Assembly: GCA_038501625.1 (NCBI GenBank)
Contig: JAZAYU010000254.1
Coordinates: forward strand, 496,001 to 560,000
Direction of reading: 5' to 3'
DNA: 64,000 nt
From: Corbicula japonica
Lineage: Eukaryota > Mollusca > Bivalvia > Venerida > Cyrenidae
Positions 1-64,000 of this stretch are shown piece after piece. Under the pieces are notes generated by a model. It saw only the letters and a list, made by a program, of their open reading frames with translations, had not been told where the DNA came from and did not search any database. The translations under genes and the position numbers were made by a program. How positions within the stretch are numbered: position 1 is the stretch's first letter; each line of letters begins with the position of its first letter.

Positions 1-2795
1 TATTCTTGTCTGAAACCAATTGAACAATTGTTCAAATTATTTCCCTGGGGTCAAAATTGGCCCCGCCCCGGGGGTCACTTCATTTCACATAGACTTATAT
101 AGGAAAAACTTTAAAAATCTTCTTGTCTGAAACCACAAAGCCTAGAGCTTAGATATTTGGCATTTTGCATCCTCTAGTGGAACTCTACAAAGATTGTTCA
201 AATTATTTCCCTGTGGTCAAAATTGGCCCTGCCCCAGGGGTCACTTCATTTTATATAGACTTATATAGGAGAAACTTTAAAAATCTTCTTGTCTGAAACC
301 ACAAGGCCTAGAGCTTAGATATTTGGCATTTTGCATCCTCTAGTGGAACTCTACAAAGATTGTTCAAATTATTTCCCTGGGGTCAAAATTGGCCCCGCCC
401 CAGGGGTCACTTCATTTACATAGACTTATAGAGGAAAGGCTTCAAAAATCTTCTTGTCTGAAACCACAAGGCCTAGAGCTTAGATATTTGGCATTTAGCA
501 TCCTCTAGTGGAACTCTACAAAGATTGTTCAAATTATTTCCCTAGGGTCAAAATTGGCCCCGCCCCAGGGGTCACTTTATTTTGTATAGACTTATATAGG
601 AAAAACATTTAAAAATCTTCTTGTCTGAAACCACAAGGCCTAGAGCTTAGATATTTGGCATTTAGCACCCTCTAGTGGAACTCTACAAAGATTGTTCAAA
701 TTATTTCCCTGGGGTCAAAATTTGCCCCGCCCCAGGGGTCACTTCATTTACATAGACTTATAGAGGAAAGGCTTCAAAAATCTTCTTGTCTGAAACCACC
801 AGGCCTAGAGCTTAGATATTTGGCATTTTGCATCCTCTAGTGGAACTCTACAAAGATTGTTCAAATTATTTCCCTGGGGTCAAAATTGGCCCCGCCCCAG
901 GGGTCACTTCATTTACATAGACTTATAGAGGAAAGGCTTCAAAAATCTTCTTGTCTGAAACCACAAGGCCTAGAGCTTAGATATTTGGCATTTTGCATCC
1001 TCTAGTGGAACTCTACAAAGATTGTTCAAATTATTTCCCTGTGGTCAAAATTGGCCCCGCCCCAGGGGTCACTTCATTTTATATAGACTTATATAGGAGA
1101 AACTTTAAAAATCTTCTTGTCTGAAACCACCAGGCCTAGAGCTTAGATATTTGGCATTTTGCATCCTCTAGTGGAACTCTACAAAGATTGTTCAAATTAT
1201 TTCCCTGGGGTCAAAATTGGCCCCGCCCCAGGGGTCACTTCATTTACATAGACTTATAGAGGAAAGGCTTCAAAAATCTTCTTGTCTGAAACCACAAGGC
1301 CTAGAGCTTAGATATTTGGCATTTAGCATCCTCTAGTGGAACTCTACAAGGATTGTTCAAATTATTTCCCTAGGGTCAAAATTGGCCCCGCCCCAGGGGT
1401 CACTTTATTTTGTATAGACTTATATAGGAAAAACTTTAAAAATCTTCTTGTCTGAAACCACAAGGCCTAGAGCTTATATATTTGGCATTTAGCACCCTCT
1501 AGTGGAACTCTACAAAATTTGTTCAAATTATTTCCCTGGGGTCAAAATTGGCCCCGCCCCAGGGGTCACTTCATTTTACATAGACTTATATAGGAAAAAC
1601 TTTAAAAATCTTCTTGTCTGAAACCACAAGGCCTAGAGCTTAGATATTTGGCATTTAGCATCCTCTAGTGGAACTCTACAAAGATTGTTCAAATTATTTC
1701 CCAGGGGTCTAAATTGGCCCTGCCCCAGGGGTCACTTCATTTTATAAAGACTTGTATAGGAAAAAAACTTTATAAATCTTCTTGTCTGAAACCACAAGGT
1801 CTAGAGCTTAGATATTTGGCATTTTGCATCCTCTAGTGAAACTCTACAAAGTTTGTTCAAATTATTTCCCTGGGGTCAAAATTGGCCCCGCCCCAGGGGT
1901 CACTTCATTTTACATAGACTTATATAGGAAAAACTTTAAAAATCTTCTTGTCTGAAACCACAAGGGCTAGAGCTGAGATATTGGGCATTTAGCATCCTTT
2001 AGTGGAACTCTACAAAGATTGTTCAAATTATTCCCCTGGGGTCGAAATTGGCCCCACCCCAGGGATCACTTCATTTTGTATAGACTTATATAGGAAAAAC
2101 TTTAAAAAACTTTTTGTCTGAAACCACAAGGCCTAGAGCTTAGATATTTGGCATTTAGCACCCTCTAGTAGAACTCTACAAGGATTGTTCAAATTATTTC
2201 CCTGGGGTCAAAATTGGCCCCGCCCCAGGGGTCACTTCATTTTACATAGACTTATATAGGAAAAACTTTAAAAATCTTCTTGTCTGAAACCACAAGGCCT
2301 AGAACTTAGATATTTGGCATTTAGCACCCTCTAGTGGAACTCTACAAGGATTGTTCAAATGATTTCCCTGGGGTCAAAATTGGCCCCACCCCAGGGGTCA
2401 CTTCATTTTATATAGACTTATATAGGAAAGGCTTTAAAAATTTTCTTGTCTGAAACCACAAGGCCTAGAGTTTAGATATTTGGCAATAAGCACTCTCTAG
2501 TGGAACTATACAAAGATTGTTCAAATGATTTCCCTGGGGTCAAAATTGGCCCCGCCCCAGGGGTCACTTAATTTTACATAGACTTGTATAGGCAAAACTT
2601 TAAAAATCTTCTTGTCTGAAACCACAAGGCCTAGAGCTTAGATATTTGGCATTTAGCATCCTCTATTGGAACTCTACAAAGATTGTTCATATTTTTTTCC
2701 TGGGGTCAAAATTGGCCCCGCCCCAGGGGTCACTTAATTTTACATAGACTTGTATAGGCAAAACTTTAAAAATCTTCTTGTCTGAAACCAGAAGC
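1..2795. repeat. ~166-bp tandem repeat array (about 17 copies)
   Basis: A unit of about 165-168 bp recurs from the window start. The anchor TTCAAATTATTTCCCT occurs at 31, 197, 363 and 528, and so on to about 2.7 kb. Each unit contains TCTTGTCTGAAACCACAAGG, a TAGATATTTGGCATTT segment and a GC-rich GGCCCCGCCCCAGGGGTCAC segment. The first copy is internally deleted after CTGAAACCA, and the array runs off the left edge. Similar units are familiar from bivalve genomes (recalled, not searched). No coding potential is seen. Confidence 0.95.
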
Positions 2796-2852
2796 TGAGA
2801 GTACTTTTGTACTCAGGTGAGCGATATAGGGCCATCATGGCCCTCTTGTTTT
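2791..2852. mobile_element. End of the repeat-bearing element, with short palindromes
   Basis: Right after the last tandem unit come two palindromes, AGTACTTTTGTACT and GGGCCATCATGGCCC, then CTCTTGTTTT. I recall this GGGCCATCATGGCCC-type end from dispersed bivalve repeats. It is therefore probably the terminus of a mobile element carrying the tandem array, perhaps Helitron-like. The family name is inference. Confidence 0.5.
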
Positions 2853-3560
2853 GAAGTGTTTGATTGGTTAAGAGTTTAATATAATAAGAATTAGTATTGA
2901 ATTTTCCTAAGTAAATATCCTTGTGAATTTCCTTATTGATATCATCAGTATTAAGCCAATCTACCACATTAAAATCCGACTTACTGTTGTGTTTGTCGCA
3001 TTATTCCGAAACTATCTACACAAAAGAGCTGGATCTTTTTGTTTCACCTTTGTGTTCTGTCCTGGGTGGCTATACACGTGACGTTTAGAATGTCGTGCAC
3101 ATACAAAATCATTCGCTTCAAGTATATCGTTTGCTTATTTCCCTCAGATAAACAGCACCATACCCCTGTAAATGAGAATTTTCATCGACACTGATCCTAC
3201 GACATTTCAAACAAAATTTGTCTAACGGAGAAACAAGCAAAAACCTGCCTAAAGCGGGTGATTTTGTGTGTACGACATTCATAATGCGACGTATTATTGG
3301 CACCCTTTGTCTTATGATCTATACGTCACAGTAATAATTGCTTCAAACAGTTAAAACTAAATGTTTAGCATTCGCATAAGATACATGTACCTCATCACCC
3401 TGCTAGTTAAACTAGCCACCATTCGAAATAGTTTCTTTTAATTTTCCCGTGCATAATAATTTCATACGCGTAATATTTTCAATACATCATTGGTTGAAAA
3501 TTGGTCAAAGTCCAATTTAGACAGCTAACGACGAAAAAAAAAACGGAGAAAGATTAAGAA

Positions 3561-3712
3561 AATCGATCATTGGTATTCGGCGAAGATCAAGGTATCTCAA
3601 CTCGAGGGTAATGATTTCCAGACGGAAAGGAGGCTGTGCCGAGTTTCCGTCTGGAAAGCATTGCCCGGGTTGGGACACCGTGATCTTCGCCGAATAACAA
3701 TTATTGATTATT
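3561..3712. repeat. Foldback (hairpin) element
   Basis: Two arms of about 70 bp are inverted around 3636. TATTCGGCGAAGATCA on the left matches TGATCTTCGCCGAATA on the right, and CCAGACGGAAA matches TTTCCGTCTGG. There is almost no unique interior, as in a foldback MITE. Confidence 0.85.
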
Positions 3713-4008
3713 TTTCTCTCTGAGATCTACTTCTTGATAGTTCAAACAAAATTCTTTAAAATTAAAAAAAAAACAACAATTTCGGAGAACTATTTCTTTC
3801 GCGTAACTTAGATAGATTTAATTAGATAGAATTATACCAGTTAAATATCCCAATTAAAAAGCAGTATGGTTCCTTTTTTATTGTCCATTCATTTTCTCCA
3901 TAGAGAATGATGTTTAACGAAGCTCGCTTTCCAAATGATTTTTGAAATAAATCCTGATTAAAGAAAATTAACAGCTTGCTCTGTTTGAAATAGTAAACAT
4001 TAGTTTAA

Positions 4009-4677
4009 AGGCCCAATAAACTTGTCAAACAGCATATTTTTTATTAACCTAAACATTTTAGATTTCACCTGTATGCATAATAACACAAAAAATAAACCTT
4101 GCAATAAGAAAAGGGTATTATCTTATTGATTTGCAGCATGTTTTGCGGATCGTTTATCTTGTTTACAAAACAAACAGCGAATCTTTCCGAGCTGATTTTC
4201 GGCAACTCTCGGCAGGCGACGGTCGCTAGTTATGCAGAAGTGCATAAATTGATGACGTATTCCCTACTTAAAGCCGTTACCGGGATGGGTCGTAAAACAT
4301 TTACATCTTTCTATGTTTACCTTGTAATGAAGTTAAAACTTAAAGAATCTCTATTTTTCCTCGTCTTTTTCTTTCCATGTTTGCATGATTTTGTGTTTAC
4401 AACTTTTATGTGAATGACGTCACCGCGTTCTGCGTTCTTACGGCCCACGTACGGAAAAAACCGATAACTTTTCGCCGAGTGATTGCAAACATTGGTTAGT
4501 AATTTTGTGGGCTTCAAAAATATTTCGACGTTTTAATTCGGACCGGGTCTCAATGATTGGGGATTGTTTGAGAACATAAATATTTGGTCATTTATACTTT
4601 CTTTTGAAAAGGGTCAACGTGGTTAATTAATTTTCACAATAAAAAAACCGTTTTGACACAAAGCTGATATTGGGCCT
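4009..4677. mobile_element. Short TTAA-flanked TIR element (669 bp)
   Basis: The ends are AGGCCCAATA and TATTGGGCCT, flanked on both sides by TTAA (4005-4008 and 4678-4681). That is the target duplication used by piggyBac- and Kolobok-type transposases. The interior holds a 95-codon open frame on the plus strand (4126-4413) with no recognisable domain, which is more likely element filler than a gene. Non-autonomous. Confidence 0.75.
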
Positions 4678-4739
4678 TTAATTACGTCAGATAATAAATT
4701 TAAATGACGTAGTAATAAGCATCGTGACGTAGTCTAAAT

Positions 4740-5261
4740 CAATAATGAAAGTGCTCAATTAATAATGGTGCGCAATAATACGAAAGTACGCGAGCACGCG
4801 GAGTTGAAGATAAGGCCATGTTAGATAAGGAAATCTCACACGGCTAAAAATAGAGATTTGTTTCTATCTAGTAAATGAAAATAGATATATAGTTAAAGTA
4901 GAAACAAACATAGTTATAAACATACGACAACATCATACAAATCCCTATGTCTGCAATATTGTATTATATTTCACATACACATACTCATCATTCACAATAG
5001 ACTATTTAGGACCTTACCCAGTTAAGATATCATCTGTCTGATTAGAACTAACCGTCGGTGCCCCCTGATCCACGTTGTCCAGGGAAACTAACCAGGGAAC
5101 ATACAACCGCGTGATTACAATCTATAACGTATACAGTTTACAAGCACTTAAATAAACATGTCTTGAAAATGTGTCATCACAGAAAAAACATTAATTATCT
5201 CAACAGTCAAAACAACGCAACTATCCAAGCCTCCAAGTTTAACATCAGGACAGTTGGTTAA
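4740..5261. other. No gene seen
   Basis: AT-rich sequence. A good minus-strand donor-like site (GTAAGG) lies near 5017, but no acceptable open exon could be built around it. Confidence 0.4.
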
Positions 5262-5490
5262 CTAAGTTGTTGAATTTGACCATTTCGTGTACGTTGAGCT
5301 ATTGACGCTTTGTAGAGACATACAGATACAACGATATTTATAGCAAACAGGCTTCCGGAAACAACAAGGAGGGGGATCCACCACGTGACACACCACGTGC
5401 CGATCTGCAGTTTCGCACGCGGACATCCAGCGTCCGTTATTTTCTATTTCTCCGAAACTGTATTGTTTTCCGCCTTGGAGTTTGCAACGC
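5262..5490 (-). CDS. Terminal exon of a cysteine-rich protein, family unknown
   Basis: On the minus strand a strong acceptor (TTTATTTCTTTCAG) at 5491 opens a frame entered with one leading base. It runs 75 codons to a stop at 5262. The peptide begins RCKLQGGKQYSFGE, continues through W and several Cys (including a CC pair after DPPP), and ends in a polar Ser/Thr tail. The C..GG.QY..GE..W...C spacing faintly resembles a von Willebrand C-type module, but this is not secure. No upstream exon was identified. It lies downstream of the WxxW gene on the same strand but is out of reach of that gene's stop codon, so it is probably a separate gene or an alternative 3' end. Confidence 0.4.
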
Positions 5491-5810
5491 CTGAAAGAAA
5501 TAAACATCAAGCATGTTGAAAGTAAAGCTCTCGGCCTTTTTAAACTATTCTGTTTCTGTGAATTTCGGAATGTTTCTCCTTAATATTTCTAGCTAGTCTT
5601 TCCTTAAGAAGCGTTATTTACTTGAGAAAATGACATTCCTCTAGCGATTTACTGTTTTGCTTGCAGATATTTATCTTTATAGAAAATATTCGACATTTGA
5701 ATTCCAACAGACGGTTGCAAATAAAAGTTTGAATTGCTAAGATTTTTTGGATAGGCATTTCATGTTTTCGTTTTTCACGAACACGCAAATTTTGCATTAA
5801 AAGCATTTAT

Positions 5811-5813
<3 letters not shown>

Positions 5814-5889
<76 letters not shown>
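5814..5889. repeat. (TA)n microsatellite, 38 copies
   Basis: Uninterrupted TA dinucleotide run. Confidence 0.99.
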
Positions 5890-5890
<1 letters not shown>

Positions 5891-6273
5891 TACTAAAATT
5901 TTGATAAGGATCACTTAAAAGATTGTGTTTGTTCCTAACAAAAGGTTGAACGTATAAACTATTTGCTGTGATTCTGAAAATGTGTTCATTTGATATCAGC
6001 TTTGTGCCAAAAACTAGAATGATCCGACAAACTGTTGAAGCGGTTGGAACTTGGTAGGGACAATAATTCGGGGTAATACGGAAACCCATCCCTATCAAGT
6101 TTTGAGTAGTACATATAGACAGTTTGGTTTTACATGTGCAAGTACTTACACAACGCACTTGCTGGTTTAGAAAATTGTGGAGTATGTCATTGAGTAATTC
6201 TATAATGATTTAAACCTAACATCTCAAAATGCAATGGTTTGAAATGATAAATATTCAAATCATGCATTTTACA

Positions 6274-6994
6274 CTAACGTGTTGACGAAGCCAAAAAAGC
6301 TGTCGACGACAACAACAACGATGCCCCAGTTGGAAACATTGTTGTTCTCGTTGCCGATGCTGATTCCAAAGTTGGATTTGATGTTGTCGATGTTGTTTTT
6401 GTTGCCAATGACAACAGTAACGCTCTCCTTGTTGGTAACATTGTTGTTCTTGTTGCTGATGCTGATTCCGAGGTTGGTTTAGTTGTTGTCGATGTTGTTT
6501 TTGTTGTCAATGACAACAATAACGCTCTCCCCGTTGGTAACATTGTTGTTGTTCTCGTTGTCGATGCTGATTTCAATGTTGTTGTTGGTGGCAGTGTTGC
6601 TTTTGATGACATCACTAGCGCTCTCCCCGTTGGGAACGATGTTGTTATTGTTTTCGTTGATGGTGATTTCGATAGTGTTGTTGTTTTTGTTGCTGTTGCT
6701 GCTATTGTTGTTGATGTTGTTGTTGTTGCTGCTGTTGATGTTGTTGTTGTTGTTGGACAATTACAGCCATGTTGAATGGCAAAGTCTGCGCATGACGCAC
6801 CGACAGTTCCATTATAGGGGTGACATATGAGACCATTTACAACAGTACATGTCGCTATGTAGTGATTGCCCGTGTCGTTTTTGAAGCCTGAAAAAGGTTC
6901 CGCTTTCTCGTCCTTGCAATGAACAGTAACCACCGGTCCACCATCCGGACAAATTGTGTTCAGTACGGTCATATTAATAGTTTCAAAATCTGAT
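6274..6994 (-). CDS. WxxW-domain protein 1, last exon: domain C-terminal half plus Thr/Ser-rich mucin-like tail
   Basis: The acceptor (TTTTTTTCAG) is at 6995-6997. The exon starts with one base that completes a Gly codon, then reads SDFETINMTVLNTICPDGG and on through HCKD, GFKNDTG, a C-T-V-V-N-G-L-I-C stretch, CADFAIQHGC and NCP. This is the second half of a Mucin2_WxxW/CILP-type domain: CP..V..C, then C...GL.C, then C.DF....C. After the last Cys comes about 150 residues rich in Thr and Ser. They start with runs of ACA/ACN codons and then hold about four imperfect copies of a ~34-residue repeat centred on PTGRALLL. The stop is at 6274. The tail looks like an O-glycosylated stalk; unlike the paralogue at 57-59 kb it has no hydrophobic C-terminal anchor. 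Probably secreted and extracellular. Confidence 0.75.
6279..6760. repeat. Coding tandem repeats of the mucin-like tail
   Basis: Low-complexity GTT/AAC-type trinucleotide runs (about 6540-6760), followed by imperfect ~100-bp tandem units. Other frames are open here only because of the repeat; the WxxW-linked minus frame is the meaningful one. Confidence 0.8.
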
Positions 6995-7558
6995 CTGAAA
7001 AAAATACAACGACGGATATGGAAACGCGATTAAAACCGTTCACTGGGCATTTTTCAGTGTGTTCTAGATGTATGGATAATTTATTAATGGATATAATTTA
7101 AAAAATGACAGCTTGATGCAAAACATTTTATTAGGGAGAGGTGTACTTGGTGCCAGGAATTGTAGATATTGGATCATAAAATAAGTATGATATGTTTGAT
7201 AGTTACCAAGTTCAATGTATTTCAAAGTGCATTGTCCACCTATTATGTATTTGATGACCCCAAGAGCGTTTAGACACAGTAATCTTTAGTTTAATTGTAT
7301 AATACGTTAATACTTCCTTGCAGGGCTAGGAGCTGTCGCCGTGACAGTCCGGGTTCTGTCCAAGGTACAGGCAATATCATTTTAGATATGCGCTATTAAA
7401 AATCAAGCATCGACATGTTGAAGGATTTTCACTATGTTACTGGTTGCGTTTTTTGTATTTTAGCACTCAGTATCACGTAACATAGTTATACCAGAACGCA
7501 TTTAAACTACCAATAACAACTACATGTACAAAGAGAAAACAAGAGGTAAAAATCTTAC

Positions 7559-7631
7559 CCTCCATGAACAGCTGGCGAGGAAGAGTTGTACCACGTGTTG
7601 TCCCAACATGTCTTCCCTTTGACAAACCCGA
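7559..7631 (-). CDS. WxxW-domain protein 1, exon with the Trp motif
   Basis: A 73-nt exon bounded by TTTTTCAG and GTAAGA. It reads GFVKGKTCWDNTWYNSSSP, then AVHG, and ends with two bases (GG) that join the A of the next exon into a Gly codon. This gives the motif order of the WxxW domain: W-x3-W, an aromatic residue, a Ser/Pro loop, then G-S-D-F-E-T on the next exon. The exon opens with two bases, so the upstream exon must end in phase 1. The exact fit of frame and motif across the splice supports a real gene. Confidence 0.75.
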
Positions 7632-7639
7632 CTGAAAAA

Positions 7640-8045
7640 CATATAATTTAAATGCTGACCACATACAGACTGTATAACTAGAGATTAGCGGTCAAGCCTT
7701 GAAAGACCGTCATGTGGCCTTGTCTCGTCTTGTCAGCCATCAATCTATACAAGTCTTATTTCAATGACAAATATCACAAATGAATAATGCCAACTTCAGT
7801 TGAAAAACGCCTGGAAGACTAGAATTGATGAGACTAGAATTGATGTTCGAAATGGCTATTTGAGGCACAAAGTCATGTTGTTTTTTTTTCAAGACGGTAG
7901 ATTGTTTAATATTTTATTATTATTTTTTGTAGTGCATGTACGAATTAGCGTTAATAATATTTGATTGTTTTAAAAACTGCTTTGTCATATTTAGAGGATG
8001 ATGGCTGTGCAGTTCAAACACAAAAAATCCATATTCCGTAGAACC
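7640..8045. other. Intron / no feature seen
   Basis: AT-rich sequence upstream of the WxxW exon, with no further exon or repeat recognised. Confidence 0.4.
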
Positions 8046-8064
8046 AGGGCTGGTAGTTACAAAC

Positions 8065-8160
8065 CTAAAATTGGAAACCAGTCTCAAATCTCAAGCATCT
8101 AATTAGCTGAAATATGACAACCAGTTGTCATTTCAGCCAATCAGATGCTTGATATTTTAT
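8065..8160. repeat. Foldback MITE, GAGACTGG family
   Basis: Inverted arms: GAAACCAGTCTCAAATCTCA... against ...TTTCAGCCAATCAGATGCTT. At least nine copies occur in the window. The reconstructed unit is nearly a perfect palindrome of about 140 bp, with GGCGACTGGTCGCC at its centre. Confidence 0.8.
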
Positions 8161-9485
8161 TTGTTTTCATTCTTATTTTTTTAATACTGGGACAAGTGCA
8201 CATGGCTGAGATACTTTAGATAATATGCTCTAAAACTAAATGCACCTTTAATAGACAAAAGTACTCGGATATGGCTAATGTTTTAGTTAATGTTAAGTTG
8301 AAAAATAATTATGTCTATTGCTTAAAAATGTATTTTACTTATTGTCATGACACATAAAATTTACAATACTCAAAAATTGATGAGTCACTTTTGAAATATG
8401 TACGATTTCCTGCTTAGATGATTCAGTTAAAAAATTCAACTCATATGTCTAGTTCATCGTTCTAGTTTACACATAAACAACACAAAAACTTAATATTTCA
8501 TTAACTGTTAAAAGTTGACCAATTTTAAAACAGTTATTATTAAAATCTACAAAAGTGGTCATTGTCAAATTTTGAGAAGTATTTTATTATCATCGGCATA
8601 GCGATTTATGGCATTAATTGCTGATAAGTCCTTATACATGCGATCGTTTGTTGATACCCCGTTCGATGCAATGTTAGCGTCACATACAGTCTTTCAGCAC
8701 AATGATTTTCAATACTTTTACATTACGTGAATTATTGCAATAAAAATTGAGATATGTCATCGATGTAAACGAATTTTCGTTACATAAAAAGAACAGTTAC
8801 TTCTGTTGTCACCGTTGGAGCTAATGTTCTTTCATAAAAAAACTAAAAAATATAGTTAAAGTAAACATTTTCATTTTATATGATTACAAACTATTTATAG
8901 AATAAACGTAACAGAACAAAACTGCATGTACATGTACGCAATTATTCTTTATTATTTTACTTTTTTACTTCATTATATGAACTTGTAATGAACACCATTA
9001 GGTTTTCTAGGTGTGGCAACGCATCACGTACATATTTTATTATTTTTTTAAATGTCACTGTTAACTTTCGGTTATATAGTTTTATATTGTATTATATTAT
9101 CAAACTAAAATTGATGTTTTGATCAGACAGAAATTGGAACATTTCGCAGCCGGAAAAATCAATTATAGGAATAGTAAAAAATTAAGAAATTATGATATAA
9201 AAAAAGAAATAAAAAGAACTTTAGGGCTAATAAAAATCTTATATTTATATTTTAGTTGTTTTAAATTGTTTAGTGGCAATTTGAAATTTAATTCCTTGAC
9301 CAAGACGAAACCTAATTGATTGTTGATTTTTGTTTTTTTTTTTTGTTTTGTTTGTTGTTGTTGGCTTTTTATTTGATATACAAAACATCATAAGAATGTT
9401 ACAAACTGCGCTGATACAAAAAAACAACAAACAAAACAACTGTGTTCGCAACTAAAACATATATTTTACATTTAAGCTCACTTAC

Positions 9486-9508
9486 CTATCAGCGCGCTCA
9501 GTAAACAT
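9486..9508 (-). CDS. Candidate 23-nt signal-peptide exon of WxxW protein 1
   Basis: Strong splice sites flank 23 nt: acceptor TTACTTTTTTTGTAG and donor GTAAGTGAG. Read with one leading base it gives CLLSALI and ends in phase 1, the phase needed by the exon at 7559-7631. The junction would read CLLSALI-V-GFVKGKTCW, like the end of a signal peptide. The initiating exon was not found. The short length makes chance agreement possible. Confidence 0.35.
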
Positions 9509-10040
9509 CTACAAAAAAAGTAACTGGAAAGAACATTCGGCCATTTCAGAAAAAGTGAAACTTTGTCGAGAACGACACAACTAATTTTGACTTACGGATT
9601 GCTTTACAGTTATATTAGACTTTTGGACCACTGTACAGTGTTATCTCGAGAGGTCTTTACAAATATATGAAAGTATCAACCGTGTTTATTTGCCCATCAG
9701 CAGGAAAAAGACAACGTGCAAAAACTAAGTGCCTTGTTTACGTACTCGTAAGTTTTCAAATACAGTCATTCATGGTTAGATAAAGCGTGAAATAGTTTTG
9801 ATAAATTGTCACCAAGCAATAACCCTGCGATGCGCAATTTGAAACCCATCTAAATTGCCATAAGGGTAAACAGGGGATTAGATTTGGCGGGTTCACAGAT
9901 CTCGTTATGTTCATAACTAAACACTTAAAGCACTTGAGAATTATCATCCGACAGAATGATTTCGAGTGGATATGATACTTACAAAATTATTTACTGTTTA
10001 ATCTATTAGAGGTCACAAATAAGAAAGGCAGTTTTTATTT

Positions 10041-10170
10041 TTGGATTGAATCGGTATATGATGGCTTTCATTTTGGTATGGAAAACAGTTGGGTGGTGTG
10101 AAGCCCGAAGACACAGCCCGACTGTTTTCCATACCCAAATGAAAACCATTAAATATTGATTCAATCCTTA
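10041..10170. repeat. Foldback (hairpin) element
   Basis: TTGGATTGAATC near 10041 and GTATGGAAAACAGT at 10077-10090 have inverted partners ACTGTTTTCCATAC near 10121 and GATTCAATCC near 10158. The loop is about 20 bp. Confidence 0.85.
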
Positions 10171-10927
10171 TATTTACACTCATAAATACTCTCATTTATA
10201 GAGAAATTATGAGAAAAATTCGTGATATTACGGCCTTTTCAAAGGGCTGTTGGAACAGAAACGCTGACGACACAGTTAATGACGGCACGCGTTTTCGTAG
10301 CTACTTGTGGCAAAACTTGTGTGCTTGGCGATGTCACACGTCAAAACGTTGTGTAACGCGCAATAAATTATGAACGGCTCTACTGTAGCAACGCTTTTTA
10401 AAACTAATACGTCACACTGTTTACTAACAGAAATTATGATCCGTTTAATGTATGAGACTTTACCGTTCAGGACGAAGTTGAGGTGTAAATATATAAAAAC
10501 GATAGAAAACGTCTTTTTTAAACGACCCTGGATCATACTTGGATTATTATTCACAATATACCTGATATATACTTGTAAAATCATAAAAATAAACGTATAC
10601 CTTTGATTTTTGAGCCGCCAGTGTAGCTTAATTAGGTTATAAAAATATGGAAATTTTGAGGCTTAGTGTGCGTCTAGTGGCACCTGTGTTTTAGACACTT
10701 TATTTTCAATTATTATTGTAATAAGCGATTGGTTTTAATATTATGTTTATCCCATTCAAACCGTACCTTGTGATGTTTAATTAAAGTCTCTGTGTCAGAT
10801 AATAACATCCAAACTTGACTCGAGAACATGTTTGGAAAAATAACAGTGGAACGTCTATAGCTTTGATCAGATGAAGTCCGTGAATATTGTATTTCAGAAA
10901 TTAGAAAAAAAATGCGAATACAAATAT

Positions 10928-11385
10928 TTTATCCCTGTCATCGTGTTCTTGCTGATTTTACTCCAGGAGCTCTGGTCTCGGTAAGATCATTGAGTACCCG
11001 CCCTTTGGCTCTGCAATGCTATTCGACTCTTATGTTTTATATGTTTGTGTGCTTTTGCATGCAACATTGTTGAGCCGATAAGTGGGTTGGAGTTGTTTCA
11101 CCAAGACAACTTGTATTTGTTTTGTGATATGAGAACCTGTTGGGGCAAGTGTGAGGTTGGTGCACCCTAGAACCTGGTTTAAAAACCCAGTGGCAATTAA
11201 ATTTGCCACTGACCGTTCCAAGGCGGTAACCACTCGGGTTCTAATGTTTGTTAATTTTTATTGGTGTCTCTTTTGGAACTGATCGTTTTATTAACCATGC
11301 TCTCTCCCTCTCTTCTTCTTGACTGTGTGGGGAGGCGGTTTTTTCCGAATGTGGCGATTCCTGATATGCATATTTCACCTTTTTA
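10928..11385 (+). repeat. SINE-like dispersed repeat, copy 1
   Basis: Contains TGGTCTCGGTAAGATCATTG, AGAACCTGTTGGGGCAAGTG, CCTAGAACCTGGTTTAAA, TTGCCACTGACCGTTCCAAG and the 3' end TGATATGCATATTTCACC. About ten copies share this order. The short length and shared 3' end suggest a SINE, but I could not place a clear tRNA head. Confidence 0.8.
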
Positions 11386-11435
11386 TTTAATAAAAATACG
11401 CTTTGTTACATATTATGTGATTCGTTGATAGGTGT

Positions 11436-11695
11436 AAAAAATGTAATATGAAAATACATCAGAGTCGGTTTGATTGAGCCTGTTCATGGGCAGTAATGGG
11501 AATGCATATTACTGCCCACGCCGCCTAGCCCCAGGTTGATCGCAACTCAATATTTACACCAATAAAAAGTACAGTTTCGATCCATCCCAAACGATGGTAT
11601 GCATATGGCGGTGGACATGGAACCTTCAATGAGGTATTTTCAGATTAATACCATTCCATGTTGAGCGGCGTATGGTCCCCAGATAAAAGAGTAAA
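11436..11695 (+). repeat. Multi-hairpin dispersed repeat (family A), copy 1
   Basis: Shares a TTTGATTGAGCCTGTTCATG / GGGCAGTAATG...CATATTACTGCCC / CCATCCCAAACGATGGTATG / ACATGGAACC...GGAATGTT order with six other copies. It contains three internal self-complementary stretches. Confidence 0.8.
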
Positions 11696-12019
11696 AGCAG
11701 TTAATAAAAAATCACCAGAAACAATGTAAACACTTTCGCTTGGAAAACAGTACATAATTATGGTATTAAAATTAGTTGATGTTATGAGACACATAATCAG
11801 AGAAGGTTATCATTGGATTTCTGACATATTTCTTGATGCCAAGGAGAATAACTCCATACTTGTTCCAAAATATATATAACATCTTAAGGCTTGATTAGTA
11901 GTTTTTTATATGAGAGGGGAAGGGAAGTTTCCTGCCCGTCAATCTGTCTATTGATCAATCGATTCACTAAACAATAAACATGTATTCGTCCAGTTACAGC
12001 TTACAATGAAGAACACGGG

Positions 12020-12115
12020 TAGGGACGCATCCGGCATTAGGAAATTGAACCTAGAGCGTGGGGCCGTTGTCGGACCTGCTACATGTACCTGATACCGACT
12101 GAGCCACTGACTCCC
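12020..12115 (-). ncRNA. tRNA-like sequence (pseudogene or SINE head)
   Basis: On the minus strand GTGGCTCAGTCGGTATC fits a pol III A box. GGTTCAATTTCC, about 50 nt on, fits a B box. The stems do not close well, so it is not called as a functional tRNA. Confidence 0.4.
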
Positions 12116-12570
12116 TTATCCCAAAACAGTTGTTGAACAAATGTGTTCCAACACCATGCTCCACTGACTATGTAAGCATAACAAAAACAAAACAAAGAAA
12201 AAGCAATATTCATTGTCTGCAAAAACAACAGCAGCAACAAAAGGAATCACAGTAGCACACGCAGTTTCAAGATTTTAGTATTATATGTAATAATAATAGT
12301 ATAATCATTCAAACAAACAGCTTCAGCTAACAATGTTATCATGTCTATCCTCTTCAATAGTGTGCAAAGTAACATAGTATAAATGACGCATATTTGAAAC
12401 CAAAGAATATGGAGAACAAAAGCATCTGCCATGTCTTCTCTTCTTCGCTGACTTAAAACACGCTGTTAATTTACAAGTTCTAGTTGTATATTTAGTTATG
12501 GTCATGTACTGGCCTGTTCGGAATAGAATTTGATGTTAGTAAATGTTGTCTATGATCAACTGCTCCTTAA

Positions 12571-13348
12571 GGTAAGACCTGTGTAATGAATACCTATATC
12601 CAGAAGAGTATCCAAGGGAGGTAACTATAGTAGTAAATTAGGGTAGAGTTCTATCATCCAAGAGGACCGGGGTTCAAATCCCACTGGAAGCTAATTTTTT
12701 CTGTAAGCCTAGAGCTTAAATAATTGGCATATTTCTTTTTTTCCTGTGTAATTCTGTCATTCAATATAAAATTCTCATGATTTAAACTAAAATAAGCAAA
12801 ATAATCAAGATTAAAAGGGTTTTCGCTATCAGAACAGTGTTTATTCGAGTCATCAATTTGAAAATTTCTAAAACTGGACGGTAAACTTTTCTGAAATTTT
12901 GTTTAAATTTTGTTTAAGGTATATAGTTAAAAATGGTAAAGTTTGGTATATTGCACCAATCAGGATTTTGCACAATTTTCATTAATTTAGTCTCGTGAAA
13001 TATAAAAAATGCATTTTTTAAATTTATTTGGTCAAAAAATGTCATTTTAAGATAAATTCTGTATTTATATATTATATCTTTAATTGGTTTAGTAAAATAT
13101 AACATATTTTGGATAAACTGTAAAAAAATAGGGTTGAATTTATCAATAACAAAAAATTTTGTCACTGATTAAAGAAATTGGATACTTTCACGTTTTTTCT
13201 CACTTTTTAAATAAAAAAAGCTAAAAATCTCAAAAACTACACGGTGAAAATCATTGAAATTTTGCATACAAGTCAATGGAATGAAGCAGTTGATGAAAAT
13301 ATAATCATATGTTGGATTCTTAATAGTGTCTATTACACAGGTCTTACC
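12571..13348. mobile_element. Non-autonomous TTAA element (778 bp)
   Basis: The 17-bp TIRs GGTAAGACCTGTGTAAT are perfect and flanked by TTAA (12567-12570 and 13349-13352), as in piggyBac/Kolobok-type insertions. The interior has no transposase but carries a tRNA-like segment at 12619-12692. A GCCTAGAGCTTA / ATTGGCAT stretch near 12710 resembles part of the 166-bp repeat unit at the window start. Confidence 0.85.
12619..12692 (+). ncRNA. tRNA-like segment inside the TTAA element
   Basis: A-box-like TAGTAAATTAGGGTAGAG is followed about 40 nt later by the B box GGGGTTCAAATCCC and then a run of T. It is probably a captured tRNA pseudogene or SINE head. Confidence 0.45.
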
Positions 13349-13899
13349 TTAAACTATTAATTTTGCAAACATCTTACAGCGCACTTATATAATATAAAAG
13401 AAATAAGAAAATAAAAGGGATAAAAGTTTATAAAAACGGAAATAGAACTAACATTATAATCGAATGATGCAATTAACGTTTAATATTAAATTAAATGAAT
13501 AAACAGAATCGTATGACAAATTAGTAACTCTATTTTAATTTCAATATGTTAAATACCAAATAAATTTGAAAATTTTAAAAGGGGGCACTTCAGACAAGCC
13601 AAACAACACCGCTAAAGATTAACAAATTATACTGATTTTAATACATGAAAAGACGTAACGAATGTCTTCTTGTTATGACCATAAAACAACATATTTAAAA
13701 TAACGTAGAACAAAAGCTTTAGAAATTCCAAAATGTCTAAAACAAAAGGTATACAGAAAATAATTAAAACAAGTTATCGAAGCATTCGTATAGCAAAACT
13801 AATATATTTCTATTCTTTTGTAGAAAACTCCTCTGTTAAACATGTAACAGATAGAAAGGATTTTTTCAATTTTATATGTTCCTATGTCACAAAAAGACA

Positions 13900-14250
13900 C
13901 TGTCAAAATTCTATTCTGTTTAGTTCCGCCCATTGTTTTCTCGTTTAGGGCAAACCCATTTTTTAATCTGGGGACCATACGCCGCTCAACATGGAATGGT
14001 ATTAATCTGAAAATACCGCATGGAAGGTTCCATGTTCACCGTCATATGCATACCATCGTTTGGGATGGATCAATATTGTCCTGGTTATTGGTGTAAGTAT
14101 TGAATTGCGCTCAACCCGGGGCTAGACGGCGTGGGCAGTAATATGCATTTCCATTCATGCCCATGAACAGGCTCAATCAAAACGAGCCTGCAATAATTTA
14201 ATATTTGTCGTGTTAGGTGGCTTTCAAAGTTCCCTTTTCATCTATTTCAA
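13900..14250 (-). repeat. Multi-hairpin dispersed repeat (family A), copy 2, near full length
   Basis: Reverse orientation of copy 1: GGGGACCATACGCCGCTCAA, GGAATGGTATTAATCTGAAA, ATGCATACCATCGTTTGGGA, GGGCAGTAATATGCAT, then GAACAGGCTCAATC. It extends beyond copy 1 into TTTTCTCGTTTAGGGC and GTTCCGCCCATTG, which copy 7 also has. Confidence 0.8.
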
Positions 14251-14763
14251 TAAAATCATGTCGGGTACAACTATTGCAAAACAGAGAGAATAAACGTTTT
14301 AATGGAAATGATTCATAAATTAATATAATTAAAAAAATACGGAGAAAACAAGTACATGATTGTATTTGAATGTTACCGTAACATACCTGATATTAAACAC
14401 ATTTGCAAAAAACAACGTTTTATAAGATTTTCTTTTAGCATGGCGATATGTTATGAAATGTTCACACTTTAATCTGCATTATAAAGATTGTGTATTTAAT
14501 GAATAAAAGTATTTGACCACACAACGTTAAAACAAACATAAATAAACACAAAAATAAAAAATAAACGATTAAAAATTCCAAATATTAAAAATATATAGTA
14601 CACCACAGCATTTTGAAACACTTTATGAAGCGATAAAATATCAGAGGAAAAATGGAATACAATAGTAGCAAAATAAGATATTCATTGGGGAAAATGTCTG
14701 TATACTACAGTTCTTGTAAACTAAAGACACAATGTTACAATATTAAGAAGAAAAAGTAAATTT

Positions 14764-14984
14764 GGGGCACGCCACGGGCAACTGTGCATTCGGTGATATT
14801 TTTTTGACATTTTAGTTGTTGCTAAATTTGGAAAGAACTTGCTTCTATCTATTATTTTCCCGTAAATATTTGCTAATCGTATTTCTCATTTTGACAATTT
14901 TAATTTTTTAACGCAAAATGAATAATACGCAAAGCCGTCTACTGTCGTCAACAATCTGAAGATACCTTTTCCCGTGACGCGCCC
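14764..14984. mobile_element. MITE with GGGGCACG...CGTGACGCGCCC ends, copy 1
   Basis: The left end GGGGCACGCCACGGG and the right end CCCGTGACGCGCCC are inverted. The AT-rich interior has no coding capacity. Related copies lie at about 15405 and 19871. Confidence 0.75.
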
Positions 14985-15157
14985 TATATCAGGAATGGTC
15001 ACATTCATCCAGTTGAGATAGCCACCACACGGCCAACAAGTAGTGAGGAGAAGAAATTATAAACAATAGAGAATAATATAAGTAAAGTAAGTATTACATC
15101 AAATCAATATCACTATTCCCTACGTTGCCCTGTACAGTGTTATAACTGAATGTTTTC

Positions 15158-15346
15158 TTAATAATATTTAGATTTAATTGGAGCTTTGATTCTTCCAGTA
15201 CTCTCAATTTCGGCCCGGCAAAATGGGCATACACACTTCTCCAGGGAATATAAACATATTCTGCATAGTTGATGTCCGCATGGAGCGCAAAAGCAATCCT
15301 TTTTCCAGTCATAGCATATGCTGCATTGGTCCGGGTCTGCTGCTGC
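15158..15346 (-). CDS. C-terminal RING-finger exon (C3HC4), last exon of the microexon-array gene
   Basis: The minus-strand acceptor (TTTGTGTAG) at 15347 opens a 62-residue frame ending in TAA at 15158-15160. It starts AAADPDQCSICYDW and holds C8-x2-C11, C23-x-H25-x2-C28-x2-C31 and C40-P-F-C43. This is a complete C3HC4 RING-HC set with the usual CGH and CPFCR signatures. RING domains bind two zinc ions and normally recruit E2 enzymes for ubiquitin transfer, so an E3 ligase role is expected by family. The tail (R-A-E-I-E, then a short basic KSKYY) ends the protein. The exon enters in phase 0, matching the phase-0 ends of the connector exons at 23826-23893 and 28017-28096. Further exons may lie in between. 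Confidence 0.85.
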   Translation of the reverse strand, partial: AAADPDQCSICYDWKKDCFCAPCGHQLCRICLYSLEKCVCPFCRAEIESTGRIKAPIKSKYY

Positions 15347-18300
15347 CTACACAAAGATAAAAGACTAATTTAATTTGCGACATCTATCTCAGATTTAGTT
15401 AAAAAGGAGCGCATCGCGGGAAAAGGTACCTTCGGACAGTTGACGTCAATTCTTGAAATGACGCAATAAAGTTGAACAAAATAATATTTTATTGTCAAAA
15501 TGTGTAACAAAATCACTTTTAGTTATGAGAAAAAAAATAAAAGAAAGTTGAAAGTTCATTCTAAATAAAGGAACAACTCTCAAGTGTCTCAAAATATGAC
15601 AGAAGGTACATTTTCCCGTTGCGTGCCCCATTAAAACATTAATGGTGTAATCTACTTGTAATATTGAGTTTGATAATATTAAACTATTTAACTCTATATA
15701 TGAAGACATATCTTTCTACTGTGAACATCATTAATGACATTCGCTTGATGTTCGCTAGGCGCTGCCACCGTGACGGTACGGCTTCGCTCCCCAGTAGAGG
15801 CAATGCAATTTTTCTTCTCTTGTAATTAGGGGTGACATAGATTACTAGATAAACGGGTTACACTTTTGGTGTAATTATATTAAAAACTGTATCTACTATC
15901 GATTTCCTGGATACAAAAATAAATATTTGAGAACAATGAAAATCATGTGTTTTGTTGTCTTTTGATGTGAAACATAATGATCCGGAACAGCCAAACTCCG
16001 ATAATGCAGCCTCCAAACGATGCAAAAGGTAGAGAGGAAAAAAGCATGTGTTTATGAGAATATCAATTTCAAACAAGAAACAACAAGCATTGAACAAAAA
16101 TAAGATTAACTCTGTTTGACACATTATCAACTGTAAAACTAGAGACTTGTTTGGCATTTGTCATTGAGGTTTGTCGGAAAGACCTCAACTTTCAACTCAC
16201 TTTATTGGAATAAAACAAGCCTAAAAATGACGATCATATTTAATAACGATGTAAATTGGAAACTAACGCACTCTTCTTTAACGTGCTTATTGTAAGAAAA
16301 TTTTGACTTTCTTATCGAGAACATGTAACAAGTAGAAACTGCTTTTACATAGTTTATGGTGCATAACGTAGGAAAAATCTTGAAGATATTTGCTCTTGCA
16401 TGAAATGAAACTAACAACAACATGAATCTCTTCAAAAACCTAGTTCACCCTGGCTAACCTGGTACGCTTCGCGAACGGCACTACGCCGCGATCACGGCAA
16501 ATGAGACGCTTTTAACCGGCATAACCGGTGTCAATGTAGGAGATTTTGTGGGGTAAGGTAAGAAAATCGCAGAGTTTTTGATAAGATATTGAAATAATAC
16601 TCAAACCAATAGGCCTGTAAGGCGCTCAAATCATGGCTTTTTATGTTTGTATACTTTTATTTGTCCAGAATACAGTAGTTTGCTAATTCATTCGTGAAAA
16701 TGAATCTCTCTGTGCTGCAAAAGTTGTAAATTTCCTGTTCAAATGTATTTTTCTTGAGCTAAGCTAAATTTTAGTAAAGAATTATGACTGCATAAAAAAT
16801 TGTCTGTATTTGAGGACAAGGCAGTGTAAAATTTGTGTGTGTTGTATCTATATTTTACTTACTTCTTGCCAAAAAATGAGAGGCCACGCACCGTACACCG
16901 GCACTTGATTTTTGCATCACGGCATTTTATTCGATGCGGGTATAAAACTATACTTTGGTTGTCAAAACCTTTTAATGATTCTTCACATTTATTTTAGCTG
17001 TTAGTTGATATGTTGGTGTACATTGCAAAACAGAGTTTGATAGACTTAAAAAATTCTTCGATCAACAAGCAGGAGCGTATCCGGAGGATATTCTTTGGGG
17101 TTGCTCAAACCCCCTTTTGGCGCATCAATATTTAATTTTAACGGGGATTATGGCCATAAAGTTGGAATTATCATATGACTACCCTGTGACTGACCCAAAC
17201 GAACTTCTATTGTGGAAATATTTGATCCGACAATGAACAAAGCTAGCAGAGTATTTCACGCAATACCTGAGTCCGCTGAAGATGAAAAAAAACCCAAATC
17301 AATAATTTCTGAAAGATTGTTTTATCTGACGTTGATTGTTTCAATAAAAGTTAAATTGAATCATAAAAACCACTACCCATTGCTTTAGGGTGTGGGTGGG
17401 GAAAACAACATTAATAATTGTTTCAAACTTTGTCTATTACATTTAAAATGACCGAATATATTCATGTTTAACAAACTTAATGTTTATTGACAAAATCATT
17501 AATATAAGTCGGTTTATTGACTAGGTTTTGAAAGATCGTATTGAAAAGATATAGATTTATGTTATATTTTTCCGTTCAACTTGTCTTATATTTATAATAC
17601 TAATTAAGGGATTATCCTTGGTCCGATTTTGTCGAATTTTGGATATGGGAGCACATACCAGTAAGATTGCCACTTACTCGAACTGGCCATGCAGAAATTA
17701 TGAAATAGGGCATATTATGAAGATATTTTGGCATTTATCAAGCCTAAATTAATTATAGATATAGGTTTTGTGTTTTCAAGGTATTTGGAATATATTTATT
17801 TAATAACTATTAGAAACCTAAAAAAGCAGCTAGGTGATGATCAGTGTGATGCAGGGGCTTGAATTCGAAACTAGGGAAATCCTGTAAAGTAATCTGTTTC
17901 CGCTTCAGAAATTCAGTTGCATGTTTTTGGATTTATTTTGCGGAAAATCGGTAGGGATGACAGCTATTGGCTATATTCTTGTCTGAATCTGCTGTTTCAG
18001 CTGGACTGAAAGCAACCATTTCTGGGAGTTGTCGGTTGGACATAAATATTATGCAAGATTTTAGGTTTCGTGAGTTTTGCCCCGGCCGACTGTGCAAACG
18101 TGATGCTTGGACTGTGTTTCAGTGTTCCTTGGAATTTTTTCAGGAGTTCTTCATAGCCTGAATTTATGTTGTCTGAGTAGCTTATAGCCATATGTTTAAG
18201 GTAAACACTGATTTCTGTTTCAGGTTGTTGTTCTGGATTGATTTCATAGACTAGGTACAGAGTGTGTGTCGGAAACTGTGAAATTAGGACCGGTTACTCG

Positions 18301-21300
18301 CGTCAGCCGCCTATGTTGTTGTTTATACTAAATGTGACGGGTATTGAAAATTTCATTTCTTTTGCAATTTTGACTAGGTTTGACGTATTTGTTTTGTAAT
18401 GTGAATTCTAATTATGTTTATTGCAAGTAAATGAATTGACCTTTGACATGTGGTGAAAAATGAAATGTTGTACATTATGCTGCAATCACTTTAATCTGTG
18501 TACAGGATCATTTTTCATTAAAGGTCTAAGGTCAGGTATACATTAATGAGAAAAAAAATACTTTGTATATATATTTGATGTAAAGTGATTACAGCATTAT
18601 GTACATTTCATTTTTCACCACAGGCCAAAAGTAAAGTCAGTTATTTGGAATAAACATTACCTATCTTTCACAAATTATTGATTTAAAGTTTAGATTATAG
18701 TTTCACCTCTGTTTTGCGTGCAATACTCTGATAGCCTTGTACAGGGTTGGAAGAAAGATTTTCAAAGAAAGGTGTTCGATTGGGTCATTCTTATGGTAGT
18801 TATGCGATAATTCCAACTTTCTGGCCATAATCCCCATGAAAATTTAAATATTGTTATTAAGTAAACATAATCACTAATCTATCACAAATTATTGTTTGGG
18901 CTAGCTTTGTTCAGGGTCGGATCAAAGATTCCCACAAAAGAAGTTCGTTTGGGTCAGACGTAGGGTAGTTATGTGATAATTCCAACTTTCTAGCCATAAT
19001 CCTCATGAAAACTTCACAAAAAGGGGGTTTGAGCAACTCAAAATAACACCCTTTGAATCCGCTCCTGCTTGTTGATTTTTAAGTATATCAAATCTGTTTT
19101 GCAATGTACACAAACACAGCAAACTACAACTATATTAGATGTGAAGAAACAGTTTAATATTTCGACAACTAAAGTATATTTTAATACCAGCATCGTATAA
19201 AATGCCGTGATACACAGCGTAGCGAAAATCAAGTGCCTGTGTACGGTGTGCGGCCTCTCATTTTTTTGCAAGAAGCAAGTATATTATAGATCAAACACAC
19301 TCAAATTTTACCCTGCAGCTTCCTCCAGTGCAAACAATTTTTATGCAGTCATAATTCTTCACTAGACTTCAGTTTGGATCAAGAAAAATACGTTTGAACA
19401 TGAAATTTACAACTATTGCAGCACAGAGAGGCCCATTTTCACGAATGATTTAGCAAACTACTGTATTCTGGACACAGAGAAGACTAGAATCATAAATAGT
19501 CATGATATGACAGCCGTACAGGCCTATTGGTTTGAGTATTATTTAAATATCTAACCAAAAACTCTGCGAGTTTCTTACCTTACCCCACAAAATCTCCAAC
19601 ATTGACACCGGTTAAATAGTTGCATATGCCGTGATCGCGGCGTAGTGCCTTCCGCGAAGCGTACCAGGTTAGCCAGGGTGTAGTTTAACCATTTGAATAA
19701 TTGAGGTACTTAATCGAATGGTACCCTATCGAGACCAGAACCTCTGGATTCAAGTCAGTAAAAAGACGATGAGAGTAATGAAATAAACAGATCGGGCTTC
19801 TAAAAGTAGGTTCTTTTACAAGATTTCAGAAAAAAACTTCATAAACTCTTAAACCCTACCATCATCATATGGGGCACGTCACGGGAAAAGGTACCTTCGG
19901 ACATTTTTAGTGATATTTTAGTTTTTATTCAATTGAGACAGAACTTACAATTATAAATAAATTTATTGTAACAAAAATGTGATTTTGTTACGCATTTTGA
20001 CAATAAAATGGTATTTTTACCGCGAAATGCATAATATGTAATGTCGTCTGTTCAAATTTAAGACGTCATATCAAAGGTTGGCGTCAACTGTCCGAAGGTA
20101 CTTTTTCCCGTGACGCGCCCCATATAACGAAAGAGATAAGCATAAAGATCAATAATGTAGATGGTTTAATCACCGAGAATTCAGAGAGATGTAGAATATC
20201 ATGACAATACCTTTTCTTTTCGAATTTCAAATAGCTTTAACGAATATCGTGGAGAAATTAGTAGTGCATTTTTTTCTTTAATGTAAAAAAATAATGTCCA
20301 TAAAAGATTAGTTGAATAATACCTTTATGCAGTAGTGGTTCTAAACTATAACAGAATTTTTAATTCAATCACGGTATTGACCATATAATTTGGAAGAAGG
20401 TTTCTTAATCTTTGGTACCGAAACCCTGTTTAAAAAGTACTTTTTGGCAAAGATTACGTTGATTGAAATCTTTAACATGGTGGAAAGCTAAATACAATCA
20501 AACAACCTATGATATATTAACCACATAAGATGTTGCATGTGTGGCACTATCACATAAAAAGAAAAGTTTAATTTTGCAAAATCAATATATAAATATTTTG
20601 ATTGGGCCTGTTCATGAGCAGTCATAGAAATGTATATTACTGTCTTTGCCACAAAGCCTAGGGTTTAGCGCAACTCAATATTTTCACAAACATAGACCGA
20701 GCAAAAATGAAATCTTGCAAAACTGTACAAGTTTTTAAATTTGAAAATTGTGTTCAGTGATACGTTATTTTCACTTTTATTTTTAGTATTTGCACAGATC
20801 TAGATTAATCGGGAAACTGGTGTTTATTTTGTTCAGAGGTCAAGGTTATCTCCTAAAAATAATGAAATGGATCGTTTTTAACGTAAAGGACTCTAACAGA
20901 TTATTTTATTGTCAAATTTAGACGTTAATGGCATGTACAGCAAGAAAACCACAATCTTTAAAGACCACCGATGCGAAGAAATAAGATACAGTTACTAAAA
21001 TGTCAGTTTGTGGAAATTACCTCCCTTATAATTAATGTAAGAACAAAATCCAACGCTTAATTTTCCATGTATTGTTATATATATTTTTTTTAAATCTATA
21101 AATACTGAACCAACAAGTATCAAGATAAATATATTGATGATAATATTCATTTAGATATTTGCATTCATTGGCACCTATTTATGTAATAGGAGTTTTTCAT
21201 GTTATTTTTATATTTGCTCACTACACATATCGTGCTTAAGGTTTTAGAACTGTAATATGCACTTTTGCAGATTGGGATTTTGTTGTTTTCATTTCCAAGT

Positions 21301-24300
21301 ACATCCATTTAGACATCTAAACGCGAGTTTTAAAAAACATTTACCGTGCGTAACTCTAGAAATATAGTATTTTAGAAGGGGACCCTCTGTTTCGGAAAAT
21401 GGGCTGTAAAATCAAACATACTAGAAGCTAAATTCATCTCTATTTCTTTGAAACCTTGTAAAATTTTGTAAAATAAAGGCTAATTGTTTAAGGACATCAT
21501 ATCTGAACAGGAAAAAAACAAGCATTATGTTAAGAATTTATTTCTAACACTTTATAAATTGACTTTTTAAAAGTGTACCCCATTTTCGGAAATGCACATT
21601 TTTCCGATCTGCAAAAATTAAGCAAGTTTTTATCTGTAATTTTTGTGCATGTTAAATGCAGTAAAATAATTGTGTTATACATTAAAATTATCTGCTATGT
21701 GTATAGAATCAAATAATTAAAAGAAAAGAGCACCTCACCGTCTTCGTTTTCATTTTATTGGCCTACAAAATAGGTACCTATGGCCCAGACCAAACGGTTA
21801 AAAACCACAAAAACCAAAGGGCTTGGTTTACGAATGGTGATTTTTTATACCCCCTAAAATTTTTTGAAAAACAAGAAATACGCAAGCAATCAGCTATGCT
21901 GGTTTACATTTAAACTCAAAAAAAGTAATTGTGGCAACCGTAACCATAGCAACCAAAGCATTCTTTTAAAGGAAAAAAATCATCGTGCAAACACATAAAA
22001 TTAGTTTTATAAGACAAGTATCACAAAATTACTGTTCTATTATAGAAACAATAAAATAGCAACATTTTCCTAAATGAAAGTACAGATTCCATAAGCATTT
22101 TAGTTTCATATCGTGATTCTGTTGCTGTATTATAAAAGAGTCAGTATTTTGTAATAATATCATTACAATATTTCAGTTTTCGTGGCTACTAAATGAAGAT
22201 GAAGGATAACAATTATTTCCGAATTTTAAACCTATTGATTATACTATTTTCTCCAAAAATTTCCTCACAATAATTTTAAAAAAAAGAAGAAAAAGGGAAA
22301 AAAAAGGGTTCCTACCCTGAGGATTGAACCCGGGTCCGTCAAATGAAGATCTCTGAGCGTTACCATTAGGCCACGGAGATTTGATCATACGGTGGTCAAT
22401 TTCATTTAAGCTCTATTCATTACTGAGTGTTGTTCGTCTATAGACCTATTTTGAGTATTTGTTATGAAAATATTTGTTTACTTTACATTAATTTTATATC
22501 CGCACTTTGTTATTATTTGATTTAGTTATTAATAACGTCATAATCGCGGAAACACCTACAGAGTAGACTCCTTTTACGAATAATAGTATCAACCGGAAAG
22601 GTACGAATCGGCGTTCGGAAAAAAACGAATTAGTGACGGCATAAGTCGATGTTTGGCGGAAATATTACAGTTCTAAAACCTTAACAGCGTCAAAAAGGCG
22701 CAACTGATGGCAGCATTGATTGAATGGTGGCGACGTTTTGTACGGTCGTCACAATGCACTGACAATGCCACAGTCATTATTTAATTGAGGAGTAAGGAAT
22801 TTGTATTGCCACGAAATACGTCAATTATTAACATATTGCAGACTTAAATTCATTCCGAATGTTCATGAGAATATTTATTGCTCATGCAACTTGAACTCAA
22901 TTTTCGTATTTTGATGCAAAGGTATATACATAAATTAACTTGATTATATGAAATTATTTCCGTTTCGAATAATACGAACTTGACGGTAATTGTCAGTGTG
23001 GAGGGAAAAGGTGCGTGTATCTCGTGCGATTAGGCTATTTAAGTGTTGGTTTTATCTGTGTACACCATTCGAGGCGTTTCTATTCAGCGGTAAACATGTC
23101 GGCACCCGCCCACCCGCCCTATAGGTTGTTAATATTATTTTTGGATGGTTGTCGAGGTTTAACAGAACTTTCAGAGAATAAATTGAAAAATTGGTGTAAA
23201 TAAAGTGTTTATTTTTGTTTCAGGTGTTTCGAGTTTTGCTGTTTTCTCTTAGTCATAAACAATATATTTATTAATCATGTAAGAAATATGGATATTTTAA
23301 GGCCATTCACTAGTTTCAGGTTCGAGTGGTACTATTAGACGAAGCTTTATCCAGATGTGTTGAAAGTTTTCCGTTCGTCCTCTGGACTGCTAAATAGCCA
23401 GAACTACGGATGTCAGCTTTTCATTCGGACGGTTCGCACGCTACAGGCCCACTGATTTGTACCTCTTTGGACAGTTTTTGAGTAACTTGAACTTGGACTT
23501 TACAGACATTTGAAAATTTTAATGTATATTACCTCTGAATACAACGACCTATTCCTAGTTTTTGTTTGTGTTTTTTACGTATTATGAGATAAGGAAATAA
23601 TTAATTTACTCACGTTAAAGTGAGTAATTAATAATTAACACCAGAATAGAATTCCTGAAACTAACCCATTCGGAATTTAAAGAAAAACTAAAAATGGAAA
23701 ACATCATGACATGTTATACATTTTTCAATTTTCTGTGATCAAATAAAACATTTTTTGGGGGGGATAACCTGCCCTCACTTCCCACAGTCAACATGCAGAA
23801 ATAAACCAAAGACAGGTTTACTTACAGCGTCATGTTGTAGTGCAGTACTACTCCTCGGACTGTCCTCATTCTTCAAAGATTCGTTGGTACCAGCTGCAAT
23901 CAGTTAACACTCGGAATGTTGGGTTCTTTTTAATATGAAACAAAATCTGAACATGAAACAATACACGTTTTATGATTTGACGGAAGTTTACCTCTTTTTC
24001 ATACACCCAACAAAAGTTCTTATTGGTCACTTTAGAGTAGTTTGTAATTTTTCATTAAGAAAGAAATTGACTATTAAATATTGCCACACGTGGTGTAAAT
24101 CTCTTGCTAAAATATACTAAAAATATAATAAATTATATAATAAAAAATTAAAAAGAATATACTAATAAAATATATTGATAAAATAAAATAAATAATATAA
24201 TTAAAACATGACAGAATATAATAATAAAATATAATAAAAATTTAATAAAAATGAAAATAAAATAAACATAAAATAAAAATGATAATAAAAGATATGGTGT

Positions 24301-27300
24301 GTCCTTTTAGAAGGAAGTTCAATCACGAGAAGAGTAATCAAAGTTTGTCACCCAGGAAGTGACCAGGAAGTGCCAGGAAATTAAAGGTCAAACATAATTA
24401 TACAAATATCTTTATATTGTTTACATATGTTAATCAACATGGCACAACCTATTGCCATCCGTATCATAAATGTATTACTCATATGGGCATTAAAATAATG
24501 ATTTGTTTTAGTTGGACTTTTGTGAATCTGTGTAAAAAGAATTTAACGGAATGTTTAGAACCAGTTAATATTTATTATTTGTTCTAATGTGTCTTAACAT
24601 ATGCAAAGAGATACATTAATAAAGTTTATATGAGTAGAGTTTCATTAAACATCATTTAGTAGTAAGAGTGATTTTGATAAATTACTTTTTTATCGATGAA
24701 CATGCAAAGATGGCTAAGACTGTCCTTTAGAATCGAACGTTCCTAACATATAATAAGGATAAGTCCACTTTGAAATGTTGCACGTTTTGGGCATGTCAAA
24801 CTTCTACATCAACAAAATGTTATTAAAATGTTGTTATTTTCTGTTACCATAAAACAATATAAGTTACAAGAAATGCGTAATGATGTTTTAATTTAGCGTG
24901 ATTTATCGCTGTGTTTTGAAGATTGTGCTTTCCGATGTCCTTTCTATAATAAATATATTAAGGGGGCTGGATTGTTTCCATTTTTCGGTAGTGTAACCAT
25001 GGTTACAGTAGGTCGTAAAACTATTTAGATTCAAAATAAACTTCTTTAATCACACTGACCATCGGAAATATTTAAAGTAAGATCTATGTTAATTGTAAAA
25101 TGTTCACTTTTCACTAATGTTTGCTCTTTTTTGTTTTTAGATTTTACGACTGTTCGTACAGTAACGTCTCTGATCAACATTAGTGAAACGCATGTTTTTT
25201 TTCATATACGAAATCAATATAAATGCAAGCGTCTTATCTAACACTGATGTTAGTGCCTATAAATTTACGAAAATGATCCTCGAACTTTATATTTAAAGAA
25301 TGTCTTTATCCGTTTGGTTCATTGCATGTTCATGGCATGGAAAGCTAAACCTTGTTTACAGGTAGAGAACGTTTAGACCGGGAAAATATTGATTTTCACA
25401 GCAAGTGATTTCAATGCTCACAAAGGTCAACCTGTTTTTAAGGACGAAAATTTGGAAATTTATTGCAGAAAAACTAATGTTTTGAGGCAGACTGGCTTTA
25501 TGGTAATGAATTTAATACCGAGCAATGTTGTAAATAGTTTACATTAGCTCAGAGTATTTATTAATTACCACTGGCTTATTACATAATTCAGGAATGAGGG
25601 ACTTGGTTTGTAAATTATGGACAGTCATTACCTGATAATGACTGTCCATAATTTACAAACCAATTCCGTCATTTTGGGTTAGTTTATTTGGCAGGTTGTT
25701 AAAAAATTGTTGACATTTGGAAATGCAAATGCAAATCGCCATATCTTGCAGTCACTCTGCTACTTGCGGGTCCAAGGCCAACTTATACGAACCACCTCCG
25801 ACCTCATTTATAAAATTTGTGTCGTAAAGATTGGAAGTTTAGGTCAAATTTGAAATATACTAGCAAATGTCTTTTGCGCAAAGCTCCAGATTATTTGTCG
25901 GCACAAACGTGGTAGTTTATCCATTTAGGTTCAAATCTGTAGCATTTGTATTGATAATTTGAATGAATCTATTGAAGTAGAACCTAAATATAAATCAGGC
26001 AGCTTCAGTTGCCCTGTTGGTAAAGCATTATTGTTAGTCAATGATCCCAAGTTAGAATCCTGGTGGTTTCCTGCTTAAAAAGACATCAACTATTGTCAAA
26101 TCCGTGTCTTGGGTTTTATTTTTTTTCTTCTATTTCACTATTGGTAACTGCATGATCAGTTACCCGTCTCAGCCCTATGAGCCAAAAAGTTTTAAAAGTG
26201 ACAGTCACCAGAACCCCATACATTCTTTGAAGGTGTCTGTTGAAAAAGGAAATTCCTCATTATTCATTTTTGATCATCATGATGACTATTGAAAGGACTA
26301 TCTTGAATACCCCTCATATTTTACTGGTTAATCAATCAAAGTGGATATAAGAAATAAATTCTTTATTAATATTTTAATATTCTTAATAATTAATATTTTT
26401 CTTATTTGTTCAGTAAACATGTTAATTCTTGTCTGTGAAATGAAAACCAGGCAGTATTTTGTACACATCTTACTTATTTCATAAGAATTAAGTTTTCCAT
26501 GCATTGATTGTAAATAAAGAGACTCATTGATATTGTTACTTTAATTTATGTTTATAAGTTAATGCAATCTGTGAATAAAGGAATTCCAATAGCTAAAATA
26601 TACATACATTTCCACAACAACAAAAAAGTTAACATTTCAAGTAGTATGTTTACCGATGAGTAAAATGTGGCTTTAATTACCGGTACAATACATTGGATGA
26701 CATTAAACTATAAAAGTGGGTGGGGTAATTCTACATTAACAGTTTACTGATGCTCTTAACATTAAATAAAATTATAGGATCATTAACTTTTCAACAAATC
26801 TTTTTCTCCATTAAAGACAGTGTACTTATCAAACTACTACTACTATTTGTCGTTAAAACCCTAATAAATTTCTTCATTTATATTTTTAGTCTAAGTCATG
26901 ATCTCTGACATACTCAAAACTTAAAAAAAATATGAATAGTCTGGAATGTAAAATTTAGTTGTTTTGTTGGACAATTTGCTTTTTTTGCATATTGTTAAAA
27001 TGTACTGCATGAAAACTTTGTCTACCTCTTTGTGAGGATGATTTACAATATTTTCAACACTTGAAATGTGTAAATAATTAATTTATATGATAAAATAATC
27101 TATTTGGTGATAAAATAAATATTCATTTATTTCATTTGTTGTGTTAAATATATAAATTAACAAATTATTTTATGTAACCCCTATTTTTAATACCGTTATT
27201 TGTGTCCATTTTTTCAATATAGGTGGTGTGTTAAATATTCAAATATCTCAAAAAATGCACGTTGACCCCCACTTTTTTTTACATTTTCATGCTTGGTATT

Positions 27301-30300
27301 GAAATATCTTTCAGCATGCAAATTATGAAAACCATCTGAATATTTTGAAAAAAATGGTCTAAACGAGCATAACTCCTTAAATAGATTCAATCGAATTTAG
27401 TGATATAGTATAAATTATAAAAAAGTACTGACGTCTTTGTCTTTCCTCTTCATACACATCCGCAGTAGAAAATGAAGTTGCAGTACCTAAGTTTGAAGTT
27501 GGGGTAGCTGAAAAAAATACTAAAGTTAACGCTCGAGTGGCAAATATTCGTTACCAACGACAGTTCGAAAGCGGTCGGTTTCATTTCATGTATTCTTTTT
27601 GTGTGTAGTTATTTTTTTCTGTAACATTAATTTACATCGTATATCGCTTACAAGAAATAAATGATAAAGTTCTTATCTAGCTTGGTTTATCGCCGTGTTT
27701 GAAGATAGCGATTTCTTTTTCGTCCTTTATTATAATAAATATATTAAAATAAGATTCAGCCGACGTAAATTATTTAGAATGACAAAAATCACTTAAGACG
27801 TTCCTGTTCCTCTTCATCCAACACTTCTGAAGTAGAGACAAAATTAAAGAAAAAGAGCGCTGCTGTTTTCATATAAAAAGTAATATTATGTCGATAATGT
27901 GCGTGACTGGTTGCCATTTCAACAAATCGGATGCTTGAGATTTGAGACTGGTTTCTAATTTCAGTTTTATGATCCTCAGCACTGAGCGGGGCCTCAGCGG
28001 AATGTGATAGTGTTACCTCGCGTCGCAACTCTTTGATAGAGGAGGTAAAATTGGACGGAGCTGCGGAAGATTCGGACGATCCTAGCGAAATGGCATCTTA
28101 GAGATTTAAAAGATATTGAACGAGGGAGAAAAATAATTGGTCAATGTATTCTGTTACAGAAGATAGAATTAAAGAAGAAGATTTAAATAGATGACCTAGA
28201 TAGACTTTTAAAGCCGCCTAGCACGACAAATATGAAAATATTGCAGGCTCGGTTTGATTGAGCTTGTTCATGGGCAGTAATGGAAATGCAAATTTAATTT
28301 ACTGAGAAGAATTAACAATCTAATTATGTTTTGTTTTCTACTCCTGATAATTCATCGTTATTATCCGTTGACAAATTAGATACATTTTTTTTATATTTTA
28401 TAGCTGATGGATCGGTTGGTTATTTTACCAAGACAGCTTGTACTTGTTTGATCATATTAGAACCTGTTGGGGCAAGTGTGAGGTTGGTGTACCGTAGAAC
28501 CGGATTTAACCCCCCCCCTTACCCCAGTGACAAATTGTTTGCCATTGACCGTTCCAAAGCCGTAACCCATCGGGTTCTCACTTTCGTAAATTGTTGGTGG
28601 CTTCTATTTTGAAAGTGATTATTGTATATCTATGCTTTCTTCTCTTCTCTACTTGTTGGCTGTGTTCGGAGGCTGTGGCCATTCCTGATATGCATATTTA
28701 ACTTTTGAGGAGTCATACTGGGGTGTAAAAAGAAGTGGCCAAGCAATAAAAGAAACCTGTATTTACCTGTGTCTACCGCTGAGTCGAATGACATTTGCGA
28801 TGAACGTATTTCTTCAGAGTCCAGTACTGAGGCTGATCTAAATAATGAATCTAAAACAACTCGAACTAAAAAGAAACATAAATCCAAAGAGTCAAGTACT
28901 AAAGCTAAATCAGCTGAAAAAGTTGTTGAAAGGATATCCTATTTTGTCAGTCGATAAAAATGGTCGTCTTAATTAATTAAAACGTATTATGTTTTAAAAT
29001 TTTCATTTTAGTTATCAGACACTCCGGGCCTTTTGTTAGTAAAAACAGAGGGGAGATGATTTTCAAAGTTTGAAGACTTGAATTTTGTCTAAAACAAATC
29101 CCCCGAGTTCACCAAAATTCGCATAGTAATACACTATATATGAAAATGGAACTTTGAAAGCCATCGAACACGAAATAAATATTGCAAGCTCGGTTTTCGT
29201 ATTCATGGGAAGTAATTGAAATGCATTTTACTGCCCTCGCCATCTTGTCTCGGGTTTAGCGCAACTTAATATTTACACTTATAAACAGCACAATTTCGTA
29301 AATCCAAACCGCAAAATAAGTCCAGTACCCAAACATGATAATTAATAAGTTCAGTTCTGTTATTTTTAATATCAAGTTAGTATTTTGATCATGATGGTAT
29401 TAATTGTTAAAACGTTACTAACGTGCTTGTCTGACTTGTCTGAGATCTTCAAACAATACCCCTAAAATAGAAAATGACGTAACTGGCAGAGCAAACTTGA
29501 AGTTGGGTTCGTTGGAAACAACACTATAGTTTACGCTTTATTAGCAAATATTCATTACCAAAAAACCGTTCGAAAGCGGTCATTTTCATTACATGTTTCA
29601 TATTTTATGTACATGTAGTTATTTTCTTATAACATTAATTTATATATTATATCGCTTACAAAAATTAAGGTGATAAAGTTCTTATACATAAATGTATAGC
29701 GTGGTTTTTCGCTGTGTTGGAAGATTGCACTTTCTGAATCATCCTTTTATAATAAAAGATTTCACCGAATACAACATAATGTTTTAAATTGAGGAAAACA
29801 AACACTTACATGTACGTCTTGGTCTTTCCTCTTCGTAAACCAACCCCGAAGTAAAACCTAAATTTAACGCTCGATTAGCAATTATGCGTTATCAACGTCT
29901 GTTAAAAAGCGGTGACCTTTCATGTTTATGTTGTGTTTTTATTTTCTTGTAAGTTTAAACATGATATAATATATATACACTATATCAGTTAAAATACTTG
30001 ATCACGTTCTTGTGCTTTACATAAATCTAACATAGTGTATCGTCGTGTTTGATGATTTTGATATCTTGTGGAACCTTTTGCAAGTTTTATCGCCGACACC
30101 AAGAGTTAATTAAAAAAATACAGGTGCAGTTAAAAATCACTATTGCAACAAGGTATTTCACAGCCAGTTTTTATGAATTTAATTTATAAACTTAAGAAAA
30201 TTAATGGCAATGATAATTTCTCCCGGTTATTCGTAAAAACTATCTGTAAATTCAAAAAGAAAGAATACCGACATGATATTCTGCAGCACTCTGCAGGCCT

Positions 30301-30696
30301 TGTGATTTACCCATTAGATTCTACAGTAAATCATTATGCTTACCTCTTTGATTTGACTCCAGGTGCTCTGGTCTCGGTAAGGTCATTGTGTACCCACCCC
30401 TTTGGCTTTACAATGCTTTCAGCTTCCTATGTTTTATATGTTTTAGTGCTTTTGCATGCAACAATGTTAAGCTGGTGCATGGGTTGGAGTTATTTCACTA
30501 AGACAACTTGAGCTGGTTTTGTGATGTTAGAACCTGTTGGGGCAAGTGTAAGGTTTGTGCACCCTAGTACCTGGTTTAAACCCCCAGTGGCAATTTGTTT
30601 TTGCATTGACCGTGCCAAGGCGGCATCCCCAAAGGTTCCCTTATTCGTTTATTGTTTGTGGCGTCCTATTTGAATTGACATACTTATAACAAACAT

Positions 30697-30764
<68 letters not shown>

Positions 30765-33700
30765 CGAGGCGTGGAAAGGCCGTGTTTTGTGAGTGTTGCG
30801 TTTCCTGATATGCATATTTTACTTTTTTTCGTTCCTTTTTTATTATTAATATTTTAAAATAAGATTAAACCTAAGATAACACTGTGTCTTCGTATTTAAG
30901 CCTGTTCATATATCACTCTGTATCGTAGAAACATACATTTAGTAGGACGTAATTGGTGGCGCAAATTAACAAACAAATATTAAAAATCACTTACGTACTC
31001 GCCTTTCTCTGTCTTCTTTCAACTTCTCTTAAGTAGGATAAAAATAAGTATGATTATCTTGCGGCGTAAGTTTAAAGTTAGGTTCACCTTAAAGCCTGAC
31101 TTGAAGGCAAATCCATGTTTAGTAAACGTTACCAACGAACGTTCGAACGCGCTTACCTTTCAGGTTCTATCGTTGGTTATGTTTCTTATTACATTACACG
31201 TAATATATATAATATATTATTGGTTACCAAAGCTACATGATAAAGTCCGTGTGTTCCCTTATGTAAGGTGTTATCGCCATGTTTACGAAAAATAATTAAC
31301 GGTTATAAATTCTTGTCGAAGATGGTTTATTGCCATGTTTGAAGATTAATATTTCTGATTCGTTTCCATCATGATAAATATTAGAATAAACCCAAGTTAA
31401 TAATATCATATTAACTGTAAAAGAAACCACTTACGTGTTTAATGCAATCACCTCTTAATTAGACGAAATGACGAAGCTAGTGGCTCAAGTTAAAAGCTGT
31501 GGGCATAAAACAAAACCCCTAAACTGAACGCAAAATTGTCAATATACGATACCATCATTGGTTCGAAACCAAAACATTTGTTTTTGTTAATTTTTTAATA
31601 CATTAAATTTGTTAATATTTTAAAACATTAAATTTACATTATTCTAATAAAAACATACCTGGTAAAGTTCATGGCTGAAGGTTATAAACTGAGTTTGTGT
31701 TCTCAACTCTCAAGGATCAGATGCTTGAGATTTGAGACAGGTTTCCATTCTCAGTTTTATAACATTGGGCACATATTAAGATGCAATTCGATCGATGTTA
31801 GTAAATATGGCTAAAAATGTAAATACATTGTAATCACTTACGTCTTTCTTGTTTAGTCATTTCATCGTCCACCTCTAAATTAGAAGCAGAGTGTAAGACG
31901 GACACAATTTTCCTTGCAAGTTTGAAGTTGGGATGGCCCTTAACATGTTTAAACTTCAATTGAAGGGCTTACTACACTCCTCCCAAGCACGTCCATCGAT
32001 TAAAAGAAAATTATCAAAATCTCAATAACTGCAAAATGCCGTTCAATGGCACCTTGCACAAATGAGTGTTACTACAGTATCCTTCATTTTGCATATGGTT
32101 AGACACGGTAAAGAAAAATAGCGAGATCTAAATATTTCTTAAACGTCTATTTACATAAATTCACAAAAACTAAACAACACAAAACATCATTTTAAATGCC
32201 CACATGAGTAATATATACTAACAACAGTTCCTTGTGTCCTTGGGACTTACATATTTAAACTTTATGAGATATAAGTAAAGTGTGTTTGACCTTCAATTTC
32301 CTTTTCGCTTCCTGGTCGCGTAAACGGATGACAATCATTGATTTCTCTTTTTGTAGTTGAATTTTTTTCACAAATTACACACCATTTTCTTTTCAGTATC
32401 AGTACACTCGCGTGGGAATTATTTTTTTGTATTGCTTAGTTTTAAATTTGTGAATTTATGTTAATAGAATTTAAGGAATTATTAGGTCTAACTTTTTTCA
32501 TTACTTTTCTTTTACGTGTAAATTTACATATTGCCGTTACTGAGATGAACGTGCTGAGGAGGAGTGTAGTAAGCCCTTAACGATCGGTTGATTGATAAGT
32601 ATTTGTTATAAACGACAATTTAAAAGCGGTTAAATCTCAAATTCAAGTTTTGTTATTTTATTACACAACTATTTATAAATTTTTCGGTTTTTAAAATGCC
32701 TGACAAAGTCCATGTGTTTACCTCATCTAACACCGCCCGTCGTGTTTAAAGACTGTGATTGTAAATTGGTTAAATATATAAATTAAAATTAGATTCCATA
32801 GTAGATAGCAAAATTACTTACGTATTTGTCTCTCAATCTGTTCGTAAAACATTTCTCCTAAATCAGAATAAACATTAAGTAGGAAGTAATATGCAGCGCA
32901 AATTTGCAATTAGGGTCGCCTCAAAACTAAATTTTAAACCTCTGTTGAAAGTTATCCTTATCAACAACAGTTCGAAAGATGTTGTCTAAGTTTTAATTAT
33001 ATATCATTTCTTGTCATTATCTTGCTACATATTTTTTTATTCTTATTGGTTGGACACAAGAACATAATTTCATCGATGTGTTTTCCTATTCTAACGCGGT
33101 TCCTCTCTGTGTATGAATATTGTGACATCTGTTTATATTAAAATGCATGAAAAGGGGAATTTTAAAAGCCATCGAACACGATAAATATGAGAATACTACA
33201 GGTTTGGGTTTATTGAGCCTGTTCATGGACAGTAATGGAAATGCATACTTTTGCCCTAGCCCAAGGTTGAGTGACACTCAATATTTACACCAATAAATTG
33301 TACGATTTCGTTCCATCCAAACGATGACATGCATATGGCGGTGAGTTCGTTTGATATTTAACAAAAGAATATAAACCCTCGTGTTTTCTGCTTATAGGTG
33401 TTATTCCTCATGTTTTGAACACAACATAATTCAAACAACAGGACTTAGTGTGATCAACCATTAAATTTGCATCAGCGATAATAGAATGTGCTCAACAGTT
33501 CCCCCAAGAAGTACCTTTTGAACAATTCACAATTCACAATTTTCTGATTTAAAATTTTAAAATATTACTCCAAGGTCCAAGATCTAAAAACTTAGATTAT
33601 AGACCAGTCTCAAATCTCAAGCATCTATTTGCTGAATGGTGACTGGTTAAGATTTTCATCTGGTCTCCAGATTTAGTTTTATGATCTTGGGCACAGTATA

Positions 33701-36700
33701 TGATTGCATGACTACAAGTATTTAGCGGTAACATCAGTTTAGTTTCATGATACAATCACATACTAGCTGAAGATTAAAACTGAGATTAGAAACCAGATTA
33801 AGCTTGCGATTGCCAATCAGATCCTTGAGTTTTGAGACTGGTTTATAACAAAATCGTTGCGATCTTTTAACAATTTAACAACATTGTTACAGTAGTCCAT
33901 TGAGATATCTTTCCTCAAATATTGCCAAACATGCAGTGTATATGACTCTAGTTAAAAGAATTATTAAAAATATAGTTCCTTAAATAATTATATAACCTAC
34001 GTAAGTAATACGATATTAACAATTAAAAACCACTTACGTTTTCGTTGCGAAACCTGTAAGTGCCTCTCTAAAAAGAAATAAAAAAACTGATGCTGCAAGT
34101 TTGAAGTTGTGTCGCGTTAAACCCAAAGTTAACCCACGACTGGCATTATCCTTTTTACCAGCGACAGTCCCTAAGCGTAGAATGTTCGTGTTCTAATCTG
34201 TGTCGTTTCTTGTCAAATGAAAATTTTATTTTTAATATTTTTGTGTCATCTTATATCGATTACTAAAAGAATCTGATTAATCCCATGTATTTCTCTACTT
34301 ATAGGTGGTTTATCACCATGTTTGACTGTGGTGCCTTGTTGTCTATTATATACACGCCCGACAACCGGCAGATTTAGGAGCGGACGGCAGATCCATGAGC
34401 TTACAAGGCCAGTTTTTGCATATTTCACAGAGGTGTAAGTAATTTTGAATCATTTTCGTTTCTTTTAATTAACTAAAAAATATCGATTGATTTTAAAAGA
34501 TCAATGGATTCCGCACCTATCCGTTGATTCCGATAGAGGAACAATGTAGAAAGGATAAAGTACGGAAGTTTGTTTTGAAATCTTGGAGTTCTGCATTTTT
34601 AGCAAAATGCTCCATAAATCTTACAGTCTGCATAAATCTGTAAGCACTGTTGGAAAATCTATTCCTTCCCATGGCAACATGTAAAGTATTAGCACAGACA
34701 GACTTATATTTAAATTCTCTTGAGCTTAGTAGTAGGTGTTTAGGTTTAAAAAGTGGCAGCTCCATGGAGCAGCAGGTGAATTTCATTTCCAGGGACCAGG
34801 AGCAGATATATTCGAGTACTGAGGATCGTTAAATGTATTCTCGGAATAGTCGTTTATGTTATTAATAATAAAAGTGTGTTGACAAACAGTGATATCATTG
34901 CCTGTCTTTAGGTCTGTAAATGTCACCCGTTGCTAATAAGTAAAAGAAACTATCCGGTTACTAAATAGATCTTTTAATTAAGACATATCAACAAAAATAT
35001 ATGCAATGTTGTTGACGTAAACGTTAAAACCACAGCAAAAGTTCTAGGATATGATGCAGGAACTCGCAGAGGTAGGCCCATAATTAAACTTGGTGTGTTT
35101 TAAATAAATCATTATTTGGACTCCCGTAACACTGATTTGTTCCATGTGAAGAGATTACATGTAAAAGTGTACAGAGGTAGTCAAAATTAAAAAAGGTAGT
35201 GAAAATTAAAGCTAGAGCTATTTTATTTTTCGACTAAAGATGACATTCTCTCATTCAACTTTAAAAAGGACCAACGATGGCTTACCAAGGTATAACGACA
35301 AAGACTGGTAAGTAATTCAAATGTTTGTCAAGTCAAGATTTCAACACAAACGTTCGTACTTAAATCGCATTAAATTTGTTTATTTTGCCTTCAACCTCTT
35401 CAGGAATAAACGGATAGGTTCAGAATTTATTCGCTTTTAAAGTCAACCGATTTTTCCCAAGAGTTAATAAAACTAGCAAAAATTAATTACTCATATCACA
35501 GTCAAATATGCAAAAAACTATCTTCTCTGCTCCTGAATCTGTTGTCCGTTTCTAGACCTGCCGGATGACGAACGTGATATGTATTTTAAATAAAGCCACT
35601 TATGTGTTATAAGGACACAAAATATTCAAACAGTATGATCAATAATGAACCTCCTAGCCAACGATTAACTATCTAGATCAAAATTTGGTCAATTGTAAGT
35701 TTGTAGTTAATTCCGCATTTTATGGTTCGACAAGGGTCGACAAGGTTACTTTTAAACACATTTGCAATTTACAAATATAACATAATTATCCGGGATTTAT
35801 ATAACTACAAAGCAATTCGCTGTGATAACATAAGTTTGATGTTAACATTATATTAACAGACTCGCACTGATGATACAACATTACTGATTATGCATTTTAA
35901 GGTAAAAATACCTTTTTTTGTCAAAATGTTAAAAAATATCAAATAAGATATTTGAAAATGAAAGATAATCGTCAATTACAATTGTATATCCAAAACTAAT
36001 AACAATTAAAATGTCAAAAATATGACCGAGGTCACCTTTTCCTGTGGCGTGCCCCAATTATACAAAAATCACTTACGTCTACGTCTTGCTTCCTTTTCAT
36101 CCTTTTCCACTAAAGAAGAAATAAAAACGACATTTTATGCAACTGGCGGCGCAAGTGTTTAGTTGTGTCACGTTAAAACCTAAATTTAATTTTCATTCAG
36201 CGTCCTAACGCGTACATCTTTCGTGCTTCAACTTTCGCTGTTTTCTGGTAACATTGAAATTATGTGATTATATCGATTACTTTAAGTAGCTGATAAAGTC
36301 CAAGTGTTTTTCTAATTATATAACTGATTAATCGCCCTGTTTGAAGGTTGAGATGTCTGATCTTTAATGTAAGTTCTCTTGTAAAAGGAATCCTCATGTT
36401 TGAACACACAAATTCAAACTAAATTGACCAATGTTAATCTTGTAACACATACTCGAGCGAGTAAATACATGTTCCAATCATAGAAAGGGGTAAATTGTAA
36501 GTTGTTTCGTTAAATTACTTATTTTATGGTTCGACGAGGAGTTATCTTCTTAACACATGTTTGAATTTACCAACGTATGAACATAGTGAATTAGATGGAA
36601 AATGATTTCCTCGGATTGGCCAGGCTCTGTGGTCATGTGACCAGTGGTTAGTTCGTTTGGTCCGTGCTTGTTTGGTCCGTGTCAGGTAGTGTCATTCCGC

Positions 36701-39700
36701 GTTGGACACTTAAAGCGTACAGTTTCAACTTTACTTTTGATTTTGGAAAATTGATTTTCATTAGAACCACATCAGAAAAATAGCAGTATTTGTGTGTATA
36801 TGTGTAGAGCTTGTACTATGGACATTGATACATTGAAACGATAAGACATTCGTGTATGAAGAACAACATATGTGCGAGATTTGTGTATGTTTCCTTCAGA
36901 TTGAATGAGGCCAGACTTAAAATATTCTTTGTTTCCCCATCCCGACCCATGCAGATTTAGTATGGGTAGGTAGGTAGGTCAAACTATTTTTTTATTTGAT
37001 ATTTTTCAGATTAATAATCCACATTCAGATATTCAAGGATTAACTCCAAGGGGAATACCAACACTCTTAAATTAAAATATATATGAACCAAGTTCACATG
37101 TTCTATTGATGATCGATTAATGCCTTTCTGCAAAATGACCAAGTCGTCCTTGTGATAAGCCTTCCCAGGAATAGTGTTATATAAATAATGAAATATACTT
37201 CCTTATTACTGAAAAACTGAAATACAATTTTATACAAATTTCACACTTTGACGATGAAAACTTTAGGTACTGTAATTATTTATTTAATATAGATATATTT
37301 AGGCCCTAAATTATGATTCATTTGCAGTCTTGCAAATTTGATTTGCCACTGACCGTTCCAAGGCGGTAACCCCTCGGGTTCTCATTTTTGTTTTTTGTTA
37401 GTGGCGTCCTTTTTGAAACTGATTATTTTATTAACCATGCTCTCTCCCCCTCTCTTCTTCTTGACTGTGTGGGGAGGCTGTTGTTTTCTGAATGTGGCAA
37501 TTCCTGATATGCATATTTCACCTTTTTGTGAATGCATGTGTGCGCGCGCGTGTGTGCGTGTGTGTGTTTGGAAGAAGGGAAGGAGTTCAGTGTGTATGAA
37601 GGTTTACATTTTTTAAATTCTTTACTTTTTAGTTTAAAGGAACGGAATTCGTGTCTTTTTAAAAAATCAAGCTGGTTTTTATTGATTGTTTCAGCTTTTA
37701 ACATGTCAGCTTTAGCTTTATATCATCTGTTCTGTAGTAGTACAGCTGTGGTCAGTTTGGCATGATAAGCACCGGGATGTTAAAGTGAACACTGACCCAG
37801 AGGGTGGTAATTTATATTGCTGCATGATTGTTATATCGCATGCGTAGAATAGAATATAGGATTTGTCTTAGAGATACCGTCTGGAGCGAAATGTTAAACC
37901 ACCCTCTGGGTTTTTGTTTACTTTTCCATCCCTTTAAGGTCTGATGTACAAAAACAAAAATAGATTTAGACAGAACATTAAATGTTCAAGAGTGATAGTG
38001 GATATTCTCTTGGCCCAAACTTCTACACCACTACATTTTTTAAGTTTTATTTCAAACGCACCGATGTTCAAGGAAAATACCGTAAATATAAAACATGTAA
38101 TAAGCTTCTAAATTAATTCATGGGCAAAGGTAAGAGAATAGACTGCAATATGCCGTTTTACATTTTAACTCTTGAAAGTGCTTGTTTTTTTGTTGATCCA
38201 GTTTGTGCTACATGTAAAATCATTACTAATAATAAATCCAAATGTTCTGATCATCTACTCACATTTTAAATCAACATAATAAATAATAAAGAAAATGCTT
38301 CTATACTTGAGAAGAACTGAAATCTATGTGAATCCACAAAATTATAAGGTCGGTAAAAAAAGAAAACATCATATTTTTAAGCAGATTTTGTTTATCCGGG
38401 ATCAGGCGTTTCCCCAAAACGAAAGTTGATTTCCGTGTTACCCTACGTTATCCCAAAATGTTGGCGTAAAATGAACTCAATTTACCAGCTAAGACTTTCG
38501 AAATGTTAAACAAGTTTTGTATCGGGCACATGAGAGATCAGTTACTAGACTAGCACATGGAAAGACGAATACACATATGCGAAGATGTTTAAAACATAAA
38601 TTTTCCGGTCCCTCTGTCGACTTTTTCAGCAAATTTCGTGATTTTCACCGAATGATCGAGAAAACGACAGAAATTTGGAGGAAATCGACTAGTGAGCCAT
38701 ATAGCTGATTCCTATGAGATCATCTCACACTAGGTTGTTTTCTCTAAGAATATTTATAAGTATATCAAAACAACGATTTTCTCACAAATATCAACAAAAT
38801 ACTCATCGGAAATTCCGGGATCCGACGCGACTTTGCCGTTTTCGCAAGGTAACGATTGGGCACGCTGACAAAGTCATTTTAGAATTAAATTTTGATAAAA
38901 TCGAAACTGAATTGCCTAGATGCTGGCATTTGCTCTGTGTTTCGTGAAATGTCCCCAGTTTGAGCACAGAATATTCTCTGCCAACGCTAGACAGCCCAAA
39001 CACCATTTTTCATATCATGACCGTTAGATGATGTTATCGAATTCGCGATTTGACAATGGGAATCAGGCAACCAATCACAAATCAGTTAACTGTGGTTGAA
39101 GAAAAGTAACCGAATTTAATGAATAAGAAAAGGTCGCTTCCATTAGATTTGAAGTCGCTGAAGGATGTGCGACCTTTTACCGGACCGAAGCGTCTGGTAA
39201 CCACCGACTGCTCTAATACTTACGTGCGATCGGTTTCGTACTCAGTATGATTCGAAAACAAATGCATTTTTCGTCTCCAGGCTTTTCGTACCAAATAAAA
39301 AAAATATCATTTAGGTTTCGACGATAAAATTTTTCGAGTCGCGCAGATTTTTGCGGATCGGTCGTGGATGGGGAAACAAACAATATTTTATTTTAGGCCT
39401 GATGTTAGAATGTTTGTTTATTGTTGTTTTTGTATGTATTGACAGCTTGATGATTGAAATGATTGAAGTGTGCCCAGCAATGTCCAAGCGCACCTATTAT
39501 ATTAATAATTTTTTAATTAAATATTTGCTTATTTGTTGAGCAAATTAGGGACGGTGATGTTACCGAACTTATTAAAGTAAAGTTAATAGTTGTGAAATAA
39601 TAAAATAAATGAAAAGGGAACTTTGAAAGCTAGCGAACACGATCAGTAGGAAAATATTGCAGGCTCGGTTTGATTGAGCCTGTGCATGGGCAGTAATGTA

Positions 39701-42700
39701 AATGAAATGCATATTACTGCCCACGCCGCCTAGCCCCGGGTTGAGCGCAATTCAGTATTTATAATAATTAACAGTGCAATTTTGATTCGTCTCAAACGAT
39801 AGTATGCATATTATCGGTGAACATGGAACCTTCAATGCGGTATTTTCAGATTTATACCATTCCATGTTCAGCGGCGTATGTTCCCCAAGATGAAGGTTTG
39901 GGTATGCCCTAAACGAGAAAACAATGGGCGGAACTAAACAGAATAGAAGATCAACACTTAAAGTAAAATATTTACATTCCTATTGATTTCTTCGTTTAAA
40001 AAAATTCGGTTCATTTTGCATGAATCGCATGACCCGTAATGACGTCAGTAACGTCATGGCTGTTAATATTGAAAACTCCCACGTATTACTCCCCTCTTTT
40101 CACTTAATACTAATTTTTGAAAGCATTCGACTTAAGTTTTTTTTTAAGAAAAAAATGAATAAAATGTAAATATAAGTAATGATTCTTATTTTGGTGCAGT
40201 TCATGCAGATTGGACGTGCACGCGAGAGCTGGCAAATTTACCATAAAGCGCTAGGGCGCTTTATGGATTTGCCAGCTCTCGCGTGCACGTCCAATCTGCA
40301 TAAACCGCACCAAAATAAGAATCATTCCTTAAAAAGTACAAATGTTTAAAAAACACTTACGTCTTTGTCTGGCAGCCCGTTCGTTTGCCTCTAAAATAGA
40401 ACAAAACAACATTTAGTAGGCCGTAACCAGCGGCGCAGTTTCGGTTGGGTCGCCTTAAAACCTAAATTTAACCATTTTTCGCAAATATAAATTACAATCG
40501 ACCATTCCTACCTGTCAGTTTCTATTTTACTTATTTTCTTGTTCCAAAAAATATCGGTTACAACGAATAACTAATAAAGAATGTTTCCTCGGACACTAAT
40601 TCCCCAACTGCTACAACAATGTTTGTAACAAAGGGTTATAACTCTGATAAAAAAGGCCGTAGGAAAAAACTTTTTCTTTAAGATCATCTTAAGCAACATC
40701 CTGCTTGATCATCTTCTTTTTCCTTTTCCGGCTCATATTCTTTGTTTTGTTAATTTCTTATAACATTCACATATGTTTATTGGTTAAAAAATAGCTAATT
40801 AAGTGGTCGTGTTTTTCTTCTCTAACGAGATTTATCGCCATTTATAAAGATTGCGATTTATGTGTCCTTCCTTGTGATAAAACTATATCAAAATTAGATT
40901 TAGCTAAAACGTTAACAATATTGTATAAATTTTGAAGATATCACTTACTTTTCCGTCTCTCAACCTCTCTATTCATCTTCTCTAAATTAGAAAAAAAAAT
41001 ATTAGGACGTAACTGGTGGTGCAATTTTAATGTTAGGGTCACGTTAACCGTTATGCCTAAATTTAACTTTCTGTTGGCAAATGTCACAAAGATCGTTTGA
41101 GAGCAGTTACCTTTCAAAATTTAAAATATATTATATACTTATTAAAGTTTACAAATCATTTCTATCAAAATCTCAGTGTTTCCAAAATCTAACCAGGTTT
41201 ATCGCAGTGTTTGAAGATTGGATTTCAGATTCGTCCTTTTTTATAATTATACTTAAAGAAATAAGAAACGCATTTTTTATACTCGAAACATATTTCATGT
41301 TTAAAGAAGTAAAGTTTCTAATTTCTTTAAGTATATATTAAAATTATATTCAACCGAAGTCAGTAATACGTACTAACATAGTATATATTGAACAAATAAC
41401 TACAGCCATTTCATATTCCACTTACAGTTAGCAACAGACATTTAGTGAGACGTCACTATCGACGCAAGTTTAAAGATAGGGCTGCCTTCAAACCTTAATT
41501 TAGCGATCAAATATACGTCACCAAACACGTGAAATATGCATTTTAGGAATGGCCACATCCATTAGACTCAGCCACTCTTCAAAGCCAAAAAAATAGAAAA
41601 AAAGACAGTTCGAAAGCTGTTACCTTTCAAGTTCATTGTTTGTGACTTTTTTTCTTAATTCATATTTTCTTCGTCTACTAAAATATATCTAATAAAGTTC
41701 TTGTGTTTCCTTGACTGAAGATTAAAACACCGAGATTTGAAACCAGTCTTAATTCTCAAGCATGTAAATGGTTGGAATGGCGACTGGCCATTTCAGCCAA
41801 TTAAATGCTTGAGATCTGAGACTGTTTTCCATTCTCAGTTTTATAACATTGGGCACTGATCTAACGTGGGTAATATCCATGTTTAAAGATATTTTAATTT
41901 GTTTCTTTCTATAATAAATGAATTAAAACATATATTCAACCGAGTTATTTATACGGTATAAATGTTGAAAAATCACTCACCTTTTCTTCTTACAGCCGCT
42001 TTATACATCTTCACTAAAGAAGAAAATAGTATGTACATGTACATTTTAGGACGTAACTGGCGGTGGAAGTTTAAACCGTTTTTCGATTAATTAAATAGTT
42101 GATTAGATATTTACCTTCAAAGTTAGCTATCAACGCCAGTTTTCTGCACTGACGTCAACAACGCTCGCCGAACACTTTTTCGGGGCTGGCTGAAAATTGG
42201 GGTTTCCAATTTCATTTATTCTTTCACAGATGAATTGGCGCTGAAATTACTTTTCCGGTGATATAAGATTTAACATTATGTGACCAGGTTTGACAACGTT
42301 GTGTACCGTTAAACGCCTTTTTTTTTCGTTAAAAATGGCGTCGAGTTTTGCCTTTTTTCTGTAGACTTTTTCAAAATTGTGAAAAATTCCCGAATTTAAT
42401 TTTTGATTTTTTTGCTTATAAAGTCTGAGAAAAGCAATTCCAATTGAATAATCGAATAAAATTTGGGGGTCACAGACTTAGTTATTGTGCTATTACCATT
42501 TTAAGTACCCCTATCCCCTTTTGAAAAAAATACATTATTTTTGGAAATTTTATAAAAAAAGTTCTTTTATTAAAAACGTCGTCAAAAGACACCACAGAGG
42601 AAGTTGAAATGAATTATTATATAAAAATGACATCTAATCGATTTCTCTTATGTTAATTTGTCAAAAATATCTTTAAAAACGTTACTAGGGGTAAAAACGA

Positions 42701-45700
42701 ACATTCCAAAATGCGTATAATACTTACGCCTATAATTTCTATTCGGACGTAATACTTATAATTATCAAGTATTTCGATGCTATACTTACAATTTAATAAA
42801 TTCTGCTGTTTTATTCATATATTGTCAAAGCATTTTTGCAAAGGCGTGCTAAATTTATTTAATAGTGTTCTTAATTACTCAAGAAACGCACAAGATTTCA
42901 GTGTAGTTATAGACATTTGATTAAAACTGTTCAAATCGTTAGTCTATGCACGTAATAGAAATACCGTTGCGCCTATTTGTGCGCGGTGACGCCTAAAATA
43001 ATTTTAAAAATATATTTCGTAGCCCCAGCAGATCTATAAAAGGAATTTCTATCAATTCTAGTTAGCTAACGGCCTTATTTTGTCTTGTAAAGAGTTAAAG
43101 GGATGACAAATAATCCACCAGCCGTGCGTATGTTTGATTTGTTCCCATTATTTTCTGCAAATATACATCTTTTTTTGCTTTTATTCTGCAATTTCAAATG
43201 AATGACATTGATTTTACCTGCATCTAAGGTAGTTTTACAGTTCCATGATGTGATGCTTCATTAGCGAGGTCGTAACTGTATTTCATTTACCCATATACAT
43301 TGTACTTCATATTGTGCAAATCCTAAATTCTTTTATGATTATCGAAGAGTTCACAGTTTTCTCATAAAAAGAGTCAAAGAAATTGTAGCAAAACAATAGC
43401 CAAGTTGTTAAGTGGTATGTTGCTTGAGCTTTTGTTTGTGACAGTGAGAATCGCACACAGTGATAAACGACACAACAACGGTGAGGACCGCGGAGGTATA
43501 GAATAAGTCCCTTGTTTTCTTGTTTATATGTACTTTCTCGGAAACTGCTGCGACACATACACTAACCAAGCAACATGTTCCTGGTTCCTGTACGTGTCTA
43601 TTTCTTATCCAGCATAGATTGCTAAAAAGTTTTAGACCGGCGGTTCCGTGCATATGTGCCGTGTCTGTGGATATGCGCAATATGCGATTTTTACTGTGTC
43701 GACATTCAACATAGAAATATACCACGAAATGAAGCAGCATCAGAAAATTGATGTAAAAATTGATTTAGTAATAATCCGAAATTCGTTTAACCCCTTCCTA
43801 TAATATAAATATTTACGCATTTTATCACATTAGCAAATAGCGCAGATCCAGATCAGCTTGCACATTCGATCTAATCGATTTCTCTTTTAATATTTTGTCT
43901 GATCAGGATCTGCACTGTTAGCTTTTTGGTCAGAAATAACCTTATAAATCAAAAGCGAACAGTGTAGATCCTTCGGGACCTACACTGTTCGTCCATTCCA
44001 TATAAGCGATTATATGGAAAAAGGCGTAAAGTGAAATTTAAAAATTAAAATTTACAATACTGCAAACAATTTTAATATAGACCGCAGTTTGTGTTGTCTT
44101 ATGAATTTTGTTTTGAATTATAACAGAAGCTACTGTGATGCAATAATTGAACATTGCATTATTTCCATTGATATAAATTAATTGAGATTTCGGGTAATGT
44201 TAAGTTGTAAAAAATTTTCACATATGGTTATAGACTGTTGTTCATCTACCCAGAAAATACCTAGTGTCAATAAATTTGATTTGCGGCATCAAAAGTTTCA
44301 TCACGAGTAAGTCGTAATGTTCATTGAGCTAAGTGAAGCAAATACAATTACATGTATACAGACAAGTTTTGCTTTAGTTTATTTCTGTAGTAGCATTTTA
44401 TTTCGCGGGGGCCAGTTTTCGCGCATAAGCCATTGCGGTGCCATAAAATTGCGCAGTTACATGTATATTACATTCAGAAGCATTCATGATAAGCTAACAC
44501 ATGGTTAAATTTCACTGCCCTTTCATTTCGCGCAAGTTTTCTAGTGCGAATTACGCGAATATTAGACTCGCGTGAAATATAATGATATGACAGTATCTCC
44601 AGAGGTTTCTCATAGCAGTTAGCCTTATGACGAGGATTTAGTCAAAAACCGAGTTTAATAATATAACTTTAAAATTATCGTGCAACATATGTAAGGCACG
44701 CTGACAAAATAACACCAGAGGGAAAGTTTCTTAACAATGTAAAGTCCAAAAATTGTGAAATTATCGGGCGAATTTACCTGCCCTTAAATCAGCGCATATT
44801 GTGTAAAAACATATTTTATTTTTTTTTTTTCGTTCTTCTTAAATTACCATAAGTCATTTTAGTTGCTGTAATATTGTAGAATTTGAATAAAGAGTCATAA
44901 ATTTTAAGAAACGTCACTTTTCTTTACACGTTTTTTAAAAGGGGAGGGGTGCTGAAAACGGCCATGGCGCAATAACGAAGTGGGTGACCCCCAAATTTTA
45001 TTCGCTAATTCTATTGGAATTGCTTTTTTCAATCTTTTTAAGCAAAAAAATCAAAAATTAAATTCGGGAATTTTTCACAATTTTGAAAAAGTCGACAGAA
45101 AAAGGAAAAACTCGACGTCATTTTTAACGCGAAAACGGCGTTTAACGGTACACAACGTTGTCAAAACTGGTCATATTATGTTAAATCTTATATCACCGGA
45201 AAGGTATTTTCCGCGCCAATTCATCAGTGAACGAATAAATGAAATTGGAAACCCCAATTTTCAGCCAGCCCCGAAAAAGTGTTCGGCGAGCGTCGTTGAC
45301 GTCACTGCAGAAAACTGGCGTTGATAGCTAACTTTGAAAGTAAATATCTAAACAACTATTTGATTAATCGAAAAACGGTTTGCGGATTTATGCTGGAATC
45401 ATCTTCAATAAATACCCTACCAAATTTCATAAAGAAATTAAAAAATTCGCAAAGTGTCGCGTTTCACCTTAAACCTTCGACGTTAAAACCTAAATTGAAC
45501 GTTCGACGTTAAAAACTAAATTGAACGTTCGACGTAAAAACCTAAATTGAACGTTCGATGTTTAAACCAAAATTAAACGTTCAACGTCAAAACCTAAATT
45601 GAACATTCGATTGGCAAATTTACGTTACCAACGAACGTTAGAACGCGATAACCTGTCATGTAATGTGTTTAGTGTTGTTTTCTTGTTACATAAATATTAA

Positions 45701-47193
45701 TAGCTTTTTTTCTGCTAAGGAACATACCTGACAGGCATTGTGTTTTCCTAATCTACTTGGTTCATTGCCATGTTTTAAGATTGCGGTTTCTAATTCGTTC
45801 ATTTTTTACGTACTAAACTTACTAGACTCAGTCGAAAGAAGGAATACTGTAAAAATCTCTTAAACAACAAATAAGTTATCGTCTTTGAAGTTATATAATC
45901 AATATCTTCTCTAAAGTAGAATAAAACATTTGGTAGGAGGTTACTGGCGACGCAAGTTTGAAATTGGATTCTTCTTAAAACCTTAATTTAACGATTAGGT
46001 GGCAAATATACGTAACTATAATAACTGTTGGAAAGCGGTCGGTTACATTTCATTTGTTGTAACTTACAGTTGATTTTTTTATAGTTTTTTTTAGTTTTTT
46101 TTTTAAATCTTGTTTTGTTTGCTTTTTTCACATTCACATTACTATTTTTATTGTTTACAACAAATACCTTATAAAGTCGTTGTGTCTTCCTATTCTAACG
46201 TGGTTTATCGCCGTGTTTGAACATTATGATTTCTGTTTTGTTCCTTTTAATAAATTAATAATATTACAGAAACTTCGTGTTTTTCCTGTTATATGTGGTT
46301 GACCGCCTTGTTTCAAACAAATGTACTCGAGTAAGTACGAGTACGGGTACAAGTACGAGTAGTGCAACATTCGCGGGGAAAAATTTGCCAAGAAGTCGCA
46401 TTAGACTGGGCAAAAGAACAATTCTTTGTATTTTATAATGTCGATGAAATATCGACTTGTTTCAAACATTGATACTCGAGTTATGAGTACGAGTGCAAGT
46501 ACGAGTAGCCGACTCTGTTTACAATTACATTACAGTACTCAGGCGACACAACAATCACGTAGTACGTCTTCATCTATTGACTGTTCATACTTTACTGAAT
46601 TAGAAAACAAAAACATTTAGTAGGACGTACTTGGAGGGGCAAGTTTAAAGTTTGGTCCCGTTAAAACATAAATTTAACGCTTGATTGGCAAAAGGTGACT
46701 GTTCAAAATCGGTTCTTGTCAATTGTCGTTTTTAGTCACAAAAGGTTTCCCGAATTTCCCACGTTTGCAATATAAATTTGTCGACTTCGGTGGCTTTCAA
46801 TTTTTTTTTATTAATAAACGTATGAACAAAATTGAACCAGCAATAATCTAGTCTTGTAATATCCAATGTGTAAACCGATCTTCCATAAAACACCAGTTGG
46901 GAAACAACAGAAGCGTTTCAAACGGCAGTTTTGTCTTTCGACAAATTTTGAGTAAATGAGATCAACTTACTCCGATGTGCTGAGAGCCATGTGTGTCCAA
47001 CTTTTAAACAAATATTGAAATATTTATATTAATAATTTTAGCAATGATTTCGGACGGACAATAGGCTACTCAAATTTTGCCATTTTTACATCCGTACTTA
47101 TATCCTAACATCATAATTAACTGATTGTTTAACAAAAAATTGTATGCATTTTAAAAAAGTTCTTACCTAATCGTTCAACTTCCATCTTCTGAT
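15158..47193 (-). CDS. Composite model: tandem-microexon, helical-cassette RING-finger gene
   Basis: This entry joins the minus-strand exons listed separately. From upstream to downstream these are microexons at 47167, 41981, 40949, 40361, 36077, 34038, 32822, 31842, 30995 and 29423; the Ser/acidic exon 28767; one of two connectors (28017 or 23826); and the RING exon 15158. All array exons are phase 1-1, so any subset can be skipped without breaking frame. Read in order, the joined cassettes contain no stop and give about 110 residues rich in Glu, Arg, Lys and Gln, as in coiled coils or single alpha helices. The expected product is an N-terminal helical rod of variable length, a Ser-rich linker and a RING. 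By family this would be an intracellular E3 ligase; no signal peptide was found. The translation start is uncertain (see 49119-49147 and 52109-52150). I do not recognise the architecture as a named family. Confidence 0.55.
15405..15629. mobile_element. MITE with GGGGCACG-type ends, copy 2
   Basis: The left end reads GCGGGAAAAGGTACCTTCGG and the right end GGTACATTTTCCCGTTGCGT plus GCCCC. The interior is AT-rich. It sits just upstream of the RING exon, within the intron. Confidence 0.75.
15745..15815. repeat. Short dispersed repeat shared with 7320-7380
   Basis: GCTAGGCGCTGCCACCGTGA resembles GCTAGGAGCTGTCGCCGTGA near 7326. Both are followed by a CGG..CT.C stretch and GGCAAT. Two diverged copies of an unnamed repeat. 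Confidence 0.4.
16446..19680. mobile_element. Large TIR element, 3.2 kb, 5-bp target duplication TAGTT
   Basis: The left end CACCCTGGCTAACCTGGTAC is mirrored exactly at the right end, which finishes GTACCAGGTTAGCCAGGGTG. Both are flanked by TAGTT (16441-16445 and 19681-19685). The inverted arms extend roughly 800 bp: left to about 17245, right from about 18893 by complementary GCTAGCTTTGTTC. The right arm contains an internal duplication (18720-18850 and 18893-19015). The interior has no long frame, so it is non-autonomous or decayed. The 5-bp duplication and CAC ends recall Transib/RAG-type elements, but the superfamily is not established. Confidence 0.85.
18435..18640. repeat. Inverted repeat nested in the large TIR element
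   Basis: TGTGGTGAAAAATGAAATGT near 18450 has its inverted partner ACATTTCATTTTTCACCACA near 18602. The arms continue into TGCAATCACTTTA and TAAAGTGATTACAGCA. Confidence 0.8.
19735..19870 (-). repeat. SINE-like repeat, 5' part only
   Basis: GAGACCAGAACCTCTGG, ACAGATCGGGCTTCTAAAAG, TTACAAGATTTCAG and CTTCATAAACTCTTAAACCC follow the same order as the full-length minus-strand copy at 60790-61370. Confidence 0.6.
19871..20121. mobile_element. MITE with GGGGCACGTCACGGG ends, copy 3 (best preserved)
   Basis: GGGGCACGTCACGGGAAAAG is mirrored by CTTTTTCCCGTGACGCGCCC. The TIRs extend to GGTACCTTCGGACA. Flanking ATAT on both sides may be the target duplication. Confidence 0.85.
20130..21235. other. 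Intron of the RING gene; little recognised
   Basis: AT-rich. A diverged partial family A repeat lies at 20603-20700 (GGGCCTGTTCATGAGCAGTC ... GCGCAACTCAATATTT). No exon is seen. Confidence 0.45.
21240..22680. mobile_element. Non-autonomous TTAA element (1.44 kb) carrying a tRNA-like sequence
   Basis: The perfect 19-bp TIRs GGTTTTAGAACTGTAATAT are flanked by TTAA (21236-21239 and 22681-22684). No transposase frame is present. A tRNA-Glu-like sequence lies at 22309-22382 on the minus strand. Confidence 0.85.
22309..22382 (-). ncRNA. tRNA-Glu(TTC)-like pseudogene
   Basis: The A box TGGCCTAATGGT and B box GGTTCAATCC are spaced exactly as in tRNA-Glu, and the anticodon position reads TTC. The base before it is C instead of the invariant T, and the acceptor stem does not pair. 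A run of eight T follows, which could stop pol III. Most likely a captured tRNA pseudogene. Confidence 0.55.
22685..23820. other. Intron of the RING gene; no supported exon
   Basis: A 35-codon plus-strand frame starts at 23096 (MSAPAHPPYRL) and is followed by AATAAA-like signals. Without splice or domain support it is not called as a gene. Confidence 0.4.
23826..23893 (-). CDS. Connector exon of the RING gene (phase 1 in, phase 0 out)
   Basis: A 68-nt exon between a strong acceptor (TTAACTGATTGCAG) and donor (GTAAGTAAA). With two leading bases it reads GTNESLKNEDSPRSS, then TALQHDA, and ends exactly on a codon. That joins in frame to the RING exon (AAADPDQC). Entry phase 1 matches the exit phase of every microexon. 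It is a polar Ser-rich linker between the helical cassettes and the RING. The other two frames hit stops. Confidence 0.65.
24110..24298. repeat. AT low-complexity tract
   Basis: Irregular AATAAAATA-type sequence, nearly free of G and C. Confidence 0.9.
24885..24965. repeat. Remnant of the microexon intron unit
   Basis: GTGATTTATCGCTGTGTTTT, GAAGATTGTG and CCTTTCTATAATAAATATAT match the same block of the units between 27.4 and 47 kb. No exon is left. This is the outermost trace of the array on the downstream side. Confidence 0.7.
25603..25663. repeat. Perfect hairpin, 28-bp arms
   Basis: TTGGTTTGTAAATTATGGAC plus AGTCATTA is inverted exactly after a 5-bp spacer (CCTGA). Confidence 0.95.
25994..26066 (+). 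ncRNA. Diverged tRNA-like sequence
   Basis: TTGCCCTGTTGGTAAAGC (A-box-like) and AGTTAGAATCCTGG (B-box-like) are at tRNA spacing, but the stems are poor. Probably a SINE or tRNA relic. Confidence 0.35.
26300..27380. other. No feature seen
   Basis: AT-rich intron-like DNA between the connector exon and the microexon array. Confidence 0.4.
27433..27459 (-). pseudogene. Decayed microexon (acceptor lost)
   Basis: 27 nt reading VYEEERQR in the array frame. The donor GTCAGT is present, but the acceptor position reads GCGG in place of AG. Confidence 0.6.
27797..27826 (-). pseudogene. Decayed microexon (donor lost)
   Basis: 30 nt reading VLDEEEQER with a good acceptor (TCTACTTCAG). The donor reads TTAAGT where the other units have GTAAGT. 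If read through, the frame stops four codons later. Confidence 0.65.
27900..27981. repeat. Foldback MITE, GAGACTGG family, one arm
   Basis: GACTGGTTGCCATTTCAAC, GATGCTTGAGATTTGAGACT and CAGTTTTATGATCCTCAGCA match the right half of the family consensus. Confidence 0.75.
28017..28096 (-). CDS. Alternative connector exon of the RING gene (phase 1 in, phase 0 out)
   Basis: An 80-nt exon between a pyrimidine-rich acceptor (TTTTAAATCTCTAAG) and the donor GTAACA. With two leading bases it reads AISLGSSESSAAPSNFT, then SSIKELRRE, and ends on a codon boundary. It has the same phase pattern and Ser-rich character as the connector at 23826. Because it exits in phase 0 it cannot join that exon in frame, but it can join the RING exon directly. 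The two therefore look mutually exclusive. Confidence 0.5.
28205..28310 (+). repeat. Multi-hairpin repeat (family A), partial copy 4
   Basis: GCACGACAAATATGAAAATA, TTGCAGGCTCGGTTTGATTG and TTCATGGGCAGTAATGG match the 5' part of the family. Confidence 0.75.
28400..28712 (+). repeat. SINE-like repeat, copy 2
   Basis: From TTTTACCAAGACAGCTTGTA through AGAACCTGTTGGGGCAAGTG and CATTGACCGTTCCAAAGC to TCCTGATATGCATATTT. Confidence 0.8.
28767..28850 (-). CDS. Ser/acidic phase 1-1 exon of the RING gene
   Basis: An 84-nt exon with acceptor GAGTTGTTTTAG and donor GTAAATAC. With two leading bases it reads SLFRSASVLDSEEIRSSQ, then MSFDSAVDT, and exits in phase 1 like the microexons. A second acceptor 13 nt further in would shift the frame and is not preferred. 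The opposite strand is also open here (28769-28957), but that frame lacks splice support and is read as a shadow. Confidence 0.55.
29148..29330 (+). repeat. Multi-hairpin repeat (family A), diverged copy 5
   Basis: ACTTTGAAAGCCATCGAACA, ATTGCAAGCTCGGTTTTCG and GGGTTTAGCGCAACTTAATA match the family 5' half. Confidence 0.7.
29423..29461 (-). CDS. Microexon, 39 nt (VLFEDLRQVRQA)
   Basis: The acceptor CTATTTTAG is good; the donor GTTAGT is weaker than elsewhere. Phase 1-1. The longest intact cassette of the array. Confidence 0.5.
29810..29847 (-). pseudogene. Decayed microexon (acceptor lost)
   Basis: Reads LVYEEERPRRT before the donor GTAAGTG. The acceptor AG is replaced by CG (TTTTACTTCGGGG). 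Confidence 0.6.
30355..30828 (+). repeat. SINE-like repeat, copy 3
   Basis: GACTCCAGGTGCTCTGGTCT through AGAACCTGTTGGGGCAAGTG to TCCTGATATGCATATTTTAC. Its CT-rich 3' segment has expanded into a microsatellite. Confidence 0.85.
30698..30760. repeat. (CT)n microsatellite, ~31 copies
   Basis: Pure CT run inside the SINE-like copy, at the place where other copies have CTCTCTCCCTCTCTTC. Confidence 0.98.
30995..31027 (-). CDS. Microexon, 33 nt (KLKEDRERRV)
   Basis: Donor GTAAGTG; the acceptor is CTACTTAAG. Phase 1-1. The cassette is strongly charged. Confidence 0.6.
31435..31453 (-). pseudogene. Truncated microexon (19 nt, frame broken)
   Basis: Splice sites of the array type remain (TCTAATTAAG and GTAAGTGG). 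The exon has lost about 14 nt relative to its neighbours and is not a multiple of three. Confidence 0.5.
31682..31774. repeat. Foldback MITE, GAGACTGG family
   Basis: CAGATGCTTGAGATTTGAGA, then TTCCATTCTCAGTTTTATAA and CATTGGGCAC. One arm is well kept. Confidence 0.75.
31842..31874 (-). CDS. Microexon, 33 nt (VDDEMTKQER)
   Basis: Acceptor GCTTCTAATTTAG, donor GTAAGTGATT. Phase 1-1. The other two frames contain stops. Confidence 0.6.
31965..32576. mobile_element. TTAA-type TIR element (~612 bp) inserted in the array
   Basis: GGGCTTACTACACTCCTCC at the left is mirrored by GGAGTGTAGTAAGCCC at the right. TTAA follows the right end (32577-32580); the left flank reads TGAA, one mismatch from TTAA. 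It accounts for the extra length between the microexons at 31842 and 32822. Confidence 0.75.
32822..32857 (-). CDS. Microexon, 36 nt (EMFYEQIERQI)
   Basis: Acceptor ATTCTGATTTAG, donor GTAAGTAATT. Phase 1-1. More hydrophobic and aromatic than the other cassettes. Confidence 0.6.
33150..33345 (+). repeat. Multi-hairpin repeat (family A), copy 6
   Basis: AAGCCATCGAACACGATAAA, GAGCCTGTTCATGGACAGTA and CATCCAAACGATGACATGCA are in family order. Confidence 0.8.
33580..33848. repeat. Two adjacent foldback MITEs, GAGACTGG family
   Basis: One copy at 33580-33697 (GACCAGTCTCAAATCTCAAG) and a second at 33766-33848 (ACTGAGATTAGAAACCAG ... TTTTGAGACTGG). Confidence 0.75.
34038..34067 (-). CDS. Microexon, 30 nt (RHLQVSQRK)
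   Basis: Acceptor TTATTTCTTTTTAG, donor GTAAGTGG. Phase 1-1. Basic, with fewer acidic residues than its neighbours. Confidence 0.55.
34400..36000. other. Intron of the RING gene; no supported exon
   Basis: Open frames on both strands at 34517-34832 (minus 89, plus 60 codons) overlap each other and show no domain. A right end of the GGGGCACG-type MITE lies at 36037-36056 (CCTTTTCCTGTGGCGTGCCC). Confidence 0.4.
36077..36109 (-). CDS. Microexon, 33 nt (EKDEKEARRR)
   Basis: Acceptor TATTTCTTCTTTAG, donor GTAAGTGATT. Phase 1-1. Alternating acidic and basic residues, typical of single alpha helices. Confidence 0.6.
37326..37540 (+). repeat. SINE-like repeat, copy 4 (short form)
   Basis: Starts at GATTTGCCACTGACCGTTCC and ends at TGATATGCATATTTCACC. 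Two other copies (54045, 62155) start at the same point. Confidence 0.8.
37800..39600. other. Intron of the RING gene; no exon recognised
   Basis: A somewhat more CG-containing stretch at 38500-39250 has short frames on both strands but no domain or paired splice sites. A small inverted repeat (AGGTCGC ... GCGACCT) lies at 39131-39174. Confidence 0.4.
39605..39950 (+). repeat. Multi-hairpin repeat (family A), copy 7, near full length
   Basis: GGGAACTTTGAAAGCTAGCG, GGCTCGGTTTGATTGAGCCT, TACTGCCCACGCCGCCTAGC, CATGGAACCTTCAATGCG and CCATTCCATGTTCAGCG, then CCCTAAACGAGAAAACAATG. It includes a 23-nt hairpin (CAGGCTCGG..GAGCCTG). Confidence 0.85.
40179..40326. repeat. Long near-perfect hairpin (arms ~70 bp)
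   Basis: ATTCTTATTTTGGTGC, CAGATTGGACGTGCACGCGA and GAGCTGGCAAAT are mirrored after a ~4-bp loop at 40252. It lies just upstream of the next microexon on the plus-strand map. Confidence 0.95.
40361..40390 (-). CDS. Microexon, 30 nt (ANERAARQR)
   Basis: Acceptor TTTGTTCTATTTTAG, donor GTAAGTGTTT. Phase 1-1. Confidence 0.6.
40949..40981 (-). CDS. Microexon, 33 nt (KMNREVERRK)
   Basis: Acceptor TTTTTCTAATTTAG, donor GTAAGTGATA. Phase 1-1; the last base is A rather than C. Confidence 0.6.
41250..41335. repeat. Inverted repeat, 21-bp arms
   Basis: ATACTTAAAGAAATAAGAAAC is mirrored (one mismatch) by a stretch ending CTTTAAGTAT. Confidence 0.85.
41427..41440 (-). pseudogene. Deleted microexon
   Basis: The donor (GTAAGTGG) and the intron block of a unit are present, but only about ten exon bases remain and no acceptor is left. 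Confidence 0.5.
41714..41857. repeat. Foldback MITE, GAGACTGG family, both arms
   Basis: ACCAGTCTTAATTCTCAAGC and TGGCGACTGGCCATTTCAGC, then AAATGCTTGAGATCTGAGAC and TATAACATTGGGCAC. Confidence 0.85.
41981..42013 (-). CDS. Microexon, 33 nt (KMYKAAVRRK)
   Basis: Acceptor TTTTCTTCTTTAG, donor GTGAGTGATT. Phase 1-1; the last base is G. Confidence 0.6.
42073..45381. mobile_element. Large TIR element (3.3 kb, arms ~430 bp) inserted in the array
   Basis: The left arm starts AAACCGTTTTTCGATTAA. The right arm ends TTAATCGAAAAACGGTTT. The arms match inward through GTTAGCTATCAACGCCAG, GGGGCTGGCTGAAAATTGGG and ACAACGTTGTGTACCGTTAA. No clear target duplication is visible. The interior holds a 110-codon minus frame (43408-43740) with one hydrophobic stretch and no recognised domain, plus a copy of the GATCAGGATCTGCAC hairpin repeat. 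No transposase is recognised. Confidence 0.85.
43838..43996. repeat. GATCAGGATCTGCAC hairpin repeat, copy 1
   Basis: GCAGATCCAGATCAGC is paired with TGATCAGGATCTGCACTGTT. A second hairpin follows around CGAACAGTGTAGATCC / GACCTACACTGTTCG. A related copy is at 50568-50780. Confidence 0.75.
45470..45615. repeat. Short tandem repeat (~28 bp x 5) grown from the array intron
   Basis: AAAACCTAAATTGAACGTTC is repeated five times with small changes. The same segment occurs once per microexon unit as TTAAAACCTAAATTTAACGC. Confidence 0.9.
45855..45912 (-). pseudogene. Decayed microexon (in-frame stop)
   Basis: A good acceptor (TTCTACTTTAG) opens the array frame, but it hits TAA after KILII and no GT donor is in place. 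Confidence 0.5.
46320..46515. repeat. Two blocks of GTACGA-type simple repeat
   Basis: AGTACGAGTACGGGTACAAG near 46333 and GAGTACGAGTGCAAGTACGA near 46485. Confidence 0.8.
46559..46594 (-). CDS. Microexon with weak donor (KYEQSIDEDVL)
   Basis: Acceptor TTTTCTAATTCAG. The 36-nt form (phase 1-1) needs the weak donor GTGATT. A donor GTACTA seven bases earlier would break phase. Possibly inactive. Confidence 0.35.
47167..47193 (-). CDS. Most upstream intact microexon, 27 nt (QKMEVERL)
   Basis: Acceptor TTTTATATTTTAG, donor GTAAGAAC. Phase 1-1; the last base is G. The shortest of the intact cassettes. Confidence 0.55.
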   Translation of the reverse strand: MRRWKLND

Positions 47194-47487
47194 CTAAAAT
47201 ATAAAAAAATGAAAACAGATTCTTAATAAAATCATACATATAGTTCAGCCGGGAAATTTGTCTAGGAAAATTAAGAATTATTTATGTTATAATGTTTAAA
47301 AAAATCTTAAGATATCCCAGGGCTTCTGTTGTCGATTTATTTTCAAGAGGCCTTTGATTTCATTTTATGAGGATTTATTCATAATTTTTTTCACCATCGT
47401 TTTAAACTTTGAAAGTTTTTAAATGGATCGGACACATGATTATTTGTCTTCCTGTCAGATCTCTTCAAATTACATAGACAAGGGGCC

Positions 47488-48729
47488 CAATACCACCTTA
47501 CCTTTGTATTCACCTTAATTTCACCTTACCTTTGTATTCACCCGATATCACCTTACCTTTGTATTCACCTTTATATCACCTTACCTTTGTATTCATCCAA
47601 TATCACCTTACGTTTGTATTCACCCAATATTACCTTTCATTTGTACTCACCCTATATCACCTTACCTTTGTATTCACCCAATATCACCTTACCTTTGTAT
47701 TCATCCAATATCACCTTACCTTTGTATTCACCCGATATCACCTTACCTTTGTATTCACCTTAATATCACCTAATCTTTGTATTCATCCAATATCGCCTTA
47801 CATTTGCATTCACCCAATATTACCTTACCTTTGAACCCACCCTGTATCACCTTACCTTTGTAGTCACCCAATATCACCTTACTTTTGTACTCACCCTATA
47901 TCACATTACCTTTGTACTCAACCAATATCACCTTAACTTTGTATTCATCCAATATCACCTTACCTTTCTATTCCCCCTAATCACCTTACCTTTGTTCTCA
48001 CATTATATCACCTAACCTTTGTACTCACCCAATATCACCTTACCTTTGTATTCATCCAATATCACCTTACATTTGTATTCACCTAATATTACCTTACTTT
48101 TGTACTCACCCTATATTACCTTACCTTTGTATTCACCTAATATCACCTTTGTACTCACCCTATATCACCTTACCTTTGTATTCACCCAATATCACCTTAC
48201 CTTTGTATTCACCCAATATCACCTTACCTTTGTATTCACCCAATATCACCTTACCTTTGTATTCATCCAATATCACCTTACATTTGGATTCACCCAATAT
48301 CACCTACTTTTGTATTCACCCAATACCACTTACCTTTGTATTCACCCGATATCACCTAACCTTTGTATTCACCCTATATCCCCTTACCTTTGTACTCACC
48401 CTATATCACCTTACTTTTGTATTCATCCAATATCACCTTACATTTGTATTCACCCAATATTACATTGCCTTTGTACTCACCCAATATCACTTTACCTTTG
48501 TATTCACCCAATATCGCCTTACCTTTGTATTCACCCAATATCACCTTACCTTTGTACTCACCCAATATCACCTTACATTTGTATTCACCCAATATTACCT
48601 TGCCTTTGTACCCACCAAATATCACCTTACCTTTGTATTCACCCAATATCACCTTTTCTTTGTACTCACCCTATATCACCTTACTTTTGTATTCATCCAA
48701 TATCACCTTACATTTGTATTCACCCAATT
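47488..48729. repeat. 27-bp minisatellite (~46 copies)
   Basis: Unit TTTGTATTCACCCAATATCA plus CCTTACC, with recurring variants (CACCCTATATC, CATCCAATATC, TACTCACC). The unit is exactly nine codons and stop-free in several frames. That creates open frames up to 238 codons on the plus strand and a GEYKGKVIL repeat on the minus strand. There is no start, splice or domain support for coding. It lies in an intron upstream of the array. Confidence 0.95.
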
Positions 48730-49118
48730 ATATGAACTAAGGCACTGCCTCTTATCGAGCTCTAGCTTTATTAATCTCAGATAATGATTTATATTAAAAA
48801 ATAATTTGTTTATAACATTTGTTAGCCTACTAATGCACGATAAAATTATATGATTTTTGGAAAGAATTTAAGTCTACATCAACTTAATTCAGCTGGACAA
48901 CTGGCAATCTGACTTTTACTAAACATTTGGGTTTAAATGTGTAAACACAAAGGCTACATGCTTAAATTAACAACCCAAATGTGTTCCATTACTCACTTAA
49001 TGCAATATTGAATATTGATAAATTCTTCATTGATACATGAAAATATTACATTGTCACATGTGCATGAAAATTAATATATTATTGTCTGAAAAATAAATTT
49101 TATTTTTTAAAATTTTAC

Positions 49119-49147
49119 CTTGATTACACTTGCACAATTGTTCCATG
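49119..49147 (-). CDS. Candidate start exon of the RING gene (MEQLCKCNQ)
   Basis: Between an acceptor (TATATTTTTTGAATAG) and donor (GTAAAA) lies C-ATG plus 28 bases. It reads MEQLCKCNQ and exits in phase 1, so it joins the microexon at 47167 as ...CNQ-D-QKMEVERL. If spliced to the exon ending at 52109, the ATG context becomes GAGCATGG (A at -3, G at +4), a good start. The acceptor is modest and the peptide short. Confidence 0.35.
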
Positions 49148-50567
49148 CTATTCAAAAAATATATATATGCATGTAAATGAATAAAGTTATTAAATAGACC
49201 TAAAAAGTACTGTTTTAATATACATGTACATCACATTAACACCACATTGAGACTTCAATATGTAGTGTGATACATCACCTAGATTTTGGGCCATATTTGT
49301 GCAGTCATTTGAAAATATCTCCAGGAATGACAATGCCATAGGAATTTTCAGTTATTAACAAAAGTAATTTGAAGCTATAGATGCTGTGTGAAAAATATTA
49401 TGACAATATGGTACATATTTGGTGACAATATGGTACATATTTGAGCCAAGTTACTTAAATGTGCGTGATAGAATTACTTATTTAAGTTGAAAAATAGTTC
49501 ATCTATTGGACCAAAATAGATGAAATAATCTCAATCAATTAAACATAAACATGTACAATATCATGTAGTCTGATTATCCATATGTAACACTCCTTTACAG
49601 GTCTTAGTAACTGATTTGGAACAAAATGCTTCTTTATATCTATTTTCATTACATAAATGAATTGCGCTTGCCAATCAAATCATACATTAAAAATGCTGTT
49701 GGTCCATTTTTTTAAATGTATAATAACAATTTTAAGAGATTGTTTGCAAAAAATGTAAACCCATGAACACATAAACATGCCATTATTCATAACCACTTTT
49801 GGATCTCTGTCTGGTAAGTATTTTATAAATGTAATATATATACTGGAAAATGTGAATTTCAAAATTCTGAACCTCATTCCAGTTGGTATTTTCTTGATTT
49901 TGTATTTTTCGTTGCAGAAATTTAGGCACAACTACTTTAAAATATGGTAGGTAAATTTCTCTTTAAAAAGTACCATGATTATATTAAAAAATGTAAACTT
50001 CTCTACTGTTACATTGCTAAAACATAAACATACAAAAGAAAAAAATCATTGTTTTTATTATGAGTGCAATTTCCAGTTTTTTGTGTTAAAGTCCAGCTTA
50101 AGCAGATCCAAGTACCGGTATATTCAGATTTTTACATGTATTTAAAGAGGCCAAAAACCCACTGACATGGCAAGAAATGTTTCTCTTCCTCTTCACAGCA
50201 ATCTACTTTTTTCAACAATTTAAATGATTATGAAAGCTCTGATTTTTGTATTTTCTAAAACACAACTTTTTGATGCTGAGCAAATTTAGTGATACCATGA
50301 ATATTTAACAAAATTTGCAAAAATAAAACAAAACAAAGGAGACACCTTGTAAATAGTGTATTTGATTATACATGTACCTCACATACATATTTTGATTATA
50401 AAAAAAGTTGAAATGTGCACATGACAGAAAATATGGTAATAATAGAACACTTTTAATTCCCAAAATGAGCATTAACTTGATATTTGATGCTATTCTTGGT
50501 ACACATGTATTCTGCTTTCTGGTCAAACTTCTTGGTCCCAACTGATGATAATATATTGGAGATTAAC

Positions 50568-50780
50568 CCTTTCCTCCATGTAAACACCTTTATTACATGG
50601 AAAAACTGTGTACATGTAGATTCAGATCAGCCAGCACATCCATGATGTCTGATCAGGATCTGCAATGTTCACTTGTTTAAATCATTAGGTTATTTCTGAC
50701 CAAAAAGTGAACAGTGCAGATCCTGATTAGATGTGCCAGTTAATCTGGATCTAAACCGGTCTCACACGGGTAAAAAGGCA
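50568..50780. repeat. GATCAGGATCTGCAC hairpin repeat, copy 2
   Basis: TCTGATCAGGATCTGCAATG and AGTGAACAGTGCAGATCCTG form the inverted core. Confidence 0.8.
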
Positions 50781-52108
50781 TGTCTGTAGAGTAAAAGGGT
50801 AAATTTCCCTTTTTTTAAAAAATCTCATACTACAGTACTGTGTATTAAAATTAAAAAGGTAATACTCAGTAGTTACTTTGAGAAAATTATTGTCTATACA
50901 ATTTACAATTTACAAAACCTGAAATTTCATACATTTAGGACAATCTGTCATGTATTTGGCCAAAATATAAAAAAACATAAATTGTTTCTGGAGGTACCAT
51001 GTCAAATAGGCCACAAGTCAATTCAGGCAGTACTTGTAAGTCTATTGTATATGGCAATCACTGTTAAGAGTTAGTTTTGATTTTTGATTTACACAAGCTT
51101 TTAAAAAAATAGTATCATTGCTTAATTGATATCTAAAATTGTGCTTGTCATCCTGAAACCCAAGAACAAATTAAAACATCATCTGATTGCCATTTTTGCT
51201 TAAAAAATTGGACTGTCATCATAAAGTAAAGTAATTTATGTTACAGTCATAATCTCTTCTCTACACCTACCCAAGCTGTTGATTCAATCAGTTTTGTCTG
51301 GGTGTCACACTGTTACCGGTATATAAGATCACAATTTACATCACTTGCAGTAAAAGTCAGAGGTGCTAATGCAGTCAAAGGTGTCATATTTAATAAATAA
51401 ATAAATTTATTTCTAAACCAATTTCCATGTTGGACAATGCAAAATACACAGCTTATGTTGCAACCATCAATATTTGATTCTGTGCTAGTGTAGACAGAGT
51501 GACTTTTGTAGACTAAGGTCATTGATCAAAAGAGCATATTGACATATAAATGATGTCTTTTCTTTTGTTGCAACATTTTGTTAATTGTTTTCCCACCTGT
51601 TTAGTCATGATAGTCTTGGACAAAAATCCGGAAAAAGTACATGTTGCTTTGTACAAAATGTCCAATCTATGAAGCAACTTGTTCATGAAAAATATTTTAT
51701 AAAACATCATAAACTGACATAGAAAATATTAACACAATGATGCTAAAAACTTTATAAATAAAATAAAAATGTGGCCTATTTTTGAGGCCTATTTGAGCTT
51801 TTTCAAAATAAAGTGTGGCTCATTTGACATGTTTGTGGCCTATTGACTGTAATCCATATACCAATTCCATGGTATTTGATCATAAATTTGGTGTGAATAG
51901 ACTGATAACGATCCCAATCTATCAACCAAAACAATAAACATTATGTTTATGCAGTGTAGACCCAGTGTAGACCCTCATTTTTTAGGGGGGAGGGGCGGCG
52001 GCAAGTTTATTTTTTTTTAGAAAACAGGGTCAGTCTTCAACGCCCCTGTGGTGTAGATTTGCTCTTGTGCCATGTGTTTTATAAGAATAAATAAAAGAAA
52101 TCTCATAC

Positions 52109-52177
52109 CTCGTGTTCAGTACTCTCACAAACAATATCTTCGACTGCCATGAGCTCACATGTCTGAATGACGAACAT
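52109..52177 (-). CDS. Candidate 5' exon (MAVEDIVCESTEHE; in-frame upstream ATG gives 9 more residues)
   Basis: The minus-strand ATG at 52148-52150 reads MAVEDIVCESTEHE and reaches a donor (GAG/GTATGAG) at 52108. An in-frame ATG at 52175-52177 would add MFVIQTCEL. The exon exits in phase 0, which does not fit the phase-1 microexons, so a linking exon is missing. Otherwise this is 5' UTR with an upstream frame that ends at TAA inside the 49119 exon. It could equally start a different transcript. Confidence 0.35.
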
Positions 52178-52790
52178 GACCAGTGACAAAAAACTCTTAT
52201 ACAAAACTGAATTGTGGCGCTGGTCTACGCTCAGTGTGTCTCACAATGCACGACCGTCCAGTTCACAATTCAACTTCACATAAAAGTTGGTTCTCACCAG
52301 CCTTACATATTGTTTTCAAGAAAAACTCCATGCATCTGATTGTTCCGTCGATGGGCCTTATGCTCCTTTGAATTTAAATGCCTAATAATCCACTGACAAG
52401 CTACCATTCAGTAGTTTTCAACTTGACTTCTTCAGTCTAATTTCTCAAAATGGCCGATTGCTAGTATTGCTATTGGTTACAACGAACGACAACCTACTCT
52501 CTAAACAGACGATTTAGTTTTTTAGCTTTCCAAAATGCTAATCCGATAACAATGCTACCGAATAATAAGTTTTAATTTTTAAAGATATTTTGCCATTAGC
52601 AATTTATAAAAATAAAGTCAATAACAAAATTTGTAAAAACAATACTTTGACGTAAGTTTTTACCGGTCAGGTTTTTTCCCGTGTTTACATTGCCTTATGC
52701 TGTGCACAACCGGAAACCAGCGCAAACGAAGTGGACAACCTTTTTTTCTCCTTAGTGAATGGGCATTCCTGCGACCTTAAGACGAGCTTA

Positions 52791-52818
52791 ACGCTCGGGT
52801 CGCTTCGCGACCCGAGCT
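52791..52818. repeat. GC-rich hairpin
   Basis: GCTCGGGTCGCTTCGCGACCCGAGC folds on itself with a short loop. It lies next to the inverted-repeat boundary of the 4.1-kb block. Confidence 0.85.
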
Positions 52819-52826
52819 AGAGCTCG

Positions 52827-52966
52827 ATATCACCCTACTTTTGTATTTACCCAATATCACCTTACCTTTGTATTCACCCAATATCACCTTACCTTTGTAT
52901 TCACCCTATATCTCATTACCTTTGTATTTACCCAATATCACCTTACATGTACCTTTGTATTCACTA
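52827..52966. repeat. 27-bp minisatellite, second small block (~5 copies)
   Basis: Same unit and orientation as the array at 47488-48729 (ATATCACCTTACCTTTGTAT). Confidence 0.9.
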
Positions 52967-53256
52967 TAACATAATGCTCTCGAAAATGATTCATAATATT
53001 ACATTCATAATATACATTACCGTAAACAATATAATTACATCCAATATGCCGATAAAACACAAATACCTTTAAAAAGTTACGAACAGCCACTAAGAAAATA
53101 TTTAATTTAATCTTAAATTCTAGATAAAATGTCAGGATTCACGACTAATGTAGAACAGAAAAACAATCAAAACGTGTTGTTACGGGGCTTCTGATCATTG
53201 TTCGCATGAAAATCAAGAAGTCATACTAAACTGGGCGTAAACAATTCTTGGTGTTT

Positions 53257-53317
53257 ATTTATTCATATCTGACCAAACCATCCAATTCTGGATGGTTTGG
53301 TCAGATATGAATAAATG
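53257..53317. repeat. Hairpin, 28-bp arms
   Basis: TTATTCATATCTGACCAAAC plus CATCCA is mirrored with a 5-bp loop. Confidence 0.95.
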
Positions 53318-54044
53318 TACATACACGCTCTAAAAATAGTTAACTTCTCACATGTAGTACAATGTCGCTTTGATCATTTAAAAAATAATTTACCATGTTT
53401 AGGCACATTAATAATATTTCCTGACTGTTAAGAAGCCATATTTTATCGACGTTATTAAAAAATAAATATATATCTGGGAAAACCCATGGAAGGTTTCCCA
53501 ATTAGGACCCACGTGGATCCCACACTGGATATTTTGCAATAACGGGTCACACATAGGACACATATTGCGAAATATACAATGTTCTGGTGTGAAAATGATG
53601 CAAAGGTCCCATATTTTCTTTCCAACTAGCTGGTCCATTTCTTCTCGTTTGTTATAAAAATAAGTATATATTTTGTTTCTCTATACAATATCACAAATCA
53701 AACTCAACAAAGTTTTTGGATTAGAACTAAATATCACCAGATGCGTTCAGTGTACATGCGCCATATAACATTATGAACAAAACAAAGAGAAAAATAAAAA
53801 AAGGTAAATAACGTGTATGTTTTGCTTCTATACTCAGTCTGGTATAATTCGCAGTAGACATGATGTTTAAGTATTCAAACGACTTTTTCATGTACTTGCA
53901 TATCATATGCAGTTGATGATTATTAGAATTCTAAGCTTATTTGCGTTTCTCATGCAATTTAGGGCGTTTGAGGTTAAACTTTAACATCACCAGGTTGTCA
54001 ATCATTGTTTGACAACTATTGACAAATATAAATGTGTCAAATAT

Positions 54045-54325
54045 TCTTTTTTTCCAATGACCGTTTCAAAACGGTAACCACTCGGGTTCTCTTTTTTTCT
54101 AATTGTTTGTGGTGTCTGTTTTGAAATTTGTCATTTTATTAATCATGCTCATCATCTTCATCACTTCTTCTTGGCTGTGTGTATGGTGGGGGCTGTTTCT
54201 TCTGACTGTGGCAATTCCTGATATGCATATTTCACTTTTAATGATTGTTTATGCCTGTGTGGGGAGGCTGTGTTTTCTGACTGTGCTATTCGATTATGCA
54301 TGTTTCGTTTCACTTTTAATCTTAT
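54045..54325 (+). repeat. SINE-like repeat, copy 5 (short form, 3' end duplicated)
   Basis: CAATGACCGTTTCAAAACGG through TCCTGATATGCATATTTCAC, then a second GTGTGGGGAGGCTGTG...GATTATGCATGTTTCG partial 3' end. Confidence 0.8.
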
Positions 54326-54894
54326 ATCTTTATCAAATCAATCTTTTAAAACAAATTACCTCTCTTACAATTTTAAGAATTAAAGGTTAGAAATCTTTGA
54401 AATACGGATATGTATTTGATCTATAATAAGTTAAATCATGATGCTATTTAAGTTTGTGAAAGTGAAACTTACACCACAAACACAAAGTGCCGATTTTGAT
54501 TTTTTTTCTTTCATATAATATTCTAAATATTAACCATTTCAATTGCTTTTCATTTACTGTTCGAGAGAATTGTCTGACAGAAACTAAACTTTTCTACATG
54601 GGTTATCAGTATCGACTATGTTAATTATTGTTTTGTAATGATCAATGATTAATTATTAATTATAATAATAGTTAAACGGTCTATAGATCTTTTATCATCT
54701 TAAAACATTACATCGAGCAGTAATGCGTGCCTGTTCTTTGTGTAAATCATAATTGTACAGAGTTAAGTACAGTAACGTTCAATCTTTAACAATATTTCAC
54801 ATCGAATCAGCTAGAATTTCAAATATTCTGCACATGATACATGTCAAAACTACACGCCTCACCCTCTTAATCATTAAGTTTTTGTTAAGAACTG

Positions 54895-55030
54895 TGCCCA
54901 CGACAATAAAACGAAAGCTGCAACTCCATTCTCAAATCTCCAGCATCTGATTGGCTCAAATGGCGACTGGTCGCCATTTCAGATGCTATAGATTTGAGAC
55001 TGGTATTATTTTTATGATATTTGGCCCTGA
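54895..55030. repeat. Foldback MITE, GAGACTGG family, both arms
   Basis: CTCAAATCTCCAGCATCTGA and GGCGACTGGTCGCCATTTCA, then GATTTGAGACTGG and TATGATATTTGGCCC. Confidence 0.85.
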
Positions 55031-55628
55031 ATATTTTTTTTCAAAGATAGCTGCTTCATCTCTCATAATTGTATAATTTTGACAGTCACTATTTCTAATA
55101 AAGTGTTAATTAAGAGAAAGTTTAACAATTCAGAAACTTCACTAGATACAAAATAACTGGGGCGACAAAAAATGGAATGAAAACGAGTTTTAGTGAAAGT
55201 AATTTCAAAAGATTCAAGTTTTGACTTGAAGTAGACATGATGAAAGTTTCTCGTATTTCTTTAAGTTGGCTTTTCATTTTCAGTATTATACAACATATTG
55301 AAGTTGACTATATTGATAATCTTGTTCATAGGCGTGTTACTTTTGAATAAGTATCTGCAATATTGTGAATTTATGCAAATGATTTTACATATAAATTTCG
55401 CTTGCATTTATTTTAAGAGGTTTGTGCTCTGTACCATTAATGCATATATACACATATCATTTTGTAAAGTATTTTTAATGATATAGTGAGTTTTCATTTT
55501 GAAATTATCACAACTTTACAAAAGAAATCCTTCAAAGTTTGTGAATTACTTTATCTACTGTACGTGCTTCGCGTCCCATTTGTTATCAATTACGATCGTT
55601 GTCGATTGTGTAATGTAATTTTAAGTGT

Positions 55629-55767
55629 CATTCACTATGTTGGGTAAAGATCGTTTCATTCGGCGCGAGTGAAATATGCACAAGGGCGATAACAAGGTTC
55701 TGCCGAGTTACCACCCAAGTGCACGAGGGCCGGATCACGCGATCTTTACCTAACATAAGTGAATGAT
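55629..55767. repeat. Foldback element
   Basis: CATTCACTATGTTGGGTAAA plus GATCG is inverted as CGATCTTTACCTAACATAAG plus TGAATG. The interior is imperfectly paired. Confidence 0.8.
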
Positions 55768-56082
55768 ACTTTTTTTTCTTGCATAACGTATTTATTTTGC
55801 ATATTTTGGGGGTAATTTCCGTAAATTTTACTTTGCACTACTTTTTGTTGCAGTGCCGCTGTGACGTTCAGTTGAGACGTCATTTAAGGCGCGTCACTCA
55901 TTCTACATGGGGTGTAGGATCGAAATTTCCTACACGGGTCAAAACACCGGATGAACTGATCTGGTGTGCAAGAAGAAAACATTGTATAAACAAAAACTAA
56001 TTTCGACAGAAAGAAAGTGCAGAGGAATATAAGAGTCGATGTTATGATAAAGCTACAGTAATGTCAGTAGAACAGACAGAAC

Positions 56083-56174
56083 AGAGCCCAAGATCAAAAA
56101 ACTAAATCAGCCAATTAAATGCTCGAGATTTGAGACTGGTCTCAAAATTAATTAAGTTTTGCGAACTTGGACCC
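56083..56174. repeat. Foldback MITE, GAGACTGG family, diverged
   Basis: GCCCAAGATCAAAAAACTAA, then GCTCGAGATTTGAGACTGGT and GAACTTGGACCC. Confidence 0.7.
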
Positions 56175-57221
56175 AGGAATCAATCGCTTTGGCTTTGATT
56201 TGTTTGAATTTCTGTAAAAAGACAGAATAAAAATACTGAAATGACTAGTTTATACAATAAACAAGTTCATGCCTTGTGTGTTTACACAAAAACATTTAAG
56301 TACTTGCAGGCTGATCAAAGAATAATTTTGGAAATATTTTTTTCGAGTTTCGTTTTCGTTTTATTAAAAAATTACTTTAAAGTTTGTGTGTAAGATAAAA
56401 AACAGACATGAATATCTACCACCGATGTAAAAATGTTGTTATTTTATGTACGAAAGTTAAATGAGGCTGATGAATGAACATAATTTAAACATTTATAAAC
56501 TTTTAAAATTACCTTTTTTATTTGCCCAACAGTCTATTATTTTACGAAACCGCTTTACGTGTAGTTAATTATAGAAAGGTCAAAGTATTGGAAGAAGCGA
56601 ATATTTAAATACTACAAATGAGATGGACAGATTGTAATTAAACTATTAAACGACACAAACGTTGGATTTCCAAAACGCTAGTCGGTCATTAGCATAAAAT
56701 TTTAACAGAAAGACGGCACTGAAGTTTACGCCACTTTAAAAATAACGGGTTTAATATTTACTAAATGTCATACTACAAAAATAAGTGTAAACTTATCAGT
56801 GTTTCCTCTTTAAAGGAGAAGCAATCAAACTGTTGACAAATGTAACCATTTTGCGAACAAATTTAATTTAGTAATTTACTTCGAAGTGCCAAAATCGGTC
56901 AGTTTGTTTATCAAACATGTTTTTTGTGTGGCAGAAAGTGTTAGAAAGCAAAACTAATAATATTTTTCTTACAAACCGGATAAGTATTTCCGCGTTATTT
57001 ACCGTGGAAAGAAAAAAATATATTTTCCCTTAGGAAAATGTAACGTTCGCCTGGTACACGAGTGACGTCACGTCTTCAAGTATCTGACGTAATATATTCA
57101 TGAAAGTGTCGTCTTCAGAAAATTAGGTTTGCGTTACATCAATATTTTAGCGTAAGGAAACAAAATTTAATTTGTAAAAATGTACACAAATGTTATGAAC
57201 AGTGGAAGGTATGCAAGAAAA

Positions 57222-57335
57222 AGTATCTTGCATGAGACCTTGGGTTAACTAATTTGGCAGAGCCTCGTTCCCGAAAAACAGTTAACCCTCGGTGAGAGAT
57301 TTTTCCATCTTCACATCAAACACATACAAGATACT
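57222..57335. repeat. Imperfect foldback element
   Basis: AAGTATCTTGCATGAG and CTTGGGTTAACT have inverted counterparts GTTAACCCTCGG and CAAGATACTT. Confidence 0.65.
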
Positions 57336-57956
57336 TATAATCTCAAATGCTGCAGTATAGGTTCGACAACGATGTTTCGTCACTCTCCCTGCGTGGAGGG
57401 GAGAAAACCAGCAGCTTTATACATGTAGTGACCATCTGATTGGATATTATTGGTCTTTCTGAACTTGAACAATTTCGTAAGAATGTTAGTAAATGTATTA
57501 TTTAGAATTTCAGCCTTGTAATATACGTGCTCGCCCTCGCATTGCATTTTCTTGTTTCTATTTTTAAATGATTTTTTATTGATTGTATGCCAGCGTTTTT
57601 CTAATAAAGTCACCATCATCATCCATTATATTGCTTTACACGTGCTTTCTTTCGAGAAATATACTCATCAAATAAATTACGGGTTTTATTCACCAGTGTA
57701 TGTTATCAATAAACAATACTAAAGCACATAGTTTATTTGTTCTTGTACTATGTTTTATCCTCTTATAACACGTTTCGTAACCTTTTTCTTGAATAATCAG
57801 AATGATTTAAAACAATAAATCAACAAATACTCATTTTCTGAAAAAAAAAGACAACAAGACTATGAAATCACACAAAGTTGATACCCTGATGCCTAATGAT
57901 ACTGACTGAGATGTTGTTTTTTTTTCTCAGTTTTGAATGTTTCTGTCATAATGTGA

Positions 57957-58129
57957 CTAAATGACTAAAGCCACTGTGATCAAAATAACAACAAGTACGG
58001 GGTTTGAGATAAATGCTGTTCTACCATTCCTTCCATTCTGGTCAAATTTGCATACGTTTGAATCATAATTATTTCCGTTTGATATTGTTCCTTTGTCTGA
58101 CGTAATTCCTTTCCAAGCGTTCGTAGTTA
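57957..58129 (-). CDS. WxxW-domain protein 2, last exon with GPI-anchor-like tail
   Basis: The acceptor (AATTTATTTCAG) at 58130-58132 opens a 56-codon frame ending in TAG. Its two leading bases (TA) complete a codon begun by the exon at 59368. The peptide starts TTNAWKGITSDKGT, is polar with one Cys, and ends SNPVLVVILITVALVI at the stop. This short hydrophobic C-terminus, preceded by small polar residues and with no cytoplasmic tail, is typical of a GPI attachment signal. The protein is expected on the outer cell surface. Phase agreement with the upstream exon is exact. Confidence 0.7.
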
Positions 58130-58199
58130 CTGAAATAAATTAAAATATACTGATGTTGAAATGAATGTTATTAAAATGAAGATAAAAGTTAAATATAAT

Positions 58200-59340
58200 G
58201 AGATAACACAGACATGTGTAGGTTTTGATGCAAATCATATTGATAGTCACAGGGCGCTAGTCCATCTATTTTCAAATGTTGTTACTTTTTAATTTAAATA
58301 AAATAAACACAATAAACACTTAAACACAATTATTTCTGTATTTTTCTTGATAAAGAACAAGTGTTCGAAAATTCGAAAGTAAAGAGTGTATATTATTTAT
58401 AAATTAAATAAAATATCTTCAAGAAAACTCAGATAGTTTACATACAAACAAGTATTATATGGGACACCTGCAATCATGTTTTTCGCGCGTCCTTATGAAG
58501 CGCTTTGCGCTCTATTTACCTTATTTAGAAAAGAAGAAATTACCTTTCTTGTCGAAATCTTGCTTGTCATACCCTTTTCAAGCTTAATATGTTTAAGTAC
58601 TAAATAATGAATGCTTGCTTCAATTTATTGGGAGATGCTGGTTTCGTCGCGTTAAGTCAGGGGTTTTTGATTTCAGCAGCAAGAATAATGTCGGCCGACA
58701 GTTCACCTTTTACAATATTATATATGTAAAGCTTTTGGCTAAGATTTATCTATATAATTATTAATAAGATTGTTCTAGAGGTTTCTTACAAAAATCTCTT
58801 AATAATATGCAATTAAAAGATCCTTCCATGTAATAGTTATTATAAAGATAACGTTGGAAGCAGAAACAAGATACTCATGATTATTGTTCTCGTACCGGCA
58901 AAATAAAAATTAATCATTTTAAACAACCAACAACCTTAATTATAAGGTTAACGTAAGCAAACATAATTTGGACGTATATATTAATAATTGCTCTATTGTG
59001 GACTTGTATTTCTTTGATTTGAAAAAACAACAACATTTATTCGTCAAAACTGAACTTTCGCTTTGAACTTTTATGAATATTATGTAAAATGTATAAACTT
59101 TTAAGTCATTTTTGTTTCCTTTACGCTTCATTAAAATTGCTGCTGATTATATTTATTGAGAAATTAAAGACATGGTTTATGTCAAAACGTGCGTACCAAT
59201 AAATACAAATTCTTAAGCTAACTTTTTATAAATATGATTGTTATGGTCTTATCAGTTTTAATCCAAGTAAAGTTCAACGTTCAAACTGTTAGAAAATATT
59301 GTTTGTTTTCTTTCAAGACGTCAAAGATTGCAAAATAAAC
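58200..59340. other. Intron of WxxW gene 2; nothing else seen
   Basis: AT-rich, no repeats of the families above recognised. Confidence 0.5.
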
Positions 59341-59367
59341 TTATTCGGACGCTCTAGAGTGACAAAC

Positions 59368-59630
59368 CTCGAGCTGTGATATCTGGCGGCAACTTTGTCG
59401 GGCATGCACAACCGTACTGTATGGCAAAATCTGCACAGTATCCATCTGCATAAGGATGACAAAGAAGACCAGTCGCGACTGTACAGTTTGCAACGTATTT
59501 GCTGGCTGTGTCATTTTTGAAACCTCTGAATGGCTCTCCTCTGTCATCTCTGCAGAGAGCGTCGATGACCGGGTTTCCGTCTTCACATATGGTATTTAAA
59601 ACATCGATAGGTTGTGACTCACTGTCTGAT
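59368..59630 (-). CDS. WxxW-domain protein 2, exon with the domain C-terminal half
   Basis: A 263-nt exon with acceptor TACATTTGCCAG and donor GTTTGTCA. It starts with one base (A) then SDSESQPIDVLNTICEDGN. It keeps the order C-R-D-D, GEPFRGFKND, C-T-V-A-T-G-L-L-C, CADFAIQYGC and ACP. It is roughly half identical to the exon at 6274-6994, with the same intron position and phase. It exits in phase 1 after LPPDITAR. The upstream exon with the Trp pair was not found, so the model is incomplete at the 5' end. Confidence 0.75.
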
Positions 59631-59699
59631 CTGGCAAATGTACGAAACATCAATTGATCATTCACAAGTGTTTCCTCATATAAATATAACGTTTTTGAA

Positions 59700-60350
59700 T
59701 ATATAAATCTTAATTTTATATCATGTTATGAAGTTCAATAAAAATCCTAATCCTATTTGTATTTTCTCTTTGCTGTTGTGTTTTGATTTAGTAATAATTC
59801 GTAATATACCTATTGCACTTTGTAAACTCAAATAGACAATTTCGTGATCCAAGATCAAAAATAAGATCTTCTGTCAGCGAAAACTTCATTTGTGCGGAAT
59901 GAAATAAGGTCAATTCTTAGTAAAAACAAACATTTGTTTATATAATAGCTCTTATCAGTCTGACATTGTGGTTGTTTTCATATCAAAATTAAACACTATT
60001 TCGCCAAGTATGTCAACAATGTAATGTCTAATTTTTAAAATTAATCAAATTACAGGTAATATACTCATTATTGTTTCTTATGTTTTATAATAAAACGGTA
60101 ACTGAACGCTTACGACCATTAATACCGAATTATTTCTTCGAGCAACACTGACTTTGCTGACATATTAACAGTCCTTTATGAGTTTCAGATTGTCCATCCG
60201 TAAATGATTCCCAAGTCTTATTTTTTCGGTACACAATGATTACTTAGAAAATCTTTTCTATACGTTTCCATGTCTTAAACATGTTTGTTAAATGTGTTTT
60301 GCAAGACTAGTATGTTTCTATCTACTAGTATGTTTTACTTTCGTTTTACA
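59700..60350. other. Intron / no feature seen
   Basis: Searched on the minus strand for a TGG-N9-TGG exon like that at 7559-7631; none found. Confidence 0.4.
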
Positions 60351-60355
60351 TATGT

Positions 60356-60365
60356 TATTATTATA

Positions 60366-60398
<33 letters not shown>

Positions 60399-60410
60399 GT
60401 TGTTGTTATT
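60356..60410. repeat. (ATT)n/(GTT)n microsatellite
   Basis: TTATTATTATT run passing into GTTGTTGTT. Confidence 0.97.
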
Positions 60411-60789
60411 GCTGTAGACCATCGGATACTCGAAATGCTTGTAAGTGCTAAACGTAGTCCAAGTATTACATGTTTCAACAAAAGGAGTAATAAAGAAATA
60501 TCTAAAAAATTTCCAATTCCTGGGTCCCATTGTATTTTGTCGAATTCTACGACTACACGGGCGCCTTCACGCCAGTTTTTGCACGAGTCGCGAGAGTTCG
60601 CCTAACTGTCCGAGTGGTAGACCGCTGTCCATCCTGAGATGATTGTTTGGCCTTCAACGGCTCTTTAAGTCACACAGCTACTGGTTATTGGGCACATTTT
60701 TTGTTATTTGGCCTTATGCAGTATGGTTATTTTAATTACGTGGGAAAAATAACTACATAGACTGTTTTCTGACATTTCTACGCCCCATC

Positions 60790-61370
60790 CTCTTTATACC
60801 AATAAAAAAGTGAAACAAGCCTATCAGGAACTGCCACATTCAGAAGGCAACCCCCCCCCCCCCCCACACACACACACAGCCAAGAAGAAGAGAGAAAGAG
60901 AAGATCAATCATGGTTTATAAAATGACTAATTTCAAAACAGACACCACAAGCAAAAATCAAAAATGAGAACCCGGGGAATGCCTTGAAACGATCATTATT
61001 AAACAATTTGCCACTGGGGGGTTTAAACCAGGTTCTATGGTGCACATACCTAACACTTGTCCCAACGGGTTCTCATATGAATAAACATGTACAAGTTACT
61101 TTGCGAAAAAAAAACTCCAACCCACCTATCAAAAGCAAACAAATATACGCAAAAATATACCAAACACGAAATGCGTATAGCATTGCAAAGCAAGAGGGCG
61201 GGTAGTTGATTATCTTACCGAGACCAGAGCCCTAAATCAGCAAGAACACGACAGCCGGGACAAAATAATCAGGCCGAGCTTCAAGGTTGTTTCACAAGAT
61301 TTCCCTTTAAACCTTGAAGTTCATAAACACTTAAACGCCTGCCACCATCATGCAAAGAGAGGTAGGCATA
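60790..61370 (-). repeat. SINE-like repeat, copy 6, longest copy
   Basis: Minus-strand order: AAGTGTTTATGAACTTCAAG, GGGAAATCTTGTGAAACAAC, GTTCTTGCTGATTTAGGG, GTCTCGGTAAGATAATC, GTTGGGACAAGTGTTAGG, ACCTGGTTTAAACCCCCAGT, then GGCTGTGTGTGTGTG and TCCTGATAGGCTTG. It shows about 130 bp more 5' sequence than the others. A C15/(AC)n tract at 60851-60879 lies in its 3' part. Confidence 0.85.
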
Positions 61371-61689
61371 ACGATCAACATTTACCATGCATGTAAAGCG
61401 CTGTACAATATCACGTTGAATTTAAAGATTTTTACGAATAATGTAAGGATTGCTTTTTATTGAAGAGTTTACTTTTACGCTTCATAAGGCATGGGACCTT
61501 GGTGGACGACCCAAGCTAAGCGAGGAACATACGTACGACACCGGTCATGTGCTGTGATTAAAAACATGCGAACTGCAAAACCTCTTCCTTCACAAAAGAA
61601 AAATAAAACTTTTATTTGTATCCCTGTATTGTAATACTATTTTCTCCTAATAAAAAATCGTAATCAAATCTGAAAGATTTTCAGTGCTC

Positions 61690-62010
61690 TGTGGCTTTGT
61701 GATTATCCCATTTACAGTGCATGCAGCATGGTCGAGTAAATTGGTGGTTTGGTCTTAATTCATTAAGAAAAATTGTACTTGTTTTGTCATTTGAGAACAT
61801 CTGTAGACAAGTGTAAGGTTTGTTAACCTTAAAGCTTAATTTAAAGTCCTAAGTGGCAACTTATTTTTCTAGTGACCGTTCAAAGGCGATAAAACCACAG
61901 GTTCACATTTTTAATCGTTCGTAGTGTTTAAACGAATTTTTATTATAAACCCATGTTCTCTTTCTCTCCATGTTTTGGCTGTGTATGGGGGTGTGGTTTC
62001 TGATATGCAT
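61690..62010 (+). repeat. SINE-like repeat, copy 7, diverged
   Basis: GTGCATGCAGCATGGTCGAG, AGAACATCTGTAGACAAGTG, AGTGACCGTTCAAAGGCG and GTTTCTGATATGCATCG. Confidence 0.7.
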
Positions 62011-62154
62011 CGTTTCGTCAATCATTCAATATTGTGTATATATTTATATTATTATGGTTACAAAGACAAATATGATTGAAATAACTTCGTACAACGAAAT
62101 GTATTACAAACTAGGCACATTAAATAAAGTTACCATGATTTCATATATTGTAAA

Positions 62155-62345
62155 TTACCTGATTTGCCTCTGACCGTTCCAAGGCGGTAACCCCTCGGGT
62201 TCTCATTTTTGTTAATTGTTAGAGGTGTCTCTTTTGAAACTGATCATTTTATTAACCATGCTCTCTCCCTCTCTTCTTCTTGACTGTGTGGGGAGGCTGT
62301 TTTTTCTGATTGTGGCGATTCCTGATATGCATATTTCACCTTTTT
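62155..62345 (+). repeat. SINE-like repeat, copy 8 (short form)
   Basis: Begins CTGATTTGCCTCTGACCGTT and ends TGATATGCATATTTCACC. Confidence 0.85.
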
Positions 62346-62474
62346 ACCCAGTCCTATCGTTCAGACAAGTATATTATTACACATCTTCCGGAACTCTTGT
62401 ATTTTCTATCTTCATATCCGTTTCGATAAAATTCCCAATTATCAAATATAATGTAACTGTTTTATTTTTTTCAG

Positions 62475-62569
62475 TTTGTATAACGGGTTCCTGTAAGAAT
62501 GGACCTACTTGTAAAGACATTAATGCTAAAAGTAACGACATACAAAAATATGTTAACAATTGCGCATAA
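62475..62569 (+). CDS. Possible EGF-like exon fragment
   Basis: Plus strand. Acceptor TTTATTTTTTTCAG, two leading bases, then CITGSCKNGPTCKDINAK and on to NNCA and a stop. C-x4-C-x5-C-x-D is the first half of an EGF-like domain (usual form C.S.PC.NGGTC.D), here ending early. No upstream exon is seen on this strand. It could be a last exon, a pseudogene fragment or chance. Confidence 0.35.
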
Positions 62570-62684
62570 AGAACGCAAACAAAGTAATATATTTTTTCGT
62601 TTTACTTCTTGAACGTTTCTTTTACCAATATTTGAAATCTGTCTCTATTAAATTGTGCGTAATCGCTGTTGTGTCCTGTCTACA

Positions 62685-63050
62685 ATGTTCATGGGACCAA
62701 TAAGCATTAGTGTGCTTTTGCATGCAACATTTTTAAGCTGATGGGTGAGTTGGAGTCATTTCACGAAGACAACTTGTACATGTTTGTTAATATGTTAACC
62801 TGTTGGGGCAAGTGTGAGGTTAGTGCACCCTAGAACCTGGTTTAAACCCCCAGGGGCAATTTGTTTTTGCCACTGACCGTTCCAAGGAGGTATCCCCAAA
62901 GTTTTTCTGTTTCGTTAATTATTTGTGGCGTCCTATTTGATTTGACATACTTATATCAAACAAGCTATCTATCTTTCTCTTCTTTTTCGCTGCTTGAGAA
63001 GGCTGTGCTTTGTGAGTGTGGCGATTCCTGATATGCATATTTTACTTTTT
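62685..63050 (+). repeat. SINE-like repeat, copy 9
   Basis: GTGCTTTTGCATGCAACATT, CTGTTGGGGCAAGTGTGAGG, AGAACCTGGTTTAAACCCCC, CACTGACCGTTCCAAGG and TCCTGATATGCATATTTTAC. Confidence 0.85.
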
Positions 63051-63123
63051 GTCAAGTACATATTATTTAGATTTTTGCTGGAAACTTTATATTCAGAAAC
63101 TCGGACCACTACACTTAACATAC

Positions 63124-63210
63124 CAGGTTCAGCGGTAGCGAAATCCGCGTAAAGGGTAACAGTAAACTTAACAGTAGCACACAATACAAAAGCCACACGG
63201 AGCTCAACAT
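63124..63210 (-). CDS. Signal-peptide exon of a secreted or surface protein
   Basis: ATG at 63208-63210 reads MLSSVWLLYCVLLLSLLLPF, then TRISLPLNL, and meets a donor (CTG/GTATGT) at 63123. A short N-region, a long Leu/Val/Tyr core and small or polar residues after it make a textbook signal peptide. It lies 3.5 kb upstream of WxxW gene 2 on the same strand and could be its first exon. It exits in phase 0, though, while the paralogue's Trp exon needs phase 1, so another exon would have to intervene. If unspliced the frame stops two codons later. Confidence 0.5.
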
Positions 63211-63470
63211 TTTTTAAATTTATTATAATTCTAGGAAACGAATATTTTATATTCTAGGCAAGACTTATTGTCAATTTATTTTACTTCACCCTGACAGTAC
63301 TTGTAAACATGCCATCGTATTTAAAACTAATGACCAGGTAACATCAATAGTATCATTTCAAATTGGTCTACTAATAAATTAGTGACTTGATATTGGTCTT
63401 GGTATTCGTCTGAGGCCGAGGGCACAATCTTATAAAATCTTTAACCCGCTAACAAGCTGAAAACCATATA

Positions 63471-63542
63471 GGACGACTGGTCGCCATTTCAGCCAATTAG
63501 AAGCTTGAGATTTGAGACTGGATTTAGTTATATGATCACAGT
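63471..63542. repeat. Foldback MITE, GAGACTGG family, right half
   Basis: GACTGGTCGCCATTTCAGCC, AATTAGAAGCTTGAGATTTG and AGACTGG. Confidence 0.75.
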
Positions 63543-63836
63543 AATCAGAATTAAAATCTACATAAAAGTACAGCATTTTAGGACCGAGTAACAATTTTGA
63601 TACATGCCAAAATATAGCAAACATATAATGCAATTAATCAAGGGAATTCATATTGGCCTCGTAAGTTGGACAGACTGGCCCGAGGTCGAAGGCCATTGTA
63701 TAATCACTTGATAAGTAAATGATTTTCGCATGAAATACTAATTCCAACGTGTCATGTGCGTTATCCAAATTAAGCATTTTTTATTATTAGAGAGGTTCAA
63801 ATTTAAGACGTGTACGTGTACGGGTAGTAGATACAC

Positions 63837-63899
63837 TGAAACCCCTTTAAACCGGACGAGGTCGGGACCGAACAAAATTTCCGGTTTAAAGGGGTTTTG
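63837..63899. repeat. Hairpin with AAACCCCTTTAAACCGG arms
   Basis: AAACCCCTTTAAACCGGA is mirrored by TCCGGTTTAAAGGGGTTT about 27 bp later. Confidence 0.9.
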
Positions 63900-64000
63900 A
63901 CAACTTGACAAAATTCCAACATTTTTTCCAAACGTGGACATTTTGTTCTATATTTTGTACAGAACTGTATTAATAAAAAATAATTAATTATAGTTCTCTG

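Follow-up and report, generated by a model that had tools for sequence, protein, structure and literature searches.

Micro-exon genes (MEGs) of schistosomes consist of strings of short, mostly symmetric exons separated by long introns, and their variants are thought, in sections of two reports, to come from alternative splicing (PMC5825161, PMC10526429). Sections of the second report also suggest duplication and shuffling of the micro-exons (PMC10526429), and in the excerpted account of the first, MEGs are composed to about 80 per cent of short symmetric exons of 6–36 bp and almost always encode secreted or membrane-anchored proteins (PMC5825161). The gene predicted here, in which a run of microexons ("cassettes") leads into a RING finger exon, resembles MEGs in that its microexons are short, symmetric and multiples of three in length (27 of 27 across three loci). 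As a preliminary description of this DNA had held, its make-up is otherwise unlike that of the MEGs covered by those sections: microexons amount to 46–47 per cent of the predicted coding sequence, if translation starts in cassette 1, and the predicted protein terminates in a RING, with no signal peptide seen by eye at its predicted start.

Other genes share parts of this design. Davis et al. in 1988 reportedly described, for Schistosoma mansoni, exons repeated in tandem that encode 81-base repeats; judged by the title of that report, those exons are likewise tandem and encode a repeated peptide, at 81 bases versus 27–36 here. In fibrillar collagen genes a long rod is encoded by numerous short symmetric exons that arose through duplication. 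Their exons are in phase 0 and multiples of 9 nt, and the product is a secreted Gly-X-Y triple helix with no RING, whereas the present array is in phase 1-1 and leads to a RING.

Among solved structures, the best relatives of this RING are those of CBL, CBL-B, RNF168 and cIAP-type ligases. E3 ligases commonly pair a RING with an arm that is charged or forms a coiled coil, and we know of no member of these three types whose arm is encoded by a microexon array. Unlike the IAP (BIR-RING) family, the predicted protein has no BIR domain, and a Pfam search of it returned no TKB or UBA domain either. In the best-ranked, mostly open-access papers of the literature searched, we found no RING gene built like this one.

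The microexon array and its predicted connection to a RING exon

The window, that is, the whole stretch of 64,000 nucleotides analyzed (C254:496001-560000), belongs to an assembly of 1.07 Gb in 1630 contigs. The source is probably an invertebrate animal: the COX1 frame of the mitochondrial contig C1630 has nine internal TGA codons when read with the standard code and is open with the invertebrate mitochondrial one. A very long COX2 frame that carries an insertion resembles what some bivalves have, in agreement with the molluscan origin mentioned in the preliminary description, though short of proving it. On its minus strand, between 30995 and 47193, lie nine clean microexons of 27–36 nt (Table 1), all of them multiples of three and stop-free in phase 1-1, a reading in which one base is carried over from the preceding exon. 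The preliminary description had listed about ten such exons of 27–39 nt with near-identical splice sites. Nine such exons are confirmed, but four candidates at 27.4–29.9 kb are not equivalent to these: the one at 27433 makes more sense as an exon of 75 nt, the one at 27800 has a changed donor, the one at 29423 has an in-frame counterpart in only one of the two other loci described below (C780), and the one at 29810 would require a pyrimidine-poor acceptor. The splice sites are indeed uniform, with GTRAG donors in nine of nine cassettes and TTTAG acceptor ends in eight of nine, the exception being the acceptor at 30995.

Table 1. Predicted exons and repeat units on the minus strand of the window, in the order of transcription within each group
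Feature	Position	Length (nt)	Peptide	Remarks
Cassette 1	47167..47193	27	QKMEVERL	Carries candidate start codon; 33 nt in C780 and C1084 (6-nt in-frame difference)
Cassette 2	41981..42013	33	KMYKAAVRRK	
Cassette 3	40949..40981	33	KMNREVERRK	Same protein in three of three loci
Cassette 4	40361..40390	30	ANERAARQR	
Cassette 5	36077..36109	33	EKDEKEARRR	
Cassette 6	34038..34067	30	RHLQVSQRK	Diverged: RHEKALQPN in C780 and C1084
Cassette 7	32822..32857	36	EMFYEQIERQI	Diverged: EWSSDW[VA]ER[RQ]I in C780 and C1084
Cassette 8	31842..31874	33	VDDEMTKQER	
Cassette 9	30995..31027	33	KLKEDRERRV	36 nt in C780 and C1084 (3-nt in-frame difference); acceptor TTAAG
Exon 11 (likely)	27433..27507	75	TPTSNLGTATSFSTADVYEEERQR	Phase 1-1; Ser/Thr-rich linker; weak selection signal
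Exon 12 (predicted)	23826..23893	68	GTNESLKNEDSPRSSTALQHDA	Phase 1 to 0; 3-nt in-frame deletion in C780
Terminal exon (predicted)	15158..15346			C3HC4 RING finger and C-terminus; phase 0, stop included
Degenerate unit, intron 1	46559..46594			Weak donor; window-specific or lost elsewhere
Degenerate unit, intron 1	45882..45911			Donor GATAAC
Unit with original acceptor seemingly lost	29810..29857	48		Exon needs upstream pyrimidine-poor TTTAG
Candidate cassette	29423..29461	39		Donor GTTAGT; clean in-frame 27-nt C780 counterpart at 92056-92082, donor GTAAGT
Cassette 10 remnant	27797..27826			Bases aligned to donor read TTAAGTGA in window

Applied to 15–53 kb of the window, a strict scan found eight charged in-frame microexons, every one of them on the minus strand. 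When that strand was dinucleotide-shuffled 100 times, the mean was 0.01 and the maximum one. Chance splice-site matches are thus rejected as the source of the array. The same scan found 10 on the gene strand of C780 and six on that of C1084 (the second of the other loci), with none on the opposite strand of either. The proposed unit spacing of 0.36–0.44 kb fared less well: the clean cassettes of the window are 0.6–5.2 kb apart, and spacings of 0.33–0.44 kb occur in three of eight intervals of one repeat family. In C780, cassettes 2–4 are spaced by 369 and 339 nt. A point against the gene model is the length of its introns, of which the longest measures 8.7 kb for the window and 9.8 kb for C780.

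Downstream of the array, 27433-27507 is likely exon 11 of the gene. This exon is open and of equal length in three of three loci, and its donor reads GTCAGT in the window, as opposed to GCAAGT in C780 and C1084; a 54-nt version that follows CTTAG was extended to 75 nt, which uses a stronger upstream pyrimidine tract. In frame 0 the exon gives a similar pN/pS, although only the proposed frame lacks stops. The RING exon begins in phase 0 at 15346, after TAG in the window and C780 or CAG in C1084. From the cassettes through exon 12 into the RING the phases agree without a stop in three of three loci, which supports the earlier claim that the cassettes lead to a RING.

The RING of the window matches Pfam PF13920 with an E-value of 1.1e-9, over the curated cut-off. 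Its C3HC4 pattern of Cys and His residues is kept in all three loci, as are the motifs CSIC and CPFCR. We take the hydrophobic residue in the first Cys pair (CSIC) and the Pro before the last Cys (CPFCR) to be the E2 contacts here, and the Arg that follows this last Cys is presumably the activating Arg.

Joined, the predicted exons of the window, C780 and C1084 encode 203, 205 and 206 residues, of which the arm formed by the nine cassettes takes up 93, 96 and 96. The arm is free of stops and charged, as had been described: D, E, K, R and Q make up 66, 62 and 59 per cent of it, with a net charge of +12, +10 and +9. The claim that it is a helix had composition alone behind it, and did not fare as well. 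Helix-forming residues abound in the arm, and prolines occur in cassettes 6–7 of C780 and C1084. Across the three loci, neither the excess of attractive over repulsive i to i+3/4 pairs (P-values = 0.103, 0.062 and 0.076) nor amphipathicity (P-values = 0.088, 0.282 and 0.265) is significant, which leaves a rod as no more than a fair guess. Searches of a protein collection with residues 100–180 of a 180-residue version (one candidate) and with the 203-residue version (275 candidates) returned no homolog at an E-value of 0.001.

Three collinear loci with kept and decayed units

A search of the genome with the RING peptide identified three copies of at least 90 per cent identity, namely those of the window, C780:99658-99843 and C1084:61876-62061, and 30 further matches at 33–46 per cent identity. 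Collinearity with the window extends for about 50 kb in C780 and about 28 kb in C1084. All nine cassettes occur in the same order in the three loci, where 27 of 27 are open in phase 1-1 and have GTRAG donors and AG acceptors. For cassette 2 of C780 and C1084 and cassette 1 of C780, the scan listed a longer in-frame form that starts at a nearby upstream AG, and the TTTAG forms were used. Scan candidates that were not conserved or had no unit homology were set aside, which applied to 4 of the 14 listed for the window, 5 of the 17 for C780 and 3 of the 13 for C1084.

Intron flanks, counted after those more than 35 per cent different had been dropped, diverge by 0.186 between the window and C780, by 0.203 between the window and C1084, and by 0.153 between C780 and C1084. 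Such divergence is high for alleles, and the three loci are paralogous or else strongly diverged; C780 and C1084 may be haplotypes of one locus.

In trees of the units (each taken as the exon plus 85 nt of upstream and 50 nt of downstream sequence), the sequences grouped by position and not by locus at eight of eight positions, with support from 93/88 to 100/100. The duplications behind cassettes 2–9 thus predate the split of the loci, and each cassette has since been kept as itself. The cassettes had been called interchangeable, and these trees show them to be position-specific instead. What this evolutionary record documents is a design tolerant of cassette gain and loss, not a set of interchangeable cassettes.

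Upstream flanks of eight cassettes were combined into a profile, which confirmed the repeated nature of the units: it matched 13 places on the minus strand of the window at E < 1e-4, the eight source flanks included, and also matched C780 and C1084. Two weaker matches lie within the array (27489-27558 and 31449-31555, E-values of 0.003–0.004), and a match of similar strength falls outside it (11136-11207, E-value of 0.0014). Cassette 1 is not matched by the profile and is therefore perhaps the ancestral first coding exon. By eye, no usable splice site remains in the units at 46559 and 45882, near 41429-41509, near 31449-31555 and in the 27–30 kb region. Since unit copies recur both kept and decayed, the array is, as read from the sequence, a product of tandem duplication in which old kept copies stand beside decayed ones.

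At the edge of the array, cassette 10 is intact in C1084 (one copy) and C780 (two copies), with the donor GTAAGTGA in C1084 and one C780 copy and GTGAGTGA in the other C780 copy. Given the bases that stand in place of its donor, cassette 10 of the window is probably not spliced. The scan listed the 29810 candidate in none of the three loci and no counterpart of the 29423 candidate in C1084.

The candidate gene, its 5' end and the use of its cassettes

That nine cassettes are retained in order in three copies points to a gene design that is real and, it appears, undescribed. We consider it quite probable that the candidate gene encodes a small RING-type E3 whose basic arm grew by duplication of a microexon unit. 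The product would be a small E3 ubiquitin ligase of about 203 amino acids in the window copy. One exon-plus-intron unit, roughly 0.35 kb long by the closest spacings, was duplicated in tandem to give cassettes 2–9 before the three loci split. These cassettes then stayed in order, and it is at the edges of the array that further units were added, doubled or lost. Splicing would join the microexons, mostly constitutively, downstream of a start codon in cassette 1, and the resulting arm of 93–96 residues, basic, rich in E, K, R and Q and possibly helical, would self-associate or bind substrate or nucleic acid, with the RING recruiting an E2. The sequence shows the order of the exons, their frames and splice signals, constraint on some of them and confinement of the units, and we infer that the exons are spliced and expressed, that the product is helical and active as an E3, and where it resides. 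Because the exons are symmetric, cassettes can be added or dropped in evolution, and could be skipped in splicing, with the frame into the RING intact.

The locus would thus offer a natural example of a protein arm lengthened one cassette of 9–12 residues at a time through duplication of symmetric microexons, and one recorded in three parallel loci, with old kept cassettes in mid-array and gain, doubling and loss at its edges. Microexons are easily missed by gene annotation, and related genes may therefore exist unlisted.

At its 5' end the gene could be longer. That additional 5' exons supply a domain or signal peptide ahead of cassette 1 is possible, if somewhat doubtful. We searched for conserved upstream coding exons and established none. 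An acceptor precedes cassette 1 in three of three loci, and hence there is something upstream, at least a 5' untranslated exon. Two upstream donors, at 59622 and 58789, end phase-1 frames with an ATG and are kept in C780 alone, C1084 being unaligned there; the former falls in a Cys-rich frame of a neighboring gene. Against a longer gene, the sole donor aligned in both other loci, at 54472 (GTAAGT in C780, GTACGT in C1084), ends a frame without an ATG, whereas the ATG of cassette 1 is kept in all three. Placing the start of translation in cassette 1 is nevertheless a guess, because upstream donors with ATG frames exist and the 5' end was not found. The predicted start, MEVERL or MEIERT, does not look like a signal peptide by eye, the start position itself being predicted.

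Under our preferred reading, in which the cassettes are mostly constitutive, symmetry is a legacy of duplication. If the cassettes were instead alternatively included, one gene would make many arms of differing length and charge, a reading that we regard as rather unlikely. It draws on the nine symmetric cassettes in one common phase and on the proposal that any combination of them preserves the frame, which is true of 256 of 256 subsets of cassettes 2–9 in each of the three loci but not of the 68-nt exon 12, which separates the array from the RING and whose skipping breaks the frame. The number of copies of cassette 10 also varies (doubled in C780, single in C1084, donor-broken in the window). 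However, symmetry arises automatically when one symmetric exon is duplicated, and the splice sites are uniform and near consensus, like those of constitutive exons (by eye, unscored). The clustering of units by position argues that cassettes were not swapped and, as each has been kept as itself, constitutive use fits at least as well as combinatorial use. Mutually exclusive splicing through docking/selector pairing is unsupported, no such pattern being recognized among the 25 inverted pairs listed of 117, though an arm of one pair, at 42073-42322, does overlap with the unit that precedes cassette 2.

A fully specified version, with a cytosolic or nuclear RING ligase that has its arm length and charge set combinatorially, cassettes 2–9 being included or left out depending on the tissue or individual to yield up to 256 arm variants on a single catalytic end, is unlikely. 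Were inclusion to vary, the micro-exon genes of flatworms would have an independent counterpart among intracellular ligases. A truly combinatorial array would extend microexon-based diversity beyond flatworms and beyond secreted proteins, in a system where the copy number of the array is still changing between gene copies.

Selection on the exons and distribution of the units in the genome

Pooled over the cassettes, the window and C780 differ by 13.0 synonymous and 30.0 nonsynonymous changes (pN 0.128, pS 0.241), the window and C1084 by 9.0 and 30.0 (pN 0.129, pS 0.165), and C780 and C1084 by 5.0 and 8.0 (pN 0.033, pS 0.088). In all three comparisons pN is lower than the intron-flank divergence of the same pair (0.128 vs 0.186, 0.129 vs 0.203 and 0.033 vs 0.153). 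The values for the window and C1084 point to weak constraint, all counts being small.

Between the window and C780, cassettes 3, 4 and 5 carry four, two and three synonymous and zero, one and one nonsynonymous changes; cassette 3 has three synonymous changes relative to C1084. Cassettes 2 and 8 have nonsynonymous changes only (two and four), cassette 1 has four nonsynonymous and one synonymous, cassette 9 has one of each, and cassettes 6 and 7 have seven and 10 nonsynonymous with one synonymous change apiece. Constraint is thus clear for some cassettes and absent for cassettes 6 and 7. In the RING exon, pN is 0.034 and pS 0.217 between the window and C780, a ratio of about 0.16. By these counts, the RING and cassettes 3–5 are constrained and cassettes 6 and 7 are not. 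For exon 12, pN is 0.111 and pS 0.337, from an alignment that ran past the 3-nt deletion near the end of the exon.

The exon indels (6 nt in cassette 1, 3 nt in cassette 9 and 3 nt in exon 12) are multiples of three in three of three cases, as opposed to 8 of 26 indels in intron flanks (one-sided Fisher test; P-value = 0.045). This test is indicative only, because the pairs overlap, the exons were picked as intact and decayed units were omitted.

These data bear on whether the array is the decaying remnant of a former gene, with the three loci as nonfunctional duplicates, which we judge very unlikely. Splice sites have been lost in several units, no constraint is apparent on cassettes 6 and 7 when the window is compared with the other loci, and the introns are inflated by repeat insertions, including a young one in C780 that ends 16 nt before cassette 9. 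Yet the nine cassettes, exon 12 and the RING are open and flanked by splice sites in all three loci, despite intron divergence of 15–20 per cent, and the low pN/pS of the RING also speaks against decay.

A further rival reading makes the unit part of a transposable element or satellite, exon-like only in appearance, and the preliminary description had named such units lying genome-wide outside any gene as grounds against its own proposal. This was not borne out: whole-assembly searches, counted over the best-scored candidates, placed all matches of the cassette 3 unit (5 of 5), of the cassette 5 unit (3 of 3) and of 27433-27820 (20 of 20) in the three collinear contigs, together 28 of 28, a count that far-diverged units could escape. 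The idea of a dispersed repeat, hardly tenable and here rejected on that confinement, draws on the intron sequence common to the units and on a search with 27676-28097, in which 63 of 66 matches lie elsewhere in the genome, but those 63 all match through an 80-nt inner stretch alone (query 228-312), a dispersed intronic repeat without a cassette, short of which the query 27433-27820 ends. A genome-wide search for the pattern of an acceptor, 25–34 bases and a donor gave 20 matches, six of them in the three loci, as opposed to 29 in a reversed control; the other 14 show no resemblance by eye.

Beside other RING exons, we found no arrays and single candidate exons only in 17 loci of 3 kb (L022-L038, flanks of about 1.5 kb) and two of 5 kb (L049 and L050). 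These other RING exons include a multi-copy group (VSFRLPENEST...), whose last exon seemingly starts in phase 0, as well as frames of up to 243 residues that combine a coiled coil with a RING.

A young segment common to two loci

The window and C780, a contig with a collinear copy of the RING gene, have in common a segment (22943-23628 and C780:88326-89011) that is 97.7 per cent identical between them, yet is differently placed in the two loci. The segment is far younger than the loci that carry its copies and is therefore probably a recently mobile element. Its C780 copy stops 16 nt upstream of cassette 9, one of the microexons, and may contribute part of the acceptor of that cassette.

Repeats and Cys-rich frames around the RING gene

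The introns of the RING gene contain large inverted repeats, one arm of which overlaps the tandemly duplicated unit preceding cassette 2. A 27-bp minisatellite, several frames of which are open for long stretches, lies directly upstream of cassette 1. On the same strand, the gene is flanked on both sides by Cys-rich frames, and comparable frames are present in C780 (108648-109391 and 135014-135766). In Pfam searches, frame 1 matched Mucin2_WxxW weakly (E 0.05, under the cut-off), and frame 2 had no match.

Features in and around the RING gene in the window
Feature	Position	Strand	Description
Cys-rich frame 1	59354-59725	-	NTICxDG...GLxCHPY...CADFAIQxGCxCP
Cys-rich frame 2	6274-7029, 7558-7647	-	same pattern
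Large inverted repeat	16446-19680		intronic; 277 nt, 88% complementary
Large inverted repeat	42073-45381		intronic; 250 nt, 94% complementary
27-bp minisatellite	47486-48728		~46 copies
27-bp minisatellite	52827-52946		~4 copies
166-bp tandem array	27-2794		16.7 copies, matches 93%

Elsewhere in the assembly

Terminal RING exons of a highly similar multi-copy group (VSFRLPENESTCGICYD...; loci L025-L031, L033, and L035) occur on many contigs, with three members on C230. Separately, the COX2 frame of the mitochondrial contig C1630 spans approximately 400 residues, far above the usual length, and contains a lengthy internal insertion.
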